A DNA stretch of 64,000 nt from Chrysogorgia sp. JL179-B06 (lineage: Eukaryota; Cnidaria; Anthozoa; Scleralcyonacea; Chrysogorgiidae): positions 7,594,001 through 7,658,000 of the forward strand of contig JAYKKM010000428.1 of the NCBI GenBank assembly GCA_035772405.1. The letters are read 5' to 3'. Positions 1-64,000 of the stretch are shown piece by piece (position 1 is the stretch's first letter; every line of letters starts with the position of its first letter). The notes below the pieces were generated by a model, which was not told the DNA's origin, did not search any database, and saw only the letters and a list, made by a program, of their open reading frames with translations. Both the position numbers and the translations under genes were made by a program.

Positions 1-881
1 AGACCATTGAAGATTCATTCGTCCTATCTCACTTACCTGTAGACGGCAAAGCTGATGGAGGGCTTCACACGTGTTCGAGTTCTACCCACCATCTTACGTG
101 ATCTGGACCCCAAACAATTCGCTGTTGCTGGGAAGTTAACTGAACACGCGATCGTCTACCTACTCCACTTGGCCCTCGAAGATTTAGATAATGTCGGTTG
201 TTGGGTGCATTTTTTCTTTGCCGACTTCAAAAAAGATTCGACCTCATTGATCACCGTATCTTACTCGAAAAGCTTGGCAAGTTTAACCTGCACCCTAGTA
301 TGCTGCGCTATAGATAGCCTCATTCCTGCAGGGAAGATCCCAGTTCGTGAGGATTTCCTCGTCGTGCTCAGCCTCACTACACCTGAATGGTGGTATACCC
401 CAAGGCACTAAATTGGGGCCTATTTTATTGATGGTGAACGATCTTGTTTCTGACTGGGGTCCTATAGAGCCAAGTTCGTGGACGACCTGTCAATTGTGGA
501 GATTGTATTGTTGACGATATTCAATCTTTTGCCTGCATAAATAACATGCGCTTAATTAAACCCAAAATAAATGGCGGTTAACTTTTTACGCTTCAATAGC
601 TACATGCCCCAGCCCATTGCCATCGCTGGCCTTATATTGAGCGCGTTGAGTCTTTTAAGCTCCTCGGCGTGCATATTTCGCAAGATCTAACGTGGGCTAC
701 CCATTGTGACTATGTTGTGCATCATAAGGCCAACCGTCGACTGTATGCATTAAGGAAACTTAAGAAATGTGGCGTTTATGCGTCGTCCGTGTTTTCTAGT
801 AGTCTTCCACAATATCTCTCTATTTTTGTAGAATCGGTTCAGAAGCGCGCTTTAGGAATAATATTTCCAGGATTGTAAATC
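1..881 (+). mobile_element. R0: non-LTR retrotransposon, 5' part of an interrupted old copy
   Basis: Decayed reverse transcriptase coding sequence lies in shifting + strand frames. Around 215-400 the translation resembles the RT palm entry, followed by a block that looks like the pre-catalytic turn. Around 468-490 a FVDD-like catalytic box is readable, and 630-878 gives the thumb and C-terminal region, ending near the residues RALGIIFPGL. Several frameshifts and stops make it a fossil. The frame stops at R1 near 881. A matching continuation (TLITRREAKCNNFIANVEHD) appears on the same strand near 62850, so R1 and everything inside it split this element. The family resembles CR1/L2-type elements, judged only from residue patterns. 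Confidence 0.65.
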
Positions 882-2831
882 TTTATTAGGTGTTCCCAAA
901 AGGGCTTTTCAACATCTAATTGCATATGTTATATAATAAGTAAAATATAGTTTAAAAATAAATAATGTTATATTACAATCATGAAGGTTACTGCTGTAAA
1001 AGGGATGACTTTAAAAGTTTTTTAAATTTAATAAAATTAGGTTCTGATTTTAATTCTACTGGTAATGAGTTCCATATCTTTATGCCTCTATACGCGAATG
1101 ATCGTTGGCCGGTAGAGGAACTAAATTCGGGTATGTTCAGATCATGACTAAACCTAGTATTGCGGTCATGAATGGTTAATGATCGTTTAGAGAACTTATT
1201 AGCCAAGTAATCTGGAATAAGTCCATTAATGCACTTAAAAGTCGTCAGAGTATCTCTGAAGGTTAGTGTGTCTCTAACTTGGAGCCATTGCAGTTGATTT
1301 AACCCAGGAGTGATGTGGTCATACTTCTTTATGCCTATAGTATGATTCTTGCAGCGAAGTTTTGTACGAGTTGCAACTTCTTAATGTTTTTATCTGAAGT
1401 GTTTGCCCATACCGACGAACAATAGAATAATCTACTTAATACCAATTAAATAATTTATCATTGTTTTTAGAAGTTCAGGATTGAACAAGTGCTTAATTCT
1501 GTTGATCTGACACAGGCTTGACATACCAGAAGATACTATGTTAGAGATATGGGCGTCATACGTTAAGTTGGTATCGATGGTCACGCCTAAATCTTTAGCT
1601 GATGTAGAGATAATCAACTTTCCCATCAAGTTGACGTTTCCTGCCTCTTGTGGGACTAGATTTAGCATTTGGCGGGTTCCGATGAGAAGCACCTTGGTCT
1701 TGTCAGGGTTGATTAGTAATCTATTATTACAACACCAATGGATCACTCTCTCCAGGTCTTCCTCTAAGTCCTTAATACTATCTTTTATATCGATTCTTGT
1801 AAATGACATAAACAATTTGGAGTCATCAACGTATGATTCCAATGAACAGTGACGGATGACGGAAGGCAGGTCGTTTAAATAAATAGTGAAAAGTAATGGC
1901 GACGAGATTGCCCAATGAGGAACCCCATGTGTTACAGGAAGGGGACAAGATGTGCTCATTCCAATACGAACAGCTTGTGACCTTCCTGTCAGGTAACTCT
2001 TGAACCAACGGAGCGCGGAAGAAGGAGATACTCCAACTTTTTCCAGTTTACGTAGTAGAATCGTATGGTTTAAACTGTCAAATGCTTTAGAAAGATCGAG
2101 TAAAACGAGGGTCGACACTTTCTTCTCGTCCATTGCGGTTAAAAAGGAGTCTGTGGTGAAGATGTTTAGAGTCTCAGTAGAGTGAAATGGACGGTTGCCG
2201 CTCTGATGTCGAGTTAAGAGCTTATATTGTGACAAGTATTCGGCAAACTGCTTCAGGGCCACCTTTTCACATATATTTGATATAGTAGGTAATAGAGACA
2301 ATGGGCGATTATTTAAAGCAACTTCATGATCACCCTCTTTCAGAAGGGGAATGACCTCCGCATGTTTCCAGGCGTCCGGATATCTGTTAAAACAGGAAGT
2401 AAGTGAAATAAACAGTCCTTTATAACCCGCATTGATATTTTGAAGGGTCCGGGAGATTTGTTAGATGGCATGTCAGATATAATTTTGCGGACCTCAAAGG
2501 TTGACGCTGGACGGAAACAAAAGCTGGTTAAATTTATGGCTGTATCTTCCAGAATGGCGGAATTGATAGGATCAACATTTGCTAACAGGTTCAATGCGGC
2601 GTCGGCGGCTTTCTGTCCCACTGAAGTAAAGTGTTCATTAAATTCACTTGCCAAACGATCTAAATCCTTGCTATAAGTGAGTCTGGTCGTAAGCTTCGAA
2701 GGAAGACATTTCCGAATTGTTTTCCACATGGACCCAGTGTTGCCCTTATGGTTGTTGATCTCTCCTTGCACATGAGCGATTTCGCCTTGTATTAACATTG
2801 TTTTAACGTTGTTTCGTGCAGCTTTATACAG
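882..2831 (-). mobile_element. R1: non-LTR retrotransposon, 3' half
   Basis: This holds the reverse transcriptase half of a - strand element whose ORF1 and endonuclease half lie at 60357-62780. The junction is R2, flanked by ATACAG at 2826-2831 and 60357-60362. Reading through that site restores a continuous amino-acid alignment across the EN-RT linker, which is why the two halves are assigned to one element. The 3' untranslated end at about 882-987 is AT-rich with AATAAAG-like runs. The exact junction with R0 was not resolved; a shared ATTGT near 877 and 62779 is a weak candidate duplication. Confidence 0.7.
988..2825 (-). pseudogene. R1 reverse transcriptase, frameshifted
   Basis: Three reading blocks belong to one former protein. 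2340-2798 covers the linker and the start of RT (DMPSNKSPGP is the usual entry motif). 1432-2301 carries the RT core with LVLLDLSKAFDSLNH (motif A), a decayed motif B (GVPHWAISSPLLF instead of the usual GVPQGS) and SYVDDSKLF (motif C, catalytic YVDD). 988-1206 carries the C-terminal block ending in the WNSLP...FKKLLKSSLL type seen in many invertebrate elements. Frameshifts near 2390 and between 1206 and 1432 break it. Presumed former role: target-primed reverse transcription. Confidence 0.75.
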
Positions 2832-2853
2832 TAGTAGTAGTAGTAGTAGTAGT
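2829..2853. repeat. (TAG)n microsatellite at the R2 3' terminus
   Basis: About eight copies of a GTA/TAG trinucleotide sit exactly between R1 sequence and the R2 3' UTR. The position fits a retrotransposon tail rather than an independent microsatellite. Confidence 0.8.
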
Positions 2854-3119
2854 CTTTATTAATCCTCAATCAACAAGGAAACCATCAACAAACGTGATAG
2901 TTTTACAGAAATAAGTAAGTTAATATATATAAATATTTATATATATATATGTATATGTATAAACAAGAATAATTAATATTATATTAAATAAAGTTGAAGA
3001 GGCATCTATTAATAAACGTTCGTTTAAAGCGATCAGTTCTTACTTTAGGAAGTATATAGTCATGGCCTCGTTCTCTCAGTATACGAGTTCTCTTGCATGG
3101 CAATAAGTCATTCAGTGGG
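2832..3119 (-). mobile_element. R2: non-LTR retrotransposon, 3' end
   Basis: This is the 3' end of R2, separated from its body (57195-60356) by Polinton P1. Reading on the - strand from the P1 target site, the RT frame continues in register for 43 codons and stops with TAA at 2984-2986. About 130 bp of AT-rich 3' UTR follow, then a (TAG)n tail. R2 ends in a trinucleotide repeat rather than poly(A), as known for some CR1/L2-like families. ATACAG at 2826-2831 and 60357-60362 fits its target-site duplication. The reassembled element would be about 3.4 kb and seems close to full length. Confidence 0.78.
3114..3119. repeat. Target-site duplication of P1 (left copy)
   Basis: AGTGGG precedes the first base of the P1 terminal repeat and recurs at 57195-57200 just after its last base. 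Six bases is the length known for Polinton/Maverick integration. Confidence 0.93.
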
Positions 3120-3289
3120 AGTAGTATAGCAGGTGGGGCTGCGAGCCCAATCGACGTCAACCATTAATATAAATACCAAAACATCACCAAATTTGTGCCA
3201 AGTCGCGACTCGACAAATTTGGTGATGTTTTGGTATTTATATTCACAATTAACGTCGAATAAGCTCGCAGCCCCACCTGCTATACTACT
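3120..3289. repeat. 170-bp terminal palindrome of P1 (left)
   Basis: The outer arm (3120 to about 3200) is repeated inverted from about 3209 to 3289, centred near GTCGCGAC. The inner arm again ends in the terminal word AGTAGTATAG. The innermost 30 bp of each arm are nearly perfect complements. A single strand could fold into one long hairpin. The same structure occurs at 57025-57194. Confidence 0.88.
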
Positions 3290-3787
3290 ACAGCAATCGT
3301 TAGTCAAGCTAGACACCCCTCCCACGTTTTCTACTAAATTGATGTCAAACACACGCGAGACTAACGAAACAATACCAAATTATGACTCTCGCTAAATTTG
3401 GTATTATTTCAGCCACATTTAAAAATAGAAAGTGTCGTTTCAACATTTTCGCAAATTTATGTCAAATTACATTTAGGAAAAATAGAAAGTGTCATTTCAA
3501 CATTTTCGCATATTTAAAAAAAGAATGTGTCACTTCATCATTTTCACATATTAAAAAATAGAAAGTGTCATTTCAACATTTTCGCATTTTTGTTCAACAA
3601 ACTACAACAGACGCGTTCTGCTGTTGTCTCAATTCATGCGCGAAAAAAAAACCACCAGATTTTGACTCTAGTGATGTTTTATCCAAATGGATAGCGAAAT
3701 GGTGCTCTTTTGATTGGCTAACAACATTGACTAACAAATAGCCAGTTGTTTTGCAAATTAGTCCGTTTGCTCGCTATTTTCAGTGGT
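3120..3787 (+). repeat. P1 left terminal inverted repeat
   Basis: About 670 bp matches, inverted, the right end 56435-57194. The outer 170 bp are a palindrome. The middle (about 3420-3600) has four degenerate units of 37-55 bp, each containing AGTGTC and ATTTTCGC-like words. The inner end runs into the last codons of the polymerase gene. The right copy is longer because of a small internal duplication around 56500-56630. Confidence 0.88.
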
Positions 3788-6700
3788 GTCTCTCGCTTCA
3801 ATGTTTTTGTGACCATATGCGTAGGAGTCAATGCCATTTTCTAAAAGGTATCGTTTGTCATCAAAACAGGATAGCGACACTTTATTAATTTCGTAACTAC
3901 CTAGCTGATGTTTGGCACTTCTAATGGTCTTCATTATGTGTCGCAACTGTTTCTGCTCGAGTAACACACTTTTGTAATCTTCGTGTCTGATTACCTTTTT
4001 AATTATATTCTTTCTAATACCTTTAGCGGTTTTCCCACCACCTCCATCCTCTTTCAAATAGCTGTACATTTTACTGCGCAACCCAACGAACTCAATAATT
4101 GGTGTTCCAGCGCACTCGTCCTTCATCTTCCCAATAACTTTCTTATTCTCTTTAAAAGCGAACGGGTTGTCTGCGGGGTAATCGCTATTGTCAAACTTTT
4201 CGCGCTCCATCATAAAGTCAGAGTATAGACGTCGCCAGTTTTGATTGAGTACAACAGACTGTCAGTGTCAGTGAAGTGTAGTCTACAGGTGTCGCTAGAG
4301 TACTTTTTCATAATATAATTATAGTGGAAATTATACATCAGCGTTTTGCTCAAGTCTAGTATGCACATACCCACGTATGCGGGTCTATTTAGTGTCAGCG
4401 TTTCTTTAACTTTGTGGACAGCAACTAAGTTCTCGCTAAATATCTTGCAAGACACAAACGTTGGCTTTGAGACAAGCTTTTTAAATTTCTCCGCAGTGGT
4501 CACTAATCTTACGTCCACACGCTTCCTCAAGATTTCCATCGTTTTTCCGAACACACTGTTATTCATCAGCTTGAAGAAGTCCTTCTCAAAAGCGTTCTTA
4601 GCCGCAGTTCTTTTGACTGTGTTAAAGTCGATGTACTTACCCAACCACTTGGACTGATCAAATTGTAGGACCCTATGAACCTTTTTGATTTTTAATCCAA
4701 GATCTATGTACAACTGCAGATTTCTATAGTGACACACATACTTTTTTTTGTCCATCAAATTAGTCACCAACTTCTTCACGCCGCCAACACTCACATTAAA
4801 CTTATTTTTGATTTTCGTGCAGTACTCCGACAACATGTCAACAGTTATTTCCATCTTCTCAGGAGCCACTGCATGGGTAATCGTTATGCAGGTCATGCAA
4901 ATGGTCTGGATACTCCAAGTCGACTTCGAGCAGTAAGCCCTTTTTACTATTGTTGTGATAGTCGCATAGATTAACCTTTTCTATTTCTTTCTTAGTCAAC
5001 CATTTAAAACCGCCCGTAGGTAGACTTCGACTCATTGCCCATCCATACAAATTGTTGGCATCAAGGTACATCAAATACTTCGACTCTTGCGCTTTATCAT
5101 ACCCCTTCATGTACTTATTATTCGCCACGCCATGTCTGTTGCATATGTAGCTCACACCACCACGCATGCCCATTTCTACGAACTGGAACATGTCAATGTC
5201 GGACAATAATTCGAGTTCCACTCCAGTCATCTTTAACATGGCATCCCAAGCCAATCCAGGCGACGTGAAATAGTGGCACGGGTCTAATTTATACTCGCGA
5301 TGACATGTCTTTCTAAAGTTCTCAAAAACATCAGCGAGCAAGAGCACATCGCTTTTCAAATACAGGTCGTGATACCCACCCATACTTTCAACGTCGAAGT
5401 AGTCCCACACATCGCAAGCACGCTCATGCATTTCTTCCGTAATATGCTCGTCATTCAGAATATTGTAAAAGTCCTTTTTGGAGGGTAGCTCGCATTCATC
5501 GAATTTATCAAAGGAGTCCATATAATCGTAGGGGTAGACTCCCTTTCTTGTCATAAGTGCCAACCCCTCATCGTGAAACACTTCTGACGTGTATTTGAAA
5601 GCGTCCCTTGGTAGGTTCCTCACCAAGTTGTCTAGACCACTACCCATGAACTGAAAGCTGTCCAAAAATACCAAGTTTTTTCCAAGCATGAACGCCATGT
5701 ACTTCTCCATGTTGTTCGGTATCACATTTATGTCTTGACCAAACTTGCCAATCTCCTGCATAATGAAATGGCTATCGTAACCGCGTAAGTTATGAAAGAT
5801 CACAGGAATTTTATCAGTCAATCTAAAGTTCACGTTACAGTGACGATGTGCGGACCCTCTGTACTTACCTGACACGTGACAGTGGTCTCTCACTCTATCG
5901 TCAGTGCTAGCATGGATAGTAAATAGACTGGATAGGAAACTGGATGGCGTCAGCGTGAAAACCTAGTTGCAATTCGTGATGTCACGAAGATGTCACGAGT
6001 ACACAGATTTTACTGAGTTTCTCTTCGACTTCTCCATATTTTCGTATTCAAGTAGCTATATTGAGATTCCAAAATGTTTCATCGTCTTACAAACCTGCCT
6101 AAGTCACGACCAAATGATCGAGGTAAATGTTGTTCGTCTTTGTTTCAGCTGTTTTCGTTTTGTGGTGAAGAAACTGGCGTCGCAAAACTACCGTTGTTTT
6201 CGTTGAAATTTGCGACGCGTTTTTCACCGTCTAAAGTTGGATCTTTTCGCCTAAAATGAGTAATGGTAGTCGGATATTCCATCGTAAAGTGGCATTGTGA
6301 TATTTTTTGGTAGTTTGACTATCATTTTTAGCTGTATTATTGCTAAACGTTGCGATTTATGGTGATTTTGTGACATCACGATTTGCAACTAGGTTTTCAC
6401 GCGACCAACTGGTGCCTAAACCAATCAGCATGCTGGAAACGTCGCACGTGATCTTAGTTTCCTATCCAGTCTATTTACTATCCATGGTGCTAGTGTACTC
6501 AACACTGCAAATGTGACAACTTTTAGCCTCATCAAAGTCTTGTCTATCATCATCAGTCAGTATCATTTCTTTGTTAAAGTGACTCTCAGATGTTTCTTTA
6601 CAATATTCGACAATTTCTAACATCTCCTCAATGAACTTATTAACTGCATTTTCACCACGGTACACTTTTACTGGCTTACTATACTCGTCGTCGTAGCAAC

Positions 6701-8015
6701 AAACTAATTTATACCCATAGCCGCAGTCAACGTGCCTCTGGTAAGCATTTGTGTAGCTACACTTGCTTGATGGTGTTGTTGTGTGCACCTTCTGTGTGAT
6801 AGCCTCGAAGTCTGCGTACACCACAAACGGTACGTTTAGCTGTCTACTAAAATTCTCGTATTTCACTTTCGCACCTTTTTGTGGCATTTTAATAGCTTGC
6901 TTCCCATTGATGACCAAACACACTTCCACATGGCGTTCAAGCACGTCCTCGCGACTAAAACACTGCAGGCAATATCTACAAAAGTGTTTTCTAGCCTTAT
7001 GCTCTGTCTGACGGTACATGAATTTGTTGAAATCGCGAATGTACACATAGTGCTTGTTGCTATCAGTAGTTATCAACAATAGGTCCATATGGTCAGGATA
7101 CACCTCCTTAGAAACGTACACAGGGAATGGCTGCTTATTTTCATACCCAAAAACGTTAATGCTAATTTTGTTAGCCTTTTCGATCTTGTTGTAATCTTTG
7201 AGTGTGACTGGGAAGTCAATTCCGTCGTAATTCAGCTCACTGACATGTCTGGCGTACTTTGACGTTCTGTCAGAGTGTTTTCCAACAGGAAACTTATGCG
7301 CTAGGTGACACCATCTAAAACACTCGTTGTCATCCCCATTATTTACGTTTATCAAGCCCTTCATACTGTTGCGCAGCTCCTTTGGCAACACAATGTAGCT
7401 ACTCCCATGCAAAGGTCTGTAAATAGCGATATTGACGTAATGTGCATCTATTTTGTCGATAGTCCATCCAGACCCCTCAGATAACCACCCAGCTATCCGC
7501 GTCAAAATCTGTTCCGACCCACGATTGGCAACATCCTCAATATCGTGCTCGTTAATGACGACAAACGTTCCACTGTTAAAGTAGGCAGTTTTATATGTGG
7601 TCTTATCACGCTCTAGGACTTTCTCAAAAGTGACCTTAACTGTCTCTACCACTTTCATCCCATTAGTCTCACCCAACTCACGTCTCAAAAGGCTAATGAC
7701 GGCGCTTCTAGTCGCATTTAGTTGGTTGATGTCTCTAGCGTCAATTACCTCGACTCCATAGGACCTTGTGAACCCTCTCAGTGCTCGATCCAATAGCTGC
7801 GTCGACGATGCGTCACTATGGTCTTCAACTGTGGGTTGTGTTTCTTGGTCTCCAAAAAAGCCGTGAGCGTTGGTCGCTCTATCTGTTAGTAGGTTCACAG
7901 CGGCTGCATTTGTGTAGCTAGAGCGAGTCGCGCCAGTTCTAACAAGTTTCTTATGCGTCCGCCCACCAACCTCGACTTGTCTTTTTGTCAGTGGGGTTTT
8001 CACAGTCCGACTCAT
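3758..8015 (-). pseudogene. P1 family B DNA polymerase, broken
   Basis: This is a protein-primed-type polymerase that would copy the transposon. From the N terminus: a leader rich in basic residues; the Polinton polymerase N-terminal region with a C2H2-like CRYCLQCF cluster; Exo I (VVYADFEAI); an endonuclease VII-like CHIC...RDHCHVSGKYRG insertion; Exo II (FHNLRGYDSH); Exo III (YLKSDVLLL); motif A (LDANNLYGWAM); motif B (NNSVFGKTM); and motif C (HFTDTDSLLY). The start is ATG at 8015, overlapping the VLTF3-like stop. The frame is broken by the MITE at 5911-6486 and by frameshifts near 4870-4900 and 4210. The last codons lie inside the terminal repeat. Family identity is firm, and loss of function is very likely. 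Confidence 0.93.
5911..6486. mobile_element. MITE-like insertion in the P1 polymerase gene
   Basis: This 576-bp non-coding segment has perfect 31-bp inverted ends (5911-5941 and 6456-6486, starting CATGGATAGTAAATAG). A second inverted pair lies inside at about 5957-5990 and 6370-6402. It is flanked by GTGCTAG at 5904-5910 and 6487-6493, a 7-bp duplication. It splits the polymerase between the CHIC half and the RDHCH half of the endonuclease VII-like insertion. No transposase frame is present. A 7-8-bp duplication fits hAT or P-type elements, but the superfamily is not settled. Confidence 0.85.
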
Positions 8016-8590
8016 TGGCTTATACTTATACTACACTTTTTTTTCTTAGCCCACTCGTTGTAATAATGATCGTCACTTTCACACCATCCCAGCTTTGGGT
8101 ACACCACCCCAAACAGATTGTCGTCAAACCTCTCTTTCACCTTTCCGTCTTTAAGGTCTGACACCCTTTCGAGTGTCTCGAGTTGTCTTCTATGACATAA
8201 CCTAATAATGTAGTATCCGTATCTGCTAACGTTTCTACCCTTTATCAAATTGCATGAGTACAACACATTAACAACTTTCAAGAAGTCCTCTTTTATCAAC
8301 TCAAGATGCTCACCCTTCACAATGTTTCGTAGTCTCCTCCCCATCCACCAAGACCGCTTGTGAACGCTTTTTTGTCGTGTGAGTCTCATGTCACTATAAC
8401 TCTGAGTGTAGCCCCACTCGACGTCACCACACTTTGGACACGCGTACCCACCACAGTCAGTCATATTTTTCACAACGTCACAATCTGAGCAGTAGTAAAG
8501 CCTGGAGGTGCCTCCACACTCAATTTGCGTCTCACTCACGATCTCGTCAATTGTCAAACCAAAACTCATCTGCCTCATAAGTTTGTCCAT
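8012..8590 (-). CDS. P1 VLTF3-like zinc-ribbon protein
   Basis: About 192 residues from ATG 8590; a GTG one codon upstream is the alternative start. Residues about 33-60 form a zinc ribbon with two CxxC pairs (CSDC and CPKC). A helical region with a KRSWWMGRRL block and a basic YGYYIIRLCHRR stretch follows. This layout resembles poxvirus-type late transcription factor 3 (VLTF3/A2L-like) of large DNA viruses, which recruits RNA polymerase to late promoters. The match is from motif pattern only. The leader is GTAGTATAAGTG. The stop overlaps the polymerase ATG by four bases. P2 (27168) and P3 (41899) have homologues. A general TFIIB-like zinc ribbon is the alternative. Confidence 0.5.
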   Translation of the reverse strand: MDKLMRQMSFGLTIDEIVSETQIECGGTSRLYYCSDCDVVKNMTDCGGYACPKCGDVEWGYTQSYSDMRLTRQKSVHKRSWWMGRRLRNIVKGEHLELIKEDFLKVVNVLYSCNLIKGRNVSRYGYYIIRLCHRRQLETLERVSDLKDGKVKERFDDNLFGVVYPKLGWCESDDHYYNEWAKKKKCSISISQ

Positions 8591-8598
8591 CACTTATA

Positions 8599-9039
8599 CT
8601 ACTCCAACATTTTTTTTTTATCGAGTGAGTATACCCATACCGCTATTCCACTACCCAAACCTAGCGCACCAACAAACAACAATTGGTAATCCTTCATCTC
8701 CGCACTCGGTTGGTAGTAATCCGCAATCTTCGGGGAGTCAGTGAACACTCGACCGCTGTAGTGAATGGTCGTTACGCTTCTAAGTTCTTCCAACGCGTGG
8801 TTTGTGTCATTGATGTCAGCATTAGCATCAGAGAGCATTTGTCGTAAACGCTGGATCTTATCTTTCTTAGCGACCTCATTCTCATACCACACTTCTTTCG
8901 CACTGGCTAGCTGTTCCAACGCATGGTTGTGTCTTTTCATCTCAGCTTCGTAACCTGAGTGATTAAACTTTGAAAACATAAAGCCAGCGCCTGCAAAAGC
9001 CACTGCGTTAAAAATCCCTCCAGCCACGACACTCACCAT
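8599..9039 (-). CDS. P1 membrane protein with central coiled coil
   Basis: 146 residues. An Ala/Gly-rich hydrophobic segment (about 4-24), a long charged heptad-like stretch (about 28-95) with the conserved core DANADINDTNHAL, then a second hydrophobic segment (about 119-138) and a lysine-rich tail. It has homologues at 26533 and 41121 in P2 and P3, with the same neighbours on both sides. It may sit in a membrane or inside the virion. I do not recognise a named family. Confidence 0.75.
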   Translation of the reverse strand: MVSVVAGGIFNAVAFAGAGFMFSKFNHSGYEAEMKRHNHALEQLASAKEVWYENEVAKKDKIQRLRQMLSDANADINDTNHALEELRSVTTIHYSGRVFTDSPKIADYYQPSAEMKDYQLLFVGALGLGSGIAVWVYSLDKKKMLE

Positions 9040-9043
9040 TAAC

Positions 9044-9280
9044 TTACGTTGATTTGAATGGGTCTGTCGGTATCCACTTTTTCGATTGCATCCACTTTAC
9101 TAACAGCGTTCCTGCACCAACAGCTGCGGCAAGTTTCACTGTACCTTTCACAGTCTCTGGTGTTCCCAATGGTTCTCCCAAAGCCTTTTTTGAAATCATG
9201 CTCACCACCACAGCACCAGTCGTGACAAGTAGCGCGTCGTACAGTTCGTTCATAAGTTCTTTCCGATCGATCGCAGCCAT
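9044..9280 (-). CDS. P1 small hydrophobic protein (DRKELMNELYD family)
   Basis: 78 residues from ATG 9280, preceded by TGTATAT. A longer frame from a TTG codon is possible, but the P2 and P3 homologues start at the same methionine. The conserved N-terminal motif is DRKELMNELYDA. Two short hydrophobic stretches (about 13-27 and 46-59) flank a conserved EPLGTPE turn. The function is unknown. It is one of three small membrane genes always found together. Confidence 0.72.
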   Translation of the reverse strand: MAAIDRKELMNELYDALLVTTGAVVVSMISKKALGEPLGTPETVKGTVKLAAAVGAGTLLVKWMQSKKWIPTDPFKST

Positions 9281-9303
9281 ATATACATTGTCGTGTGTTT
9301 TGT

Positions 9304-9648
9304 TCAAGAATCAAATGTGTCTAACGCTGGACGACGAGTTTTATGACTCTCTGACACACTAGCTGGTGCAGCACTCACAGGTTCTAATTGTGTCTCTTTT
9401 TCACTGCTAATTGTGTACCATAGCGAAGCAGCGGCAATGATAACACCAAGTGTTCCAACAATATAACCATAGCTCCACTCATTACCCCGTTCTTCGTTGA
9501 CTATCATTTCACGCATTTTCTTTTCTTTCGCAGCTTTCGATATCTCAGCCAACTTTTTACCAGCAGCGACGCGCTTTGGGTCCTTCACCTTAACACTCTT
9601 CACATCAGCTGTGATCTTAGCGTCAGCCGTCTGTGGGTCCTCAGTCAT
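9304..9648 (-). CDS. P1 single-pass membrane protein with basic N terminus
   Basis: 114 residues. The N-terminal half is basic around the motif VKDPKRVAAGKKLAEISKAA. One predicted membrane helix follows (about 61-81), then a Ser/Pro-rich tail ending with the conserved RPALDTFDS-like segment. Homologues are at 25966 and 40554. The basic KDPKRV block could bind nucleic acid or phospholipid; this is a guess. Confidence 0.75.
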   Translation of the reverse strand: MTEDPQTADAKITADVKSVKVKDPKRVAAGKKLAEISKAAKEKKMREMIVNEERGNEWSYGYIVGTLGVIIAAASLWYTISSEKETQLEPVSAAPASVSESHKTRRPALDTFDS

Positions 9649-9661
9649 CTAATACACTATC

Positions 9662-9717
9662 ACGTGTTATCTTACTCACAGGTGTCTCACAGTTGACCTC
9701 ACAGGTATCTCACAGTT
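9662..9717 (-). promoter_or_regulatory. CTGTGAG repeat cluster upstream of the P1 membrane gene
   Basis: Four copies of CTCACAG on the + strand (CTGTGAG on the - strand) are spaced 10-17 bp apart just ahead of the gene starting at 9648. P2 (25905-25950) and P3 (40468-40535) have the same word in the same place relative to the homologous gene. Promoter, origin and packaging signal are all possible. Confidence 0.6.
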
Positions 9718-9766
9718 CCAGACCAAACGCACTAAAAATTAAGATTTTTTCTGGGAGTATAGCATA

Positions 9767-10450
9767 ATGACTCAAGCCCGAGAGGTTAGCGAAGAAGATA
9801 TTGCCAACATGCTGAGAACGGCCTTTACCAGTGTGTCTACCACACAAGACGCCCCTGGGCCCAACGTCTTAAACGAGTACTTCTCAATATGCTCACCGCT
9901 CCTTGACGGAGGGTTACCAAAACGGTTTGGCTCTCAGGTCAACCGCACTAGGCATCTTCTCGACGCTTGGATCGATCTTCGGGAGGAAAGAGCCAACGAG
10001 CTTGCTGATAGATTAGCTAGCATAATCCCTGTGTGGTGTTACTCATCATTCAAGTACCTTATGTTAGCGAGTGGTGTCTACTTGAGCGACCCTCGTAAGT
10101 CTAACGCTACATTACTCGGTAACTTCCTCGAAGTGTTCTTAGCGACCCTTATGTGGAAACCATGCCCAACCAAAGCCAAAGCGTGGCTAGAGCTCGCTGC
10201 AAACCGCGACGTTCACGTTTGCAAGGTGGGGTGTAATGAGATACTGGGTGCGGATGATATCAGGGACCACGTACTCTCGCCCGCCCACAGACACTTTGTG
10301 AGAGATGAAAACGTGTACACCTGTCACCCATGCGGTGTGGTCACCAACGACCCACTGCATCACTTAAGACATGAGAGCTCGAGGTCCCATCTTAAAAACT
10401 TAGAGCTCCAGCGGATATTCAACATGGAACGACGGTTTCCACCACAATAA
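9767..10450 (+). CDS. P1-specific protein with C-terminal zinc fingers
   Basis: 227 residues with no recognised family. The N-terminal two thirds look globular. The C terminus has a CNEIL...HVLSPAH segment and then CHPCGVVTNDPLHHLRH..SSRSH, a C-x2-C-x12-H-x5-H finger of the U1/matrin type. The leader has the word AGTATAGCATAATG. It runs opposite to its neighbours and is absent from P2 and P3, so with the kinase next to it it looks like acquired cargo. A nucleic-acid-binding role is only suggested by the finger. Confidence 0.7.
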   Translation: MTQAREVSEEDIANMLRTAFTSVSTTQDAPGPNVLNEYFSICSPLLDGGLPKRFGSQVNRTRHLLDAWIDLREERANELADRLASIIPVWCYSSFKYLMLASGVYLSDPRKSNATLLGNFLEVFLATLMWKPCPTKAKAWLELAANRDVHVCKVGCNEILGADDIRDHVLSPAHRHFVRDENVYTCHPCGVVTNDPLHHLRHESSRSHLKNLELQRIFNMERRFPPQ

Positions 10451-10478
10451 AAAATATTTCTCTGAAGGTATAGTAACC

Positions 10479-11037
10479 ATGAGAAAAGTTGGTAAACTAG
10501 AAATCGTGATTGGTCCCATGTTTGCAGGAAAAAACTCTTCGTAGGTTAGTCACGTTAAGTAAGTCAGGGCTCAAAGTCCTTTACATGAACAACACAGGTG
10601 ACACTAGGCGAACTGACCATGCGTTCTCCACACATCGTCAGACCATTGTTGTCGGGTCAGACAGTTTACCTGCGAAGTTAATCACCAACCTTCCGAGTTC
10701 TTCCGAAGTAACTGACTATGACGTCATTGGCATTGACGAAGGTCATTGGTACTCTGATCTACTCCCAGTTATTCGTGGCTACGTCAAAGCTGGCGTTCAC
10801 GTTATTATTTGTGGTCTCATAACAACGGAGCACTTAAAAAAACTTGGTGAGCTTGGCACATTGTTCCCAATGGCAGACGACATCACATTTCTAAAAGCGC
10901 ATTGCGTCGTTTGTCGTGACACTTACGGAACAGCTGTTGACGCGCCATTCAATTGGAGATATAACCCAGGACCATCATTCGTTGGTGGTGCTGAGCAATA
11001 TCGTGCAGTGTGCAGACGTCATCATCCTTCCACATAA
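10479..11037 (+). pseudogene. P1 thymidine kinase, frameshifted at the P-loop
   Basis: A type II (TK1/poxvirus-like) thymidine kinase, which phosphorylates thymidine to raise dTTP supply. The ATG at 10479 gives VGKLEIVIGPMFAGK, the Walker A loop. The frame then shifts at an A6 run (about 10529-10534), with roughly two residues missing against the family. The rest reads on in another frame: IGIDEGHWYSDLLP (Walker B/DEG motif), VIICGL, the zinc half-site CVVC, VGGAEQY (substrate lasso) and CRRHH. The end matches the usual family end. The upstream word is GTATAGTAACC. Slippage on the A6 run is a less likely alternative to a mutation. Between 11038 and 11281 I see only a doubtful 37-codon frame (11091-11203). 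Confidence 0.8.
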
Positions 11038-11281
11038 AATTAAGGGTGTTCTCAATACATCCCACTTTTTAAATTTAGACATTGATCACATGAAGCGTCC
11101 AATGTCTCATAGAAACATTTTTTCACATAGTGGTCAGAAGGTTTGTGAAATAGAGAGAGAAAGTTTCGCAAACGTTTTTATCAAGTTAAAAAAACGTCTT
11201 TAAAAAATGCTAGAACAGTTATCACTTCAAGCGCTGTCTCAACAACGAGAACGAGCGCTAATTCGACTCATTACTCGTTGT

Positions 11282-12043
11282 CTAAAAAGTCTCTTTACAA
11301 TAGTGTCTCTCGTGGTTACTCAACGCTGATTTATTTTTAAATTTACGAAAACACTGGGGACACTTAAACCCGATGTCAAAGAAATATTTTATCGCTGTAG
11401 TAATAGCGTCGTCGTACGAGTCACACAACAATGTTAGATCACCAGCGGATTTATATCTGAGCAACAGAGAGTCTTGCTCTTTGGATGTCTTGCCTGTGCC
11501 ACCTGGGTTCTTGAACTCAATCACGAGTCCGCTGTGCTGTCGGTTTGCATTAGCAATAATCAAGTCAGGTGTCCCACGTTGGTAACCTTTTTTCCACGAA
11601 TTTACTCTCTTCGCAGAAGTGTCTTGATTTTCACCACAGGCAGCTACCAAAATAGCTTCTGGATAATATTTCCTAAGAAAACCGACGACTTTCGTGTGGA
11701 GATCGAACTCGGTGATCATTTTAAACTGATTGTGTTTGAGACCGACGTCAGCCAAACTTTTTCTAACGCTTGGCAAGACTTCTGAGTGCACCCACCTTCC
11801 GAAGTGTTTCGCACGCTCCATTTTACTTGAGAACACTAACGAGTAGACACCAAGTTCGTTGATAAACGAGGCTTGCTCTATCTTCATTTTACAATCAGGT
11901 TCGACGTGGTCGTTGACTGCATCTTTTGGTCGAGCGTAACCTAGAGCGCTTGCGACTTCTCTTGCTTTGAACCATATGTCACCGTTGTGATTAGCCATCG
12001 TGATTTGGTGACCATCGAATAATTGCACTGAGTTGGTTACCAT
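11282..12043 (-). CDS. P1 BRO-N / PD-(D/E)XK nuclease / zinc-finger protein
   Basis: 253 residues. Residues 1-96 match the BRO-N domain of baculovirus repeated ORFs (DIWFKAREVASALGY and GVYSLVFSSK blocks). Residues 145-225 look like a VRR-NUC-type nuclease: GTPDLII (D160), VIEFKNP (E176, K178) and Q190, the usual D-ExK-Q arrangement. Residues 228-249 form a C2H2-like finger (CPQC...H). This suggests a DNA-binding nuclease. The leader has GCTATAGTA before ATG. In P2/P3 the neighbour on its polymerase side is the 99-residue membrane gene; here the kinase cargo separates them. The domain calls come from motifs, and catalysis is inferred. Confidence 0.75.
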   Translation of the reverse strand: MVTNSVQLFDGHQITMANHNGDIWFKAREVASALGYARPKDAVNDHVEPDCKMKIEQASFINELGVYSLVFSSKMERAKHFGRWVHSEVLPSVRKSLADVGLKHNQFKMITEFDLHTKVVGFLRKYYPEAILVAACGENQDTSAKRVNSWKKGYQRGTPDLIIANANRQHSGLVIEFKNPGGTGKTSKEQDSLLLRYKSAGDLTLLCDSYDDAITTAIKYFFDIGFKCPQCFRKFKNKSALSNHERHYCKETF

Positions 12044-12063
12044 TACTATAGCCTCACAAAAAA

Positions 12064-12204
12064 CTACTCGACATAGGTGTCGGGTTTTTTATAGATCTGG
12101 TTTGTTGTGTACCAATGCAGCAGGTGTGTTTTATTAGTCCTCAGTTTTCTACGTCGTCTGAAAAAGTTTCTAATGTTACGAACCAGTTTTCTAAGCCAAC
12201 CCAT
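12064..12204 (-). CDS. P1 small basic protein (46 residues)
   Basis: A short frame between the BRO-like gene and the next gene. The N-terminal half is strongly basic and amphipathic (GWLRKLVRNIRNFF followed by four arginines). Such proteins can condense DNA or disturb membranes in virions, but nothing here proves translation. P2 and P3 have a different gene at this position. The stop codon falls in a small hairpin (CGACA/TGTCG). Confidence 0.35.
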   Translation of the reverse strand: MGWLRKLVRNIRNFFRRRRKLRTNKTHLLHWYTTNQIYKKPDTYVE

Positions 12205-12212
12205 TACATAAC

Positions 12213-12419
12213 TTAAGTCACGTCTCCTACCACTCCCACAGTGTCTGACTCTGGTAACATAATAGGTTTGCCGTAAGTCTTTTTAGACCTCATACCAATT
12301 TCGGCGTGGAGCTCGAGAGTCACGTCACCGCGGCCAAACGACCCACCAGCTTTGAACATGTGATCAGTCGTCTTATTTATTTTATATATTTCATGGGGTC
12401 TTGAAATACACGCTCCCAT
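12213..12419 (-). CDS. P1 small protein with possible myristoylation signal
   Basis: 68 residues. It begins MGACISRP, which fits the N-myristoylation pattern (Gly2, Ser6) with a neighbouring cysteine that could be palmitoylated. The body is Gly/Lys-rich without membrane helices. The ATG directly follows the stop of the fibre-like gene, so they are probably co-transcribed. No homologue was seen in P2 or P3. Membrane targeting is inferred. Confidence 0.5.
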   Translation of the reverse strand: MGACISRPHEIYKINKTTDHMFKAGGSFGRGDVTLELHAEIGMRSKKTYGKPIMLPESDTVGVVGDVT

Positions 12420-13376
12420 TTACATGTACTTTATACCATATTCCTTCATCATTTCTCCACCCATGATTATGATGTCTCGGTTCGTCATGTAGCCACTCAC
12501 AATTTTCACACCGTAGAACTCTATCAACGATGGGTACGCATAAGGTGCGAGTGGTATTCTTGGTCGGTGTATTCCAAAAATTGTTCCATAGGGTGTGCCT
12601 ATATTTTTCATATTCGCTACGAAGTCTGCATCGGTTGACTTGATGTTGTTGACTCTGACGTGTGAATTGTCCATTTGCCAGTGTATCGATATCATATGCA
12701 TTTTTGTGAGGTCAACACCACTTGGAATAGTGCATATGCTCTCCATCGCTGGGATGCTACCACCATACGCGAGTCCGTTGGCCATACCAGTCTTGTACCC
12801 TATGAACTTATCCCACTGACCGTCGTCGTTTGATATAATTGTCTCCCAATTTGATCCAGCGGTTCTCATAGGTAACCTCACCACAACAAAAATAGAGAGA
12901 TCACACCATTGCATACTGGGGCAGTTAAAATGGAGACCTGACTCAAGTGGGAGTGGTGTTAACACAGGTGATAGAAAACTTTGGCCTGCACTGTTAATAC
13001 CAATAATAGGGCCATAGGTTGGGTTGTTTTGCACTAATTTGCTTGTTTCACCAATGGCTTTCACTTTGTTTGAACCATTGGCGTGAAATTCCATGTTTTT
13101 CAAGACGTGTGTGTTAACGTTGAAGTCGAGCACGACACTATGTGACTGACTCTTGAGGAAACCTGATAGCGATTGCTCTAGAGCTCTTTTATTGATAGCG
13201 TCTGAGTCATCGACTGGGTCTGCTACGTTTTTTATCGCTGAGCCTTGCATGTCTATTATTCCAGACATCCTTCCACCGGTCGCACTTAATTTGGGATCTT
13301 CGTCCAGATGCCTTTTCGTTCTCTTTAGTATTTTATCGTGAGGGTCGTCAGACTCATACCCGTAGTTTAGACTCAT
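12420..13376 (-). CDS. P1 fibre-like surface protein
   Basis: 318 residues. After a charged N terminus (residues 1-30) comes GGRMSGIIDMQGSAIKNVAD and a PVDDSDAINK repeat. This is the fibre motif known from phage tail fibres and some eukaryotic viral fibres (MxGxIxMxGxxIxNxxxP..DAxxK). The C-terminal 200 residues are Trp/Gly-rich and beta-like (SIHWQMDNSHVRVNN), resembling a LamG/concanavalin-type fold. The likely role is attachment to a cell or particle decoration. Homologues are at 23373 and 38079. The neighbours are the large membrane protein, whose stop lies three bases before this ATG, and the myristoylation candidate. Confidence 0.6.
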   Translation of the reverse strand: MSLNYGYESDDPHDKILKRTKRHLDEDPKLSATGGRMSGIIDMQGSAIKNVADPVDDSDAINKRALEQSLSGFLKSQSHSVVLDFNVNTHVLKNMEFHANGSNKVKAIGETSKLVQNNPTYGPIIGINSAGQSFLSPVLTPLPLESGLHFNCPSMQWCDLSIFVVVRLPMRTAGSNWETIISNDDGQWDKFIGYKTGMANGLAYGGSIPAMESICTIPSGVDLTKMHMISIHWQMDNSHVRVNNIKSTDADFVANMKNIGTPYGTIFGIHRPRIPLAPYAYPSLIEFYGVKIVSGYMTNRDIIIMGGEMMKEYGIKYM

Positions 13377-13378
13377 TA

Positions 13379-14851
13379 CTACTTCAAGGTGTATTTGGTT
13401 AGTAGATAGCCAGAGACTGCTGAGAACCCTAACACTATCGCCAGCGTTGTCGTGTCTGACTCGCTTGTGGTGGTGGCCACTGTTTTTTTCATAGGAAGTG
13501 GTGTCACATTTTCTTGGTAAACTTTTTTAGCCACCACATTCTCTCGGCGAACTTTTTTAGCCGCAAGATTCGTTGGCGTTACTAAGTTAGTCACCACATT
13601 TTCTTGGTGGACTTTTTTAGCCGCAATCGTTGGTGTTGTTGCATTCAAGCGAGTGTTCACTCCAAATCTCATGGACTCTGTGGCGATCTTTAATAAGTTG
13701 TTGTACCCAGCGATTTTATTCTTGAGAATCACCACATTACTTGGCATCAACCATGTACTTGGCGACACTGCGAGATTTTGAACAACGTTGGTGTCTCTAA
13801 TTGATTTATTCATGTTGAGAATCCATGTCGACACGTCATAGTTGATAACACTGTCAGAAAACAACTTGCGGAATTCTTGTTGGGTCTCTAGACTTCCTGC
13901 AGAACCACCAACGACTGACACACGTGTTCTCGCTTGTGCACCAAGTGTGGAGTACACAAAGGCTTCTATGCTCTGATTTAGATATTGTAGTCCAATGATG
14001 GTGAAGCCGTCTGACAGTCGCGCGACGTATCGTCTGTAATCGTTCTGAACGTCGTTGAGTGTGAACACTCTGGTCTCACCTGTTGTGCCATCGCTCAGGA
14101 CTTTATTCTGGTAGTAATGTTTTCTAGGAATTTTGGAAATCTTACCATACAATTCGGAAGCGTTAAATTCTCTACTTATTGATTTCATGGTCTCACCACC
14201 TTCCATTCTTCTGAGAAGTCTTCTAATGGTGAAGTACACATGAAATCTCATCACACTTGTGACCACAGGGTGAACTTCTTGTGACACTGATAAATGTTGC
14301 AGTGAGACTCCACAACAAAAACTCGCGCAATATGTCGCAAACACAACACGGTAGTAAGATTCGTTGTCATCCCACTCTGATTTTGTCTTCGACGTGGTGA
14401 TTTGTAAGGTTGGTAGCTTTGACATGAAGTAGCTATTTTGGTTAACGAAAACTTTAAAGTTATTCACTGGATAATTTAACACATTTTCTGTTGGATAGCC
14501 ATCCCAAAGCCCCCAGTGGTTCTTATGACCTTTTGGTAGTGGTTGGATAGTTCCACCGCCTTGCCATATTATTGGGAACTTACTATTGTGTAGCCACTTC
14601 CACATGTTTTTGTCATTTTTGAAGGTTGAGCTGGCTATGTCTGTGCTGAGGATGTCATTGTTTCTGAAATATATGTCGACACTCATGATTTTACCATCTT
14701 GCGAAATATTTGGATAGAACTCGAATTTGCTTAAAGTAGCGTGGGGGTACTTTTTGATGAGGTCTGCCTTTGCGTCGTGTGTAGCCTTCGATGTGTTCGC
14801 CATCGCACGTTTGTAGTACTTCCCATAGTAGTTATGAAGGGCTTTCTGCAT
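13379..14851 (-). CDS. P1 large C-terminally anchored protein of unknown function
   Basis: 490 residues. The most conserved blocks are GGTIQPLPKG, NHWGLWDGYPTENVLNYP, YRVVFATYCASFCCGVSLQHL, FCCG/RRLLRRMEGGE and NYDVSTWILNMNKSIRDTN. The C terminus has three degenerate AAKKVxxENVV-type repeats (about 400-450) and one membrane helix (about 468-486). P2 and P3 homologues are 567 and 574 residues and carry about 55 extra N-terminal residues. It is conserved in all three elements next to the capsid block, so a virion or entry role is plausible. A protease was considered but the Cys/His pattern is not convincing. Confidence 0.72.
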   Translation of the reverse strand: MQKALHNYYGKYYKRAMANTSKATHDAKADLIKKYPHATLSKFEFYPNISQDGKIMSVDIYFRNNDILSTDIASSTFKNDKNMWKWLHNSKFPIIWQGGGTIQPLPKGHKNHWGLWDGYPTENVLNYPVNNFKVFVNQNSYFMSKLPTLQITTSKTKSEWDDNESYYRVVFATYCASFCCGVSLQHLSVSQEVHPVVTSVMRFHVYFTIRRLLRRMEGGETMKSISREFNASELYGKISKIPRKHYYQNKVLSDGTTGETRVFTLNDVQNDYRRYVARLSDGFTIIGLQYLNQSIEAFVYSTLGAQARTRVSVVGGSAGSLETQQEFRKLFSDSVINYDVSTWILNMNKSIRDTNVVQNLAVSPSTWLMPSNVVILKNKIAGYNNLLKIATESMRFGVNTRLNATTPTIAAKKVHQENVVTNLVTPTNLAAKKVRRENVVAKKVYQENVTPLPMKKTVATTTSESDTTTLAIVLGFSAVSGYLLTKYTLK

Positions 14852-14872
14852 ATAATATACCGTATGTTATAC
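14852..14872. promoter_or_regulatory. P1 bidirectional promoter between the two gene arms
   Basis: Only 21 AT-rich bases (ATAATATACCGTATGTTATA core) separate two divergent ATGs. P2 and P3 have a 17-bp counterpart with a CGTACGG core at the same place. Both arms must start transcription within or beyond it. Confidence 0.6.
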
Positions 14873-15574
14873 ATGACGCGAAAGTTGACAGTACTCATTG
14901 AAGGTGCGGAAAAAGTTGTGTCCTTTGACAACGCGATGATGGTCATACATGATAACCCATGCATTGTGGTCAAGACAGCCACTGTGTTTTGGGACTACCA
15001 TAACACAACAAATGACGACAGCATTCAGGTCTTCACGCTGGATAGCTCTAGGGTTGGCTCTTTTAAAAAGATTAAAGTGGGTGAGGGGTACTTTAACTTC
15101 GACGCATTGGTCAAAGTCTTGAAACATGAGTCTAACGAGCGTAAGGTGGATCTTGAGATAGAGAAACTAGTGCCCACGAGCAAATGTAGGGTCAAGGTTA
15201 GTAGCTCAGCCATGTTAGACACTCTTGGGCCTTTACTAGGTTTCGCGAGGGGTGAGGTGATTCAGAATGACTTACAGTGGCACACTAGCCCAAACGAGGT
15301 CGACATGTATAGAGGTCTGAAGTACATAGAAGTTTCGTGTGACGTTGTTGAGACGGATAGCAATGTGGGTATTGATGGAAAGCGTAGCAATGTGATCACA
15401 ACGTTACCAATACCCACCGAACAGTCTTTGAAGGGGTCAGTGCAACGCCATGTGGACATCGAGTCCAAGGTGAGTATTAAAAAAGGTGTTTACTCAAGTA
15501 TGACATTTCGCGTCAAACCAAATAACGACGATCTCAAAATTGGCGCGGTGCTATTGGAACTGTATATTGTGTGA
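14873..15574 (+). CDS. P1 penton-like minor capsid protein
   Basis: 233 residues from ATG 14873; upstream in-frame codons are not used because the P2/P3 homologues start here. Blocks such as TATVFWDYHNTT, LGPLLGF, GLKYIEVSCDVV, SNVITTLPIP and GAVLLELYIV at the very end match the pattern of Polinton minor capsid proteins with a single jelly-roll, which form the five-fold vertex. The assignment rests on pattern and position (next to integrase, same arm as the major capsid protein). The fold itself is not visible from sequence. Homologues are at 21003 and 35688. Confidence 0.65.
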   Translation: MTRKLTVLIEGAEKVVSFDNAMMVIHDNPCIVVKTATVFWDYHNTTNDDSIQVFTLDSSRVGSFKKIKVGEGYFNFDALVKVLKHESNERKVDLEIEKLVPTSKCRVKVSSSAMLDTLGPLLGFARGEVIQNDLQWHTSPNEVDMYRGLKYIEVSCDVVETDSNVGIDGKRSNVITTLPIPTEQSLKGSVQRHVDIESKVSIKKGVYSSMTFRVKPNNDDLKIGAVLLELYIV

Positions 15575-15579
15575 ATTAT

Positions 15580-15594
15580 ATGGAACTTGGTGTG
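15580..15594 (+). pseudogene. P1 integrase, first five codons (split by P2)
   Basis: An ATG at 15580 after GTGTGAATTAT starts a frame of five codons that ends at the P2 boundary. The frame resumes in register at 50520. The 6-bp duplication GGTGTG is codons 4 and 5. P2 therefore cut the gene right after its start. Confidence 0.85.
15589..15594. repeat. Target-site duplication of P2 (left copy)
   Basis: GGTGTG lies directly before the P2 terminus and recurs at 50514-50519. Confidence 0.93.
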
Positions 15595-16029
15595 AGTAGT
15601 ATAGGACATGGCGGTACCAGGACAGTTTTCCAAAAGTCGGATATATTTTCAAGGTCAAGTTTCAAGGTCAAGTTCTTGGAATTATTTTTGAGATAATTCC
15701 GAGAATTCCTTAAAAAAGGGGCGTGGCCGAGACGTCTTGAAAAGGACGTGGCCGAGACGTCTTACAAAAGGGGCGTGGCCGAGACGTCTTACAAAAGGGG
15801 CGTGGCCGAGACGTCTTACAAAAGGGGCGTGGCCGAGACGTCTTAAAAAGGACGTGGCCGAGACGTCTTACAAAAGGGGCGTGGCCGAGACGTCTTACAA
15901 AAGGGGCGTGGTCGAGACGTCTTACAAAAGGGCGTGGTCTATTTTTTAGGAATCTATATGATTTTCCAGGAATCAGATCCATTTGGAATCTACACGATTT
16001 GGATAAGTGCGTTGGTACCCTCGTGTTCT
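15595..16029 (+). repeat. P2 left terminal inverted repeat with tandem array
   Basis: About 435 bp matches 50052-50513 inverted. A tandem array at about 15719-15945 has eight units of 25-27 bp, each containing GTGGCCGAGACGTCTT; the right copy has nine. No gene lies between here and 16112. A short frame from the terminal ATGG stops after 27 codons. Confidence 0.88.
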
Positions 16030-16111
16030 ATGCTGTCGTTCTTTTTAGGATCCATGCGTTGGATATATAATATCTAACTTCAACTAGCTTCCGTTTATGT
16101 TGTAATTAGTT

Positions 16112-16645
16112 TTATTCACTTGGGGGTTTACCCTCAGGGGTTTCCTCTCTAGCCATGTGACTAAATACGTGTTTACTAGTTGTCAGTCCACCTGATAACA
16201 ACCCTAGACAGGGGAGGTAGGGGGATATGTACGATATAAGCTTCTCTACATCTCTTTTTAATAGCTGGTCAGTGATCAACTCGTTTTTAAGATTTTCAGG
16301 TGACTCGATAGCGTTGAACCCTCCTAACGCGTGGGCGAACTTGCTTATTAAAAGGTCACAGAGGAACGTGTTCGCTTTCTCCATTCTTTTTACCTCCCAT
16401 TCTTCATAGATCTTATTGATAACTTTAGCTGAGGCCTTTTTAAGATAAGCGACGGATTGGTCTATCTCGCCGTCCTCTGAGAGTCTTCTTAGTTCGTTTC
16501 GTTTATTGTCTACGTCAGTTTGCGGAGTGTCGTCAACTTGTGGTGTATCGATTTGTGGCTCGTTGATCACTTCCTGTTCTGCTTCTCGAATGTCTTCAAT
16601 TAGTTCGTCAATTGTCTCAAGATTTTTTGTCTTACGTTTTGGCAT
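16112..16645 (-). CDS. P2 small acidic protein of the capsid arm
   Basis: 177 residues. The basic start PKRKTKNL is followed by an acidic stretch rich in Glu and Asp (about 10-65), a helical middle with YEEWEVKRMEKANTFLCDLL, and a hydrophobic C-terminal part SYISPYLPCLGLLSGGLTTS. The first 14 bp overlap the ATPase end. Homologues are at 30720 and 55946. The family is unknown to me; its place next to the ATPase suggests a role in packaging or virion structure. Confidence 0.72.
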   Translation of the reverse strand: MPKRKTKNLETIDELIEDIREAEQEVINEPQIDTPQVDDTPQTDVDNKRNELRRLSEDGEIDQSVAYLKKASAKVINKIYEEWEVKRMEKANTFLCDLLISKFAHALGGFNAIESPENLKNELITDQLLKRDVEKLISYISPYLPCLGLLSGGLTTSKHVFSHMAREETPEGKPPSE

Positions 16646-17270
16646 GTCCTATATTGTACGATATGTTTTGTTTTCGCGGAATAACTATTTCGTATGAGTA
16701 TGGATGCCTTAGAAGTATCTCCAATCTTACGTACTCGTTGTCTTTCAACTGCTTTATTATTTTCTGAATTTCCACTTTATCGACTCCGTTGAGATAATCG
16801 TCTACGATAATTTTCATATCGTTTCTGTTAGGGTTGTAGAATGTTACTAACTTTGAGACGTTCTCACTATATGGTTTACTAATTGAGGTTAGTTGTTGTG
16901 TTATGACTATCGTGGATAGGTTGTAGTGTCTAGCACTAAAGGCTAGTTTCACTAGTTCGCTTGTTCTGTTTTTAACGTCCTGCCCACCAGCACAATCGTC
17001 TAGTATTATCAATGAATTGGTGCCTTTATAAATACCAGTCACGTATTTAAGAAATACGTTGACCTTGTCTTGCTCACACTGAATAGCGATGAAGTTTGGG
17101 TCTCTCAAGTATTTCCACTCTGTGTACGTCTTATTCCATTCGAACGTCGGGCATATAAGAATGATGTACTCGAAGTGGTTCGCGTATTCTTTCTCTATCA
17201 TATCCAGTAGGTAGTGTGTTTTACCACAGGCTGTCATACCAACAATTAACATGTTAAAAGGTGTTTTCAT
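16632..17270 (-). CDS. P2 A32-like DNA-packaging ATPase
   Basis: 212 residues. Walker A is GMTACGKT (11-18) and Walker B is SLIILDDC (about 86-93), followed by the arginine-rich SARHYNLSTIVITQQ sensor region. These mark the FtsK/HerA-type packaging ATPase known from Polintons, poxviruses and other double-jelly-roll viruses, which pumps the genome into the capsid. The leader is ATAGTATTCTAT before ATG. It lies between the capsid gene and the small acidic gene. All key residues are present. Confidence 0.92.
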   Translation of the reverse strand: MKTPFNMLIVGMTACGKTHYLLDMIEKEYANHFEYIILICPTFEWNKTYTEWKYLRDPNFIAIQCEQDKVNVFLKYVTGIYKGTNSLIILDDCAGGQDVKNRTSELVKLAFSARHYNLSTIVITQQLTSISKPYSENVSKLVTFYNPNRNDMKIIVDDYLNGVDKVEIQKIIKQLKDNEYVRLEILLRHPYSYEIVIPRKQNISYNIGHAKT

Positions 17271-17287
17271 ATAGAATACTATATGTT

Positions 17288-18531
17288 TTAGTATTGGATT
17301 GATTGTAGATCGTTGTTGATAAGGTTTACGAGTCCGTCGGAGAGTACGAATATTCTACACATAACGTTCGCTGTTGTGACTTTTTTAATGATTTCCATCA
17401 GTATTCCTGACTGAGTGTTCACGATCTTTTTTCCAGTGGCTACTTTCGCGTTATCTTCGATAGATCTAAGGTCAACAACCAAAGCGAAACCGTCTTTGTA
17501 AAACTTTTGGACAGTCATGTGCTGGTCACAGTCTAGTTTTCGTCCAAATAGTCGTTTCGCTTCTACCCATAGTCTTGATTTTGGTATTCCTTGACTGTAT
17601 ACCATATTTGGCACGCCTTCTATAGTAAGTTTGACTGACTCTATATTTGGGTAGACGAACTCCTCACTGTCAGTTAATTTCTTGTCTTATTTGTGAAGAG
17701 TAGAACGATAGCTTTCATTGACTTTCTTGGTAGGTTAATATTTTCGTTCACAAGTGTGGTTCCTTTACCCCACTCCACAGTCTTCATTAGCGTGACGTGC
17801 TCGTACGATAGAGATCTACCGGATGCGTATTGAGACGATACTTCATCAGCGATCTCTTGACTCTCGATAGTTTCGTACTCCAATTCGAGGTTCTCCAACG
17901 TATAACCAGTAACAGCTGATCCAGATTGAGCCACCATAATATCAGTTGCTTTGGGGAGTGTGATTATGTACCTGAGATTATTGTTCATATTATACGGTGC
18001 GTATAAACCGTGATCTTCTAGAATCTTGTCAAGTTGAATCTTTTGTTTAGTGCCGTGAATAGAGAACATCAGACCATCGCTAACTTTTTGTACGTTTCCA
18101 CTGGCCGCGCCACTGTCGTCCTTCGAGATTAACTTTCGAAGGTTCTCGTTTGCTAGGCCGTATTCGATCATAGCCGTTCGCTCTGTTTTAGGTCTCCATA
18201 AATCTCTGTACGTACCGATAACACTCTCACCACAGTTGTCGTACACAGTCTCACCTGCTAGTTTTATAACCAGTTTTTCGGAGAGTAGTCTCGAGAGGTT
18301 GTTAAGAAACCATGATTTCGCGTTCGCACTTTTGAAGTCGAATAGGAGATGGAAACTGGAGGGTACCAAGCAAGTATTACCCTTTGTCTTTGGGATATCA
18401 ATGTATAACTCCTCCTCTGGATTGGCTTTGTTAGGGTTCAGTGTCACAACGTGACGGGTTCTTGTGCCTTTGATAGCAGACATTTCACGACGTCTATATC
18501 CAGGAAGCAACTCTTTCTCACTAGTATTCAT
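17288..18531 (-). pseudogene. P2 major capsid protein, frameshifted
   Basis: Two frames, 17674-18531 (285 residues) and 17288-17614, together match the 412-residue major capsid protein of P3 almost throughout. Compared with P3, five extra bases near 17668-17673 shift the frame in the second half, at a point equivalent to the second jelly-roll. The result is a truncated protein unlikely to assemble. The start follows TATATATAGT. Confidence 0.88.
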
Positions 18532-18555
18532 ACTATATATATTATAACACGTGTT

Positions 18556-19905
18556 TTATTTCCTCTGTTTGTACTGGTCGTAGACGAACCAAGCTAGTGC
18601 TATCGCTAGGATCCACAAATTAGACGCTAACCAAGATATGCCTGCAGCTCCCCACTTTAGCGCAGTCGCCACCATGTTTAGCAGTCCAGCCAGTAGAGGG
18701 CCAGCCTTTGCGGCTAGATTAGCTATAGCTTTTCCTAGTTTTCCAAGTGCTTGACCACCTTTAACGATAACGCTCCTAGCTGATATTACTATGGTAGTTA
18801 TTATCCCGGCTATAGAGATTGATATAGCACTTATTCCAACTAAGTTTTCCCTTGCCCATTTTTTAAACCTATCAAGTCTATTTAGATCATTACCCTCAAC
18901 CTCGTCTTTTAACACACCTATTGCCTCGTCGTGTTCTGGCCTCGTGTTGTTCTCGATACGGATGCTATCTGCCTTCAAGTAAGCTGTGTCACTAACACTC
19001 TTATAGAATTGTTCTTTTAGAGGGTCTGGCTCGACGATAGACATGAGTCTGTATTGATCGCCTAGTGCATCTAGCGACTCTGTCTTAACATCAGTTGATC
19101 CTTTTGGGTTGAGAGAGCCAGCGAATTCCCTAACCTCTTGTTCACTAACGAAGATACCTTTCGACGTTTCTACGAGTTGCTCCACTCTTTGTTCGACTAT
19201 GTCTTGTAGCTGTTCACTTGTGTTAGATACTATATCTTCTGACACATTATCTGGGATTGCGTTGTCGCCGTTAATTTCCTCAACCATCGCAGGTAGAGTG
19301 ACTCTGTGCTCCTCAACAGCTCTACTTAACAGACTCTTAAAGTTATTAACATCTGTTTGTGAATCTTTAGCGTAGCTGTACACTATAGACTTCCCTTTTG
19401 ACACCATAACTTTCTCTCCACCAAACTCTAACCCTACAGGAAGACCTTTAACACCAAATATTACTTTCATATTTTTTATCACACTCTTCGAAGCTTTTCC
19501 ATCCCCAACATTAATTTTGACACCAAGATGGTCCAATAGAAACTGCTTTCTATCTCTTGTTACTGACGTATTGTATGACCTTTTATCGTACTTTGGGTTT
19601 GGGATACCATCAGACGTGACACTCCCTTTATCCTCTCCAGTTATTGTTACTGTCTTACCATCATCATTACCTGTGAATGATGTCTCCGCATGTCTGTTTT
19701 TTACTCTGCGTTCTATGACTCTACTCTCTAGTTCGAATTTCACCCTAGTGATTCTGTCACGTATACTACTATATTCTTGTCCTGTCTTGTCTTCTGCGAT
19801 TATTTCATTAAGCATGTTGAGCTCTTCTTCTAACTTCTGGTATTTACGCTCCTCAATCTCTTCAAGATTTTTCATTTCTATATCATCTAATCCTCCTTCA
19901 GCCAT
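18556..19905 (-). CDS. P2 stalk-like membrane protein (variant centre)
   Basis: 449 residues starting MAEGGLDDIEM. The N-terminal 60 residues are coiled-coil-like. The central 200 residues contain GKSIVYSYAKDSQTDVNNFK. The C-terminal 110 residues hold two or three hydrophobic segments (SAISISIAGIITTIVISA, a Gly/Ala-rich stretch, ASNLWILAIALAWFVYD) and a basic end. N and C termini are almost the same as in P3, but the centre is quite different, whereas P3 and P1 agree there. It is next to the integrase. A surface protein is plausible; the function is unknown. Confidence 0.72.
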   Translation of the reverse strand: MAEGGLDDIEMKNLEEIEERKYQKLEEELNMLNEIIAEDKTGQEYSSIRDRITRVKFELESRVIERRVKNRHAETSFTGNDDGKTVTITGEDKGSVTSDGIPNPKYDKRSYNTSVTRDRKQFLLDHLGVKINVGDGKASKSVIKNMKVIFGVKGLPVGLEFGGEKVMVSKGKSIVYSYAKDSQTDVNNFKSLLSRAVEEHRVTLPAMVEEINGDNAIPDNVSEDIVSNTSEQLQDIVEQRVEQLVETSKGIFVSEQEVREFAGSLNPKGSTDVKTESLDALGDQYRLMSIVEPDPLKEQFYKSVSDTAYLKADSIRIENNTRPEHDEAIGVLKDEVEGNDLNRLDRFKKWARENLVGISAISISIAGIITTIVISARSVIVKGGQALGKLGKAIANLAAKAGPLLAGLLNMVATALKWGAAGISWLASNLWILAIALAWFVYDQYKQRK

Positions 19906-19911
19906 TATATA

Positions 19912-20997
19912 CTACTCAATGTTTTGAATGTCACTCTCTGGTATCCATGAGTTGTGTTTACTGTCGTAGCCAAGCCACTTGACTAAAACCATCTTTTTAC
20001 CATTGACCTTCTTTCTCTTTAGTATCTTCTCGACTTTATATACATCGTCTTTTTTATCAACAGCTGACAACTCTTCCTCGTAGAACTTACCAATGATGGG
20101 TTCCCCTTCATGGTCCTCTATCTCGTACACGGTAGGGTCACCACGTATGACCTTTGTCACTTTGAATAGCTCCTCAGTGAAGTTAGCCTCATACCCTTTT
20201 GCGAATATGCTCTTGTACTTTGATATCCTGACAGTATCACCTACTTTAAACTTTGGTAGTGGGTAGTCACCGAAATGGTGTCCAAACAATGTCGTCCATA
20301 CTTCGTTTTCGTTTCTCTTACTAACGTCTTTAGGTTTCATTAGAACAGTACTGTGTTTGGTATTGTTGTAATTCTCAACGAGCTGATCTAAAATGTCTAT
20401 CCACTTATACGTTCCCTTACTGTAGAAGTACTTCCACATAGACGTCTTGAGTGTTCTGTTAAACCGTTCCACGACTGCTGCCTTTTTATCAGAGTTCGTG
20501 CTGAAGTACTTCACATTGTGTTTATCCAATAGATCCTTCACACCAACGTTATAGAATTCTTTACCGTCGTCAAACTGAGCCAGCTTTGGGTACTCGCCAA
20601 ATCTAACCTTAGCCTTCTCTAGTAACTTTGTGACAGCCTTAGTCATGTTTTTCGTGTCTTTCCTATAGACGGGTATTGCGAAAGCATACCTACTAAGGAT
20701 CTCAGTGGCTGTTAGTATCCAGTAGTACCCATTGTTCTTATGCTTGTACTTGCCCATATCAACCAAGTCCATCTGTATCTGCTCACCCAGATAGTCAACA
20801 AATGTTTGTCTAAACTTGTGTTTCTTAACAACTGGTTTGTACCTGGTGTACGTGTCTTGAGATTTTAGCCAGTCCTTTATCTTTACCCTACTAACGTTTA
20901 GACCGTCTTCTTGTGCCTTTTGGTACAGCCTCTCGGCAGATTGGTAACCAGTTGATGGGTTGTAGTAAATATCTCTTAGTTCTTGCTCTACGTCCAT
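19912..20997 (-). CDS. P2 retroviral-type integrase with chromodomain
   Basis: 361 residues from ATG 20997; the upstream GTG codon is not needed. A helical HTH-like N-terminal part (1-50) precedes the catalytic core with QMDLVDMG, QFDDGKEF and AVVERFNRTLK, giving the D, D, E triad. The last 50 residues are a chromodomain (VYKVEKILKRKKV...LVKWLGY...SWIPESDI), known to bind methylated histone tails. It joins element ends to target DNA with 6-bp staggers. The frame is intact. Confidence 0.93.
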   Translation of the reverse strand: MDVEQELRDIYYNPSTGYQSAERLYQKAQEDGLNVSRVKIKDWLKSQDTYTRYKPVVKKHKFRQTFVDYLGEQIQMDLVDMGKYKHKNNGYYWILTATEILSRYAFAIPVYRKDTKNMTKAVTKLLEKAKVRFGEYPKLAQFDDGKEFYNVGVKDLLDKHNVKYFSTNSDKKAAVVERFNRTLKTSMWKYFYSKGTYKWIDILDQLVENYNNTKHSTVLMKPKDVSKRNENEVWTTLFGHHFGDYPLPKFKVGDTVRISKYKSIFAKGYEANFTEELFKVTKVIRGDPTVYEIEDHEGEPIIGKFYEEELSAVDKKDDVYKVEKILKRKKVNGKKMVLVKWLGYDSKHNSWIPESDIQNIE

Positions 20998-21002
20998 ATA
21001 CA

Positions 21003-21647
21003 CTACGTGATGTGTAAATCTAACAACACCTCGCCAACGTTAATACTGTTATCGTCCTGATCTGTTATCTTGAACTCTAGTTGGTTGACGACTCCTTTGT
21101 TTATTGGGATTTTCGATCCAACACCAAAATGTTGTACAGAGCCCTTTAATGTCTGTGTGCTAGTTATTGGCAGTATTGCGATACAACCACTTTTGCTACC
21201 ATTAACTATGTTCTTAGATCTGTCCACAACATTAGATGTTACTTGTATGTATTTCAGTCCTCTGTTAACGTTCACAACGTTAGGACTGGTTTTTGTGGTG
21301 GCTACTGTAGTGTTTTCGTCAAATCCCAAGAGTTGTCCAAATTTAAACAGTTCTATTTGTTGATCAGTTGTTATCGTACACGTAGAGTCGTATCTGTTAG
21401 CCACTAGCTTGACGTCTCCTAACTCTTTCAAGTCGTCGGCGATCATTTTAAAGGTGTGGTACCCAGGACTAAAAACGTGATTATTACTGTTATAAGTTAT
21501 CTTACTGTTAGCTGTGGTTACGTTAACGTAGTCCCAAAAGATGGTTGCCTCCTTCACCAGTACGTAAGGGTCTGAGTTAGTTGCTAGAGTTGACTCTGGT
21601 AGGTCTACAGTTTTCGTTGAATCATTAATCAACACTACCACTCTCAT
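21003..21647 (-). CDS. P2 penton-like minor capsid protein
   Basis: 214 residues, about 20 shorter than in P1. Shared blocks include ATIFWDYVNVTT, GLKYIQVTSNVV and VGEVLLDLHIT at the C terminus. It ends five bases before the integrase start. It faces the large membrane protein across a 17-bp shared promoter. Single jelly-roll identity is inferred from family pattern. Confidence 0.65.
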   Translation of the reverse strand: MRVVVLINDSTKTVDLPESTLATNSDPYVLVKEATIFWDYVNVTTANSKITYNSNNHVFSPGYHTFKMIADDLKELGDVKLVANRYDSTCTITTDQQIELFKFGQLLGFDENTTVATTKTSPNVVNVNRGLKYIQVTSNVVDRSKNIVNGSKSGCIAILPITSTQTLKGSVQHFGVGSKIPINKGVVNQLEFKITDQDDNSINVGEVLLDLHIT

Positions 21648-21664
21648 ATAACGTACGGTATGTT
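21648..21664. promoter_or_regulatory. P2 bidirectional promoter
   Basis: Seventeen bases between divergent ATGs, part of the near-palindromic word ATAACGTACGGTATGTTAT. It is identical in P3 (36333-36349). Confidence 0.6.
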
Positions 21665-23368
21665 ATGATGGATGCGTTCAAAAGAAAGTATCCTTATGCT
21701 GGCAAGAATAGGTTTTTTCTTGATGTTGACGACAATATGCATATACATATATTCTTCGTGACGAAAACGAATATTGGTGACATTAGTGTAGACTCGAGTA
21801 GGTTTAAAAATAACCCGGAGTACACTAAGTATCTAACGATAAACAAACCAGTGATACCTGACCAGGAAGAGATAGCTAATGCCATACGCGTGGCTAAGCT
21901 GAATCTAGTCAAAAAGTATCCTGACATCACTTTGAGTAAGTTTGAGTTCGATCCAACTGTCTCACAAGATGGTGAGGTTAATGGCGTTGACATATATTTT
22001 AGAAACAACGACATCATAAGCACGAACATAACTAGTGATACCTTCAAAAACGACGAGAGTATGTGGGTTTGGTTACACAACAACAAGTCTCCAAAAGGTC
22101 ACGACGACAAGTTTCCAAAAATATGGCTATCTGGTGGAACTATCCAACCACTATCAAAAGGTCGCAAGAACCACTGGGGACTTTGGGATGGTTATCCGAC
22201 GGAAAACGTGTTGAACTACCCAGTGAATAACTTTAGAGTCTTCGTTAATCAAAAGAACTACTTTCTCTCAAAGTTACCAATATTACAAATCACCACGTCA
22301 AAGACAAAGTCAAAGTGGGACGATAATGAGAGCTACTATAGGGTCGTGTTTGCAACGTATTGTGCAAGTTTCTGTTGTGGAGTGTCGTTGCAACACTTGT
22401 CACCCTCGCAAGAAGTTCACCCTGTTATCACTAGTGTAATGAGGTTTCATCTGTACTTTACTGTTAGAAGACTTCTCAGAAGGATGGAGGGTGGTGAGAG
22501 TATGAGATCGATAAGTAGAGAGTTCGATGCTGGAGAATTGTATGGTAAGACAGACAAGATTCCTAAAAAGCATTACTACCAGGGTAAAGTCCTTGCTGAT
22601 GGTACAACAGGTGAGGAGAGAGTCTTCACGATTAACGACGTTAAGAACGACTACAAACGATACGTTCCTCTGGTGTCGAATGGTTTTACCAACATTGGGC
22701 GACAATATCTAAATCAGTCCATAGAGTCTTTTGTTTACTCTACACTTGGTGCACAAGCGAGAACACGTGTGTCAGTCGTTGGTGATTCTGCAGGCAGTCT
22801 AGAGACTCAACAAGAGTTCCGAAAGTTAGTTGAGGACAGTGTTATAAACTACGACGTGTCAACGTGGATTCTCAACATGAACAAGTCGATTAGAGACACT
22901 AACGTTGTCCAAAACCTTGCGCTGTCGCCGTCTACGTGGTTAATGCCAAGTAACGTTGTAATCCTCAAGAACAAAATCGCTGGGTACAACAACCTGCTAA
23001 AGACTGCTACACAGAGTATGAAGTTTGGGGTAAACAGTGGGTTAAACTACATGGAAACGACGGAGGTTAAGAAAGTACACCAAGAAGGTGGAGAGCATCT
23101 GGAGACACTTGATAAACCAAAGGTGACGCATCGTCTGACGACACCAAACGTGGCACACCAGGAAGGTGGAGAGCACCTGGAGACACTTGACAAACCAATG
23201 GCGACGTATCGTCTGACGACACCAAACGTGGTACACCAGGAAGGTGGAGAGCACCTGGAGACACTTGATAAACCAAAGACGACACCAGGTGACAACACGA
23301 CAGAGTTGGGGATAGTTCTAGTGGTTTCGGCTGTGTCTGGCTATTTAGTAAGTAAATATGTGTTATAG
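21665..23368 (+). CDS. P2 large C-terminally anchored protein
   Basis: 567 residues. The N-terminal 55 residues (NRFFLDVDDNMHIHIFFVTK) are absent from P1. Residues about 80-115 resemble P1 more than P3. The conserved core has NHWGLWDGYPTENVLNYP and the ATYCASFCCGVS block. Near the C terminus are three copies of a 26-residue (78-bp) repeat containing HQEGGEHLETLDKP, then one membrane helix. ATG 21665 is followed by a second ATG, and either may start. The function is unknown. Confidence 0.72.
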   Translation: MMDAFKRKYPYAGKNRFFLDVDDNMHIHIFFVTKTNIGDISVDSSRFKNNPEYTKYLTINKPVIPDQEEIANAIRVAKLNLVKKYPDITLSKFEFDPTVSQDGEVNGVDIYFRNNDIISTNITSDTFKNDESMWVWLHNNKSPKGHDDKFPKIWLSGGTIQPLSKGRKNHWGLWDGYPTENVLNYPVNNFRVFVNQKNYFLSKLPILQITTSKTKSKWDDNESYYRVVFATYCASFCCGVSLQHLSPSQEVHPVITSVMRFHLYFTVRRLLRRMEGGESMRSISREFDAGELYGKTDKIPKKHYYQGKVLADGTTGEERVFTINDVKNDYKRYVPLVSNGFTNIGRQYLNQSIESFVYSTLGAQARTRVSVVGDSAGSLETQQEFRKLVEDSVINYDVSTWILNMNKSIRDTNVVQNLALSPSTWLMPSNVVILKNKIAGYNNLLKTATQSMKFGVNSGLNYMETTEVKKVHQEGGEHLETLDKPKVTHRLTTPNVAHQEGGEHLETLDKPMATYRLTTPNVVHQEGGEHLETLDKPKTTPGDNTTELGIVLVVSAVSGYLVSKYVL

Positions 23369-23372
23369 CACA

Positions 23373-24329
23373 ATGAGTCTAAGTTATGGGTTTGAGGACA
23401 GAGACTACGAGAGCGACAAAACATTAAGAAGAGCGAAGAGACATCTAGACGATGGTCCTAAACTAAGCGTGAGTGGTGGGAGGATGTCTGGAGATATAGA
23501 TATGGCGCTCGGGGCACTCAAAAACATAGCAGATCCAGTCGATGATTTGGATGCTATCAGTAAAAAAGTGTTGGAGTCTGTATACTTATCGCAATACTTT
23601 AGAACGCAGTCCTATAACGTTCTATTTGACTTTAACGTCACAAAGCATGCTGCGAGTATGGTGGAATACCACAATGGAATAAATAAAGTGAAAACCATTA
23701 GAGATAAAACAAACATGTTAGTACAACACGATCCAACGTATGGTCCTATTGTTGGTGTTAACAATGGTCATAGCTTCCTGTCCCCCAAGCTAACTCCAAT
23801 TCCACTTGAAGTTGGGATACACTTTAACTGTCCACGTATAATGCAATACTGTGACACATCCATTTTTGTGGTAGTAAGGTTAGCCAAGAGGGTATCTACG
23901 CCAGATTGGGAGACGATTGTGTCAAACGACGACGGATCGCATGACAAGTACGTAGGGTACAAAGGAGGTAAAACTGACAAATTATCGTATGGTGGTGGCT
24001 ATCCAGTAAAGGGGTACACATGCACAATCCCAAATAATATCGACATAACTGAGACACATATGCTATCAATACATTGGCAGATGGATAACTCCCATGTTAG
24101 GGTCAACAACATAAAATCAGCAGACTCAGACTTCACAGCTAACTACAAAGAGATAGGATCTCCTTATGGAACTATCTTTGGAACACATCGACCAAAATTG
24201 TTACTCGCACCCTATAGTTACCCATCTTTGATAGAGTTTTACGGTATTAAAATCATCTCTGGTTATATGACAAACCGAGATATAATATTAGTTGGTAAAG
24301 ACATGATGAGTAAATACAAGGTAAGTTAA
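23373..24329 (+). CDS. P2 fibre-like surface protein
   Basis: 318 residues from ATG 23373, five bases after the stop of the upstream gene. The fibre motif MSGDIDMALGALKNIADPVD lies at about 37-56, and a Trp/Gly-rich beta-type C-terminal domain with SIHWQMDNSHVRVNNI follows. The stop overlaps the next ATG (TAATG), so the genes are probably expressed from one transcript or by reinitiation. Confidence 0.6.
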   Translation: MSLSYGFEDRDYESDKTLRRAKRHLDDGPKLSVSGGRMSGDIDMALGALKNIADPVDDLDAISKKVLESVYLSQYFRTQSYNVLFDFNVTKHAASMVEYHNGINKVKTIRDKTNMLVQHDPTYGPIVGVNNGHSFLSPKLTPIPLEVGIHFNCPRIMQYCDTSIFVVVRLAKRVSTPDWETIVSNDDGSHDKYVGYKGGKTDKLSYGGGYPVKGYTCTIPNNIDITETHMLSIHWQMDNSHVRVNNIKSADSDFTANYKEIGSPYGTIFGTHRPKLLLAPYSYPSLIEFYGIKIISGYMTNRDIILVGKDMMSKYKVS

Positions 24330-24829
24330 TGAGGAAGAAGTCAGTTGTTGTTTTCAATCACATATCAAAGGATATATCAGAGGAAGAGGTGCTAGAGCTC
24401 AAACGCTTGTACGCGTACTACCACAAACTAGAAGCCTGCTACAAATGGAAATACAAGAGGTTGAAGAAAGTTAAACTATCGTTAAACATGGCTAGCATAG
24501 GGTTAACAACAGTAGGGATTGTAGCTGGGTCAGTAACCGCTAACCCTCTAATCATTGCTTGTATTAGTGGTCCTGGTGTGATCATCCAAGGCTACTTGGC
24601 TAAATCCAATCTGACTAGTAGAGTGGAGCATTGTAAGTTTGCACACACTAGCTACAAGAAAATACTGACACAACTAAGATCGTATCTTAGAGGTCTTCCT
24701 TACGACGAGTCAATGTTCCTCTCAGACGTTAAAGTGTTGGACGATAATGTGACTGACTTATGTCCACCAATCAATGGAATGGTTAAAAGGTACAATAGAA
24801 TATATGAAGAGACTAACGCTCCAAATTAG
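24329..24829 (+). CDS. P2 membrane protein, 166 residues
   Basis: The first 50 residues are charged and helical with KRLYAYYHKLEACYKWKYKRL. A long hydrophobic region (about 52-90, IGLTTVGIVAGSV and LIIACISGPGVIIQGYLA) follows, then a conserved SKFAHTSYKKIL/LRSYLRGLPY-type segment and KVLDDNVTDLCPP. P3 has 24 more C-terminal residues whose DNA counterpart here is out of frame, so this copy may be truncated. P1 has no homologue. The function is unknown. Confidence 0.68.
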   Translation: MRKKSVVVFNHISKDISEEEVLELKRLYAYYHKLEACYKWKYKRLKKVKLSLNMASIGLTTVGIVAGSVTANPLIIACISGPGVIIQGYLAKSNLTSRVEHCKFAHTSYKKILTQLRSYLRGLPYDESMFLSDVKVLDDNVTDLCPPINGMVKRYNRIYEETNAPN

Positions 24830-24983
24830 GGTAAGACATGAGGGAGATCGTTAACATCCTCAGGAAGGTCAAACGAGAGGTGTTTGAAAGGGGGGCGTAA
24901 AACGACGGGGCCTAAAAACTCACAACCACACACAGTCTATATATCAGAACTAAGGGTGTTTTCCACACAAAAGACGACGAAAA

Positions 24984-25069
24984 CTCAGGTCCCAGTCTGG
25001 GACCTGAGTTTTTGAGTGATAAAGTAGACTACTCTGACCAAGGTCTTAAAGCAGGACCTTGGTCAGAGT
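24984..25069. terminator. P2 pair of strong hairpins after the membrane gene
   Basis: 24984-25008 has 12-bp perfect arms and a 1-base loop (CTCAGGTCCCAG). 25031-25069 has 15-bp perfect arms (ACTCTGACCAAGGTC). Both lie in the 271-bp gap between two same-strand genes. A transcript-end role is inferred. The same gap holds a 30-bp copy of BRO-gene sequence near 24866-24896. Confidence 0.5.
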
Positions 25070-25100
25070 CACTTATAATATTACACATAGTATATTATAT

Positions 25101-25907
25101 ATGACGAGCCTTGTCAAACATTTCAGTTTTGAGAACAATTCAGTCACGACTATCAAAGATGGAGACAATATATGGTTCTATGGAAAAGAAGTCGCTAAGG
25201 CACTAGGGTATAAAAACGCGAGTTGGGCTATCAGTGTACACGTTGACGATATATATAAGGTCAAACGAGAGGTGTTTGAAGGGGTGCGCGAATCACGCAC
25301 CCCTTTAAACTTGCAATCAAATACGATACTCATATCAGAGCCAGGAGTTTACTCTCTAGTCTTCTCATCGAAACTCGAGTCAGCCAAGAAGTTTCAAAAC
25401 TGGGTGTTCTCAGAAGTCCTACCATCTATTAGAAAGACAGGTGTTTACACGCAACATAACCAACTATCAATCATGAACGAGACAGATTTACACTACGACA
25501 TTGTGAAGTACATTAGAGAGTACCACCCAACAATAGTCATCCCAGGGTTGGGTGAGTACCAAGACACACCTACGAAAAGAATAGACGGGTGGAAGAAGGG
25601 TTACAGTGGTGGACAACCAGACTTGATTGTCCCGCAGCTCCATAAGAGATATAATGGGTTTGCTATAGAGTTCAAAACACCAAAAGGTAATGGAGTTATT
25701 AGGAATAACCAGATGAGGGTATTAAGGAGACTAAGATCACAAGGGTACAACACATTACTATCCTCAGACCAACACGAGATAATACATTTCATAGAGACAT
25801 ATATGACAGACTCCAGAGTTCTGTGTGAGTACTGTAATAGGAGATTCAAGAGTGAAACCACACTGTCTAATCACCAAAGATATTTTCACCGAATACTCTA
25901 TCTGTGA
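25101..25907 (+). CDS. P2 BRO-N / PD-(D/E)XK nuclease / zinc-finger protein
   Basis: 268 residues. BRO-N covers 1-113, with NIWFYGKEVAKALGY and EPGVYSLVFSSKL. Nuclease-like residues are D174 (GGQPDLIV), E190 and K192 (AIEFKTPK) and Q204. The C2H2 finger is C242, C245, H258 and H263. Relative to P1, BRO-N carries an extra 16 residues around VFEGVRESRTPLN, encoded by a DNA palindrome. The leader is TAGTATATTATAT directly before ATG. The frame is intact. Confidence 0.78.
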   Translation: MTSLVKHFSFENNSVTTIKDGDNIWFYGKEVAKALGYKNASWAISVHVDDIYKVKREVFEGVRESRTPLNLQSNTILISEPGVYSLVFSSKLESAKKFQNWVFSEVLPSIRKTGVYTQHNQLSIMNETDLHYDIVKYIREYHPTIVIPGLGEYQDTPTKRIDGWKKGYSGGQPDLIVPQLHKRYNGFAIEFKTPKGNGVIRNNQMRVLRRLRSQGYNTLLSSDQHEIIHFIETYMTDSRVLCEYCNRRFKSETTLSNHQRYFHRILYL

Positions 25908-25950
25908 GACGACCTGTGAGACGACTGTGAGGTCATCTGTAACAAGACAC
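25905..25950 (+). promoter_or_regulatory. P2 CTGTGAG repeat cluster
   Basis: Beginning at the BRO-like stop codon there are CTGTGAG words at 11-15-bp steps, plus a CTGTAAC variant, ending shortly before the TATAGTATA leader of the next gene. Confidence 0.55.
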
Positions 25951-25965
25951 CACGTATAGTATAAG

Positions 25966-26265
25966 ATGACTGACAGTGAGTCCGTACCTATTATAACGTC
26001 GACAACAAAGGTCAAAGACCCTAAGAGAGTAGAGGCAGGCAAACGCTTGGCTGCTATATCTAAAGCAGCCAAAGAGAGGAAAATGAGAGAGAGAGTGATA
26101 AAAGAGGACGATAGTTTTAACTACGGATACATCATAGGTACTATTGGAGTGGTAATAGCCGCTGGCTCGCTGTATTACACGATTAGTCAAGACAAACAAG
26201 TAGTAACCGAAGAGCCTAAGACCGTTGTTATAAAACCATCACGTAAACTCGACAGCCTCGATTAA
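25966..26265 (+). CDS. P2 single-pass membrane protein (99 residues)
   Basis: A basic KVKDPKRVEAGKRLAAISKA block (about 15-34), one membrane helix around YGYIIGTIGVVIAAGSLYY, and the conserved end RKLDSLD. The leader GTATAGTATAAG lies directly before ATG. It heads a set of three small membrane genes with gaps under 20 bp. Confidence 0.75.
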   Translation: MTDSESVPIITSTTKVKDPKRVEAGKRLAAISKAAKERKMRERVIKEDDSFNYGYIIGTIGVVIAAGSLYYTISQDKQVVTEEPKTVVIKPSRKLDSLD

Positions 26266-26282
26266 AACATGTCGTATAATAT

Positions 26283-26516
26283 ATGGCATCAATAGACAGA
26301 AAAGAACTGATGAACGAGCTATACGACGCAGCCCTTGTGACTGCTGGAGCCGTAGCCGTGTCGATGGCATCTAAGAAAGTACTAAAAGAACCGTTAGGCA
26401 CTCCTGAATCAGTGAAGGGAACCCTAAAGTTAGCGACTGCTGTAGGCGTTTCAACGCTATTCGTTAAGTGGGCGCAGAGCAAGAAATACTTACCTATTGA
26501 CCCGTTCTCAAAATAA
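26283..26516 (+). CDS. P2 small hydrophobic protein (77 residues)
   Basis: Homologous to 9044-9280 of P1, with DRKELMNELYDAALVTAGAV and EPLGTPES conserved. It starts after CGTATAATAT. Sixteen bases separate it from the next ATG. The function is unknown. Confidence 0.72.
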   Translation: MASIDRKELMNELYDAALVTAGAVAVSMASKKVLKEPLGTPESVKGTLKLATAVGVSTLFVKWAQSKKYLPIDPFSK

Positions 26517-26532
26517 TCTAACGTAATACATA

Positions 26533-26949
26533 ATGGCTAGTGTGATAGCGGGTGGCTTGTTCAACGCTATAGCATTCGCAGGAGCTGGATTTATATTCAG
26601 CAAGCTAAACCATACAGGCTACGAGACAGAGATAAAGAGACACAACAAAGCACTGGAGAGTCTTGCAAGAGCGAAAGAAAAGTTCTACGAGAACGAGATT
26701 CGTCAGAGAGACAAAGTTCAGGAATTAAGACAACAACTGTCAGATGCTAATGCAGACATAAACGACACGAACCACGCTCTGGATCAACTAAGACAAGTAC
26801 TGACGATACAGTATGATGGTAAGACATTTAGCAAAGAGCCTGAGTTGTCAGACTACTACAAACCCTCAGACGAGATGAAAGAATATCAAACGGTATTCGT
26901 TGGAGTTGTCGGGTTACCTTTAGGTTACTTAATATATAGAGTGTTATAG
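26533..26949 (+). CDS. P2 membrane/coiled-coil protein (138 residues)
   Basis: Hydrophobic N terminus (ASVIAGGLFNAIAFAGAGF), a heptad-rich middle with LSDANADINDTNHALDQL, the motif QYDGKTFSKEPELSDYY, and a hydrophobic C terminus. It is more than half identical to P1 in the core. Confidence 0.75.
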   Translation: MASVIAGGLFNAIAFAGAGFIFSKLNHTGYETEIKRHNKALESLARAKEKFYENEIRQRDKVQELRQQLSDANADINDTNHALDQLRQVLTIQYDGKTFSKEPELSDYYKPSDEMKEYQTVFVGVVGLPLGYLIYRVL

Positions 26950-26951
26950 AA

Positions 26952-27137
26952 ATGAGCGTTAAAACTTTGAAGGAGATGGCTATGGAATTTGATAAAAAAC
27001 GTAACTTGACAGAGACACTCTCTTACCAAACTCATCAGATAGAAAAGTTGGAACAACTACTATCAGACGCTCTAAAACAGGTCACAACAATAAAGTGTGA
27101 GTGGGAGACACTCAACCACAAAGTTACTACACTATAG
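26952..27137 (+). CDS. P2 short coiled-coil protein (61 residues)
   Basis: It begins two bases after the preceding stop. A heptad pattern runs through KLEQLLSDALKQV. P3 has a 91-residue version whose C terminus (QHNGKTFSRDY) resembles the end of the preceding membrane/coiled-coil gene, so it may be a partial duplicate of that gene. The P2 copy lacks that tail. Confidence 0.5.
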   Translation: MSVKTLKEMAMEFDKKRNLTETLSYQTHQIEKLEQLLSDALKQVTTIKCEWETLNHKVTTL

Positions 27138-27167
27138 TCTAAAGACACATATAGTATAGTAACTTAG

Positions 27168-27791
27168 ATGGTTGACGAACGTACAATGAGAATGTTCTAT
27201 GCTGGGTATACATTGGACGAGATTGATACATCAAAAAAGTGGAGTGGTACTACATTAGGGTACACATTGGACGAGATCAAGAACGGAAGCAAGGACGTAA
27301 CACCAAAAAAGTGGCACGACACCACATACTGTTACGAGTGTAATAACCACAGAACCCAAATCGAAGATGGTGTATTTAGTTGTAACAAGTGTGGAGAGAC
27401 TACCTACGGACGTGTGAGAAACTTCGTACCTAACATTTGGATGTACAAGAAATCGGCTCATAGTTACAGTAAGTGGTTAGATAGAATGTTGACTGGACTA
27501 GTTAACGAGAGTGACATACCAACAGTTGTCAGTGATTTTATAGAGATAGTATGGTCTCTTAAAAGTAACAAGTTGATTGTTAAGAACATATCGAAATATA
27601 TTTTCTATGTCATAAGAATATGCTCTAGAAGAGGTATAGAGTTGAGAGGTAGTCTTAACGACCTCAAACCTGGTAAGGTCAAGGTACGATTCGAGTATAA
27701 CCTGTATAGCGTAGTATACAAGGATCTAGATTGGGATGGGAGAGGAGATCCACACTACAACGAGTGGATCAGAAAAGGTCTAGAGAAATAA
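27168..27791 (+). CDS. P2 VLTF3-like zinc-ribbon protein
   Basis: 207 residues. The N terminus has a tandem duplication of the GYTLDEI segment (residues 13-19 and 31-37). The zinc ribbon is C55, C58, C72 and C75. The helical part has YKKSAHSYSKWLDRML, IPTVVSDF and ISKYIFYVIRI, in the order seen in VLTF3-type late transcription factors. P1 has only one GYTLDEI-like copy. The leader has TATAGTATAGTAACTTAG. The function is inferred from motif layout. Confidence 0.5.
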   Translation: MVDERTMRMFYAGYTLDEIDTSKKWSGTTLGYTLDEIKNGSKDVTPKKWHDTTYCYECNNHRTQIEDGVFSCNKCGETTYGRVRNFVPNIWMYKKSAHSYSKWLDRMLTGLVNESDIPTVVSDFIEIVWSLKSNKLIVKNISKYIFYVIRICSRRGIELRGSLNDLKPGKVKVRFEYNLYSVVYKDLDWDGRGDPHYNEWIRKGLEK

Positions 27792-27809
27792 AACATATAG
27801 TATTATATA

Positions 27810-27989
27810 ATGGGAAGACCTAGAATTTACCAAACCAAAGAAGAAGCTTTAAGAGCAGCAAGAGCGCAAACTAAAGTGTGGATGAACACTCACAAATTGG
27901 TGTGCGAGACATGCGATAGGCCATACCATGTGACCTCTAAATATAAACACCTAAAGACCAAAAAGCATTTGAGAAGTTTGGAAGCGTGA
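27810..27989 (+). CDS. P2 AT-hook/zinc-finger microprotein (59 residues)
   Basis: It starts MGRPRIYQTKEEALRAARAQ. GRPR is the core of an AT-hook, a minor-groove binder. A C-x2-C-x11-H-x5-H finger (CETCDRPYH...KYKHLKTKKH) follows, like U1-type fingers. The leader ATAGTATTATATA touches the ATG. P3 differs by a single residue, but P1 lacks it. A DNA- or RNA-binding regulator is plausible. Confidence 0.65.
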   Translation: MGRPRIYQTKEEALRAARAQTKVWMNTHKLVCETCDRPYHVTSKYKHLKTKKHLRSLEA

Positions 27990-28093
27990 TTACATTGTAC
28001 TAGTATAGTAAATTATAAAACGACTCTTTTTAGGTAATGGTCTAAAGAAATAAAACATCTCCTATAGTATATAGACATAACACGCCGAGTAGG

Positions 28094-30242
28094 ATGGAAA
28101 AAACGACACGTCCTAAAAATGACCTAGAGACTAGTCGACATAACGTGTCAAGTATGATGGAAAAAACGACACGTCCTAAAAACGACACCTCCACGGTAAA
28201 GACCAAGAGTGGTCTTCACCGACAACAAAGTAACACTGGACAAAATCTAACATCACTTTTAGACACACCAACACCACAACCAACAAAACGTCTACTAAAA
28301 CCAACACCACCACCACGACCGAATCGCCCACAACCTGGGTACAGACAAAAACTAAACGAGTGGTATGATTGGCTAGTAGAACACACACCAGAGTCAATAC
28401 GAAAGCCAGTCTCTCAAGCCTATAACATGGCGAAAGACAAAATCACTAGCCTATACAAAAAAGCAGCGCAAAAACGTCCTACAAGAGCGCCACCACAAGT
28501 ACCGACAGATGTCGAACCTTTCTCACCACCAGCACACATTGATAGGAACACGCTCCCTACAGTCACACAAGGGCGAGTAGCACTAAAAGGATACACTAGA
28601 TCGTACAACGTTGAAGTGATAAACAGTAAGGACCCACTATCACAACTCATCGAAACTAGAGTAGCTGTGGTTCTAACTCTAAGGAAAGACCTAAGACAAC
28701 TAAGAGGTATAAAACACAACGAGACACTAAAAGTGACTCTAGAGAAACAATTAGATGGAGATAGAACGACGTTTAAAACCGCGTTCTTCAATAGTGTCAC
28801 TAAAACAGTAGTTAATAGTAACGGCATATATGAAACCACAGAACAGTCAAGCGAAGAGATAGTAAATCGTATAGCTGTATGGCTATCAGAAGGGTCTGGG
28901 TGGACTATATACAATATAGACGACCACTACATAAACGTAGTAGTGTACAAACCTCTAAAAGGATCCAGCTACATCGAACTACCGTCGGAATTGAGGAACT
29001 CATTGAAGGGTCTAATCAACATAAAGAACAATGACGACAAGTGTTTCATGTGGTGTCACATACTACACAAGAACCCAGTACTCGAGCACCCAGAGAGAGT
29101 GTCAAAACACAAGAAAAACACTAACACTGTGGACTACAAGGGAGTAGACTTCCCAGTGTCAGCGAGACAATACAACAAAATAGAAAAACTGAACAAAATA
29201 AACATAAACGTGTTCAGATATGAGGACAAGCAGCCATACCCCATCTACATCTCTAAGGAGAAAAACGAGGACTGTATGGATCTACTGCTAATAACAGGAG
29301 ACGAGAAACACCACTACGTGTACATTAAGGACTTCAATAGGTTTATGTACAATCAGTCAAAACATGAGCACAAAAAGAACTTCTGTAGGTACTGTCTCCA
29401 ATGTTTCAGCACAGTAGACATACTAAAGAACCACATAGAGAATTGCATAGTGATTAACGGAAAGCAGGCAATCAAGATGCCAGAAAAAGGAGACAACATT
29501 CTAAAGTACAAAAACTTTCACAAACAACTAGAGGTACCATTCGTAATATACGCTGACTTCGAGGCTATTACGGAGAAAATCGACACAGCAACGCCCTCTA
29601 AAGACAAGTCGTACACTAACGCATACCAGAAACACACAGACTGCGGGTACGGGTACAAGGTAGTCTGCTGCTACGACAACAAGCACAGCAAGCCTGTAGA
29701 GACGTACCGCGGTAAGGGCGCAGTCAGAAGATTTATGAATAAAATGCTGCAAGAAGTCGAGTACTGTAAAAAGACAAATAAGGAACACTTCAACAAGGAC
29801 ATGGTCATGACTTCCGCTGACAAGACTAACTTTAAGAAGGCTACCAGATGCCACATCTGTGACAAGGAGTACGTAAGTGAAGACGTAAAAGTTAGAGACC
29901 ATTGCCATGTCACTGGTAAATACAGAGGCTCGGCACACAACCTGTGCAACAGGAACTACAGACTGACTGACAAGATACCTGTCATCTTTCACAACCTAAG
30001 GGGTTACGACAGTCACTTCATCATGCAGGAGATTAGTGGGCTAGGGTTGAGCATCAACGTCATACCCAACAATATGGAGAAGTACATGGCTTTCATGTTA
30101 GGTAAACATCTAGTGTTTATAGATAGTTTCCAATTCATGAGCTCTAGTCTAGACAGTCTAGTTAGTAACCTAACAAAAGACTGTTTCAAGTACATGTCTG
30201 AGGCGTATACTGAAGGGTTAGAGTTAGTGTCACGTAAAGGCG
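28094..30242 (+). pseudogene. P2 DNA polymerase, 5' part (split by P3)
   Basis: About 716 codons. The N terminus has a 10-residue repeat (MEKTTRPKND at 1 and 22), so translation could start at either methionine. A Pro-rich basic region comes next, nine residues shorter than in P3. Then come the polymerase N-terminal region, the CRYCLQCF finger, Exo I (IYADFEAI), the endonuclease VII-like CHIC...RDHCHVTG insertion and Exo II (FHNLRGYDSH). P3 interrupts between the exonuclease and polymerase halves. The 3' part is at 47783-49500. Confidence 0.92.
30237..30242. repeat. Target-site duplication of P3 (left copy)
   Basis: AAGGCG lies directly before the P3 terminus and recurs at 47783-47788. Confidence 0.93.
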
Positions 30243-30620
30243 AGTAGTATAGGATATGGCGGTACCAGGACAGTTTTCCAAAAGTCAGATATATTTTCAA
30301 GGTCAAGTTTCAAGGTCAAGTTCTTGGAATTATTTTCGAGATAATTCCGAGAATTCCTGAACAAAGGGGCGTGGTCGAGATGCCTTGAGAACGGCGTGGC
30401 CGAGACGTCTTGGAAAAGGGGCGTGGTCGAGATGCCTTGAGAAGGGCGTGGTCGAGATGCCTTAAGAAGGGCATGGCCGAGACGTCTTACGAAAGGGGCG
30501 TGGCCGAGACGTCTTGAGAAGGACGTGGCCGAGACGTCTTACAAAAGGGCGTGGTCTATTTTTTAGGAATCTATATGATTTTCCAGGAATCAGATCCATT
30601 TGGAATCTACACGATTTGGA
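30243..30620 (+). repeat. P3 left terminal inverted repeat
   Basis: 378 bp, pairing with 47302-47782 (481 bp). The tandem array holds seven units of about 26 bp here and eleven on the right, which accounts for the length difference. Directly inside it (30620-30650) lies a short inverted copy of the outer terminus that P2 lacks. 30651-30719 is AT-rich and leads to the end of the first gene. Confidence 0.87.
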
Positions 30621-30719
30621 AAACTGTCCTAGTACCGCCATGTTATATCGTTTTTTTTTTAGGATCCATGCGTTGGATATATAATATCTAACTTCAACTC
30701 GCTTCCGTTTATGTTGTAA

Positions 30720-31259
30720 TTAGTTTTGTTCGCTTGGGGGTTCCCCCTCGGGGGTTTCCCCTCTTGCCATGTGGCTAAGTACGTGTTTACTAGTTGTCAG
30801 TCCACCTGATAACAACCCTAAACAAGGGAGGTAGGGGGATACGTACGATATAAACTTCTCTACGTCTCTTTTAAGTAGTTGATCAGTTATTAACTCTTTT
30901 TCTAGCTTTTCAGGTGATTCAATAGCGTTGAACCCTCCTAACACGTGGGCGAACTTGCTTATTAAAAGGTCACATAGAAACACGTTCGCTTTCTCCATTC
31001 TTTTTACCTCCCATTCTTCGTAGATCTTATTGATAACTTTATCTGAGGCCTTTTTGAGATAAGCGACGGATTTGTCTATCTCACCGTCCTCTGAGAGTCT
31101 TCTTAGTTCGTCTCGTTTCTTGTCTACATCAGTTTGAGGAGTGTCGTCAACTTGTGACGTGTCGATTCGTGGTTCGTCAATTACTTCCTGTTCTGCTTCT
31201 CGTATGTCTTCAATTAGTTCATCAATTGTCTCAAGATTTTTTGTCTTGCGTTTTGGCAT
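30720..31259 (-). CDS. P3 small acidic protein of the capsid arm
   Basis: 179 residues, nearly the same as P2. The leader CGTATAGTATAGGAC before ATG shares AGTATAGGACATG with the P2 element terminus. The first 29 bp overlap the ATPase end. Confidence 0.72.
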   Translation of the reverse strand: MPKRKTKNLETIDELIEDIREAEQEVIDEPRIDTSQVDDTPQTDVDKKRDELRRLSEDGEIDKSVAYLKKASDKVINKIYEEWEVKRMEKANVFLCDLLISKFAHVLGGFNAIESPEKLEKELITDQLLKRDVEKFISYVSPYLPCLGLLSGGLTTSKHVLSHMARGETPEGEPPSEQN

Positions 31260-31884
31260 GTCCTATACTATACGATATGTTTTGTTTTTGTGGAGTAACT
31301 ATTTCGTGTGAGTATGGATGTCTTAGAAGTATCTCCAATCTTGCGTACTCGTTGTCTTTCAACTGTTTTATTATTTTCTCAATTTCCGCTTTATCAACTC
31401 CGTTGAGATAATCGTCTACGATAATTTTCATATCGTTTCTGTTAGGGTTGTAGAATGTTACTAACTTTGAGATGTTCTCACGGTATGGTTTACTAATTGA
31501 GGTTAGTTGTTGTGTTATGACTATTGTGGATAGGTTGTAGTGTCTAGCGCTAAAGGCTAGTTTAACTAGTTCGCTTGTTCTGTTTTTGACGTCCTGTCCA
31601 CCAGCGCAATCGTCTAGTATTATCAATGAATTGGTGCCTTTGTAAATACCAGTCACGTATTTAAGAAATACGTCGACCTTGTCTTGCTCACACTGAATAG
31701 CGATAAAGTTTGGGTCTCTCAAGTATTTCCACTCTGTGTACGTTTTGTTCCATTCGAATGTTGGACATATGAGAATGATGTACTCGAAATGGTTCGTGTA
31801 TTCTTTCTCTATCATATCCAATAGGTAGTGTGTTTTACCACAGGCTGTCATACCAACAATTAGCATGTTAAAAGGTGTTTTCAT
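31231..31884 (-). CDS. P3 A32-like DNA-packaging ATPase
   Basis: 217 residues. Walker A is residues 11-18 (GMTACGKT), Walker B ends at D91-D92, and the VITQQLTS sensor is at about 122-129. The C terminus is five residues longer than in P2 through a changed stop. The complete motif set suggests an active enzyme. Confidence 0.92.
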   Translation of the reverse strand: MKTPFNMLIVGMTACGKTHYLLDMIEKEYTNHFEYIILICPTFEWNKTYTEWKYLRDPNFIAIQCEQDKVDVFLKYVTGIYKGTNSLIILDDCAGGQDVKNRTSELVKLAFSARHYNLSTIVITQQLTSISKPYRENISKLVTFYNPNRNDMKIIVDDYLNGVDKAEIEKIIKQLKDNEYARLEILLRHPYSHEIVTPQKQNISYSIGHAKTQDKKS

Positions 31885-31901
31885 ATAGAATACTATATGT
31901 T

Positions 31902-33140
31902 TTAGTATTGGATTGATTGTAGATCGTTGTTGATAAGGTTTACGAGTCCGTCGGAGAGTATGAATATTCTACACATGACGTTCGCTGTTGTGACTTTTTT
32001 AATGATTTCCATCAGTATTCCTGACTGAGTATTCACGATCTTTTTTCCAGTGGCTACTTTAGCGTTATCTTCGATAGATCTAAGGTCAACAACCAAAGCG
32101 AAACCGTCTTTGTAAAACTTTTGGACAGTCATGTGCTGGTCACAGTCTAGTTTTCGTCCAAATAGTCTTTTGGCTTCTCCCCAGAGTCTTGATTTCGGTA
32201 TTCCTTGACTGTAGACCATGTTCGGCACACCTTCTATGGTGAGTTTGACTGACTCTATGTTTGGGTAGACGAACTCCTCACTGTCAGTTCTTGTCTTATT
32301 TGTGAAGAGTAGAACGATAGCTTTCATTGACTTTCTTGGTAGGTTAATATTTTCGTTCATAAGTGTGGTTCCTTTATCCCACTCCACAGTCTTCATTAGC
32401 GTGACGTGCTCGTACGATAGAGATCTACCGGATGCGTATAGAGACGATACTTCGTCAGCGATCTCTTGACTCTCGATAGTTTCGTACTCCAATTCGAGGT
32501 TCTCCAACGTATAACCAGTAACAGCTGATCCAGATTGAGCCACCATAATATCAGTTGCTTTGGGGAGTGTGATTACGTACCTGAGATTATTGTTCATATT
32601 ATACGGTGCGTATAAACCGTGATCTTCTAGAATCTTGTCAAGTTGAATCTTTTGTTTAGTGCCGTGAATAGAGAACATCAGACCATCGCTAACTTTTTGT
32701 ACGTTTCCACTGGCCGCGCCACTGTCGTCCTTCGAGATTAACTTTCGAAGGTTCTCGTTTGCTAAGCCGTATTCGATCATAGCCGTTCGCTCTGTTTTAG
32801 GTCTCCATAAATCTCTGTACGTACCGATAACACTCTCACCACAGTTGTCGTACACAGTCTCACCTGCTAGTTTTATAACCAGTTTTTCAGAGAGTAGTCT
32901 TGAGAGGTTGTTAAGAAACCATGATTTCGCGTTCGCACTTTTGAAGTCGAATAGGAGATGGAAACTGGAGGGTACCAAGCAAGTGTTACCCTTTGTCTTT
33001 GGGATATCAATGTATAACTCCTCCTCTGGATTGGCTTTGTTAGGGTTCAGTGTCACAACGTGACGGGTCCTTGTGCCTTTGATAGCAGATATTTCACGAC
33101 GTCTATATCCAGGAAGCAACTCTTTTTCACTAGTATTCAT
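31902..33140 (-). CDS. P3 major capsid protein (double jelly-roll type)
   Basis: 412 residues. Motifs typical of Polinton capsid proteins are NTCLVPSSFHLLFDF near residue 52, LENLELEYETI in the middle, NLPRKSMKAIVLLF, YPNIESVKLTIEGVPN, FALVVDLRS, and the C-terminal NVMCRIFILSDGLVNLINN. It should form the hexameric capsomers. Length and end match P1 (413 residues). It follows TATAATATATAGT. The fold is inferred from family resemblance. Confidence 0.82.
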   Translation of the reverse strand: MNTSEKELLPGYRRREISAIKGTRTRHVVTLNPNKANPEEELYIDIPKTKGNTCLVPSSFHLLFDFKSANAKSWFLNNLSRLLSEKLVIKLAGETVYDNCGESVIGTYRDLWRPKTERTAMIEYGLANENLRKLISKDDSGAASGNVQKVSDGLMFSIHGTKQKIQLDKILEDHGLYAPYNMNNNLRYVITLPKATDIMVAQSGSAVTGYTLENLELEYETIESQEIADEVSSLYASGRSLSYEHVTLMKTVEWDKGTTLMNENINLPRKSMKAIVLLFTNKTRTDSEEFVYPNIESVKLTIEGVPNMVYSQGIPKSRLWGEAKRLFGRKLDCDQHMTVQKFYKDGFALVVDLRSIEDNAKVATGKKIVNTQSGILMEIIKKVTTANVMCRIFILSDGLVNLINNDLQSIQY

Positions 33141-33162
33141 ACTATATATTATAACACATGTT

Positions 33163-34596
33163 TTATTTCCTCTGTTTGTACTGGTCGTAGACGAACCAAG
33201 CTAGTGCTATCGCTAGGATCCACAAATTAGACGCTAACCAAGATATGCCTGCAGCTCCCCACTTTAGCGCAGTCGCCACCACGTTTAGCAGTCCAGCCAG
33301 TAGAGGGCCAGCCTTTGTGGCTAGATTAGTTATAGCTTTTCCTAGTTTTCCAAGTGCTTGACCACCTTTGAAGACTACGCTTCTAGCGGATATTATAATC
33401 GTGGTGATAAAAGAGGCTATGGTTATTCCTAAAGCCGAGGCACCCAACCAATTTTCCTTAAACCACTCCTTTATTATTTGTAACCGAGTGATGTCCTCTT
33501 CTTGTTGTTCTCTAACAGTCTCACGTTCCAATTGTCCTAAGGTTAGGTCCCTAGCTTTTCTTAAACCAATTATTCTTTCTTCAAGTCCAATTACCTCTAT
33601 AGAGTCATCACTATTGTCTCTCTCTTCAAGTGTTTTGTCTATAGCGTCCTGAAAATAGTCGGCTTGCGCTCTTAGAAATTGTGGTCTAGTGTCTGGGTCG
33701 ATTGTATCACTTGGGTTTAGGACACCTATTAACTCGCGATTTTCTTCTTCTGTTAACCCAAATACGTTATCGTAGTTCATTTCTGTTCTAATTACTGGGA
33801 AGTCTTCACTTGAAACTGTGGTGTCTTCTGTTCTATCGTCAGTTGTTGGGGTGTCTACATTTTCTGTTCTAACGTCAGTTGTCGTGTCGGGGATTTGACC
33901 GACCAACTGCTTAAACTGTTCAATCGCACTCTTACTTTTAACGTCTGTACTGTAGACTAAACCGTTTTTTCCAGGTTTTAGTATTAGTTTAGGTTTCAAA
34001 TATTTACCATCCTCTCCTACCGGTTTGAAAAGAATAGAACCTGAGGGTGTCACATATGACCTATTGACTATATTCCTTGACACATCGTCATTACTGAGTC
34101 TTTTTTTATACAATTTACGTATTTTTCTATCTATTAGATTGGTTCTTTTTATATCATTTTCTAAAATCTCTTTGTTGAGTATTTTTAGCTTACCCAACCT
34201 TCTTTCGATTTCGCTAGCCTCTTCGAAAGCTAAATTAAAGCTCTCGTCGTGGACGTCACCATATGTCACCGGTTCAGCAAATACTACTGCTGGAGCCTCA
34301 GTGGTGACATCGCTGCCTTTACTAGTGATTAACACTGTTTTTCCACCGTCGTTGTCTACGAACGACGTCTCTGCGTGTCTGGTTCTGTCTTGTGCTCTGC
34401 GTTCTATGACTCTAGTCTCTATCTCTTGTTTCACCCTGGTGATTCTGTTACGTGTAATACCACGTTCTTGTCCTATCTCGTCTTCTGCGATTGTGTTATT
34501 GAGCATGTCTAACTCTTCTTCTAAACCCTTGTCCGTATAATCCTTAAACTCGTCACGACGTCGCATTTCGATGTCATCGAACCCTCCTTCAGCCAT
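33163..34596 (-). CDS. P3 stalk-like membrane protein
   Basis: 477 residues. The start MAEGGFDDIEM and the C-terminal hydrophobic region are as in P2. The central region (about 100-300: FNLAFEEASEIERRLGKLK, IRKLYKKRL, GKNGLVYSTD, IEQFKQLVGQIP) has close counterparts in P1 (52633) but not in P2. Heptads suggest a coiled stalk. The function is unknown. Confidence 0.72.
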   Translation of the reverse strand: MAEGGFDDIEMRRRDEFKDYTDKGLEEELDMLNNTIAEDEIGQERGITRNRITRVKQEIETRVIERRAQDRTRHAETSFVDNDGGKTVLITSKGSDVTTEAPAVVFAEPVTYGDVHDESFNLAFEEASEIERRLGKLKILNKEILENDIKRTNLIDRKIRKLYKKRLSNDDVSRNIVNRSYVTPSGSILFKPVGEDGKYLKPKLILKPGKNGLVYSTDVKSKSAIEQFKQLVGQIPDTTTDVRTENVDTPTTDDRTEDTTVSSEDFPVIRTEMNYDNVFGLTEEENRELIGVLNPSDTIDPDTRPQFLRAQADYFQDAIDKTLEERDNSDDSIEVIGLEERIIGLRKARDLTLGQLERETVREQQEEDITRLQIIKEWFKENWLGASALGITIASFITTIIISARSVVFKGGQALGKLGKAITNLATKAGPLLAGLLNVVATALKWGAAGISWLASNLWILAIALAWFVYDQYKQRK

Positions 34597-34602
34597 TATA
34601 TA

Positions 34603-35682
34603 CTACTCAATGTTTTGAATATCGCTTTCCGGTATCCATGAATCGTGTTTACTGTCATAGCCAAGCCACTTAACCAAAGCCATCTTTTTACCTCCTACCT
34701 TCTTTCTCTTTAGTATCTTCTCAACTTTATATACGTCGTCTTTTTTATCAACAGCTGACAACTCTTCCTCGTAGAACTTACCGATGATGGGTTCCCCTCC
34801 ATGGTCCTCTATCTCGTACACGGTAGGGTCACCACGTATGACCTTTGTAACTTTGAATAGCTCCTCAGTGAAGTTAGCCTCATACCCTTTTGCGAATGTG
34901 CTCTTGTATTTTGATATCCTGACAGTCTCACCTACTTTAAACTTTGGTAGTGGGTAGTCACCGAAATGGTGTCCAAACAACGTCGTCCATACTTCGTTTT
35001 CGTTTTTCTTACTAACGTCTTTAGGTTTCATTAGAATAGTACTGTGTTTGGTATTGTTGTAATTTTCGACGAGTTGGTCTAAAATGTCAATCCACTTGTA
35101 CGTTCCTTTACTGTAGAAGTACTTCCACATAGACGTCTTGAGTGTTCTGTTAAACCGTTCCACGACTGCTGCCTTTTTATCAGAGTTAGTGCTAAAGTAT
35201 TTCACGTCGTGTTTATCCAATAGATCCTTCACACCAACGTTGTAGAATTCCTTACCGTCGTCAAACTGAGCCAACTTTGGATACTCGCCAAATCTAACCT
35301 TAGCCTTCTCTAGTAACTCTGTGACAGCCTTAGTCATGTTTTTTGTATCTTTCCTATAGACAGGTATTGCGAAAGCATACCTACTAAGGATCTCAGTGGC
35401 TGTTAGTATCCAGTAGTACCCGTTGTTCTTATGCTTGTACTTGCCCATATCGACCAAGTCCATCTGTATCTGCTCACCCAGATAGTCAACAAATGTTTGT
35501 CTAAACTTATGTCTCCTAACAATCGGTTTGTACCTGGTGTACGTGTCTTGAGATTTTAACCAGTCCTTTATCTTTGCCCTACTAACACTTAGTCCATCTT
35601 CTTGTGCCTTTTGGTACAGCCTCTCAGCGGATTGGTAGCCAGTTGACGGGTTGTAGTAAATATCTCTTAGTTCTTGCTCCAT
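34603..35682 (-). CDS. P3 integrase with chromodomain
   Basis: 359 residues from ATG 35682. Hand-counted catalytic residues are D75 (QMDLVD), D141 (QFDDGKEF) and E175 (AVVERFNRT). The chromodomain is about 311-357. It ends four bases after the ATG leader of the stalk gene. No defect was seen. Confidence 0.93.
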   Translation of the reverse strand: MEQELRDIYYNPSTGYQSAERLYQKAQEDGLSVSRAKIKDWLKSQDTYTRYKPIVRRHKFRQTFVDYLGEQIQMDLVDMGKYKHKNNGYYWILTATEILSRYAFAIPVYRKDTKNMTKAVTELLEKAKVRFGEYPKLAQFDDGKEFYNVGVKDLLDKHDVKYFSTNSDKKAAVVERFNRTLKTSMWKYFYSKGTYKWIDILDQLVENYNNTKHSTILMKPKDVSKKNENEVWTTLFGHHFGDYPLPKFKVGETVRISKYKSTFAKGYEANFTEELFKVTKVIRGDPTVYEIEDHGGEPIIGKFYEEELSAVDKKDDVYKVEKILKRKKVGGKKMALVKWLGYDSKHDSWIPESDIQNIE

Positions 35683-35687
35683 ATACA

Positions 35688-36332
35688 CTACGTGATGTGT
35701 AAATCTAACAACACCTCGCCAACGTTAATACTGTTATCGTCCTGATCTGTTATCTTGAACTCTAGTTGGTTGATGACTCCTTTGTTTATTGGGATTTTCG
35801 ACCCAACACCAAAATGTTGTACAGAGCCCTTAAGTGTCTGTGTGCTAGTTATTGGCAGTACTGCGATACAACCACTTTTGCTACCATTAACTATGTTATT
35901 AGACCTGTCCACAATATTAGATGTTACTTGTATGTATTTCAGTCCTCTGTTAACGCTCACAACGTTAGGACTGGTTTTTGTGGTGACTATTGTAGTGTTT
36001 TCGCCAAACCCTAAAAGTTGTCCAAATTTAAACAGTTCTATTTGTTGATCAGTTGTTATCGTACACGTTGAGTCATATCTGTTAGCTACTAGCTTGACGT
36101 CTCCTAACTCTCTCAAGTCGTCGGCGATCATTTTAAAGGTATGGTACCCAGGACTAAAAACGTGATTATTACTGTTGTAAGTTATTTTGTCGTTAGCTGT
36201 GGTTACGTTAACGTAGTCCCAAAAGATGGTTGCCTTCTCAACTAGTAAGTGAGGGTCTAGGTTAGTTGCTAGAGTTGACTCTGGTAGGTCTACAGTTTTC
36301 GTTGAACCACTAATCAATACTACCACTCTCAT
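35688..36332 (-). CDS. P3 penton-like minor capsid protein
   Basis: 214 residues, open and nearly the same as P2 (few substitutions such as GSTKTVDLPES near the start). It shares the bidirectional promoter with the 574-residue gene. Confidence 0.65.
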   Translation of the reverse strand: MRVVVLISGSTKTVDLPESTLATNLDPHLLVEKATIFWDYVNVTTANDKITYNSNNHVFSPGYHTFKMIADDLRELGDVKLVANRYDSTCTITTDQQIELFKFGQLLGFGENTTIVTTKTSPNVVSVNRGLKYIQVTSNIVDRSNNIVNGSKSGCIAVLPITSTQTLKGSVQHFGVGSKIPINKGVINQLEFKITDQDDNSINVGEVLLDLHIT

Positions 36333-36349
36333 ATAACGTACGGTATGTT
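36333..36349. promoter_or_regulatory. P3 bidirectional promoter
   Basis: The same 17 bases as in P2, despite differences in both flanking genes. Confidence 0.6.
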
Positions 36350-38074
36350 ATGATGGATGAGTTCGAAAGAAAGTATCCTTACGCTGACAAGAATAGGTTT
36401 TTTCTTGATGTTGACGACAATATGCATAGACATATATTCTTCGTGACGAAAACTAATATTGGTGACATTAGTATAGACTCGAGTAGGTTCGAGAGTAACC
36501 CGGAGTATACTAAGTATCTAACTATAAACAAACCAGTGGAGACGTTAGACAAACCAGTGGACTTCGAGACGTTGATCAGACGTTATTATGGTGATAACTA
36601 TGACAAGGCGACTAAGAACTCGAGAGACGCTATCAAGAAGGCCAAGTTGGACTTCGTAAAAAAGTATCCTTACGCCACACTGACCAAGTTTTGTTTTGAG
36701 CCTATCCAAACACGACAAGGTGACGTGACAAGGGTCGATGTCTACTTCGTCAACAATGACATATTGTCGACTAATATTACCAACGCTATATTTAAAAATG
36801 ACAAGAGTATGTGGAAGTGGCTGCACAATAGCAAGTTCCCAACAATATGGCTCTCTGGTGGAACTATCCAACCACTATCAAAAGGTCGCAAGAACCATTG
36901 GGGACTTTGGGATGGCTATCCAACGGAAAACGTGTTGAACTATCTAGTGAACAACTTTAGAATCTTCGTTAGTCAGAAGAGCTACTTTCTCTCAAAGCTA
37001 CCAATCTTACAAATAGTCACGTCAAAGACAAAGTCAAAGTGGGACGACAACGAGAGCTACTATAGGGTTGTGTTTGCAACGTATTGTGCAAGTTTCTGTT
37101 GCGGAGTGTCGTTGCAACACTTGTCACCCTCACAAGAAGTCCACCCTGTTATCACAAGTGTGATGAGGTTCCATCTGTACTTTACTGTTAGAAGACTTCT
37201 AAGAAGGATGGAAGGTGGTGAGAGTATGAGATCGATAAGTAGAGAGTTTGACGCTGGAGAATTGTATGGTAAAACAGACAAGATCCCTAGAAAACATTAC
37301 TACCACGGTAAAGTTCTTGCTGATGGTACAACAGGCGAGGAGAGAGTCTTCACGATTAACGACGTTAAGAACGACTACAAACGATACGTTCCTCTGGTGT
37401 CGAACGGTCTCACCAACATTGGGCGACAGTATCTAAATCAGTCTATAGAGGCCTTCGTTTACTCTACACTTGGCGCACAAGCGAGGACGCGTGTGTCAGT
37501 CGTAGGTGGTTCTGCAGGCAGTCTAGAGACTCAACAAGAGTTTAGAAAGCTGGTGGAGGATAGCGTTATAAACTATGACGTGTCAACGTGGATTCTCAAC
37601 ATGAACAAGTCGATTAGAGACACTAACGTTGTCCAAAATCTAGCACTATCACCGTCTACATGGTTAATGCCAAGTAACGTGGTAATCCTCAAAAACAAAA
37701 TCGCCGGGTACAACAACCTGCTAAAGACTGCTTCACAGAGTATGAAGTTTGGAGTAAATAGTGGGCTAAACTACGCACCAACGATGGAGGTTAAGAAAGT
37801 TCACCAGGAAGGTGGAGAGCACCTGGAGACACTTGACAAACAACCAAAGGTGACGCATCGTCTGACAACACCAAACGTGGCACACCAGGAAGGTGGAGAG
37901 CACCTGGAGACACTTGACAAGCCACCAAAGGTGGCACATCGCATGGCAACACCAAATGCGACACACCGAGAATATCGTCTGGAGGTGACACGAGATAGCA
38001 ACGCGACAGAGTTGTGGCTAGTTCTAGGGGCTTCCGCTGTGTCTGGCTATTTAGTGAGCAAATATGTGTTATAG
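36350..38074 (+). CDS. P3 large C-terminally anchored protein
   Basis: 574 residues. Residues about 60-125 (RRYYGDNYDKATKNS, LTKFCFEPIQTRQGDV) differ sharply from P2, while the rest is nearly identical. It has two copies of the HQEGGEHLETLDK repeat against three in P2. The C-terminal membrane helix is about 552-571. Confidence 0.72.
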   Translation: MMDEFERKYPYADKNRFFLDVDDNMHRHIFFVTKTNIGDISIDSSRFESNPEYTKYLTINKPVETLDKPVDFETLIRRYYGDNYDKATKNSRDAIKKAKLDFVKKYPYATLTKFCFEPIQTRQGDVTRVDVYFVNNDILSTNITNAIFKNDKSMWKWLHNSKFPTIWLSGGTIQPLSKGRKNHWGLWDGYPTENVLNYLVNNFRIFVSQKSYFLSKLPILQIVTSKTKSKWDDNESYYRVVFATYCASFCCGVSLQHLSPSQEVHPVITSVMRFHLYFTVRRLLRRMEGGESMRSISREFDAGELYGKTDKIPRKHYYHGKVLADGTTGEERVFTINDVKNDYKRYVPLVSNGLTNIGRQYLNQSIEAFVYSTLGAQARTRVSVVGGSAGSLETQQEFRKLVEDSVINYDVSTWILNMNKSIRDTNVVQNLALSPSTWLMPSNVVILKNKIAGYNNLLKTASQSMKFGVNSGLNYAPTMEVKKVHQEGGEHLETLDKQPKVTHRLTTPNVAHQEGGEHLETLDKPPKVAHRMATPNATHREYRLEVTRDSNATELWLVLGASAVSGYLVSKYVL

Positions 38075-38078
38075 CATA

Positions 38079-39032
38079 ATGAGTCTAAGTTATGGATTTG
38101 AGGACAGAGACTACGAGAGCGACAAAATATTAAGAAGAGCGAAGAGACATCTAGACAATGACCCTAAACTAAGCGTGAGCGGTGGGAGGATGTCTGGAGA
38201 TATAGATATGGCGCTCAGGGCACTCAAAAACATAGCAGATCCAGTCGATGATTTGGACGCTATCAGTAAAAAAGTGTTGGAGTCCGTGTACTTATCACAA
38301 TACTTTAAAGTGCAGTCCTATAACGTTCTACTCGATTTTAACATCACAAAGCACACCGCGAACACGGACATGACGCAGTTTTACCACAGTGGGACAAATA
38401 AAGTGAGAGACATTGGAAACACACTAGTGCAAAGTGTTCAATCCTATGGTCCTATTATTGGTACTGACAGTGGTCATAGCTTCCTATCCCCTACAATAAC
38501 TCAATATCAACTAGAGGTTGGAATGCACTTTAACTGTCCACGTATGCAGTACTGTGACATATCCGTTTTCGTGGTATCGAGGTTAGCCAAGAGGGTGTCT
38601 ACAGCAGATTGGGAGGCGATTATCTCAAACGATGATGGTTCTTGGGACAAGTTCATCGGATATAAAGGTGGTACAACTGATAAGTTGTCGTTTGGTGGTG
38701 GCCTCCCAGCAAAGGAGTACACGTGTACAATACCAAATAGTATCGACACCACTAAGAGACACATGATATCAATACATTGGCAGATGGGTAACTCGCATGT
38801 TAGAGTCAACAACATAAGGTCGACAGATTCAGACTTCACAGCTAACTATAACGAGATAGGGTATCCCTATGGAACAATATTCGCAATACATCGACCAAAA
38901 TCGTTGCTCGCACCCTACGCGTACCCGTCTCTGATAGAGTTCTACGGTATGAAGATAGTCTCTGGCTACATGACGAACCGAGACGTGCTAGTAGTTGGTG
39001 GGAAGATGATGAATGAGTATAATATAAAGTAA
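38079..39032 (+). CDS. P3 fibre-like surface protein
   Basis: 317 residues from ATG 38079. The fibre motif is conserved. The region after it (about 85-130: TANTDMTQFYHSGTNKV) is more different from P2 than the flanks, as expected for a receptor-contact part, though no receptor is known. Confidence 0.6.
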   Translation: MSLSYGFEDRDYESDKILRRAKRHLDNDPKLSVSGGRMSGDIDMALRALKNIADPVDDLDAISKKVLESVYLSQYFKVQSYNVLLDFNITKHTANTDMTQFYHSGTNKVRDIGNTLVQSVQSYGPIIGTDSGHSFLSPTITQYQLEVGMHFNCPRMQYCDISVFVVSRLAKRVSTADWEAIISNDDGSWDKFIGYKGGTTDKLSFGGGLPAKEYTCTIPNSIDTTKRHMISIHWQMGNSHVRVNNIRSTDSDFTANYNEIGYPYGTIFAIHRPKSLLAPYAYPSLIEFYGMKIVSGYMTNRDVLVVGGKMMNEYNIK

Positions 39033-39037
39033 GATAT

Positions 39038-39610
39038 ATGAAGAAGAAGTCAGTTATTGTTTTCAATCACATATCAAAGGACATGTCAGAGGAGGAGACA
39101 CTAGAGCTCAAACGCTTGTACGCGTACTACCACAAGCTAGAAGCCTGTTACAAATGGAAATATATGAGGTTGAAGAAAATTAAACTATCGTTGAACATGA
39201 CTAGCATAGGGTTAACAACAGTAGGGATTGTAGCTGGATCGGTAACTGTTAACCCTATAATTATTGCTTGTATTAGTGGTCCTGGCGTGGTCATTCAAGG
39301 CTACTTGGCTAAATCCAATCTGACGAGTAGAGTGGAGCACTGTAAGTTCGCACACACTAGCTACAAAAAGATACTGACACAACTAAGATCGTATCTTAGA
39401 GGTCTTCCTTACAACGAGTCAATGTTCCTTTCAGACGTTAAAGTGTTGGACGATAATGTGACTGACTTATGCCCACCAATCAACGGAATGGTGAAAAGGT
39501 ACAATAAAGTATACGAGACACAAGGGGGGTCCGGTTCCGACCTCCCTCTAGACACAGGTCTACACATAAGAACCAAGGGTGTTTTCCGCATAAAAGACGA
39601 CGAAAACTGA
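39038..39610 (+). CDS. P3 membrane protein, 190 residues
   Basis: As in P2 but with an extended C terminus (GLHIRTKGVFRIKDDEN). The stop codon sits in the first bases of the hairpin at 39607. Whether the long or the short end is ancestral cannot be told. Confidence 0.68.
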   Translation: MKKKSVIVFNHISKDMSEEETLELKRLYAYYHKLEACYKWKYMRLKKIKLSLNMTSIGLTTVGIVAGSVTVNPIIIACISGPGVVIQGYLAKSNLTSRVEHCKFAHTSYKKILTQLRSYLRGLPYNESMFLSDVKVLDDNVTDLCPPINGMVKRYNKVYETQGGSGSDLPLDTGLHIRTKGVFRIKDDEN

Positions 39611-39631
39611 GGTCCCAAAGTGGGACCTCAG
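39607..39631. terminator. P3 hairpin at the end of the membrane gene
   Basis: 11-bp perfect arms (CTGAGGTCCCA) with a 3-base loop. It corresponds to 24984-25008 in P2, but the third pair is G-C instead of C-G. The second P2 hairpin is missing here. Confidence 0.5.
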
Positions 39632-39665
39632 AGTCACTTATAATATTACACACAGTGTATTATAT

Positions 39666-40472
39666 ATGACGAGCCTTGTCAAAAATTTCAGTTTTGAGAA
39701 CAATTCAGTCACGACTATTAAAGATGGAGACAACATATGGTTCCATGGAAAAGAAGTCGCTAAGGCACTAGGGTATAAAAACGCGAAGTGGGCTATCAGT
39801 GTACACGTTGACGATATATATAAGGTCAAACGAGATGTGTTTGAAGGGGGGCGCGAGTCACGCCCCCCTTTAAACTTGCAACCAAACATGATACTCGTGT
39901 CGGAGCCAGGAGTTTACTCTCTAGTCTTCTCGTCGAAACTTGAGTCAGCCAAGAAGTTTCAAAAATGGGTATTCACAGAAGTCCTACCGTCTATTAGAAA
40001 GACGGGTCAGTACACACAATGCAACCAGTTATCAATAATGAACGAGACAGACTTGCATTATAATATAGTTAAATATATTAGAGAGTATCATCCAACAATA
40101 GTCATCCCAGGGTTGGGAGAGTACCAAGACACATCTACTAAAAGAATAGATGGATGGAAGAAGGGTTACAGTAGCGGACAACCAGATTTGATAGTTCCGC
40201 AACTACATAATAGATACAATGGTTTTGCTATAGAGCTCAAAACACCGAAAGGTAATGGGGTTATTAGGAATAACCAGATGAGGGTATTAAGAAGACTAAG
40301 ATCACAAGGGTACAACACATTATTATCCTCAGACCAACATGAGATAATACATTTCATAGAGACATATATGAGAGACTCCAGGGCTCTGTGTGAGTATTGT
40401 AATAGAAGATTTAGGAGTGAAACCACACTGTCTAATCACCAAAGATACTTTCATAGAATACTCTATCTGTGA
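39666..40472 (+). CDS. P3 BRO-N / nuclease / zinc-finger protein
   Basis: 268 residues, collinear with P2. Nuclease residues PD, E and K are kept (AIELKTPK instead of AIEFKTPK) and the finger is complete. The palindrome inside BRO-N is kept at 39844-39870 with a compensated base pair. Confidence 0.78.
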   Translation: MTSLVKNFSFENNSVTTIKDGDNIWFHGKEVAKALGYKNAKWAISVHVDDIYKVKRDVFEGGRESRPPLNLQPNMILVSEPGVYSLVFSSKLESAKKFQKWVFTEVLPSIRKTGQYTQCNQLSIMNETDLHYNIVKYIREYHPTIVIPGLGEYQDTSTKRIDGWKKGYSSGQPDLIVPQLHNRYNGFAIELKTPKGNGVIRNNQMRVLRRLRSQGYNTLLSSDQHEIIHFIETYMRDSRALCEYCNRRFRSETTLSNHQRYFHRILYL

Positions 40473-40535
40473 GACGACCTGTTAGACGACCTGTTAGATG
40501 ATCTGTGAGATGACTGTGAGACGGTCTGTGACGAG
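40468..40535 (+). promoter_or_regulatory. P3 CTGTGAG repeat cluster
   Basis: Six related words (CTGTGAG three times, CTGTTAG twice, CTGTGAC once) stand at 12-15-bp steps between the BRO-like stop and the next leader. There is one or more extra unit compared with P2. Confidence 0.55.
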
Positions 40536-40553
40536 ATATCACGTATGGTATAG

Positions 40554-40853
40554 ATGACTGACAACGAGTCCGTACCTATTATAACGTCGACAACAAAGGT
40601 CAAAGACCCCAAGAGAGTAGAGGCAGGAAAACGCTTGGCTGCTATATCTAAAGCTGCGAAAGAGAGGAAGATGAGAGAGAGAGTGGTAAGTGAGGACGAT
40701 AGTTTTAATTACGGATACATCATAGGTACTATTGGAGTGGTAATAGCCGCTGGCTCGCTGTATTACACGATTAGTCAAGACAAACAAGTAGTAACCGAAG
40801 AGCCTAAGACCGTTGTTATAAAACCGTCACGTAAACTCGACAGCCTCGATTAA
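40554..40853 (+). CDS. P3 single-pass membrane protein (99 residues)
   Basis: Differs from P2 by only a few residues (for example VVSEDDS). All landmarks of the 25966 gene are present. Confidence 0.75.
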   Translation: MTDNESVPIITSTTKVKDPKRVEAGKRLAAISKAAKERKMRERVVSEDDSFNYGYIIGTIGVVIAAGSLYYTISQDKQVVTEEPKTVVIKPSRKLDSLD

Positions 40854-40870
40854 AACATATCGTATAATAT

Positions 40871-41104
40871 ATGGCATCAATAGACAGAAAAGAACTGATG
40901 AACGAGCTATACGACGCAGCCCTTGTGACTGCTGGAGCCGTAGCCGTATCCATGGCATCGAAGAAAGTACTAAAAGAACCGTTAGGCACTCCTGAATCAG
41001 TGAAGGGCACCCTCAAGTTAGCGACTGCTGTAGGCGTTTCAACGCTACTCGTTAAGTGGGCGCAGAGCAAGAAATACTTACCTATTGACCCGTTCTCAAA
41101 ATAA
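40871..41104 (+). CDS. P3 small hydrophobic protein (77 residues)
   Basis: One residue differs from the P2 copy (LLVKW for LFVKW). Leader CGTATAATAT. Confidence 0.72.
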   Translation: MASIDRKELMNELYDAALVTAGAVAVSMASKKVLKEPLGTPESVKGTLKLATAVGVSTLLVKWAQSKKYLPIDPFSK

Positions 41105-41120
41105 CACGGCGTAATATATA

Positions 41121-41537
41121 ATGGCTAGTGCGGTAGCAGGTGGGTTGTTCAACGCCATAGCATTCGCAGGAGCTGGGTTTCTATTCAGCAAGCTAAACCA
41201 CACCGGCTACGAGACAGAGATAAAGAGACACAACAAAGCATTGGAGAGTCTTGCGAGAGCGAAAGAAAAGTTCTACGAGAACAAGATTCGTCAGAGAGAC
41301 AAAGTTCAGGAACTAAGACAACAGTTGTCAGATGCTAATGCAGACATAAACGACACGAACCACGCTCTGGATCAACTAAGACAAGTACTGACGATACAGT
41401 ATGATGGGAAGACATTTAGTAAAGAGCCTGAGTTATCAGACTATTATAAACCCTCTGACGAGATGAGAGAATATCAAACGATATTCGTCGGAGCTGTCGG
41501 GTTACCCGTTGGGTACTTGGTGTACAGAGTGATCTAA
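41121..41537 (+). CDS. P3 membrane/coiled-coil protein (138 residues)
   Basis: Collinear with P2; small changes in the hydrophobic ends (AVAGG, VGLPVGYLVYRVI). Confidence 0.75.
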   Translation: MASAVAGGLFNAIAFAGAGFLFSKLNHTGYETEIKRHNKALESLARAKEKFYENKIRQRDKVQELRQQLSDANADINDTNHALDQLRQVLTIQYDGKTFSKEPELSDYYKPSDEMREYQTIFVGAVGLPVGYLVYRVI

Positions 41538-41565
41538 ACGTAACTATACATGTAGCACTATAGTC

Positions 41566-41841
41566 ATGAGTGCTAGAACTTTGAAGGAGATAGCGATGGA
41601 AGCAGACGAGAAGCTTAAACATGACGCACTGGAGACAAATACACATAACGTATTGGAGATACTTTTCGAGAACCAGAAGAAACACAACGAAGCGTTGATG
41701 GTACTCTGTAAGAACCTTATTATCCAGGTAAACGAGACCAAAGAGTTGAGACTACTATTGTCAGACACTCGAGATCGATTAAGACAGATCATGACGACAC
41801 AGCACAATGGGAAGACATTCAGTAGAGATTACGCACTCTAG
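41566..41841 (+). CDS. P3 short coiled-coil protein (91 residues)
   Basis: It shares only its first residues (LKEIAMEAD) and general pattern with the P2 61-residue frame. The C-terminal part LLLSDTRDRLRQIMTTQHNG echoes the preceding gene, suggesting a diverged partial duplicate. Leader ACTATAGTC before ATG. Confidence 0.55.
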   Translation: MSARTLKEIAMEADEKLKHDALETNTHNVLEILFENQKKHNEALMVLCKNLIIQVNETKELRLLLSDTRDRLRQIMTTQHNGKTFSRDYAL

Positions 41842-41898
41842 AGCGACACTTAAGTTACCACACCATAGCCTAAAGATACATATAGTATAGTAACTTAG

Positions 41899-42522
41899 AT
41901 GGTTGACGAACGCACAATGAGAATGTTCTACGCTGGGTATACGTTGGACGAGATTGAGACGTCAAAAAAGTGGAGTGGTACTACATTAGGGTACACATTG
42001 GACGAGATCAAGAACGGAAGTAGGGACGCAAAACCAAAAAAGTGGAACGACACCACATACTGTTACAAGTGTAGTAACCACAGAACCCAAATCGAAGATG
42101 GTGTATTTAGTTGTAACAAGTGTGGAGAGACTACCTACGGAAGTGTGAGAAACTTCGTACCTAACATTTGGATGTACAAGAAATCGGCTCATAGTTACAG
42201 TAAGTGGTTAGATAGAATGTTGACTGGACTAGTTAACGAGAGTGACATACCAACAGTTGTCAGTGATTTTATAGAGATAGTATGGTCTCTTAAAAGAAAC
42301 AAACTGATTGTTAAGAACATATCGAAATATATTTTCTATGTCATAAGAATATGCTCTAGAAGAGGTATAGAGTTGAGAGGTAGTCTTAACGACCTCAAAC
42401 CTGGTAAGGTCAAGGTGCGATTCGAGTATAACCTGTATAACGTAGTATACAAGGATCTAGGTTGGGATGGGAGAGGAGATCCGTACTACAACGAGTGGAT
42501 CAGAAAAGGTCTAGAGAAATAA
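41899..42522 (+). CDS. P3 VLTF3-like zinc-ribbon protein
   Basis: 207 residues with the same duplicated GYTLDEI segment and four ribbon cysteines (YKCSN and CNKCGE). The frame is fully open. Confidence 0.5.
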   Translation: MVDERTMRMFYAGYTLDEIETSKKWSGTTLGYTLDEIKNGSRDAKPKKWNDTTYCYKCSNHRTQIEDGVFSCNKCGETTYGSVRNFVPNIWMYKKSAHSYSKWLDRMLTGLVNESDIPTVVSDFIEIVWSLKRNKLIVKNISKYIFYVIRICSRRGIELRGSLNDLKPGKVKVRFEYNLYNVVYKDLGWDGRGDPYYNEWIRKGLEK

Positions 42523-42540
42523 AACATATAGTATATTATA

Positions 42541-42720
42541 ATGGGAAGACCTAGAATTTACCAAACCAAAGAAGAAGCTTTAAGAGCAGCAAGAGCGCAA
42601 ACTAAAGTGTGGATGAACACTCACAAATGGGTGTGCGAGACATGTGATAGGCCATACCATGTGACCTCTAAATATAAACACCTAAAGACCAAAAAGCATT
42701 TGAGAAGTTTGGAAGCGTGA
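42541..42720 (+). CDS. P3 AT-hook/zinc-finger microprotein (59 residues)
   Basis: Differs from P2 by one residue (KWVCETC). Leader ATAGTATATTATA directly before ATG. Confidence 0.65.
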   Translation: MGRPRIYQTKEEALRAARAQTKVWMNTHKWVCETCDRPYHVTSKYKHLKTKKHLRSLEA

Positions 42721-42824
42721 TTACGTTGTACTAGTATAGTAAATTGTAAAACGACTCTTTTTAGGTAAGGGTCTAAAGAAATAAAACACATCCTATAGTA
42801 TATAGACATAACACGCCGAGTGGG

Positions 42825-45800
42825 ATGGAAAAAACGACACGTCCTAAAAATGACCTAGAGACTAGTCGACATAACGTGTCAAGTATGATGGAAAAAACGA
42901 CACGTCCTAAAAACGACACCTCCACGGTAAAGACCAAGAGTGGTCTTCACCGACAACAAAGTAACACTGGACAAAATCTAACATCACTTTTAGACACACC
43001 AACACCACAACCAACAAAACGTCTACTAAAACCAACACCACACAAACGCAGAACGAGGCCAACACCACCACCACGACCAAATCGCCCACAACTTGGGTAC
43101 AGACAAAAACTAAACGAGTGGTATGATTGGCTAGTCGAACACACACCAGAGTCAATACGAAAGCCAGTCTCTCAAGCCTACAACATGGCGAAAGACAAAA
43201 TCACTAGCCTATACAAAAAAGCAGCGCAAGAACGTCCTACAAGAGCGCCACCACAAGTACCGACAGATGTCGAACCTTTCTCGCCACCAGCACACATTGA
43301 TAGGAACACGCTCCCTACAGTCACACAAGGGCGAGTAGCACTAAAAGGATACACTAGATCGTACAACGTTGAAGTGATATACAGTAAGGATCCACTATCA
43401 CAACTCAACAAAACTAGAGTAGCTGTGGTTCTAACTCTAAGGAAAGACCTAAGACAACTAAGAGGTATAAAACACAACGAGACACTAAAAGTGACTCTAG
43501 AGAAACAATTAGATGGAGATAGAACGACGTTTAAAACCGCGTTCTTCAATAGTGTCACTAAAACAGTAGTTAGTAGTAACGGCATATACGAAACCACAGA
43601 ACAGTCAAGCGAAGAGATAGTAAATCGTATAGCTGTATGGCTATCAGAAGGGTCTGGGTGGACTATACACAATATAGACGACCACTACATAAACGTAGTA
43701 GTGTACAAACCTCTAAAAGGATCCAGCTACATCGAACTACCGTCGGAATTGAGGAACTCATTGAAGGGTCTAATCAACATAAAGAACAATGACGACAAGT
43801 GTTTCATGTGGTGTCACATACTACACAAGAACCCAGTACTCGAGCACCCAGAGAGAGTGTCAAAACATAAGAAAAACACTAACACTGTGGACTACAAGGG
43901 AGTAGACTTCCCAGTGTCAGCGAGACAATACAACAAAATAGAAAAACTGAACAAAATAAACATAAACGTGTTTAGGTATGAGGACAAGCAGCCATACCCC
44001 ATCTACATCTCTAAGAAGAAAAACGAGGACTGTATGGATCTACTGCTAATAACAGAAGACGAGAAACACCACTACGTGTACATTAAGGACTTCAATAGGT
44101 TTATGTACAATCAGTCAAAACATGAGCACAAAAAGAACTTCTGTAGGTACTGTCTCCAATGTTTCAGCACAGTAGACATACTAAAGAACCACATAGAGAA
44201 TTGCATAGTGATTAACGGAAAGCAGGCAATCAAGATGCCAGAAAAAGGAGACAACGTCCTAAAGTACAAAAACTTTCACAAACAACTAGAGGTACCATTC
44301 GTAATATACGCTGACTTCGAGGCTATTACGGAGAAAATCGACACAGCAACGCCCTCTAAAGACAAGTCGTACACTAACGCGTACCAGAAACACACAGACT
44401 GCGGGTACGGGTACAAGGTAGTCTGCTGCTACGACAACAAGCACAGCAAGCCTGTAGAGACGTACCGCGGTAAGGGCGCAGTCAGAAGATTTATGAATAA
44501 AATGCTGCAAGAAGTCGAGTACTGTAAAAAGACAAAGAAGGAACACTTCAACAAGGATATGGTCATGACTTCCGCTGACAAGACTAACTTTAAGAAGGCT
44601 ACCAGATGCCACATCTGTGACAAGGAGTACGCAAGTGAAGACGTAAAAGTTAGAGACCATTGCCATGTCACTGGTAAATACAGAGGCTCGGCACACAACC
44701 TGTGCAACAGGAACTACAGACTGACTGACAAGATACCTGTCATCTTTCACAACCTAAGGGGTTACGACAGTCACTTCATCATGCAGGAGATTAGTGGGCT
44801 AGGGTTGAGAATCGACGTCATACCCAACAATATGGAGAAGTACATGGCCTTCATGTTAGGTAAACATCTAGTGTTTATAGATAGTTTCCAATTCATGAGC
44901 TCTAGTCTAGACAGTCTAGTTAGTAACCTACCAAAAGACTGTTTCAAGTACACGTCTGAGGCGTACACTGAAGGGTTAGAGTTAGTGTCACGTAAAGGCG
45001 TGTACCCATATGACCATATGGATAGCTTCACTAGATTTGACGAGACTGAGTTACCTCCTCAAGAAGCGTTCTACAGCATTCTAAATGATGAGCACGTGTC
45101 AGATGCAGACTACAAGCACGCGCAAAACGTATGGAAAACGTTCAACATTAGGAACATGGGTGAGTACCATGACCTGTACCTCAAGACTGATGTGCTACTA
45201 TTGTCTGACGTGTTCGAGAACTTTAGAAGAATGTGTAAACAGTACTACCAATTAGATCCTTGTCATTACTTCACATCACCTGGACTATCGTGGGACGCTG
45301 CTCTAAAGATGACAGGAGCGAGACTAGAGCTGATGACTGATATTGACATGTTTCAGTTTATTGAGAAAGGAATGCGAGGTGGTGTCTCCTGCATCACGCA
45401 TAGACATGGCAAGGCTAATAATAAATATATGAAGGACTATGATAGTAGCAAGCCTTCAAAATACATAACATACCTAGACGCAAACAACCTTTATGGTTGG
45501 GCTATGAGCCAGTACCTGCCAACCGGAGGGTTTAAGTGGGTCAAAGAATTTGACATCAACAGTCTCAACAAATACAGTGACGACTCAGACAAGGGGCTGA
45601 TACTTGAGGTTGACCTTAAGTATCCAGAGGGACTGCACGACCCTCACAACGACTACCCCTTAGCCCCTGAGAAGATGAGAGTGAGTAGAGACATGCTGTC
45701 ACCATATTGTAAGAAGATAGCAGACAAATTCGGAGTATCTACAGGTGAGGTGACTAAGCTGGTGCCCAACCTACGCGACAAATCGAAGTACGTAGTTCAC

Positions 45801-46772
45801 TACCGAAACCTGCAACTATACATGTCATTGGGTATGACAGTCAGCAAGGTTCATAGGGTGTTACATTTTAATCAGTCTCCATGGCTGAAGAAATACGTCG
45901 ACTTCAACACAGTCAAGAGAACGGCAGCTAAGAATGACTTTGAGAAGGACTTCTTCAAGCTGATGAACAACTCAGTCTTTGGGAAGACCATGGAAAATCT
46001 GAGGAAGAGGGTGTGCGTCAAGCTGATGTTTAACAGTGAGCAACTAGTAAAGTTAGTATCAAAGGCAACGATCGTGAGTTGGAAAATATTTAACGAAAAT
46101 CTGGTGGCAATACACAAGATCAAAGAGACGCTAACGCTTAATAGACCAGCTTACGTGGGAATGTGTATACTCGACCTATCGAAGACACTAATGTACGACT
46201 TTCACTACAACCACATAAAGAAGAAACACAATGCTAAGCTACTATTCACAGACACTGATAGTCTCATGTATGAGATCAAGACGAAGGACGTGTACAAGGA
46301 CATGTTCGAAAGCAAAGAATTATTTGACTTTAGTGGTTATGACAAGACGTCACCATACTTCAACTCCGTGAATAAGAAAGTGATTGGTAAGATGAAAGAC
46401 GAGACATCAGGAGTCCCAATAGTTGAGTTCGTTGGATTGAGGGCGAAAATGTACAGCTACATTAAGGAAACAGGAGACGGCGGCAAGACCGCAAAAGGGG
46501 TGAAGAAAAGTGTCATTAGAAAGAACATAAGACATGACGACTACAAAGACACCCTAGCAAGTAGAAAACAAATGTCTCACACAATGAAAACCATAAGAAG
46601 TATAAATCACCAATTAGGAAGCTATGAGATTAATAAAATATCACTGAGTTGTTTCGACGACAAGAGACACATTTCAGAAGACGGAATATCTAGCTACGCC
46701 TATGGACACTACAAAATAAAAAAAAATAAAAAAATACCCAAAACAATATGTTATAAAAAATCGAATCAATAA
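42825..46772 (+). CDS. P3 protein-primed-type family B DNA polymerase
   Basis: 1315 residues, intact. Approximate positions: duplicated MEKTTRPKND start (1 and 22), Pro/Arg-rich linker (60-95), polymerase N-terminal domain (170-430), CRYCLQCF finger (about 443), Exo I IYADFEAI (490), endonuclease VII-like CHIC...RDHCHVTGKYRG (590-620), Exo II FHNLRGYDSH (640), Exo III YLKTDVLLL (785), motif A LDANNLYGWAM (884), motif B NNSVFGKTM (1047), motif C TDTDS (1142). The last 15 residues are low-complexity Lys-rich because an A-run differs from P2, which stops earlier. The leader has CTATAGTATATAG about 20 bp upstream. It would replicate the element from its termini. Confidence 0.95.
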   Translation: MEKTTRPKNDLETSRHNVSSMMEKTTRPKNDTSTVKTKSGLHRQQSNTGQNLTSLLDTPTPQPTKRLLKPTPHKRRTRPTPPPRPNRPQLGYRQKLNEWYDWLVEHTPESIRKPVSQAYNMAKDKITSLYKKAAQERPTRAPPQVPTDVEPFSPPAHIDRNTLPTVTQGRVALKGYTRSYNVEVIYSKDPLSQLNKTRVAVVLTLRKDLRQLRGIKHNETLKVTLEKQLDGDRTTFKTAFFNSVTKTVVSSNGIYETTEQSSEEIVNRIAVWLSEGSGWTIHNIDDHYINVVVYKPLKGSSYIELPSELRNSLKGLINIKNNDDKCFMWCHILHKNPVLEHPERVSKHKKNTNTVDYKGVDFPVSARQYNKIEKLNKININVFRYEDKQPYPIYISKKKNEDCMDLLLITEDEKHHYVYIKDFNRFMYNQSKHEHKKNFCRYCLQCFSTVDILKNHIENCIVINGKQAIKMPEKGDNVLKYKNFHKQLEVPFVIYADFEAITEKIDTATPSKDKSYTNAYQKHTDCGYGYKVVCCYDNKHSKPVETYRGKGAVRRFMNKMLQEVEYCKKTKKEHFNKDMVMTSADKTNFKKATRCHICDKEYASEDVKVRDHCHVTGKYRGSAHNLCNRNYRLTDKIPVIFHNLRGYDSHFIMQEISGLGLRIDVIPNNMEKYMAFMLGKHLVFIDSFQFMSSSLDSLVSNLPKDCFKYTSEAYTEGLELVSRKGVYPYDHMDSFTRFDETELPPQEAFYSILNDEHVSDADYKHAQNVWKTFNIRNMGEYHDLYLKTDVLLLSDVFENFRRMCKQYYQLDPCHYFTSPGLSWDAALKMTGARLELMTDIDMFQFIEKGMRGGVSCITHRHGKANNKYMKDYDSSKPSKYITYLDANNLYGWAMSQYLPTGGFKWVKEFDINSLNKYSDDSDKGLILEVDLKYPEGLHDPHNDYPLAPEKMRVSRDMLSPYCKKIADKFGVSTGEVTKLVPNLRDKSKYVVHYRNLQLYMSLGMTVSKVHRVLHFNQSPWLKKYVDFNTVKRTAAKNDFEKDFFKLMNNSVFGKTMENLRKRVCVKLMFNSEQLVKLVSKATIVSWKIFNENLVAIHKIKETLTLNRPAYVGMCILDLSKTLMYDFHYNHIKKKHNAKLLFTDTDSLMYEIKTKDVYKDMFESKELFDFSGYDKTSPYFNSVNKKVIGKMKDETSGVPIVEFVGLRAKMYSYIKETGDGGKTAKGVKKSVIRKNIRHDDYKDTLASRKQMSHTMKTIRSINHQLGSYEINKISLSCFDDKRHISEDGISSYAYGHYKIKKNKKIPKTICYKKSNQ

Positions 46773-47013
46773 AAGATAAATTTATAATTTAAGCAATTTA
46801 AACAATTTTAAAATTTAACCAATTTAGTACCAACACGTAGGTCCCACACGGCTGAGCCATGGCAGTCACAAATTCAACCACACACAAAGAACGTAGGGCA
46901 CCAACACACTTTTCCAAATCGTGTAGATTCCTAACGGATCTGACTTTTAGAAAACCATCCTTGTATCGCCATGTTCTACACTACTCTCCAGGCTACAGCG
47001 CTCACACACAGTA
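46773..47013 (+). other. P3 AT-rich gap with relic terminal repeat and hairpin
   Basis: An AATAAA signal and runs of AATTTAA follow the polymerase stop. From about 46903 to 46980 lies a degenerate, internally deleted copy of the right terminal repeat. 46981-47033 is a hairpin with arms of about 21 bp (CTCTCCAGG, AGCGCTCA) that reaches over the next start codon. Confidence 0.55.
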
Positions 47014-47250
47014 ATGAGCGCTGTATCCCTGGAGAGTAGCGTAGAACGTGTGGAACCAGTGGAGGAGAAGACAACGAGACTCAACAAAGAGTTGTTATTT
47101 ATCTACCAGATTAGAGAGCTCAAACGACAACTCTTCGCTAAGAGTAGCTTAGAACGCGAGGAACTAGACGAGAGGTTTAAACACACTGTATTGGGGAAAA
47201 GGATGACCAGTCACAACAGAGAGTTGCGGCTTCTCAGTCATCTCAAATAG
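47014..47250 (+). CDS. P3 terminal coiled-coil protein (78 residues)
   Basis: Highly charged helix-forming protein (SSVERVEPVEEKTTRLNKEL, RELKRQLFAKSS). The P2 copy at 49790 has the same length and high identity, which supports a real gene. No promoter word like the others is visible, and the start lies in a hairpin. No counterpart in P1. The function is unknown. Confidence 0.55.
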   Translation: MSAVSLESSVERVEPVEEKTTRLNKELLFIYQIRELKRQLFAKSSLEREELDERFKHTVLGKRMTSHNRELRLLSHLK

Positions 47251-47301
47251 CTTAAACGATCGACACAAAAACGAAAGAACACGAGGGTACCAACGCACTT
47301 A

Positions 47302-47782
47302 TCCAAATCGTGTAGATTCCAAATGGATCTGATTCCTGGAAAATCATATAGATTCCTAAAAAATAGACCACGCCCTTTTGTAAGACGTCTCGGCCACGTC
47401 CTTCTCAAGACGTCTCGGCCACGCCCCTTTCGTAAGACGTCTCGGCCATGCCCTTCTTAAGGCATCTCGACCACGCCCTTTTGTAAGACGTCTCGGCCAC
47501 GTCCTTCTCAAGACGTCTCGGCCACGCCCCTTTCGTAAGACGTCTCGGCCATGCCCTTCTTAAGGCATCTCGACCACGCCCTTCTCAAGGCATCTCGACC
47601 ACGCCCCTTTTCCAAGACGTCTCGGCCACGCCCTTCTCAAGGCATCTCGACCACGCCCCTTTGTTAAGGAATTCTCGGAATTATCTCGAAAATAATTCCA
47701 AGAACTTGACCTTGAAACTTGACCTTGAAAATATATCTGACTTTTGGAAAACTGTCCTGGTACCGCCATATCCTATACTACT
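47302..47782 (-). repeat. P3 right terminal inverted repeat
   Basis: 481 bp. The array holds eleven units; a four-unit block (about 47373-47476) is duplicated in tandem. Ends exactly at the AAGGCG duplication. A 69-codon frame through it is not considered a gene. Confidence 0.87.
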
Positions 47783-49500
47783 AAGGCGTGTACCCATATG
47801 ACCATATGGATAGCTTCACTAGATTTGACGAGACTGAGTTACCTCCTCAAGAAGCGTTCTACAGCATTCTAAATGATGAGCACGTGTCAGATGCAGACTA
47901 CAAGCACGCGCAAAACGTATGGAAAACGTTCAACATTAGGAACATGGGTGAGTACCACGACCTGTACCTCAAGACTGATGTGCTACTATTGTCTGACGTG
48001 TTCGAGAACTTTAGAAGAATGTGTAAACAGTACTACCAATTAGATCCTTGTCATTACTTCACATCACCTGGACTATCGTGGGACGCTGCTCTAAAGATGA
48101 CAGGAGTGAAACTAGAGCTTGACTGATATTGACATGTTTCAGTTTATTGAGAAAGGAATGCGAGGTGGTGTCTCCTGCATCACGCATAGACATGGTAAGG
48201 CTAATAATAAATATATGAAGGACTATGATAGTAGCAAGCCTTCAAAATACATAACGTACCTAGACGCAAACAACCTTTATGGTTGGGCTATGAGCCAGTA
48301 CCTGCCAACCGGAGGGTTTAAGTGGGTCAAAGAATTTGACATCAACAGTCTAAACAAATACAGTGACGACTCAGACAAGGGGCTGATACTTGAGGTTGAC
48401 CTTAAGTATCCAAAGGGACTGCACGACCTTCACAACGACTACCCCTTAGCCCCTGAGAAGATGAGAGTGAGTAGAGACATGCTGTCACCATATTATAAGA
48501 AGATAGCAGACAAATTCGGAGTATCTACAGGTGAGGTGACTAAGCTGGTGCCCAACCTACACGACAAATCGAAGTATGTAGTTCACTACCGAAACCTTCA
48601 ACTGGTATGACAGTCAGCAAGGTTCATAGGGTGTTACATTTTAATCAGTCTCCATGGCTGAAGAAATACATCGACTTCAACACAGTCAAGAGAACGGCAG
48701 CCAAGAATGACTTTGAGAAGGACTTCTTCAAGCTGATGAACAACTCAGTCTTTGGGAAGACCATGGAAAATCTGAGGAAGAGGGTGTGCGTCAAGCTGAT
48801 GTTTAACAGTGAGCAACTAGTAAAGTTAGTATCAAAGGCAACGATCGTGAGTTGGAAAATATTTAACGAAAATCTGGTGGCAATACACAAGATCAAAGAG
48901 ACGCTAACGCTTAATAGACCAGCTTACGTGGGCATGTGTATACTCGACCTATCGAAGACACTAATGTACGACTTTCACTACAACCACATAAAGAAGAAAC
49001 ATAATGCTAAGCTACTATTCACAGACACTGATAGTCTCATGTATGAGATCAAGACGAAGGACGTGTACAAGGACATGTTCGAAAGCAAAGAATTGTTTGA
49101 CTTTAGTGGTTATGACAAGACGTCACCATACTTCAACTCCGTGAATAAGAAAGTGATTGGTAAGATGAAAGACGAGACATCAGGAGTCCCAATAGTTGAG
49201 TTCGTTGGATTGAGGGCGAAAATGTACAGCTACATTAAGGAAACAGGAGACGGCGGCAAGACCGCAAAAGGGGTGAAGAAAAGTGTCATTAGAAAGAACA
49301 TAAGACATGACGACTACAAAGACACCCTAGCGAGTAGAAAACAAATGTCTCACACAATGAAAACCATAAGAAGTATAAATCACCAATTAGGAAGCTATGA
49401 GATTAACAAAATATCACTAAGTTGTTTCGACGACAAAAGACACATTTTAAAAGACGGAATATCTAGCTACGCCTATGGACACTACAAAATAAAAAAATAA
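47783..49500 (+). pseudogene. P2 DNA polymerase, 3' part with two deletions
   Basis: Continues the gene from 30242. Compared with P3 a 2-bp deletion near 48118 and a 13-bp deletion near 48605 break the frame; together they remove 15 bp, so the end is back in frame. Exo III, motif A (LDANNLYGWAM), motif B (NNSVFGKTM) and motif C (TDTDS) are all recognisable. The stop follows KIKK, earlier than in P3. 49501-49674 is AT-rich, as in P3. Confidence 0.9.
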
Positions 49501-49674
49501 AATAAAAAATACCCAAAACAATATGTTATAAAAAATTGAATCAATAAAAGATAAATTTATAATTTAAGCAATTTAAACAATTTTCAAATTTAACCAATTT
49601 AATACCAACACGTAGGTCCCACACGGCTGAGCCATGGCAGTCACAAATTTAACCACACACAAAGAACACGGGGT

Positions 49675-49756
49675 ACCAACGCACTTTTCCAAATCGTGTA
49701 GACTCCTAATGGATCTGACTTTTGGAAAACCGTCCTTGTGTCGCCGTGTCCTACAC
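49675..49756 (-). repeat. P2 relic of a second right terminal repeat
   Basis: The order GGTACCAACGCACTT, AAATCGTGTAGA, GGATCTGACTTTTGGAAAA, then a decayed outer end follows the real right repeat but without its tandem array. P3 has the same relic near 46903-46980, so it predates their split. Confidence 0.6.
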
Positions 49757-49789
49757 CACTCTCCAAGGCTCCAGCGCTCACACACAGTA

Positions 49790-50026
49790 ATGATCGCTGT
49801 ATCCCTGAAGAGTAGTGTAGAACGTGTGGAACCAGTGGAGGAGAAGACAACGAGACTCAACAAAGAGTTATCATTTATCTACCAGGTTAGAGAGCTCAAA
49901 CGACAACTATTCGCTAAGAGTAGTGTAGAACGTGAGGAACTAGACGAGAGGTTTAAACACACTGCACTGGGAAAAAGGATGACCAGTCGTAAAAGAGAGT
50001 TGTGGCTTCTCAGTCGTCTCAAATAG
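49790..50026 (+). CDS. P2 terminal coiled-coil protein (78 residues)
   Basis: Counterpart of 47014-47250 with about ten substitutions, none disrupting. The frame is also open 52 codons upstream, but that stretch is the relic repeat, so ATG 49790 is preferred. Confidence 0.55.
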   Translation: MIAVSLKSSVERVEPVEEKTTRLNKELSFIYQVRELKRQLFAKSSVEREELDERFKHTALGKRMTSRKRELWLLSRLK

Positions 50027-50051
50027 CTCAAACGATCGACACAAAAACGAA

Positions 50052-50513
50052 AGAACACGAGGGTACCAACGCACTTATCCAAATCGTGTAGATTCCAAAT
50101 GGATCTGATTCCTGGAAAATCATATAGATTCCTAAAAAATAGACCACGCCCTTTTGTAAGACGTCTCGACCACGCCCCTTTTGTAAGACGTCTCGGCCAC
50201 GCCCCTTTTGTAAGACGTCTCGGCCACGCCCCTTTTGTAAGACGTCTCGGCCACGTCCTTTTTAAGACGTCTCGGCCACGCCCCTTTTGTAAGACGTCTC
50301 GGCCACGCCCCTTTTGTAAGACGTCTCGGCCACGCCCCTTTTGTAAGACGTCTCGGCCACGTCCTTTTCAAGACGTCTCGGCCACGCCCCTTTTTTAAGG
50401 AATTCTCGGAATTATCTCAAAAATAATTCCAAGAACTTGACCTTGAAACTTGACCTTGAAAATATATCCGACTTTTGGAAAACTGTCCTGGTACCGCCAT
50501 GTCCTATACTACT
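50052..50513 (-). repeat. P2 right terminal inverted repeat
   Basis: 462 bp with nine tandem units. Ends with GTCCTATACTACT next to GGTGTG. Confidence 0.88.
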
Positions 50514-51608
50514 GGTGTGGAAACAGAACAAGGGTTGAGAGACATCTATTATAGTCCCAAGACGGGGTTCAGTGGTGCAGAGAGGTTGTATCAAAGTGCG
50601 TTGGGAGACGGATTGAAAGTAACTAGAAAAACAGTGAAAAAATGGTTGACAGCGCAGGACACCTACACTAGGTACAAACCCATCGTGAGAAGGCATAAAT
50701 TCCGTGCTACCTTCGTCGGATTTCTTGGTGAAGAGCTTCAAATGGACCTAGTGGACATGAGTAAGTACTCAAAACAGAATGGCGGTTATTATTGGATATT
50801 GACAGGCATTGAAATATTGAGTAGACACGCTTTTGGAATTGCAGTTTATAGAAAAGACACTAAGAACATGACTAAGGCTGTTGGGGAGCTCTTGAATAGC
50901 TTTAAAGATCGGTTTGGAACCACACCTAAGTTAGCGCAATTTGATGATGGGCTTGAGTTCTACAACGTTGGTGTGAAAAGTTTACTGAAAGAACACGGTG
51001 TTGAATATTTCAGCACTAGGAGCGATAAAAAGGCTGCTGTTGTTGAGCGTTTTAATAGAAGTCTCAAGAGCATTATGTGGAAGTACTTTTATGCCCGTGG
51101 AACGTACAAATGGATTGACGTTCTTGACCAGTTTGTGAGCAATTACAATGGCAATGTGAATCGAAGCATTATGATGAAACCGAAGGATGTCAATAAGTCA
51201 AATGAGGGTGAAGTGTGGACCACTTTGTTTGGTCATCATTTTGCAGACACCCCATTGCCAAAGTTTAGAGTTGGCGAGTCAGTGAGAATTAGTAAATACA
51301 AGAGTGTGTTCACAAAGGGCTATGAAGCCAACTTCACTGAAGAGCTGTTTAAAGTGGTAAAGGTTATTCGTGGCGATCCGAATGTGTACGAAATTGAGGA
51401 CATAAGCGGTGAACAGATTATTGGTAAATTTTATGAGCAGGAATTATCGCTGGTCAATAGGAAACATGGCGACGACGTGTACAGAGTTGAAAAGGTGTTG
51501 AAAAGAAAGAAAGTCAGAGGGAAGAAGATGGCGCTGGTCAAATGGTTGGGTTATGAAAGCAAACATAATTCGTGGATACCAGAAAGCGATATTCAAAATG
51601 TGAGTTAG
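50514..51608 (+). pseudogene. P1 integrase, main part (separated from its start by P2)
   Basis: From 50520 on, 362 codons continue the frame begun at 15580. Core motifs are LQMDLVDMS, QFDDGLEF and AVVERFNRSLK, with a C-terminal chromodomain (VEKVLKRKKV...LVKWLGYESKHNSWIP). No other break is seen, so only the P2 insertion inactivated it. A chance upstream frame in the P2 terminal repeat could add an artificial N terminus, which is not an ancestral start. Confidence 0.9.
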
Positions 51609-51614
51609 TGTAAT

Positions 51615-52572
51615 ATGGCTGAAGGCGGTTTCGACGACCTTGAGATGGAGAGCTCTAACGAATACAAAGATATCACTGACGATGAACTAAAGTATAGTCT
51701 CGAAAAAGCCACTCAAGATCGCAGACTAGCTCGGGACGATCCAAACGTCACAGTCGATGAGAAAATTAGACTAATTAGAGTGGAGAGTGGAGAGTGGACT
51801 GAGGCGTGAACGTGATGTAAGATTTCGTCAACACATGAAGGAGGATTTTAACGATATTACAACGCGGGTTAACGACTACGTAAAAGATCGTGAAGACGTC
51901 GCGAGGAGTGCGCCATTGCTAGACACCACACACGCAGAGTACGTTGACATACCTGGACTAACACCAATCGAGAACCGTGAGCTGAATAGCATGCTCAATC
52001 CAAGCGAGAGTGTGATGTCTGAGTCGAGAATAGGCGACACTGGCACATTGCAAATACAAGCAGACCATTTTCAAGACTCAATAAATGAAGCGAGCGAAAG
52101 AATAGCAGAGCTTGATAGAGAGGACCTCACGATCGCAGAGAACGAAGAGTATATCGATCTATATGAAAGAATGGTTGGACTTAGACAGGCTAGAGACATG
52201 GTTATTGAACAGCGAGAAATGGAGGAAGTTAGAGAGCAGCAGGAAGTCGACATTGACAGATTGCAGAAGTTCAAGAAATGGGCTAGAGAAAATATGGTTG
52301 GGATGAGTGCTTTAGCAATTTCAGTAGCCGCAATTATAACAACTATTATTATCGCTGGGAGGACTAACGTTATGAAAGGCGCTATGGCCACAAGGTCGTT
52401 TGCACAGGCTGTTAAAAACGCAATAATGAGGATGGGTCCATGGGCTGTTGGGTTGGCTAACTTAGTTTATGACGCGCTGGTGGTAGGTGCAAAGGGTCTC
52501 GCTTGGTTAGCTCAAAATCTGTGGGTGTTTGCGGTGACATTCGCGTGGCTTGCGTACAATTATTTAAACTAA
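51615..52572 (+). pseudogene. P1 stalk-like protein, first tandem copy, broken
   Basis: Two overlapping frames (51615-51809 and 51787-52572). The start MAEGGFDDLEM, the ESRIGDTGTLQIQADHFQ block and the hydrophobic C terminus parallel the next gene, but about 200 central residues are missing and a frameshift lies near 51800. It is followed at about 52575-52632 by a copy of the last 50 bp of the integrase gene, which marks the duplication unit. Confidence 0.7.
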
Positions 52573-52632
52573 AAGCAAAAACGTGATTCATGGATACCAG
52601 AAAGCAACATTCAAAATGTGAGCTAATGTAAT

Positions 52633-54063
52633 ATGGCTGAAGGTGGGGAAGGCTTCGACGAGATCGAGATGGAGAACCTTGGTAGAGCTTACACTGATGA
52701 TCAATTAAATGACGAACTCGAGAGACTCACTCAACATATAAGTTTAATTGAGGAAGAATATACCGACGACGATATACCACTCATCGATCGCGTTGAGTAT
52801 GAAAAATTGAATGAGAGAGTGAATAGATTGCAGGGCGAACTGGATAGAAGGTCTCGAGAAAAAGAGACGTCGTTTATCGACACTGACGATGGTGAAACGG
52901 TGACAATAAGGGGAACCAACACAGAGGTCCCAGCGGTAGAGTTTGTCGAACAGGAGTCATTTGGTGACGTCGATGACACGAGCTTCAATATAGCTACTGG
53001 AAAGTCGGATGAAATCGAGAGGAGACTTGGTGAACTAAAAGCGCATAACAAAGAGGTGATAAAAAATCAAGTAAAAAGAATCAGGCTAATAGATAAGAAA
53101 ATACGTGAGTTGTATAAAAAAAAACTCGGTCGTGATGACACGTCAAGGGAAATAGTCAACAGGTCGCAGGTGACGGACTCAGGGTCTGTTCTTTTCAAAC
53201 CGATAAACAAAGATGGTGAACGAGGGACACTCAAACGAATTCTAATACCTGGGAAAAATGGTTTGATCTACAGTAAAGACAAGGGTAGTAAAAACGCGAT
53301 CGAGCAGTTCAAACAGCTAGTTAGCCAAATCCCTGAGAACACAGAAACAACAGTTGTCACAACAGAAGTGACTCCAGACGACTTTCCAGTAATTGAGACA
53401 AAAGTGGATAATGACGACATACCTGGGCTAACACAAAACGAAAACCGCGAGCTGAATGGCGCGCTTAATCCAAGCGATAGTGTGTTGCGTGAGTCGAGAG
53501 TAGGTGATGATGGTGCACTGCAAGCACAGGTAGACCACTTTCAAGAAACGATAGACGAAACGAATGGGAGATTGGCGGAGCTTGATAGAAAAGCTGACCA
53601 AAGTGGTCTCACGAGTGACGAAGAGCGAGAGTACGCCGATTTGTTTGAAAGAGTGGGAGGACTCAAGCAAGCCAGAGACAGAACCCTAGGACAGCGCGAG
53701 CTTGAAGAAGTTAGAGAGCAGCAAGAAGTTAACATTAACAGATTGCAGAAACTCAAGGAATGGGCTAAAGAAAATATGGTTGGGTTGAGTGCCGTAGCAA
53801 TTTCAATGGCTGGAATTATAACAACAATTATTATCGCTGGGAGGTCTGCTGTTGTGAAAGGCGCTATGGCCACGAGGTCATTCGCACAGGCTGTTAAGAA
53901 CGCGATAACGAAGATGGGTCCATGGGCTGTTGGGTTGGCTAACTTAGTTTACAATGCGTTGACGTTGGGTGCGAAGGGTCTCGCTTGGTTGGCTCAAAAT
54001 CTGTGGGTACTCGCGGTGGTATTTGCGTGGTTTGTGTATGACTATTACAAGCTAAAACGGTAG
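52633..54063 (+). CDS. P1 stalk-like membrane protein, second copy, intact
   Basis: 476 residues. Coiled-coil N terminus, centre with FNIATGKSDEIERRLGELK and GKNGLIYSKD as in P3, a heptad-rich stretch (LREVRE/LEEVREQQEVNINRL), and C-terminal hydrophobic segments ending WFVYDYYKLKR. Length equals P3. Confidence 0.72.
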   Translation: MAEGGEGFDEIEMENLGRAYTDDQLNDELERLTQHISLIEEEYTDDDIPLIDRVEYEKLNERVNRLQGELDRRSREKETSFIDTDDGETVTIRGTNTEVPAVEFVEQESFGDVDDTSFNIATGKSDEIERRLGELKAHNKEVIKNQVKRIRLIDKKIRELYKKKLGRDDTSREIVNRSQVTDSGSVLFKPINKDGERGTLKRILIPGKNGLIYSKDKGSKNAIEQFKQLVSQIPENTETTVVTTEVTPDDFPVIETKVDNDDIPGLTQNENRELNGALNPSDSVLRESRVGDDGALQAQVDHFQETIDETNGRLAELDRKADQSGLTSDEEREYADLFERVGGLKQARDRTLGQRELEEVREQQEVNINRLQKLKEWAKENMVGLSAVAISMAGIITTIIIAGRSAVVKGAMATRSFAQAVKNAITKMGPWAVGLANLVYNALTLGAKGLAWLAQNLWVLAVVFAWFVYDYYKLKR

Positions 54064-54085
54064 TGATAAAACATATGTAAAGTAT

Positions 54086-55327
54086 ATGAACGTCACGTCA
54101 GCAGAATTGAGTCCCGGTTTTAGACGAGCGACCATGGGTGTCATAAAAGGGGTGAGAACGCAGCATGTGATCACGTTGAACCCTAATAAAGTCAGTCCTG
54201 GTGAGGAACTTTACATTGATGTACCGAAGCTCAAGGTTAGTAGCTGTTTGGTGCCTGGATCGTTGGGTCTAGTGTTTGACTTTAAGAATGCGAATGACAA
54301 AAGTTGGTTCTTGAACAATGTGAGCAAGTTACTTTGTGAGAAACTTGTTGTGAGACTAGCTGGGGAAACTGCATTGTATGACAATAGTGGGGAAAATTAC
54401 ACTGGTGTTTATCGCGACCTTTGGGAAAGCATCAGTACGCGAAATCAAATGATTGATTATGGTATTGGTGGTGAGAACTTGAGAAAGCTAATTTCTAAGG
54501 ATGACAGTGGCGCGACAAGTGGAGACGTTGTTAAGGTTAGTGACGCGTTGATGTTTGGTGTGATTGGAACGAAACAGCGAATAAAGCTTGGTAAAATCAT
54601 GAATGACCACGGGTTGTACGCTCCTTTTAGCATGAATAACAACTTGCAGTATGTGATCACACTTCCGAAGGCCACAGACATCATGGTGGCGCAAACCAAT
54701 GAGACTGTAGGTGGGTACACTCTGGAGAACCTCGAGCTTGAGTATGAAACGATCGATAACCAGGAGCTCTCTGATGAAATAACGTCGGGCTATGCAAGTG
54801 GTCGTAGTTTGTCGTATGAGCACGTCACGCTGATGAAAACCACCGAATGGGACAAAGGCACGACCATTGTGAACGAGAATGTTAATCTACCAAGAAAAAG
54901 CATGAAGGCAATTGTGTTGCTATTCACGAATAAGGTGCGAACAGATAGTGAGGAGTTTCTCTACCCAAATATTGAGAGTGTTAGAGTCACAATTGAAGGT
55001 GTGCCAAATAGTGTGTACTCACAAGGCATCCCAAAGTCGAAGTTCTACGCAGAGGCGAAACGACTGTTTGGGTTAGGTGAGGAACACGCTCAGTTCATGA
55101 CCATACAAAAGTTCTACAAAGATGGCTTCGCGTTGGTCATCGACTTGAGGAGCGTTCAAGATAATTACAACGTCGCCACTGGTAAAAAAATTGTGAACAC
55201 ACAATCTGGCGTGCTTCTTGAGATCACTAAGAAAGCGACGACTGCGAATGTTATGTGCAGGGTGTTTGTGATGAGTGACGGATTAGTCAACTTCATGAAC
55301 AATGGGCTGCAATCAATCCAGTATTAA
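54086..55327 (+). CDS. P1 major capsid protein (double jelly-roll type)
   Basis: 413 residues, open. Same landmarks as P3: SSCLVPGSLGLVFDF, LENLELEYETI, NLPRKSMKAIVLLF, YPNIESVRVTIEGVPN, VMSDGLVNFMNN. Despite long divergence no gap of note exists against P3, which suggests purifying selection before P1 was inactivated. Leader AAAGTAT before ATG. Confidence 0.82.
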   Translation: MNVTSAELSPGFRRATMGVIKGVRTQHVITLNPNKVSPGEELYIDVPKLKVSSCLVPGSLGLVFDFKNANDKSWFLNNVSKLLCEKLVVRLAGETALYDNSGENYTGVYRDLWESISTRNQMIDYGIGGENLRKLISKDDSGATSGDVVKVSDALMFGVIGTKQRIKLGKIMNDHGLYAPFSMNNNLQYVITLPKATDIMVAQTNETVGGYTLENLELEYETIDNQELSDEITSGYASGRSLSYEHVTLMKTTEWDKGTTIVNENVNLPRKSMKAIVLLFTNKVRTDSEEFLYPNIESVRVTIEGVPNSVYSQGIPKSKFYAEAKRLFGLGEEHAQFMTIQKFYKDGFALVIDLRSVQDNYNVATGKKIVNTQSGVLLEITKKATTANVMCRVFVMSDGLVNFMNNGLQSIQY

Positions 55328-55342
55328 ATCAAACGCGAGTTA

Positions 55343-55942
55343 ATGGAGACTCCGTTTAACGCGCTAATTGTTGGGATGACAGCTTGTGGTAAGACACATT
55401 ATTTGCTAGAAACATTGGAATCTGAGTATCGTGGTAAGTTTGACTACATTGTGTTGATTTGCCCTACTTTCGAGTGGAATAAAGCGTATCAAGATTGGAA
55501 ATATGTGCGTGACCCTGATGTGTTAGCGATAGACTGTGCACAGGATAACGTTGACGCTGTTCTCAAGTGTGTAACAAACACTTTTAAAGGCACTAACACT
55601 CTGATCGTGTTGGACGACTGTGCAAGTGGGCAGGACGTCAAGAATAGGACTAGTCAATTGGTCAACTTGGCTTTTAGTGCACGACATTTTATGTTGAGCG
55701 TTATTGTCATCACACAACAACTGACGTCGATCGCAAAACCGTATAGAGAAAACATTAGTAAGCTTGTTTGTTTCTACTGTCCGAGTAAGAGTGATATGAA
55801 GGTTGTTATTGACGACTACCTTGGAAGCATTAGCAAAGAAGAAGCGTCGGCGATTGTGACCGCACTAAAAAATCATAAGTACGCTAGACTTGAAATCTCA
55901 CTGCGTTATCCATACAGCCACGAAGTTGTTATTCCGCAATAA
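55343..55942 (+). CDS. P1 A32-like DNA-packaging ATPase
   Basis: 199 residues. Walker A GMTACGKT and Walker B TLIVLDDC, with VITQQLTS further on. Shorter C terminus than P2/P3 and no overlap with the next gene (three-base gap). Confidence 0.92.
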   Translation: METPFNALIVGMTACGKTHYLLETLESEYRGKFDYIVLICPTFEWNKAYQDWKYVRDPDVLAIDCAQDNVDAVLKCVTNTFKGTNTLIVLDDCASGQDVKNRTSQLVNLAFSARHFMLSVIVITQQLTSIAKPYRENISKLVCFYCPSKSDMKVVIDDYLGSISKEEASAIVTALKNHKYARLEISLRYPYSHEVVIPQ

Positions 55943-55945
55943 AAT

Positions 55946-56464
55946 ATGGGTATAAGTAATAACGTGATGGTGAAACGCAAAAGTGAAGAAACCCCCACGA
56001 TTGAGGAATTAGTTGAGGATACTCAAGCCGCTGGTACTTCAACTGTGGAAGACGACATTGACGCTAAAAGAGCTGAACTTATTAGACTGTCTGGCGATGG
56101 TGTGGTAAGCCAATCTGAAGCGTACATTAAAAAAACGTCTGCAAAAGTTATCGACAAGATATGGCGCCAATATGAGTTGAAGAGAATGGAAATTGCAAAC
56201 GCTTTTCTCACTGACTTACTAATCAGCAAATTCGCTGGCTTACTAGATGGGTTGAACGCTATTGAGAACCCTGACGAACTAAATGATGAGTTACAAAAAG
56301 ACCCGTTACTAAAGAAAGACGTTGAGAGCATTGTCGCGATTGTGACGCCGTACGTACCTTTCTTAGGCTTGTTGTCGGGAGGAATCACAACGTCGAAATA
56401 TGTGTACGATCACCATTTTAGAAGTGAGGTAACAACCACTGAAAATAGTGAACAAACGGACTAA
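55946..56464 (+). CDS. P1 small acidic protein; C terminus encoded by the terminal repeat
   Basis: 172 residues. KRKSEETPTIEELVEDTQ start, EAYIKKTSAKVIDKIWRQYE middle and PYVPFLGLLSGGITTSKY end match the P2/P3 family. The final TTENSEQTD lies inside the terminal repeat and equals the last residues of the P1 polymerase at the other end. Confidence 0.72.
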   Translation: MGISNNVMVKRKSEETPTIEELVEDTQAAGTSTVEDDIDAKRAELIRLSGDGVVSQSEAYIKKTSAKVIDKIWRQYELKRMEIANAFLTDLLISKFAGLLDGLNAIENPDELNDELQKDPLLKKDVESIVAIVTPYVPFLGLLSGGITTSKYVYDHHFRSEVTTTENSEQTD

Positions 56465-57194
56465 TTCGCGAAACAACCGGCCACCTGTTAGTATGCAAAT
56501 TAGTCAACGTTGTTAGCCAATCAAAAGAGCGCCATTTTGCTATCCATTTGGATACTTATTTGGATAAAACATTCGTTGTGGACGCTGGTGTGAATTGACC
56601 AATCAAAAGAGCGTCATTTCGCTATCCATTTGGATAAACACCACCACTAGAATCAAAATCTAGTGGGTTTTTTTTTCGCGCGTGAATTGAGACAACAGCA
56701 GAACGCGTCGGTCGTAGTTTGTCAAACAAAAATGCGAAAACGACGAAACGACACTTTCTATTTTTTAAATTTGTGAAAATGTTGAAACGACACTTTCTAT
56801 TTTTTAAATATGTGAAAATGTTGAAACGACACTCTCTATTTTTTTAAAAATGCGAAAATGACGAAGCGACACTTTCCATTTTTAAAATATGACTGAAATA
56901 ACACCAAATTTAGCGAAAATCGCGATTTGGTATAAATTTGGTATTGTTTCGTGAGTCTCGCGCGTGTTTGACATCAATCGAGTGGAAAACGTGAGGGGTG
57001 TTTAGCTCAATTAACGACCGCCATAGTAGTATAGAGAGTGGGGCTGCGAGCTTATTCGACGTTAATTGTGAATATAAATACCAAAACATCACCAAATTTG
57101 TCGAGTCGCGACTTGGCACAAATTTGGTGATGTTTTGGTATTTATATTAATGGTTGACGTCGATTGGGCTCGCAGCCCCACCTGCTATACTACT
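56435..57194 (-). repeat. P1 right terminal inverted repeat
   Basis: About 760 bp. Contains four units of about 38 bp with CGACACTTTCTA (56740-56885), a duplicated GATTGG/CTATCCATTTGGAT block, and the outer palindrome. Non-coding apart from its innermost 30 bp. Confidence 0.87.
57025..57194. repeat. 170-bp terminal palindrome of P1 (right)
   Basis: Inverted counterpart of 3120-3289. The inner arm has drifted (AGTATAGAGAGTGGGG instead of AGTATAGCAGGTGGGG), the outer arm has not. Confidence 0.87.
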
Positions 57195-60100
57195 AGTGGG
57201 TTACATGGGTTTGCTGTAATCATTTTCCACATCTTACGGTCTCTATCATCTATCATTTCTTTTATAGTAATAAGGTCAGAGATATAACCAAATCTATAAG
57301 CTCGGCGAAGAAAGCTATCAATCTGGCTCAAATACTTCGAGTCATAAGCACTACCCCAGACTTCAACTCCGAAATAGAAAATGGACAGAACCAGACTGTT
57401 AAAAAGCAGATTTAGGTCTTCCTTGGTATAACCATAGTGTTTACACACCCGTAATATATGGAGTCTACTACTTGCTTTAGTGATCAAAAATTTAAAGTGC
57501 TTATCCCAGTTATTTGGGTTATCCTGAAAGGTTATCCCTAACAATTTGAGAAAATCTCTACGTTTAATATCTTCAATAGGGTCCGGGAGGGGCTTTTGAA
57601 CATTACCATGAATGACCATTTCCCAGGTTTTTCCCAAATTAAGAACCATCCGATTTATCCCCGCCCAAGCCTTGATGTTAGATACCTCCTCAATAGAGCT
57701 GTCAATACAATCATCTCTAAATGGAACAATTAGGGTCAGGTCATCAGCATATTTAATTAAGGTGTTTTGAACTGGGTAAAGGGCCTGAATGTCATTTACC
57801 ATTACTGAAAAGATAATGGGACCTAGGATGGTTCCTTGGGGTACGCCCTTATTAATAGGTAAGAAATCAGTAAGAATTCCATCAACCTTGACCCTCTGTT
57901 TTCTCTCCGAGAGAAAACTTATAATCCAGTTAAGTATGTATGGATTAATGTTTAAGAATTTCAACTTATCACAGATAATATCATGGGGGACAGAGTCGAA
58001 TGCCTTACTAAAATCAAATGAAAAAATTCTAACCGAGCTAGCTTTCTTATCTAACAGTTGAAGCCATGTGTGCTGACAATTAATAAGGGCCATGGTGGAG
58101 TTTATCCCCTTTTTATACGCATATTGATCAGAACTAATACTTTCAGTATTAAGATTAGATAGTTCACTCTTACACACAACTCTCTCAAATAATCTCATAA
58201 TTACATCAGTAACGGAGATAGGGCGAAGCTGATTATTGCCGAGTAAAGGGGCTTCCTTTGGGATCGGAGAGACGTTGGCAAGTTTCCATAAATCAGGTAC
58301 TGCTTGATGGTAAAGAGAAGAGTTGAAAACTGAAGTAACAACGGGAGTCAGATCATAAGCATAATCCCGCCAAAACCAAAAGGGTAGCTCGTCAGGTCCA
58401 CAGCTTGTACGCTTGATGTTGAGTAAGAAGTTCCGTACAGTATAGACTGATAACACTGGAACACGTGTGCCATCTGGGATGTCAACTGGAGTAGGGGCAA
58501 CATAATTCAGATCAGTATTGATTTCTTGAAAATACTTATTTATATCCATAGGATCCAAAATGTTACTAATAGGAGCAATACTACCATTCCGCCCAGTAAT
58601 AGTGTTTACTATTGCCCACCATTTTTTGCTAGCTTTAGGATGTTCTAGTCGTTCTTTCTTGACTGCATTGGCCTGATTAATACGAATAAGTTTATTAATC
58701 CGCTCTTGAAAATGTAGATTGGCAGCCTCTTTATTATTATGCAAGTTTTTCTTACGGATGTTAAGAAGAAGTTTAACTAGAGGTGACATGAAAGGAGGAT
58801 CTCGGTTGGACATTCTGACTGATTTGTACGGAAAGTATTCATTAAGGAGTGAAACAAGTGAATTCTGTAGGAGTTGAACTTGTTGTGATGGATCTGTACA
58901 GGTTTTGATGGCTTCCCAGTCACATTTCTCAAAGGCATGTGCCATACAGTAGCTATCTTATGTTGGTCACGTACATCTCGAAATGTGACAGTTCTTCTTA
59001 CTGCTTTACACCTTACACGGGGGTAAGTAATTACTCGCGCATGATCTGAGCGCACAAGACAGTTTCCAACTAAGACTTTTGACCATAGCAAGGGCACATT
59101 AGTGATGAAGACATCGAGTATGCGGGAACCTCTAGTGGGTACCTTTACCAATTGCTTCAAGCAAAGTTGGTTAAGGAGATTCTTGACATCGAGTTGATTA
59201 ATGTCCCCACCAATGATAATTCTAGCATTAGGGTCAGCATTCAATATTATTTCACCACTATTAATCAGATGATCAACTAGGTCTAATGATGTTTGTTGAT
59301 TTGAATCAGGAGGATGATATACAGCTCCAATATGATATAATGAATTTGGTGTTTGTATTTGACACCAAAGACATTCAAAAAGATTATCAAAACTGTCGCC
59401 AAGATGAATAATAGACCAATCATTTCTGCAGATAATAGCAACTCCACCTCCAACTCGACATTGTCTATCTTTCCTCAAGATGGTATATCCACTCGGACAG
59501 ACTAAATAATCAGCCACAGAGTTATTTAACCAGGTTTCTGAGATAATGCATATGTCGATGTTATTGTGGTTAAGTTCAGCGTACAAAGCGGCTGCAGCAT
59601 CGGCTTTTACAAGGGATCTTGCATTGATGACCATACAGACCGGGATATATTTTGGTTTAGATGGACACGGCTTATGTAGTTTGATAGGTACAAGATTACG
59701 GGTTTGACCAGCGAAACGTTTCGTTATGCCTAATCGATTGAAATTTGGTCGTAAAGTTGATATACGTGAATTTGCATTCATTGGCGACTTGATCTTTCCT
59801 CCTCTTGCTCCACGAAAGTGGAAGAGATTGAGTTTCTTCAATATCACAACTGTAGATGATTTTAAATTATACTTAATAGTCTTTAAACGCAGTAGCTCGG
59901 AACGTGAATAACTAACAGCAATGGCACCCGACCATGACGATGAAAGTATATTCGAACCATAATTCGCAAAGGCATCATTTTTAAAAGGGCCAGGATTGCT
60001 TGCCACATCCATGCAAATAACCAGGTCTGCTACGAACAGTTTTGCTGGCTGAACCACACAGATAGAACCATGTTTCGTAAATTTTAACAAAGCCTACGGT

Positions 60101-60324
60101 ATACAATGGTTCGAAGCGAGAGCTGTCCTTTTAAAGTGCAGTCTATGAATATGAACGAACTCCCGATTATGCCAGGATTTGGTGTCTTCGTACACATCCA
60201 ATACTTCCCCATAAAAGACATTACACCTTAAAGACTTGTTTCTTTGCCAATTCTTGTGGATATTAAGGTTTAATAAGATTAAGATTATATATATACGGAG
60301 AGCTAATTTAAGACTGGCAGCCAT
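57195..60324 (-). pseudogene. R2 ORF2: endonuclease and reverse transcriptase
   Basis: One former polyprotein. N terminus from ATG 60324, with a TAG stop at 60094-60096, then a 2A-like motif (MDVASNPGP) near 59990-60020. The endonuclease has INARSLV, SETWLN, GGGVAI, GGDINQLD and SDHARV. A one-base shift near 58930 leads to the RT with FSFDFSKAFDSV, KGVPQGTILGPIIF and KYADDLTL. P1 cuts the end, and the last 43 codons are at 2984-3113. Few defects suggest a younger element than R1. Confidence 0.85.
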
Positions 60325-60356
60325 GATGGCGCTCACACGAGTGATGACATACAGTG
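57195..60356 (-). mobile_element. R2: non-LTR retrotransposon, 5' portion
   Basis: Runs on the - strand from its 5' end at 60356 (next to ATACAG) to the P1 insertion point in the reverse transcriptase gene. Its 3' end is at 2832-3119. It disrupted R1 in the linker between endonuclease and RT. Confidence 0.8.
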
Positions 60357-60362
60357 ATACAG

Positions 60363-61702
60363 AGACCAATCTGCCGCGTCACGTGTAAGTCTAAAACGTC
60401 TCATGAGTTTGTCTCTATCTTTCATAACTGCCTTTAAGTCGTTATTAACAAATGGGACAGCGCGGTTTTGCATTTTCACCTTTTTTACGGGAACATGTCG
60501 ATCTAAAACATCCAGGAACAATTGATTAAAAATTAACAGTTTAGTATTTACATCTGGAGCAAGATAGACTCGGTCAAAGGGCAACTGAGAGACTGCCATA
60601 GAAAATAAAATAGGATCATAGTTCTTATAAGATCTTGTAGATATGTAGGATGGCGCAGCCTTAGGTATTTTATGATTTAGTATGCAGTATACTAATGAAT
60701 GATCGCTAATGCCAGTGTCGATGACTCTAGACTCGGTAACCAGAGCTTGATCTGAAACAAGGATTATGTCGACGAGTGTGGCTGATCGGTCGGTAATCCT
60801 AGTTGGCTGGTAATAAGTTGGGTTAGGTTCATGGTGGTACAAAGATCTACAATTGTTGAAAATTCATGGCCTCTTTTAAGGAGTTCACAGTTCAGATCAC
60901 CCAGTATTATGATCGGTTTACCAAAACTTAAGGTACTGATGTAATTTGGCATAAATTCATTGAACAAGCAGTTAATAGAACAGCCAGGAGGCCTGTAGGA
61001 GATACATATGATGAAAGACTTCATCTTCTTATGTTGTAATTTTAGCCAAAGTTGGTGAAGTCCCGAGTCGGAAACTTGGGTCACTTGTTTAAGAATCGAT
61101 CCTTTGATGTTGCATCTTACATAGGCGCGCACACCTCCCCCAACTTTATGCAGTCGGTCAAGTCTAAACAGTTTATATCCTTCGATCTCGACATCTGTGT
61201 TCTTAACAGTAGAGTTAAACCATGTTTCGGAGACGGTAAAGACATCAAAGTCCTTCTCCTTAACTAGAAGCCTAGCTTGGATTAAATGGTTCCTATTTTT
61301 CATTGATTGTATGTTGAGATGTGCAATTTTAAGTTTTGGTTTGATGAAAGAACTTGGAGGATTTGCTTGACTGACATGCTGCTGTGGTAAACAATTAATA
61401 AGGAATAGATTATTATAATTCATTGTACGATGTACATTTTTAGATCTAGTAGAACGGTTCGGGGTCATCATCACAGGTATTAGGCTCCGGCTTGATCTTA
61501 AGGTGTTTGAAATCTCCTTTCTCGGTTGATGGTCGATGCGACTGCTGGAATTTTGATTCGGCCATAGGTCATACCCCCTGTCATATATCGGACAAACTTT
61601 AGATATTCTCTCCATTCGGGGTTTGGTGGATGATTTGACAGTCGACTCCGAAAAAGGGGGTTTCCCTTCTGGTGTCGAGAGGTGGATTTTTTTATGGACC
61701 AT
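60363..61702 (-). pseudogene. R1 endonuclease (APE type), frameshifted
   Basis: 61702-60764 and 60842-60370 in two frames. Endonuclease signatures are LKIAHLNIQSM, SETWFN, GGGVRAYV, IILGDLN and, after a shift near 60800, GISDHSLV. ORF2 starts at ATG 61702, overlapping the ORF1 stop (TAATG), a layout fitting reinitiation. Confidence 0.8.
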
Positions 61703-62738
61703 TACTTCACCCCATTTGTCAATGCAACTTCATTTGAATTACCGTTATCTAATACTTTCGATGCTAAACCACTATGTGGCTTCTGGTTATTAGGATTTGG
61801 TAATTTAAAGGCATTGTTTACGCCAGAACTCCGATATTGTTCATCGACCAAACTGCATTTGTCATCGAAATTTGAATTTGCATTGTTACAATCTTGTCTG
61901 GTAAAGTTGATTAATGACCTAAGGGAAGCGTTTATCTCGTCACACTTGGCTATTTTGGTCTCAAGAGAGATGATGTTATTTTCAAAACCAATTATTTCCT
62001 TATTTCTTTCTTTTACGACCAAAGCGATATCCTGTTCGAGTCTTTTGGTTTTCTCTTTCTCGTCCGACAGTTCTCGCCGTAATTGAAATAAAACGCTTTC
62101 AGATTCGGAATTCTTCGTTGTAAACTTTCTCTTCTTTGGCCCAACGTCTGTTTGATCACACGGTGGATACTCTGGGTCGTTATTGGTTTGCGTACACGCA
62201 TCTTCCTTTGAAATTTCCATATTTAAATTAATAAGGATATTACCTTCCGAATTATAGTTAGACATACAGTATTTGTTAAAAGCTTGTAAAATCTCGATGT
62301 CCAACTTAATTTCGGCCAATTCAGCCGAAACACGCTTACACCCCGAACATTCATTCTCTATTTCATCTTCATGCAACCGCATAGACAGTTCCAAAGTAGG
62401 TGTCGAAGAACCGGCTGAAATATCGATCTCTGAAGCACTGTCTTCATCCGATGTAACAACTTCCGAAATTAGAAAGTTCAGGATCTGCTCCTTCAATGTG
62501 TTACCGACCTGGCCCTGGAATAATAAGGTTTTCTTGTCTGAGTACTGCAGGTAATGGTAATATGATCGTTTCTAAACGATTTCGCTTTCCCCCCAGGTGA
62601 ACGCCATTTGCCATCATCACCAAACATGTCATACACAAACTTCTTGAGGTCCTCCAAAGAGCCCAGCCATTTGACTTTGCCTCTATCATTGGATAGGTTC
62701 TCCTTATATTTATTTAAAACAAGAAGTTTGTAGATCAT
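61702..62738 (-). pseudogene. R1 ORF1, coiled-coil protein, frameshifted
   Basis: 62738-62493 has WLGSLEDLKKFVYDMFGDDG and a SPGGKAKSF segment common in invertebrate element ORF1s. 62496-61702 is a long coiled coil (LEQDIALVVKERNKEI) with a short Cys motif near CSGCKR. A shift near 62495 separates them. It would bind element RNA. Confidence 0.6.
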
Positions 62739-62790
62739 TTGAATTGGTACTTAAAATAAGTGAGCCGTCCTTGACCGTATTGTTAACCGC

Positions 62791-63118
62791 CATTAAGCTC
62801 AACCAGAGCTAATATGAACAGGCTTTGAGCTAAGGCTAAAATTGACACTCTCATCACTAGAAGGGAAGCCAAGTGTAACAATTTCATCGCTAATGTTGAA
62901 CACGATAAACCCGTTGTATTAAGAACAACTGTAGTCCAACAGAGTAAGCCATCCAACACGGACCACTTTGGAAATTTGTTACATGTAAATGCGCTTGTAG
63001 TATTTGTTTTTATGAGCAACCTATCTTTGTTGCTTAGTATTTATTATGTCACTAATGCTAGTGTTACTGGCCTCACCTGTAATTCAGGGTTTACCCTGCA
63101 ATATGTTAAAATTAAACA
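62791..63118 (+). mobile_element. R0: 3' end of the outermost retrotransposon
   Basis: About 62820-62900 encodes the C-terminal RT block AKIDTLITRREAKCNNFI in a decayed frame, matching where 1-881 breaks off. It continues as 3' UTR to the TATC repeat. Confidence 0.55.
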
Positions 63119-63371
<253 letters not shown>

Positions 63372-64000
63372 AGGCCCGTTTACACTACACTCATTTTTGG
63401 CAGGGCACTCTTAAATAATGGCACGCGGACTGTTTTCTTAAAAAGTTTGGCAACGTTTACACTACAAAAGTTGGCGGACCAGTTAACCCCCAACGGCACC
63501 CTTGATCACGAATAGGGTCCGCTTAAGAATTGCGCCCTTAAACAAAACTTCAGCGGTTATACGAGTTCGCGCCACTTCGCGGGCTTTTTCAAACATGGCG
63601 GATGTGAAAGCGATAAACAATTTGGCACTTTGGTATTTTTACCTGAAAAAACGACGAAACTCGAAACTCACACAACTTAATGTTAGCCGTTTACGTGGGA
63701 GAGAATTTCATAAAATGAAAATATGTAGGAGAGAATTCATTGAAATTGTATTAGCCCTATTTCATCGACGCTCCCAGGTCTGGTTCGAGATGGTATAGAC
63801 GAGGCGTACAACGACGAGCTTTGGTATGCTAATTTCAGAGTTACGAAGGGAACATTTGCATTTATCCTTGGTAAGCTTGAACAAGATATAGCTCATCAAA
63901 ATACACGTTTGCGTGAATCAGTTTCAGCGAAGCAACGCCTGGCTGTTACACTGTATTATTTTGCATCTATACTGCGGAGTACCGCACAATTGGCAACTTA
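63372..64000 (+). mobile_element. PIF/Harbinger-like transposon, 5' part
   Basis: Starts inside the TATC array with GGCCCGTTTACACTACACTC, a terminus of the type seen in Harbinger elements, and continues past the window. The element cannot be closed because its other end is outside. Confidence 0.45.
63595..64000 (+). pseudogene. Harbinger-type transposase, N-terminal fragment
   Basis: From ATG 63595, 67 codons end in a stop at 63796. After a frameshift near 63780 the sequence reads ELWYANFRVTKGTFAFILG and KQRLAVTLYYFAS, matching the region before the DDE core in HARBI1-like transposases. A 2-base shift near 63973 breaks it again. The catalytic core is beyond the window. Confidence 0.6.

What the first reader, a model, noticed from the sequence alone, without database searches (positions are those of the whole stretch)
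3120..57194. Three complete Polintons nested inside one another
Each element has its own inverted ends beginning AGTAGTATAG and its own exact 6-bp duplication (AGTGGG, GGTGTG, AAGGCG). Removing the inner element restores the reading frame of the outer one in both cases. Nested DNA transposons are known in general; three stacked large virus-like elements in one locus is striking and dates them relative to each other.
Basis: seen in the sequence. Interest (0 to 1): 0.92.

Follow-up and report, generated by a model that had tools for sequence, protein, structure and literature searches.

The report
Three virus-like transposons stacked by chance
Three virus-like jumping elements really are inserted one inside another here, but the genome holding them carries so many such elements that a stack like this is expected; more unusual are two short mirror-image relatives found elsewhere in the same genome.

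Summary
Confirmed: three Polintons/Mavericks are nested (3120-57194 > 15595-50513 > 30243-47782), each with inverted ends beginning AGTAGTATAG and an exact 6-bp target duplication. Unoccupied sites exist for all three, which speaks against an assembly chimera: 7 of 7 sister LINEs examined read through the outer site, 3 of 3 related Polintons covering it through the middle site, and the inner element's own polymerase gene through the inner site. The outer element itself sits in a LINE. The ends are complete; genes of outer and middle carry further lesions.

The nesting is unsurprising in this genome. A polymerase motif occurs 2,822 times in 781 Mb, so Polintons may fill 3-6%; 4 of 55 surveyed elements lie in another Polinton; about 1-11 triple nests are expected. 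A second was largely traced.

The host LINE shows no private substitution in 1,100 bp, yet the outer ends differ by 11% beyond their first 100 bp: end divergence is no clock here.

Most novel: two short palindromic elements with perfect target duplications, resembling integrated copy-back products of protein-primed replication.

The parts
3120..57194 (.). Outer Polinton (19.2 kb of its own DNA in two pieces, 3120-15594 and 50514-57194)
   Evidence: Inverted ends and AGTGGG on both sides; integrase, ATPase, polymerase, capsid homologues
3120..3289 (+). Left end of the outer element: a 170-bp palindrome with AGTAGTATAG at both its ends
   Evidence: the first 141 bases folded as single strand give z -11; the same two-motif arrangement at other family members
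57025..57194 (-). Right end of the outer element, the same palindrome
15595..50513 (.). Middle Polinton (17.4 kb of its own DNA in two pieces, 15595-30242 and 47783-50513), inserted just after the likely integrase start codon of the outer
   Evidence: Inverted ends and GGTGTG; unoccupied site in 3 of 3 related loci that cover it
30243..47782 (+). Inner Polinton, 17.5 kb, uninterrupted, inserted in the polymerase gene of the middle at the place of residue 741
   Evidence: Inverted ends and AAGGCG; homology map
42777..46769 (+). Polymerase (pPolB with an Endonuclease VII-like stretch) of the inner element, open over 1,331 codons
   Evidence: Pfam DNA_pol_B_2 matches the homologous outer piece, not the inner itself
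34606..35724 (-). Integrase (rve + chromodomain), inner
   Evidence: Pfam PF00665, PF00385
31234..31968 (-). A32-type packaging ATPase, inner
   Evidence: Pfam PF04665
31905..33200 (-). Major capsid protein, double jelly-roll, inner
39594..40469 (+). Bro-N + VRR-NUC + C2H2 fusion protein, inner (VRR_NUC just above, zinc finger below the Pfam cut-off)
   Evidence: Pfam
33166..34602 (-). Hypervariable protein with a hydrophobic C-terminal stretch: 46% identical between middle and inner, while its two neighbours (capsid, integrase) are 96-97%
50520..51605 (+). Integrase body of the outer element, cut off from its likely start codon by the middle element
10510..11034 (+). Thymidine kinase, seen in the outer only
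   Evidence: Pfam PF00265 E 9.9e-20; NCBIfam thymidine kinase model below its cut-off
11285..12088 (-). Bro-N + VRR-NUC + C2H2 fusion protein, outer (VRR_NUC and zinc finger below the Pfam cut-off)
   Evidence: Pfam
5909..6488 (.). ~578-bp mobile element with inverted ends in the polymerase gene of the outer
   Evidence: 40 of 2,970 candidates were scored, the window's own included; the rest are 98-99% identical over it
57195..60093 (-). LINE that the outer element interrupts near the 3' end of its reverse-transcriptase ORF (continues leftwards from 3119)
   Evidence: Pfam RVT_1, and an endonuclease match just below cut-off; frames; 7 sister LINEs

Best explanation
Three separate integrase-mediated insertions, in the order LINE, outer, middle, inner, each with a 6-bp target duplication (shown by the sequence). 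The donors were most likely linear, protein-primed extrachromosomal copies of related Polinton families (inferred). The elements landed in one another because Polintons make up a few per cent of this genome; the survey shows neither avoidance of Polintons nor a clear preference for them, though base preference at the target was not tested. The stack is most likely a chance product of a large, partly recent Polinton population. Lesions in the middle and outer polymerase genes were seen in no other listed copy, so they are most simply later decay.
For: Exact ends and duplications. Unoccupied sites: outer, 7 of 7 sister LINEs examined (about 20 near-full matches exist); middle, 3 of 3 related Polinton loci that cover the site, the two flanks overlapping by exactly 6 bp (2 more loci tested do not cover it); inner, the inner element's own polymerase gene with AAGGCG once. 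Load: polymerase motif 1,395+1,427 hits, reversed-pattern control 1; outer-family end motif 867+872, control 0; middle/inner end motif 119+101, control 0. Survey of the 100 listed of 220 middle/inner end hits: 55 elements, 4 inside another Polinton; 30 of 37 end pairs have identical duplications, 4 differ by one base, 1 by two, and in 2 an end was not recognised. 4 of 55 fits random insertion (P of 4 or more is 0.46 at a 6.3% Polinton share, 0.10 at 3.2%). A second three-level nest on another contig. Private lesions: 39 of 39 other listed copies span 660-671 bp where the middle has 651, and 39 of 39 are 6-7 bp shorter than the outer over its polymerase stretch.
Against: No reads were available, so support comes from sequence logic and other loci. 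The 2,822 count includes truncated copies, alleles and nested pieces, so the share could be near 3% or less. The 55 elements are not all independent: C328/C329 look like two haplotypes of one locus, and C8, C231, C266 and C288 share flanks. Only 100 of 220 hits were listed and followed. The four hosting Polintons were recognised only by likeness to the window's own Polinton proteins.
Confidence: 0.88

Rival explanations
1. The nest is an assembly chimera of similar copies.
For: Middle and inner are about 90% and 97% alike in the two pieces of the middle, and the assembly holds what look like separate haplotypes (C328/C329).
Against: A chimera would not create three exact 6-bp duplications at the exact ends, nor unoccupied versions at other loci overlapping by exactly 6 bp. 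The contig is 11.7 Mb. A second nest exists.
Confidence: 0.02
2. Polintons prefer to insert into Polintons or other mobile elements (targeting by the chromodomain, or a safe haven).
For: The integrase carries a chromodomain; all three insertions here are in mobile elements; in the survey 4 of 55 elements lie in Polintons and 8 have LINE-like reverse transcriptase or endonuclease sequence in the flank, of which 4 share flanks.
Against: 4 of 55 is what the estimated Polinton share predicts, and the LINE share of the genome was not measured.
Confidence: 0.12
3. The outer element was already defective when it inserted and was moved in trans.
For: Its ends differ at 52 of 464 positions beyond the first 100 bp, although the host LINE has no private change in 1,100 bp; two short palindromic derivatives that lack most genes have perfect duplications, so mobilisation in trans seems to happen.
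Against: Its frame lesions are in none of 39 other listed copies and can be younger than the insertion; unequal ends alone need not disable it.
Confidence: 0.25

Closest known systems
Polinton/Maverick transposons (Polintoviricetes)
   Same: pPolB, rve+chromodomain integrase, A32 ATPase, double jelly-roll capsid, terminal inverted repeats with the (AGT)2 motif and 6-bp duplications; the last two are described for vertebrate Mavericks in passages read of PMC8097293
   Different: Gene modules point outwards from the centre and integrase shares a module with ATPase and capsid; in vertebrate Mavericks both modules point to the centre and polymerase goes with ATPase. No protease was recognised by Pfam in the ORFs scanned. 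Extra genes: Bro-N/VRR-NUC fusion, thymidine kinase (outer).
OmPLV, polinton-like virus of Oxyrrhis marina (PMC12721341, passages read)
   Different: OmPLV has a tyrosine recombinase and a helicase-pPolB fusion; here rve integrase and pPolB, plus a weak C2H2 match on the fusion protein
Meldviruses such as Meld23486 (PMC11071296, passages read)
   Different: That record was not compared directly
Nested retrotransposons in polinton-like viruses of cryptophytes (PMC12220804; PMC12747079; passages read)
   Same: Mobile elements nested in polinton-like elements, in part disrupting genes
   Different: There the inserted elements are retrotransposons; here Polintons sit in Polintons

Membership tests
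Polinton/Maverick | Protein-primed family B polymerase gene | tested here: met
   DNA_pol_B_2 E 4e-13 in an outer piece; inner polymerase 59-72% identical to the outer pieces. The inner itself gave no DNA_pol_B_2 match. Protein priming was not tested.
Polinton/Maverick | Retrovirus-like integrase (rve), here with chromodomain | tested here: met
   (rve above the Pfam cut-off in the inner, below it in the outer)
Polinton/Maverick | A32-type packaging ATPase | tested here: met
[quoted passage not shown]
   30 of 37 further pairs exact
[quoted passage not shown]
   (model pLDDT 73); the profile found no match by sequence in PDB
Polinton/Maverick | Ulp1/adenain-type protease | tested here: inconclusive
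   No Pfam match in the ORFs scanned; not every ORF was scanned (one search failed) and a remote homologue may be missed
[quoted passage not shown]
Vertebrate-type Maverick architecture | Two gene modules oriented towards the centre | tested here: not met
   Modules point outwards
Adintovirus | OTU-like N-terminal domain in PolB and a Hexon recognisable by BLASTp | not tested
   Definition; no reference sequence was compared
Copy-back defective genomes (for the two short palindromes) | Both ends derive from the same terminus, with an unpaired turn at the centre | tested here: met
   C265: arms 1,793 of 1,800 positions identical, both match the right end. C295: arms 99.2% over 497 columns around a centre of about 160 bp that does not pair; the tips fit either end, the subterminal part reaches further into the right end.
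Copy-back defective genomes (for the two short palindromes) | Produced during replication and dependent on a helper | not testable with these tools
   Needs cells or extrachromosomal DNA

The most novel reading that the evidence does not exclude
The two short palindromic elements (G000:C265, 3,624 bp; G000:C295, 1,151 bp) are integrated copy-back products. A protein-primed polymerase starting at the right end turned back on its own strand, giving an element with two right ends, and a Polinton integrase then inserted it with a perfect 6-bp duplication. They would be genomic fossils of the extrachromosomal linear replication proposed for Polintons, and defective-interfering-like Polintons. The outer element's ends (identical for 100 bp, then 11% apart) would likewise record repair of ends by copying during that replication.
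Probability: 0.6. Interest if true: 0.75.

Novelty: new variant of a known kind. Interest (0 to 1): 0.55.

Why it matters
Polintons are held to be virus-like elements that copy themselves outside the chromosome by protein priming, but direct evidence is thin (recalled). This genome offers up to about 2,800 polymerase copies and at least one family whose target duplications are mostly intact (30 of 37 pairs), so insertion preference, recombination between elements and by-products of replication can be counted. The palindromes with perfect duplications, if confirmed, make the replication model testable from sequence. The LINE comparison warns that divergence of terminal repeats must not be used to date such elements without a check.

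Tried and rejected
Rejected: dating the three elements by divergence of their ends. It would make the outer very old, but its host LINE has no private change in 1,100 bp (95% upper bound 0.27%). Caveats: gene conversion between LINE copies; and outside those columns the LINE was compared only pairwise, from 1 mismatch in 1,168 to 8 in 2,213, with 0-7 gap positions. Rejected: introns as the cause of the largest break in the outer polymerase gene; the gap is a dispersed element with inverted ends. Rejected: ORF 36314-38071 as major capsid protein; its model (pLDDT 70) is largely helical; a fold search with it never ran.

Led nowhere: relatives of the polymerase in viral contigs, none; PDB sequence profile, none; a second haplotype of the window's right flank, no other full match; a census of further short-spaced end pairs, the machine stayed busy; naming the host: the named capsid relatives in the 120 rows shown are all Paramuricea clavata, at 57-66% identity, so a cnidarian is possible but not shown. 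Papers: searches were seen as listings with abstract starts; passages were read of PMC8097293, PMC12220804, PMC11071296, PMC11071308, PMC12721341, PMC6431247, PMC12747079 and PMC10586311. In these I saw no report of Polinton-in-Polinton stacks or of integrated copy-back Polintons; subscription journals are mostly not held, and Kapitonov and Jurka 2006 and the review PMC11426020 could not be read.
Full report
What was checked. The target duplications are exact on both sides. The outer element is itself inside a LINE: the reverse-transcriptase ORF runs from the right flank up to the junction and the matching frame goes on from the left flank, and 7 of 7 other copies of that LINE examined (L001-L004, L006-L008) carry the two flanks side by side with one shared AGTGGG. 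So the stack has at least four levels, with a small ~578-bp element in the outer polymerase gene as one more.

Is it an assembly artefact? Searched separately, the two flanks of the middle element lie next to each other, overlapping by exactly 6 bp, in three related Polintons elsewhere (L108, L012, L098). The inner insertion point is uninterrupted in the inner element's own polymerase gene. Chimeric joining would not be expected to yield these. No reads were seen.

How common is nesting here? The window's own genome is held (781 Mb, 522 contigs). A 27-base degenerate pattern for a polymerase motif has 2,822 matches against 1 in the reversed control. If each stood for a 17.5-kb element, Polintons would be 6.3% of the genome; with half as many, 3.2%. 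Of the 220 hits to the middle/inner end motif the 100 listed were followed: 4 on C58 are not element ends, 2 on C295 were read separately, and the other 94 make 55 elements. Four of the 55 lie in another Polinton: C38 between two genes near ORF 36314, C47 in the capsid gene, C309 in the polymerase gene (one end only), C339 in the ORF 36314 gene. That is 7% (95% interval 2-18%), compatible with random landing. About 1-11 triple nests are then expected. One was largely traced: on C47 a middle/inner-family element sits in the capsid gene of another Polinton, with AACCCT on both sides, and its polymerase gene is split by an outer-family element whose right end is at 6871895; the left end and target duplication of that innermost element were not read. 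In that copy the second part of the polymerase aligns in one stretch, without the 578-bp gap seen in the window's outer element. Other element pairs 37-44 kb apart (C103, C148, C221) were not read inside.

Dating. In 1,100 aligned bases the host LINE has no difference that is not shared with a sister copy; 8 columns vary among the copies. The insertion of the outer, and so of all three, is therefore recent unless gene conversion has renewed the LINE. Yet the ends of the outer are identical for 100 bp and then differ at 52 of 464 positions; a uniform rate would give the clean first 100 bp with probability 7e-6. Of three related outer-family elements, one has ends identical for 500 bp and 14 mismatches in the next 100, one 599 of 600 identical, and one 8 mismatches in 600. 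In ten pairs of the middle/inner family the first 100 bp hold at most one mismatch; five stay alike to about 600 bp and five become unrelated after about 100-300 bp, so the length of the repeat itself varies. The outer's end divergence is thus most likely inherited, with only the tips kept alike, which copying of ends during replication could do (inference).

Mosaic. Synonymous divergence between middle and inner is 0.03-0.06 in the four polymerase pieces, 0.05 in the larger part of the capsid gene, 0.08 in ORF 41899, 0.12-0.51 in ten other comparisons and 0.95 in ORF 33166. One common history would give one value, so the families probably recombine or exchange genes. ORF 33166 is the fastest and carries a hydrophobic C-terminal stretch; a surface role is a guess.

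Decay. The middle's net loss of 15 bp (deletions of 2 and 13 bp against the inner) is in none of 39 other listed copies, and the net 6-bp gain of the outer in its polymerase gene is in none of 39 others. Both searches scored only 40 of about 2,000 candidates. Sequencing error cannot be excluded without reads.

Palindromes. C265 holds a 3,624-bp element with ATTTAC on both sides; its arms agree at 1,793 of 1,800 positions (2 mismatches, 10 gap columns), both match the right end of the middle/inner family to about 2.3 kb inside the polymerase gene, and the centre has an unpaired loop of about 19 bases. C295 holds a 1,151-bp element with TGATTT on both sides and arms 99.2% alike over 497 columns around a centre of about 160 bp that does not pair; in both halves the tips match either end of the parent, but the subterminal part reaches further into the right end. 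Two of 56 elements is a rough frequency. Assembly fold-back could mimic a palindrome but would not be expected to give the flanking duplications. The likeness to copy-back genomes of other protein-primed or hairpin replicators is from general knowledge and was not tested.

Verdict. The nesting is an ordinary result of a heavy, partly recent Polinton load. The more interesting leads are the palindromic derivatives, the tip-only identity of ends and the outward-facing Polinton architecture.

Noticed in passing
L106 (G000:C265:2216487-2220110) and L107 (G000:C295, locus 1501-2651): Short palindromic Polinton derivatives with perfect 6-bp duplications, both ends derived from the right end of the middle/inner family
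   Followed up: partly
G000:C47:6850281-6885904 (L016, L017, L108, L109): Second three-level Polinton nest on another contig
   Followed up: partly
3120-3289 and 57025-57194: The ends of the outer family are palindromes of about 170 bp with the end motif at both tips; many of the listed family members show the same two motifs about 169 bp apart
   Followed up: partly
18559-19911 and 33166-34602: One gene differs strongly (46% identity) between middle and inner while its two neighbours are 96-97% identical
   Followed up: partly
5909-6488: ~578-bp element with inverted ends in the outer polymerase gene, one of many near-identical copies in the genome
   Followed up: partly
51615-52620: Partial tandem duplication of integrase end and ORF 33166 homologue in the outer element
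   Followed up: no
10510-11034: Thymidine kinase gene in the outer element, also in a sister copy on C47 at 92% identity
   Followed up: no
G000:C328 and G000:C329 (L092-L095): Flanks 99.4% and 98.6% alike around a similar Polinton insertion, with the same duplication where it could be read: likely two haplotypes left in the assembly, so counts are somewhat inflated
   Followed up: no
G000:C182:69200-69420 (L103): Element end in which the terminal sequence is partly repeated 69 bp further in
   Followed up: no
63119-63370: TATC microsatellite, about 63 copies
   Followed up: no
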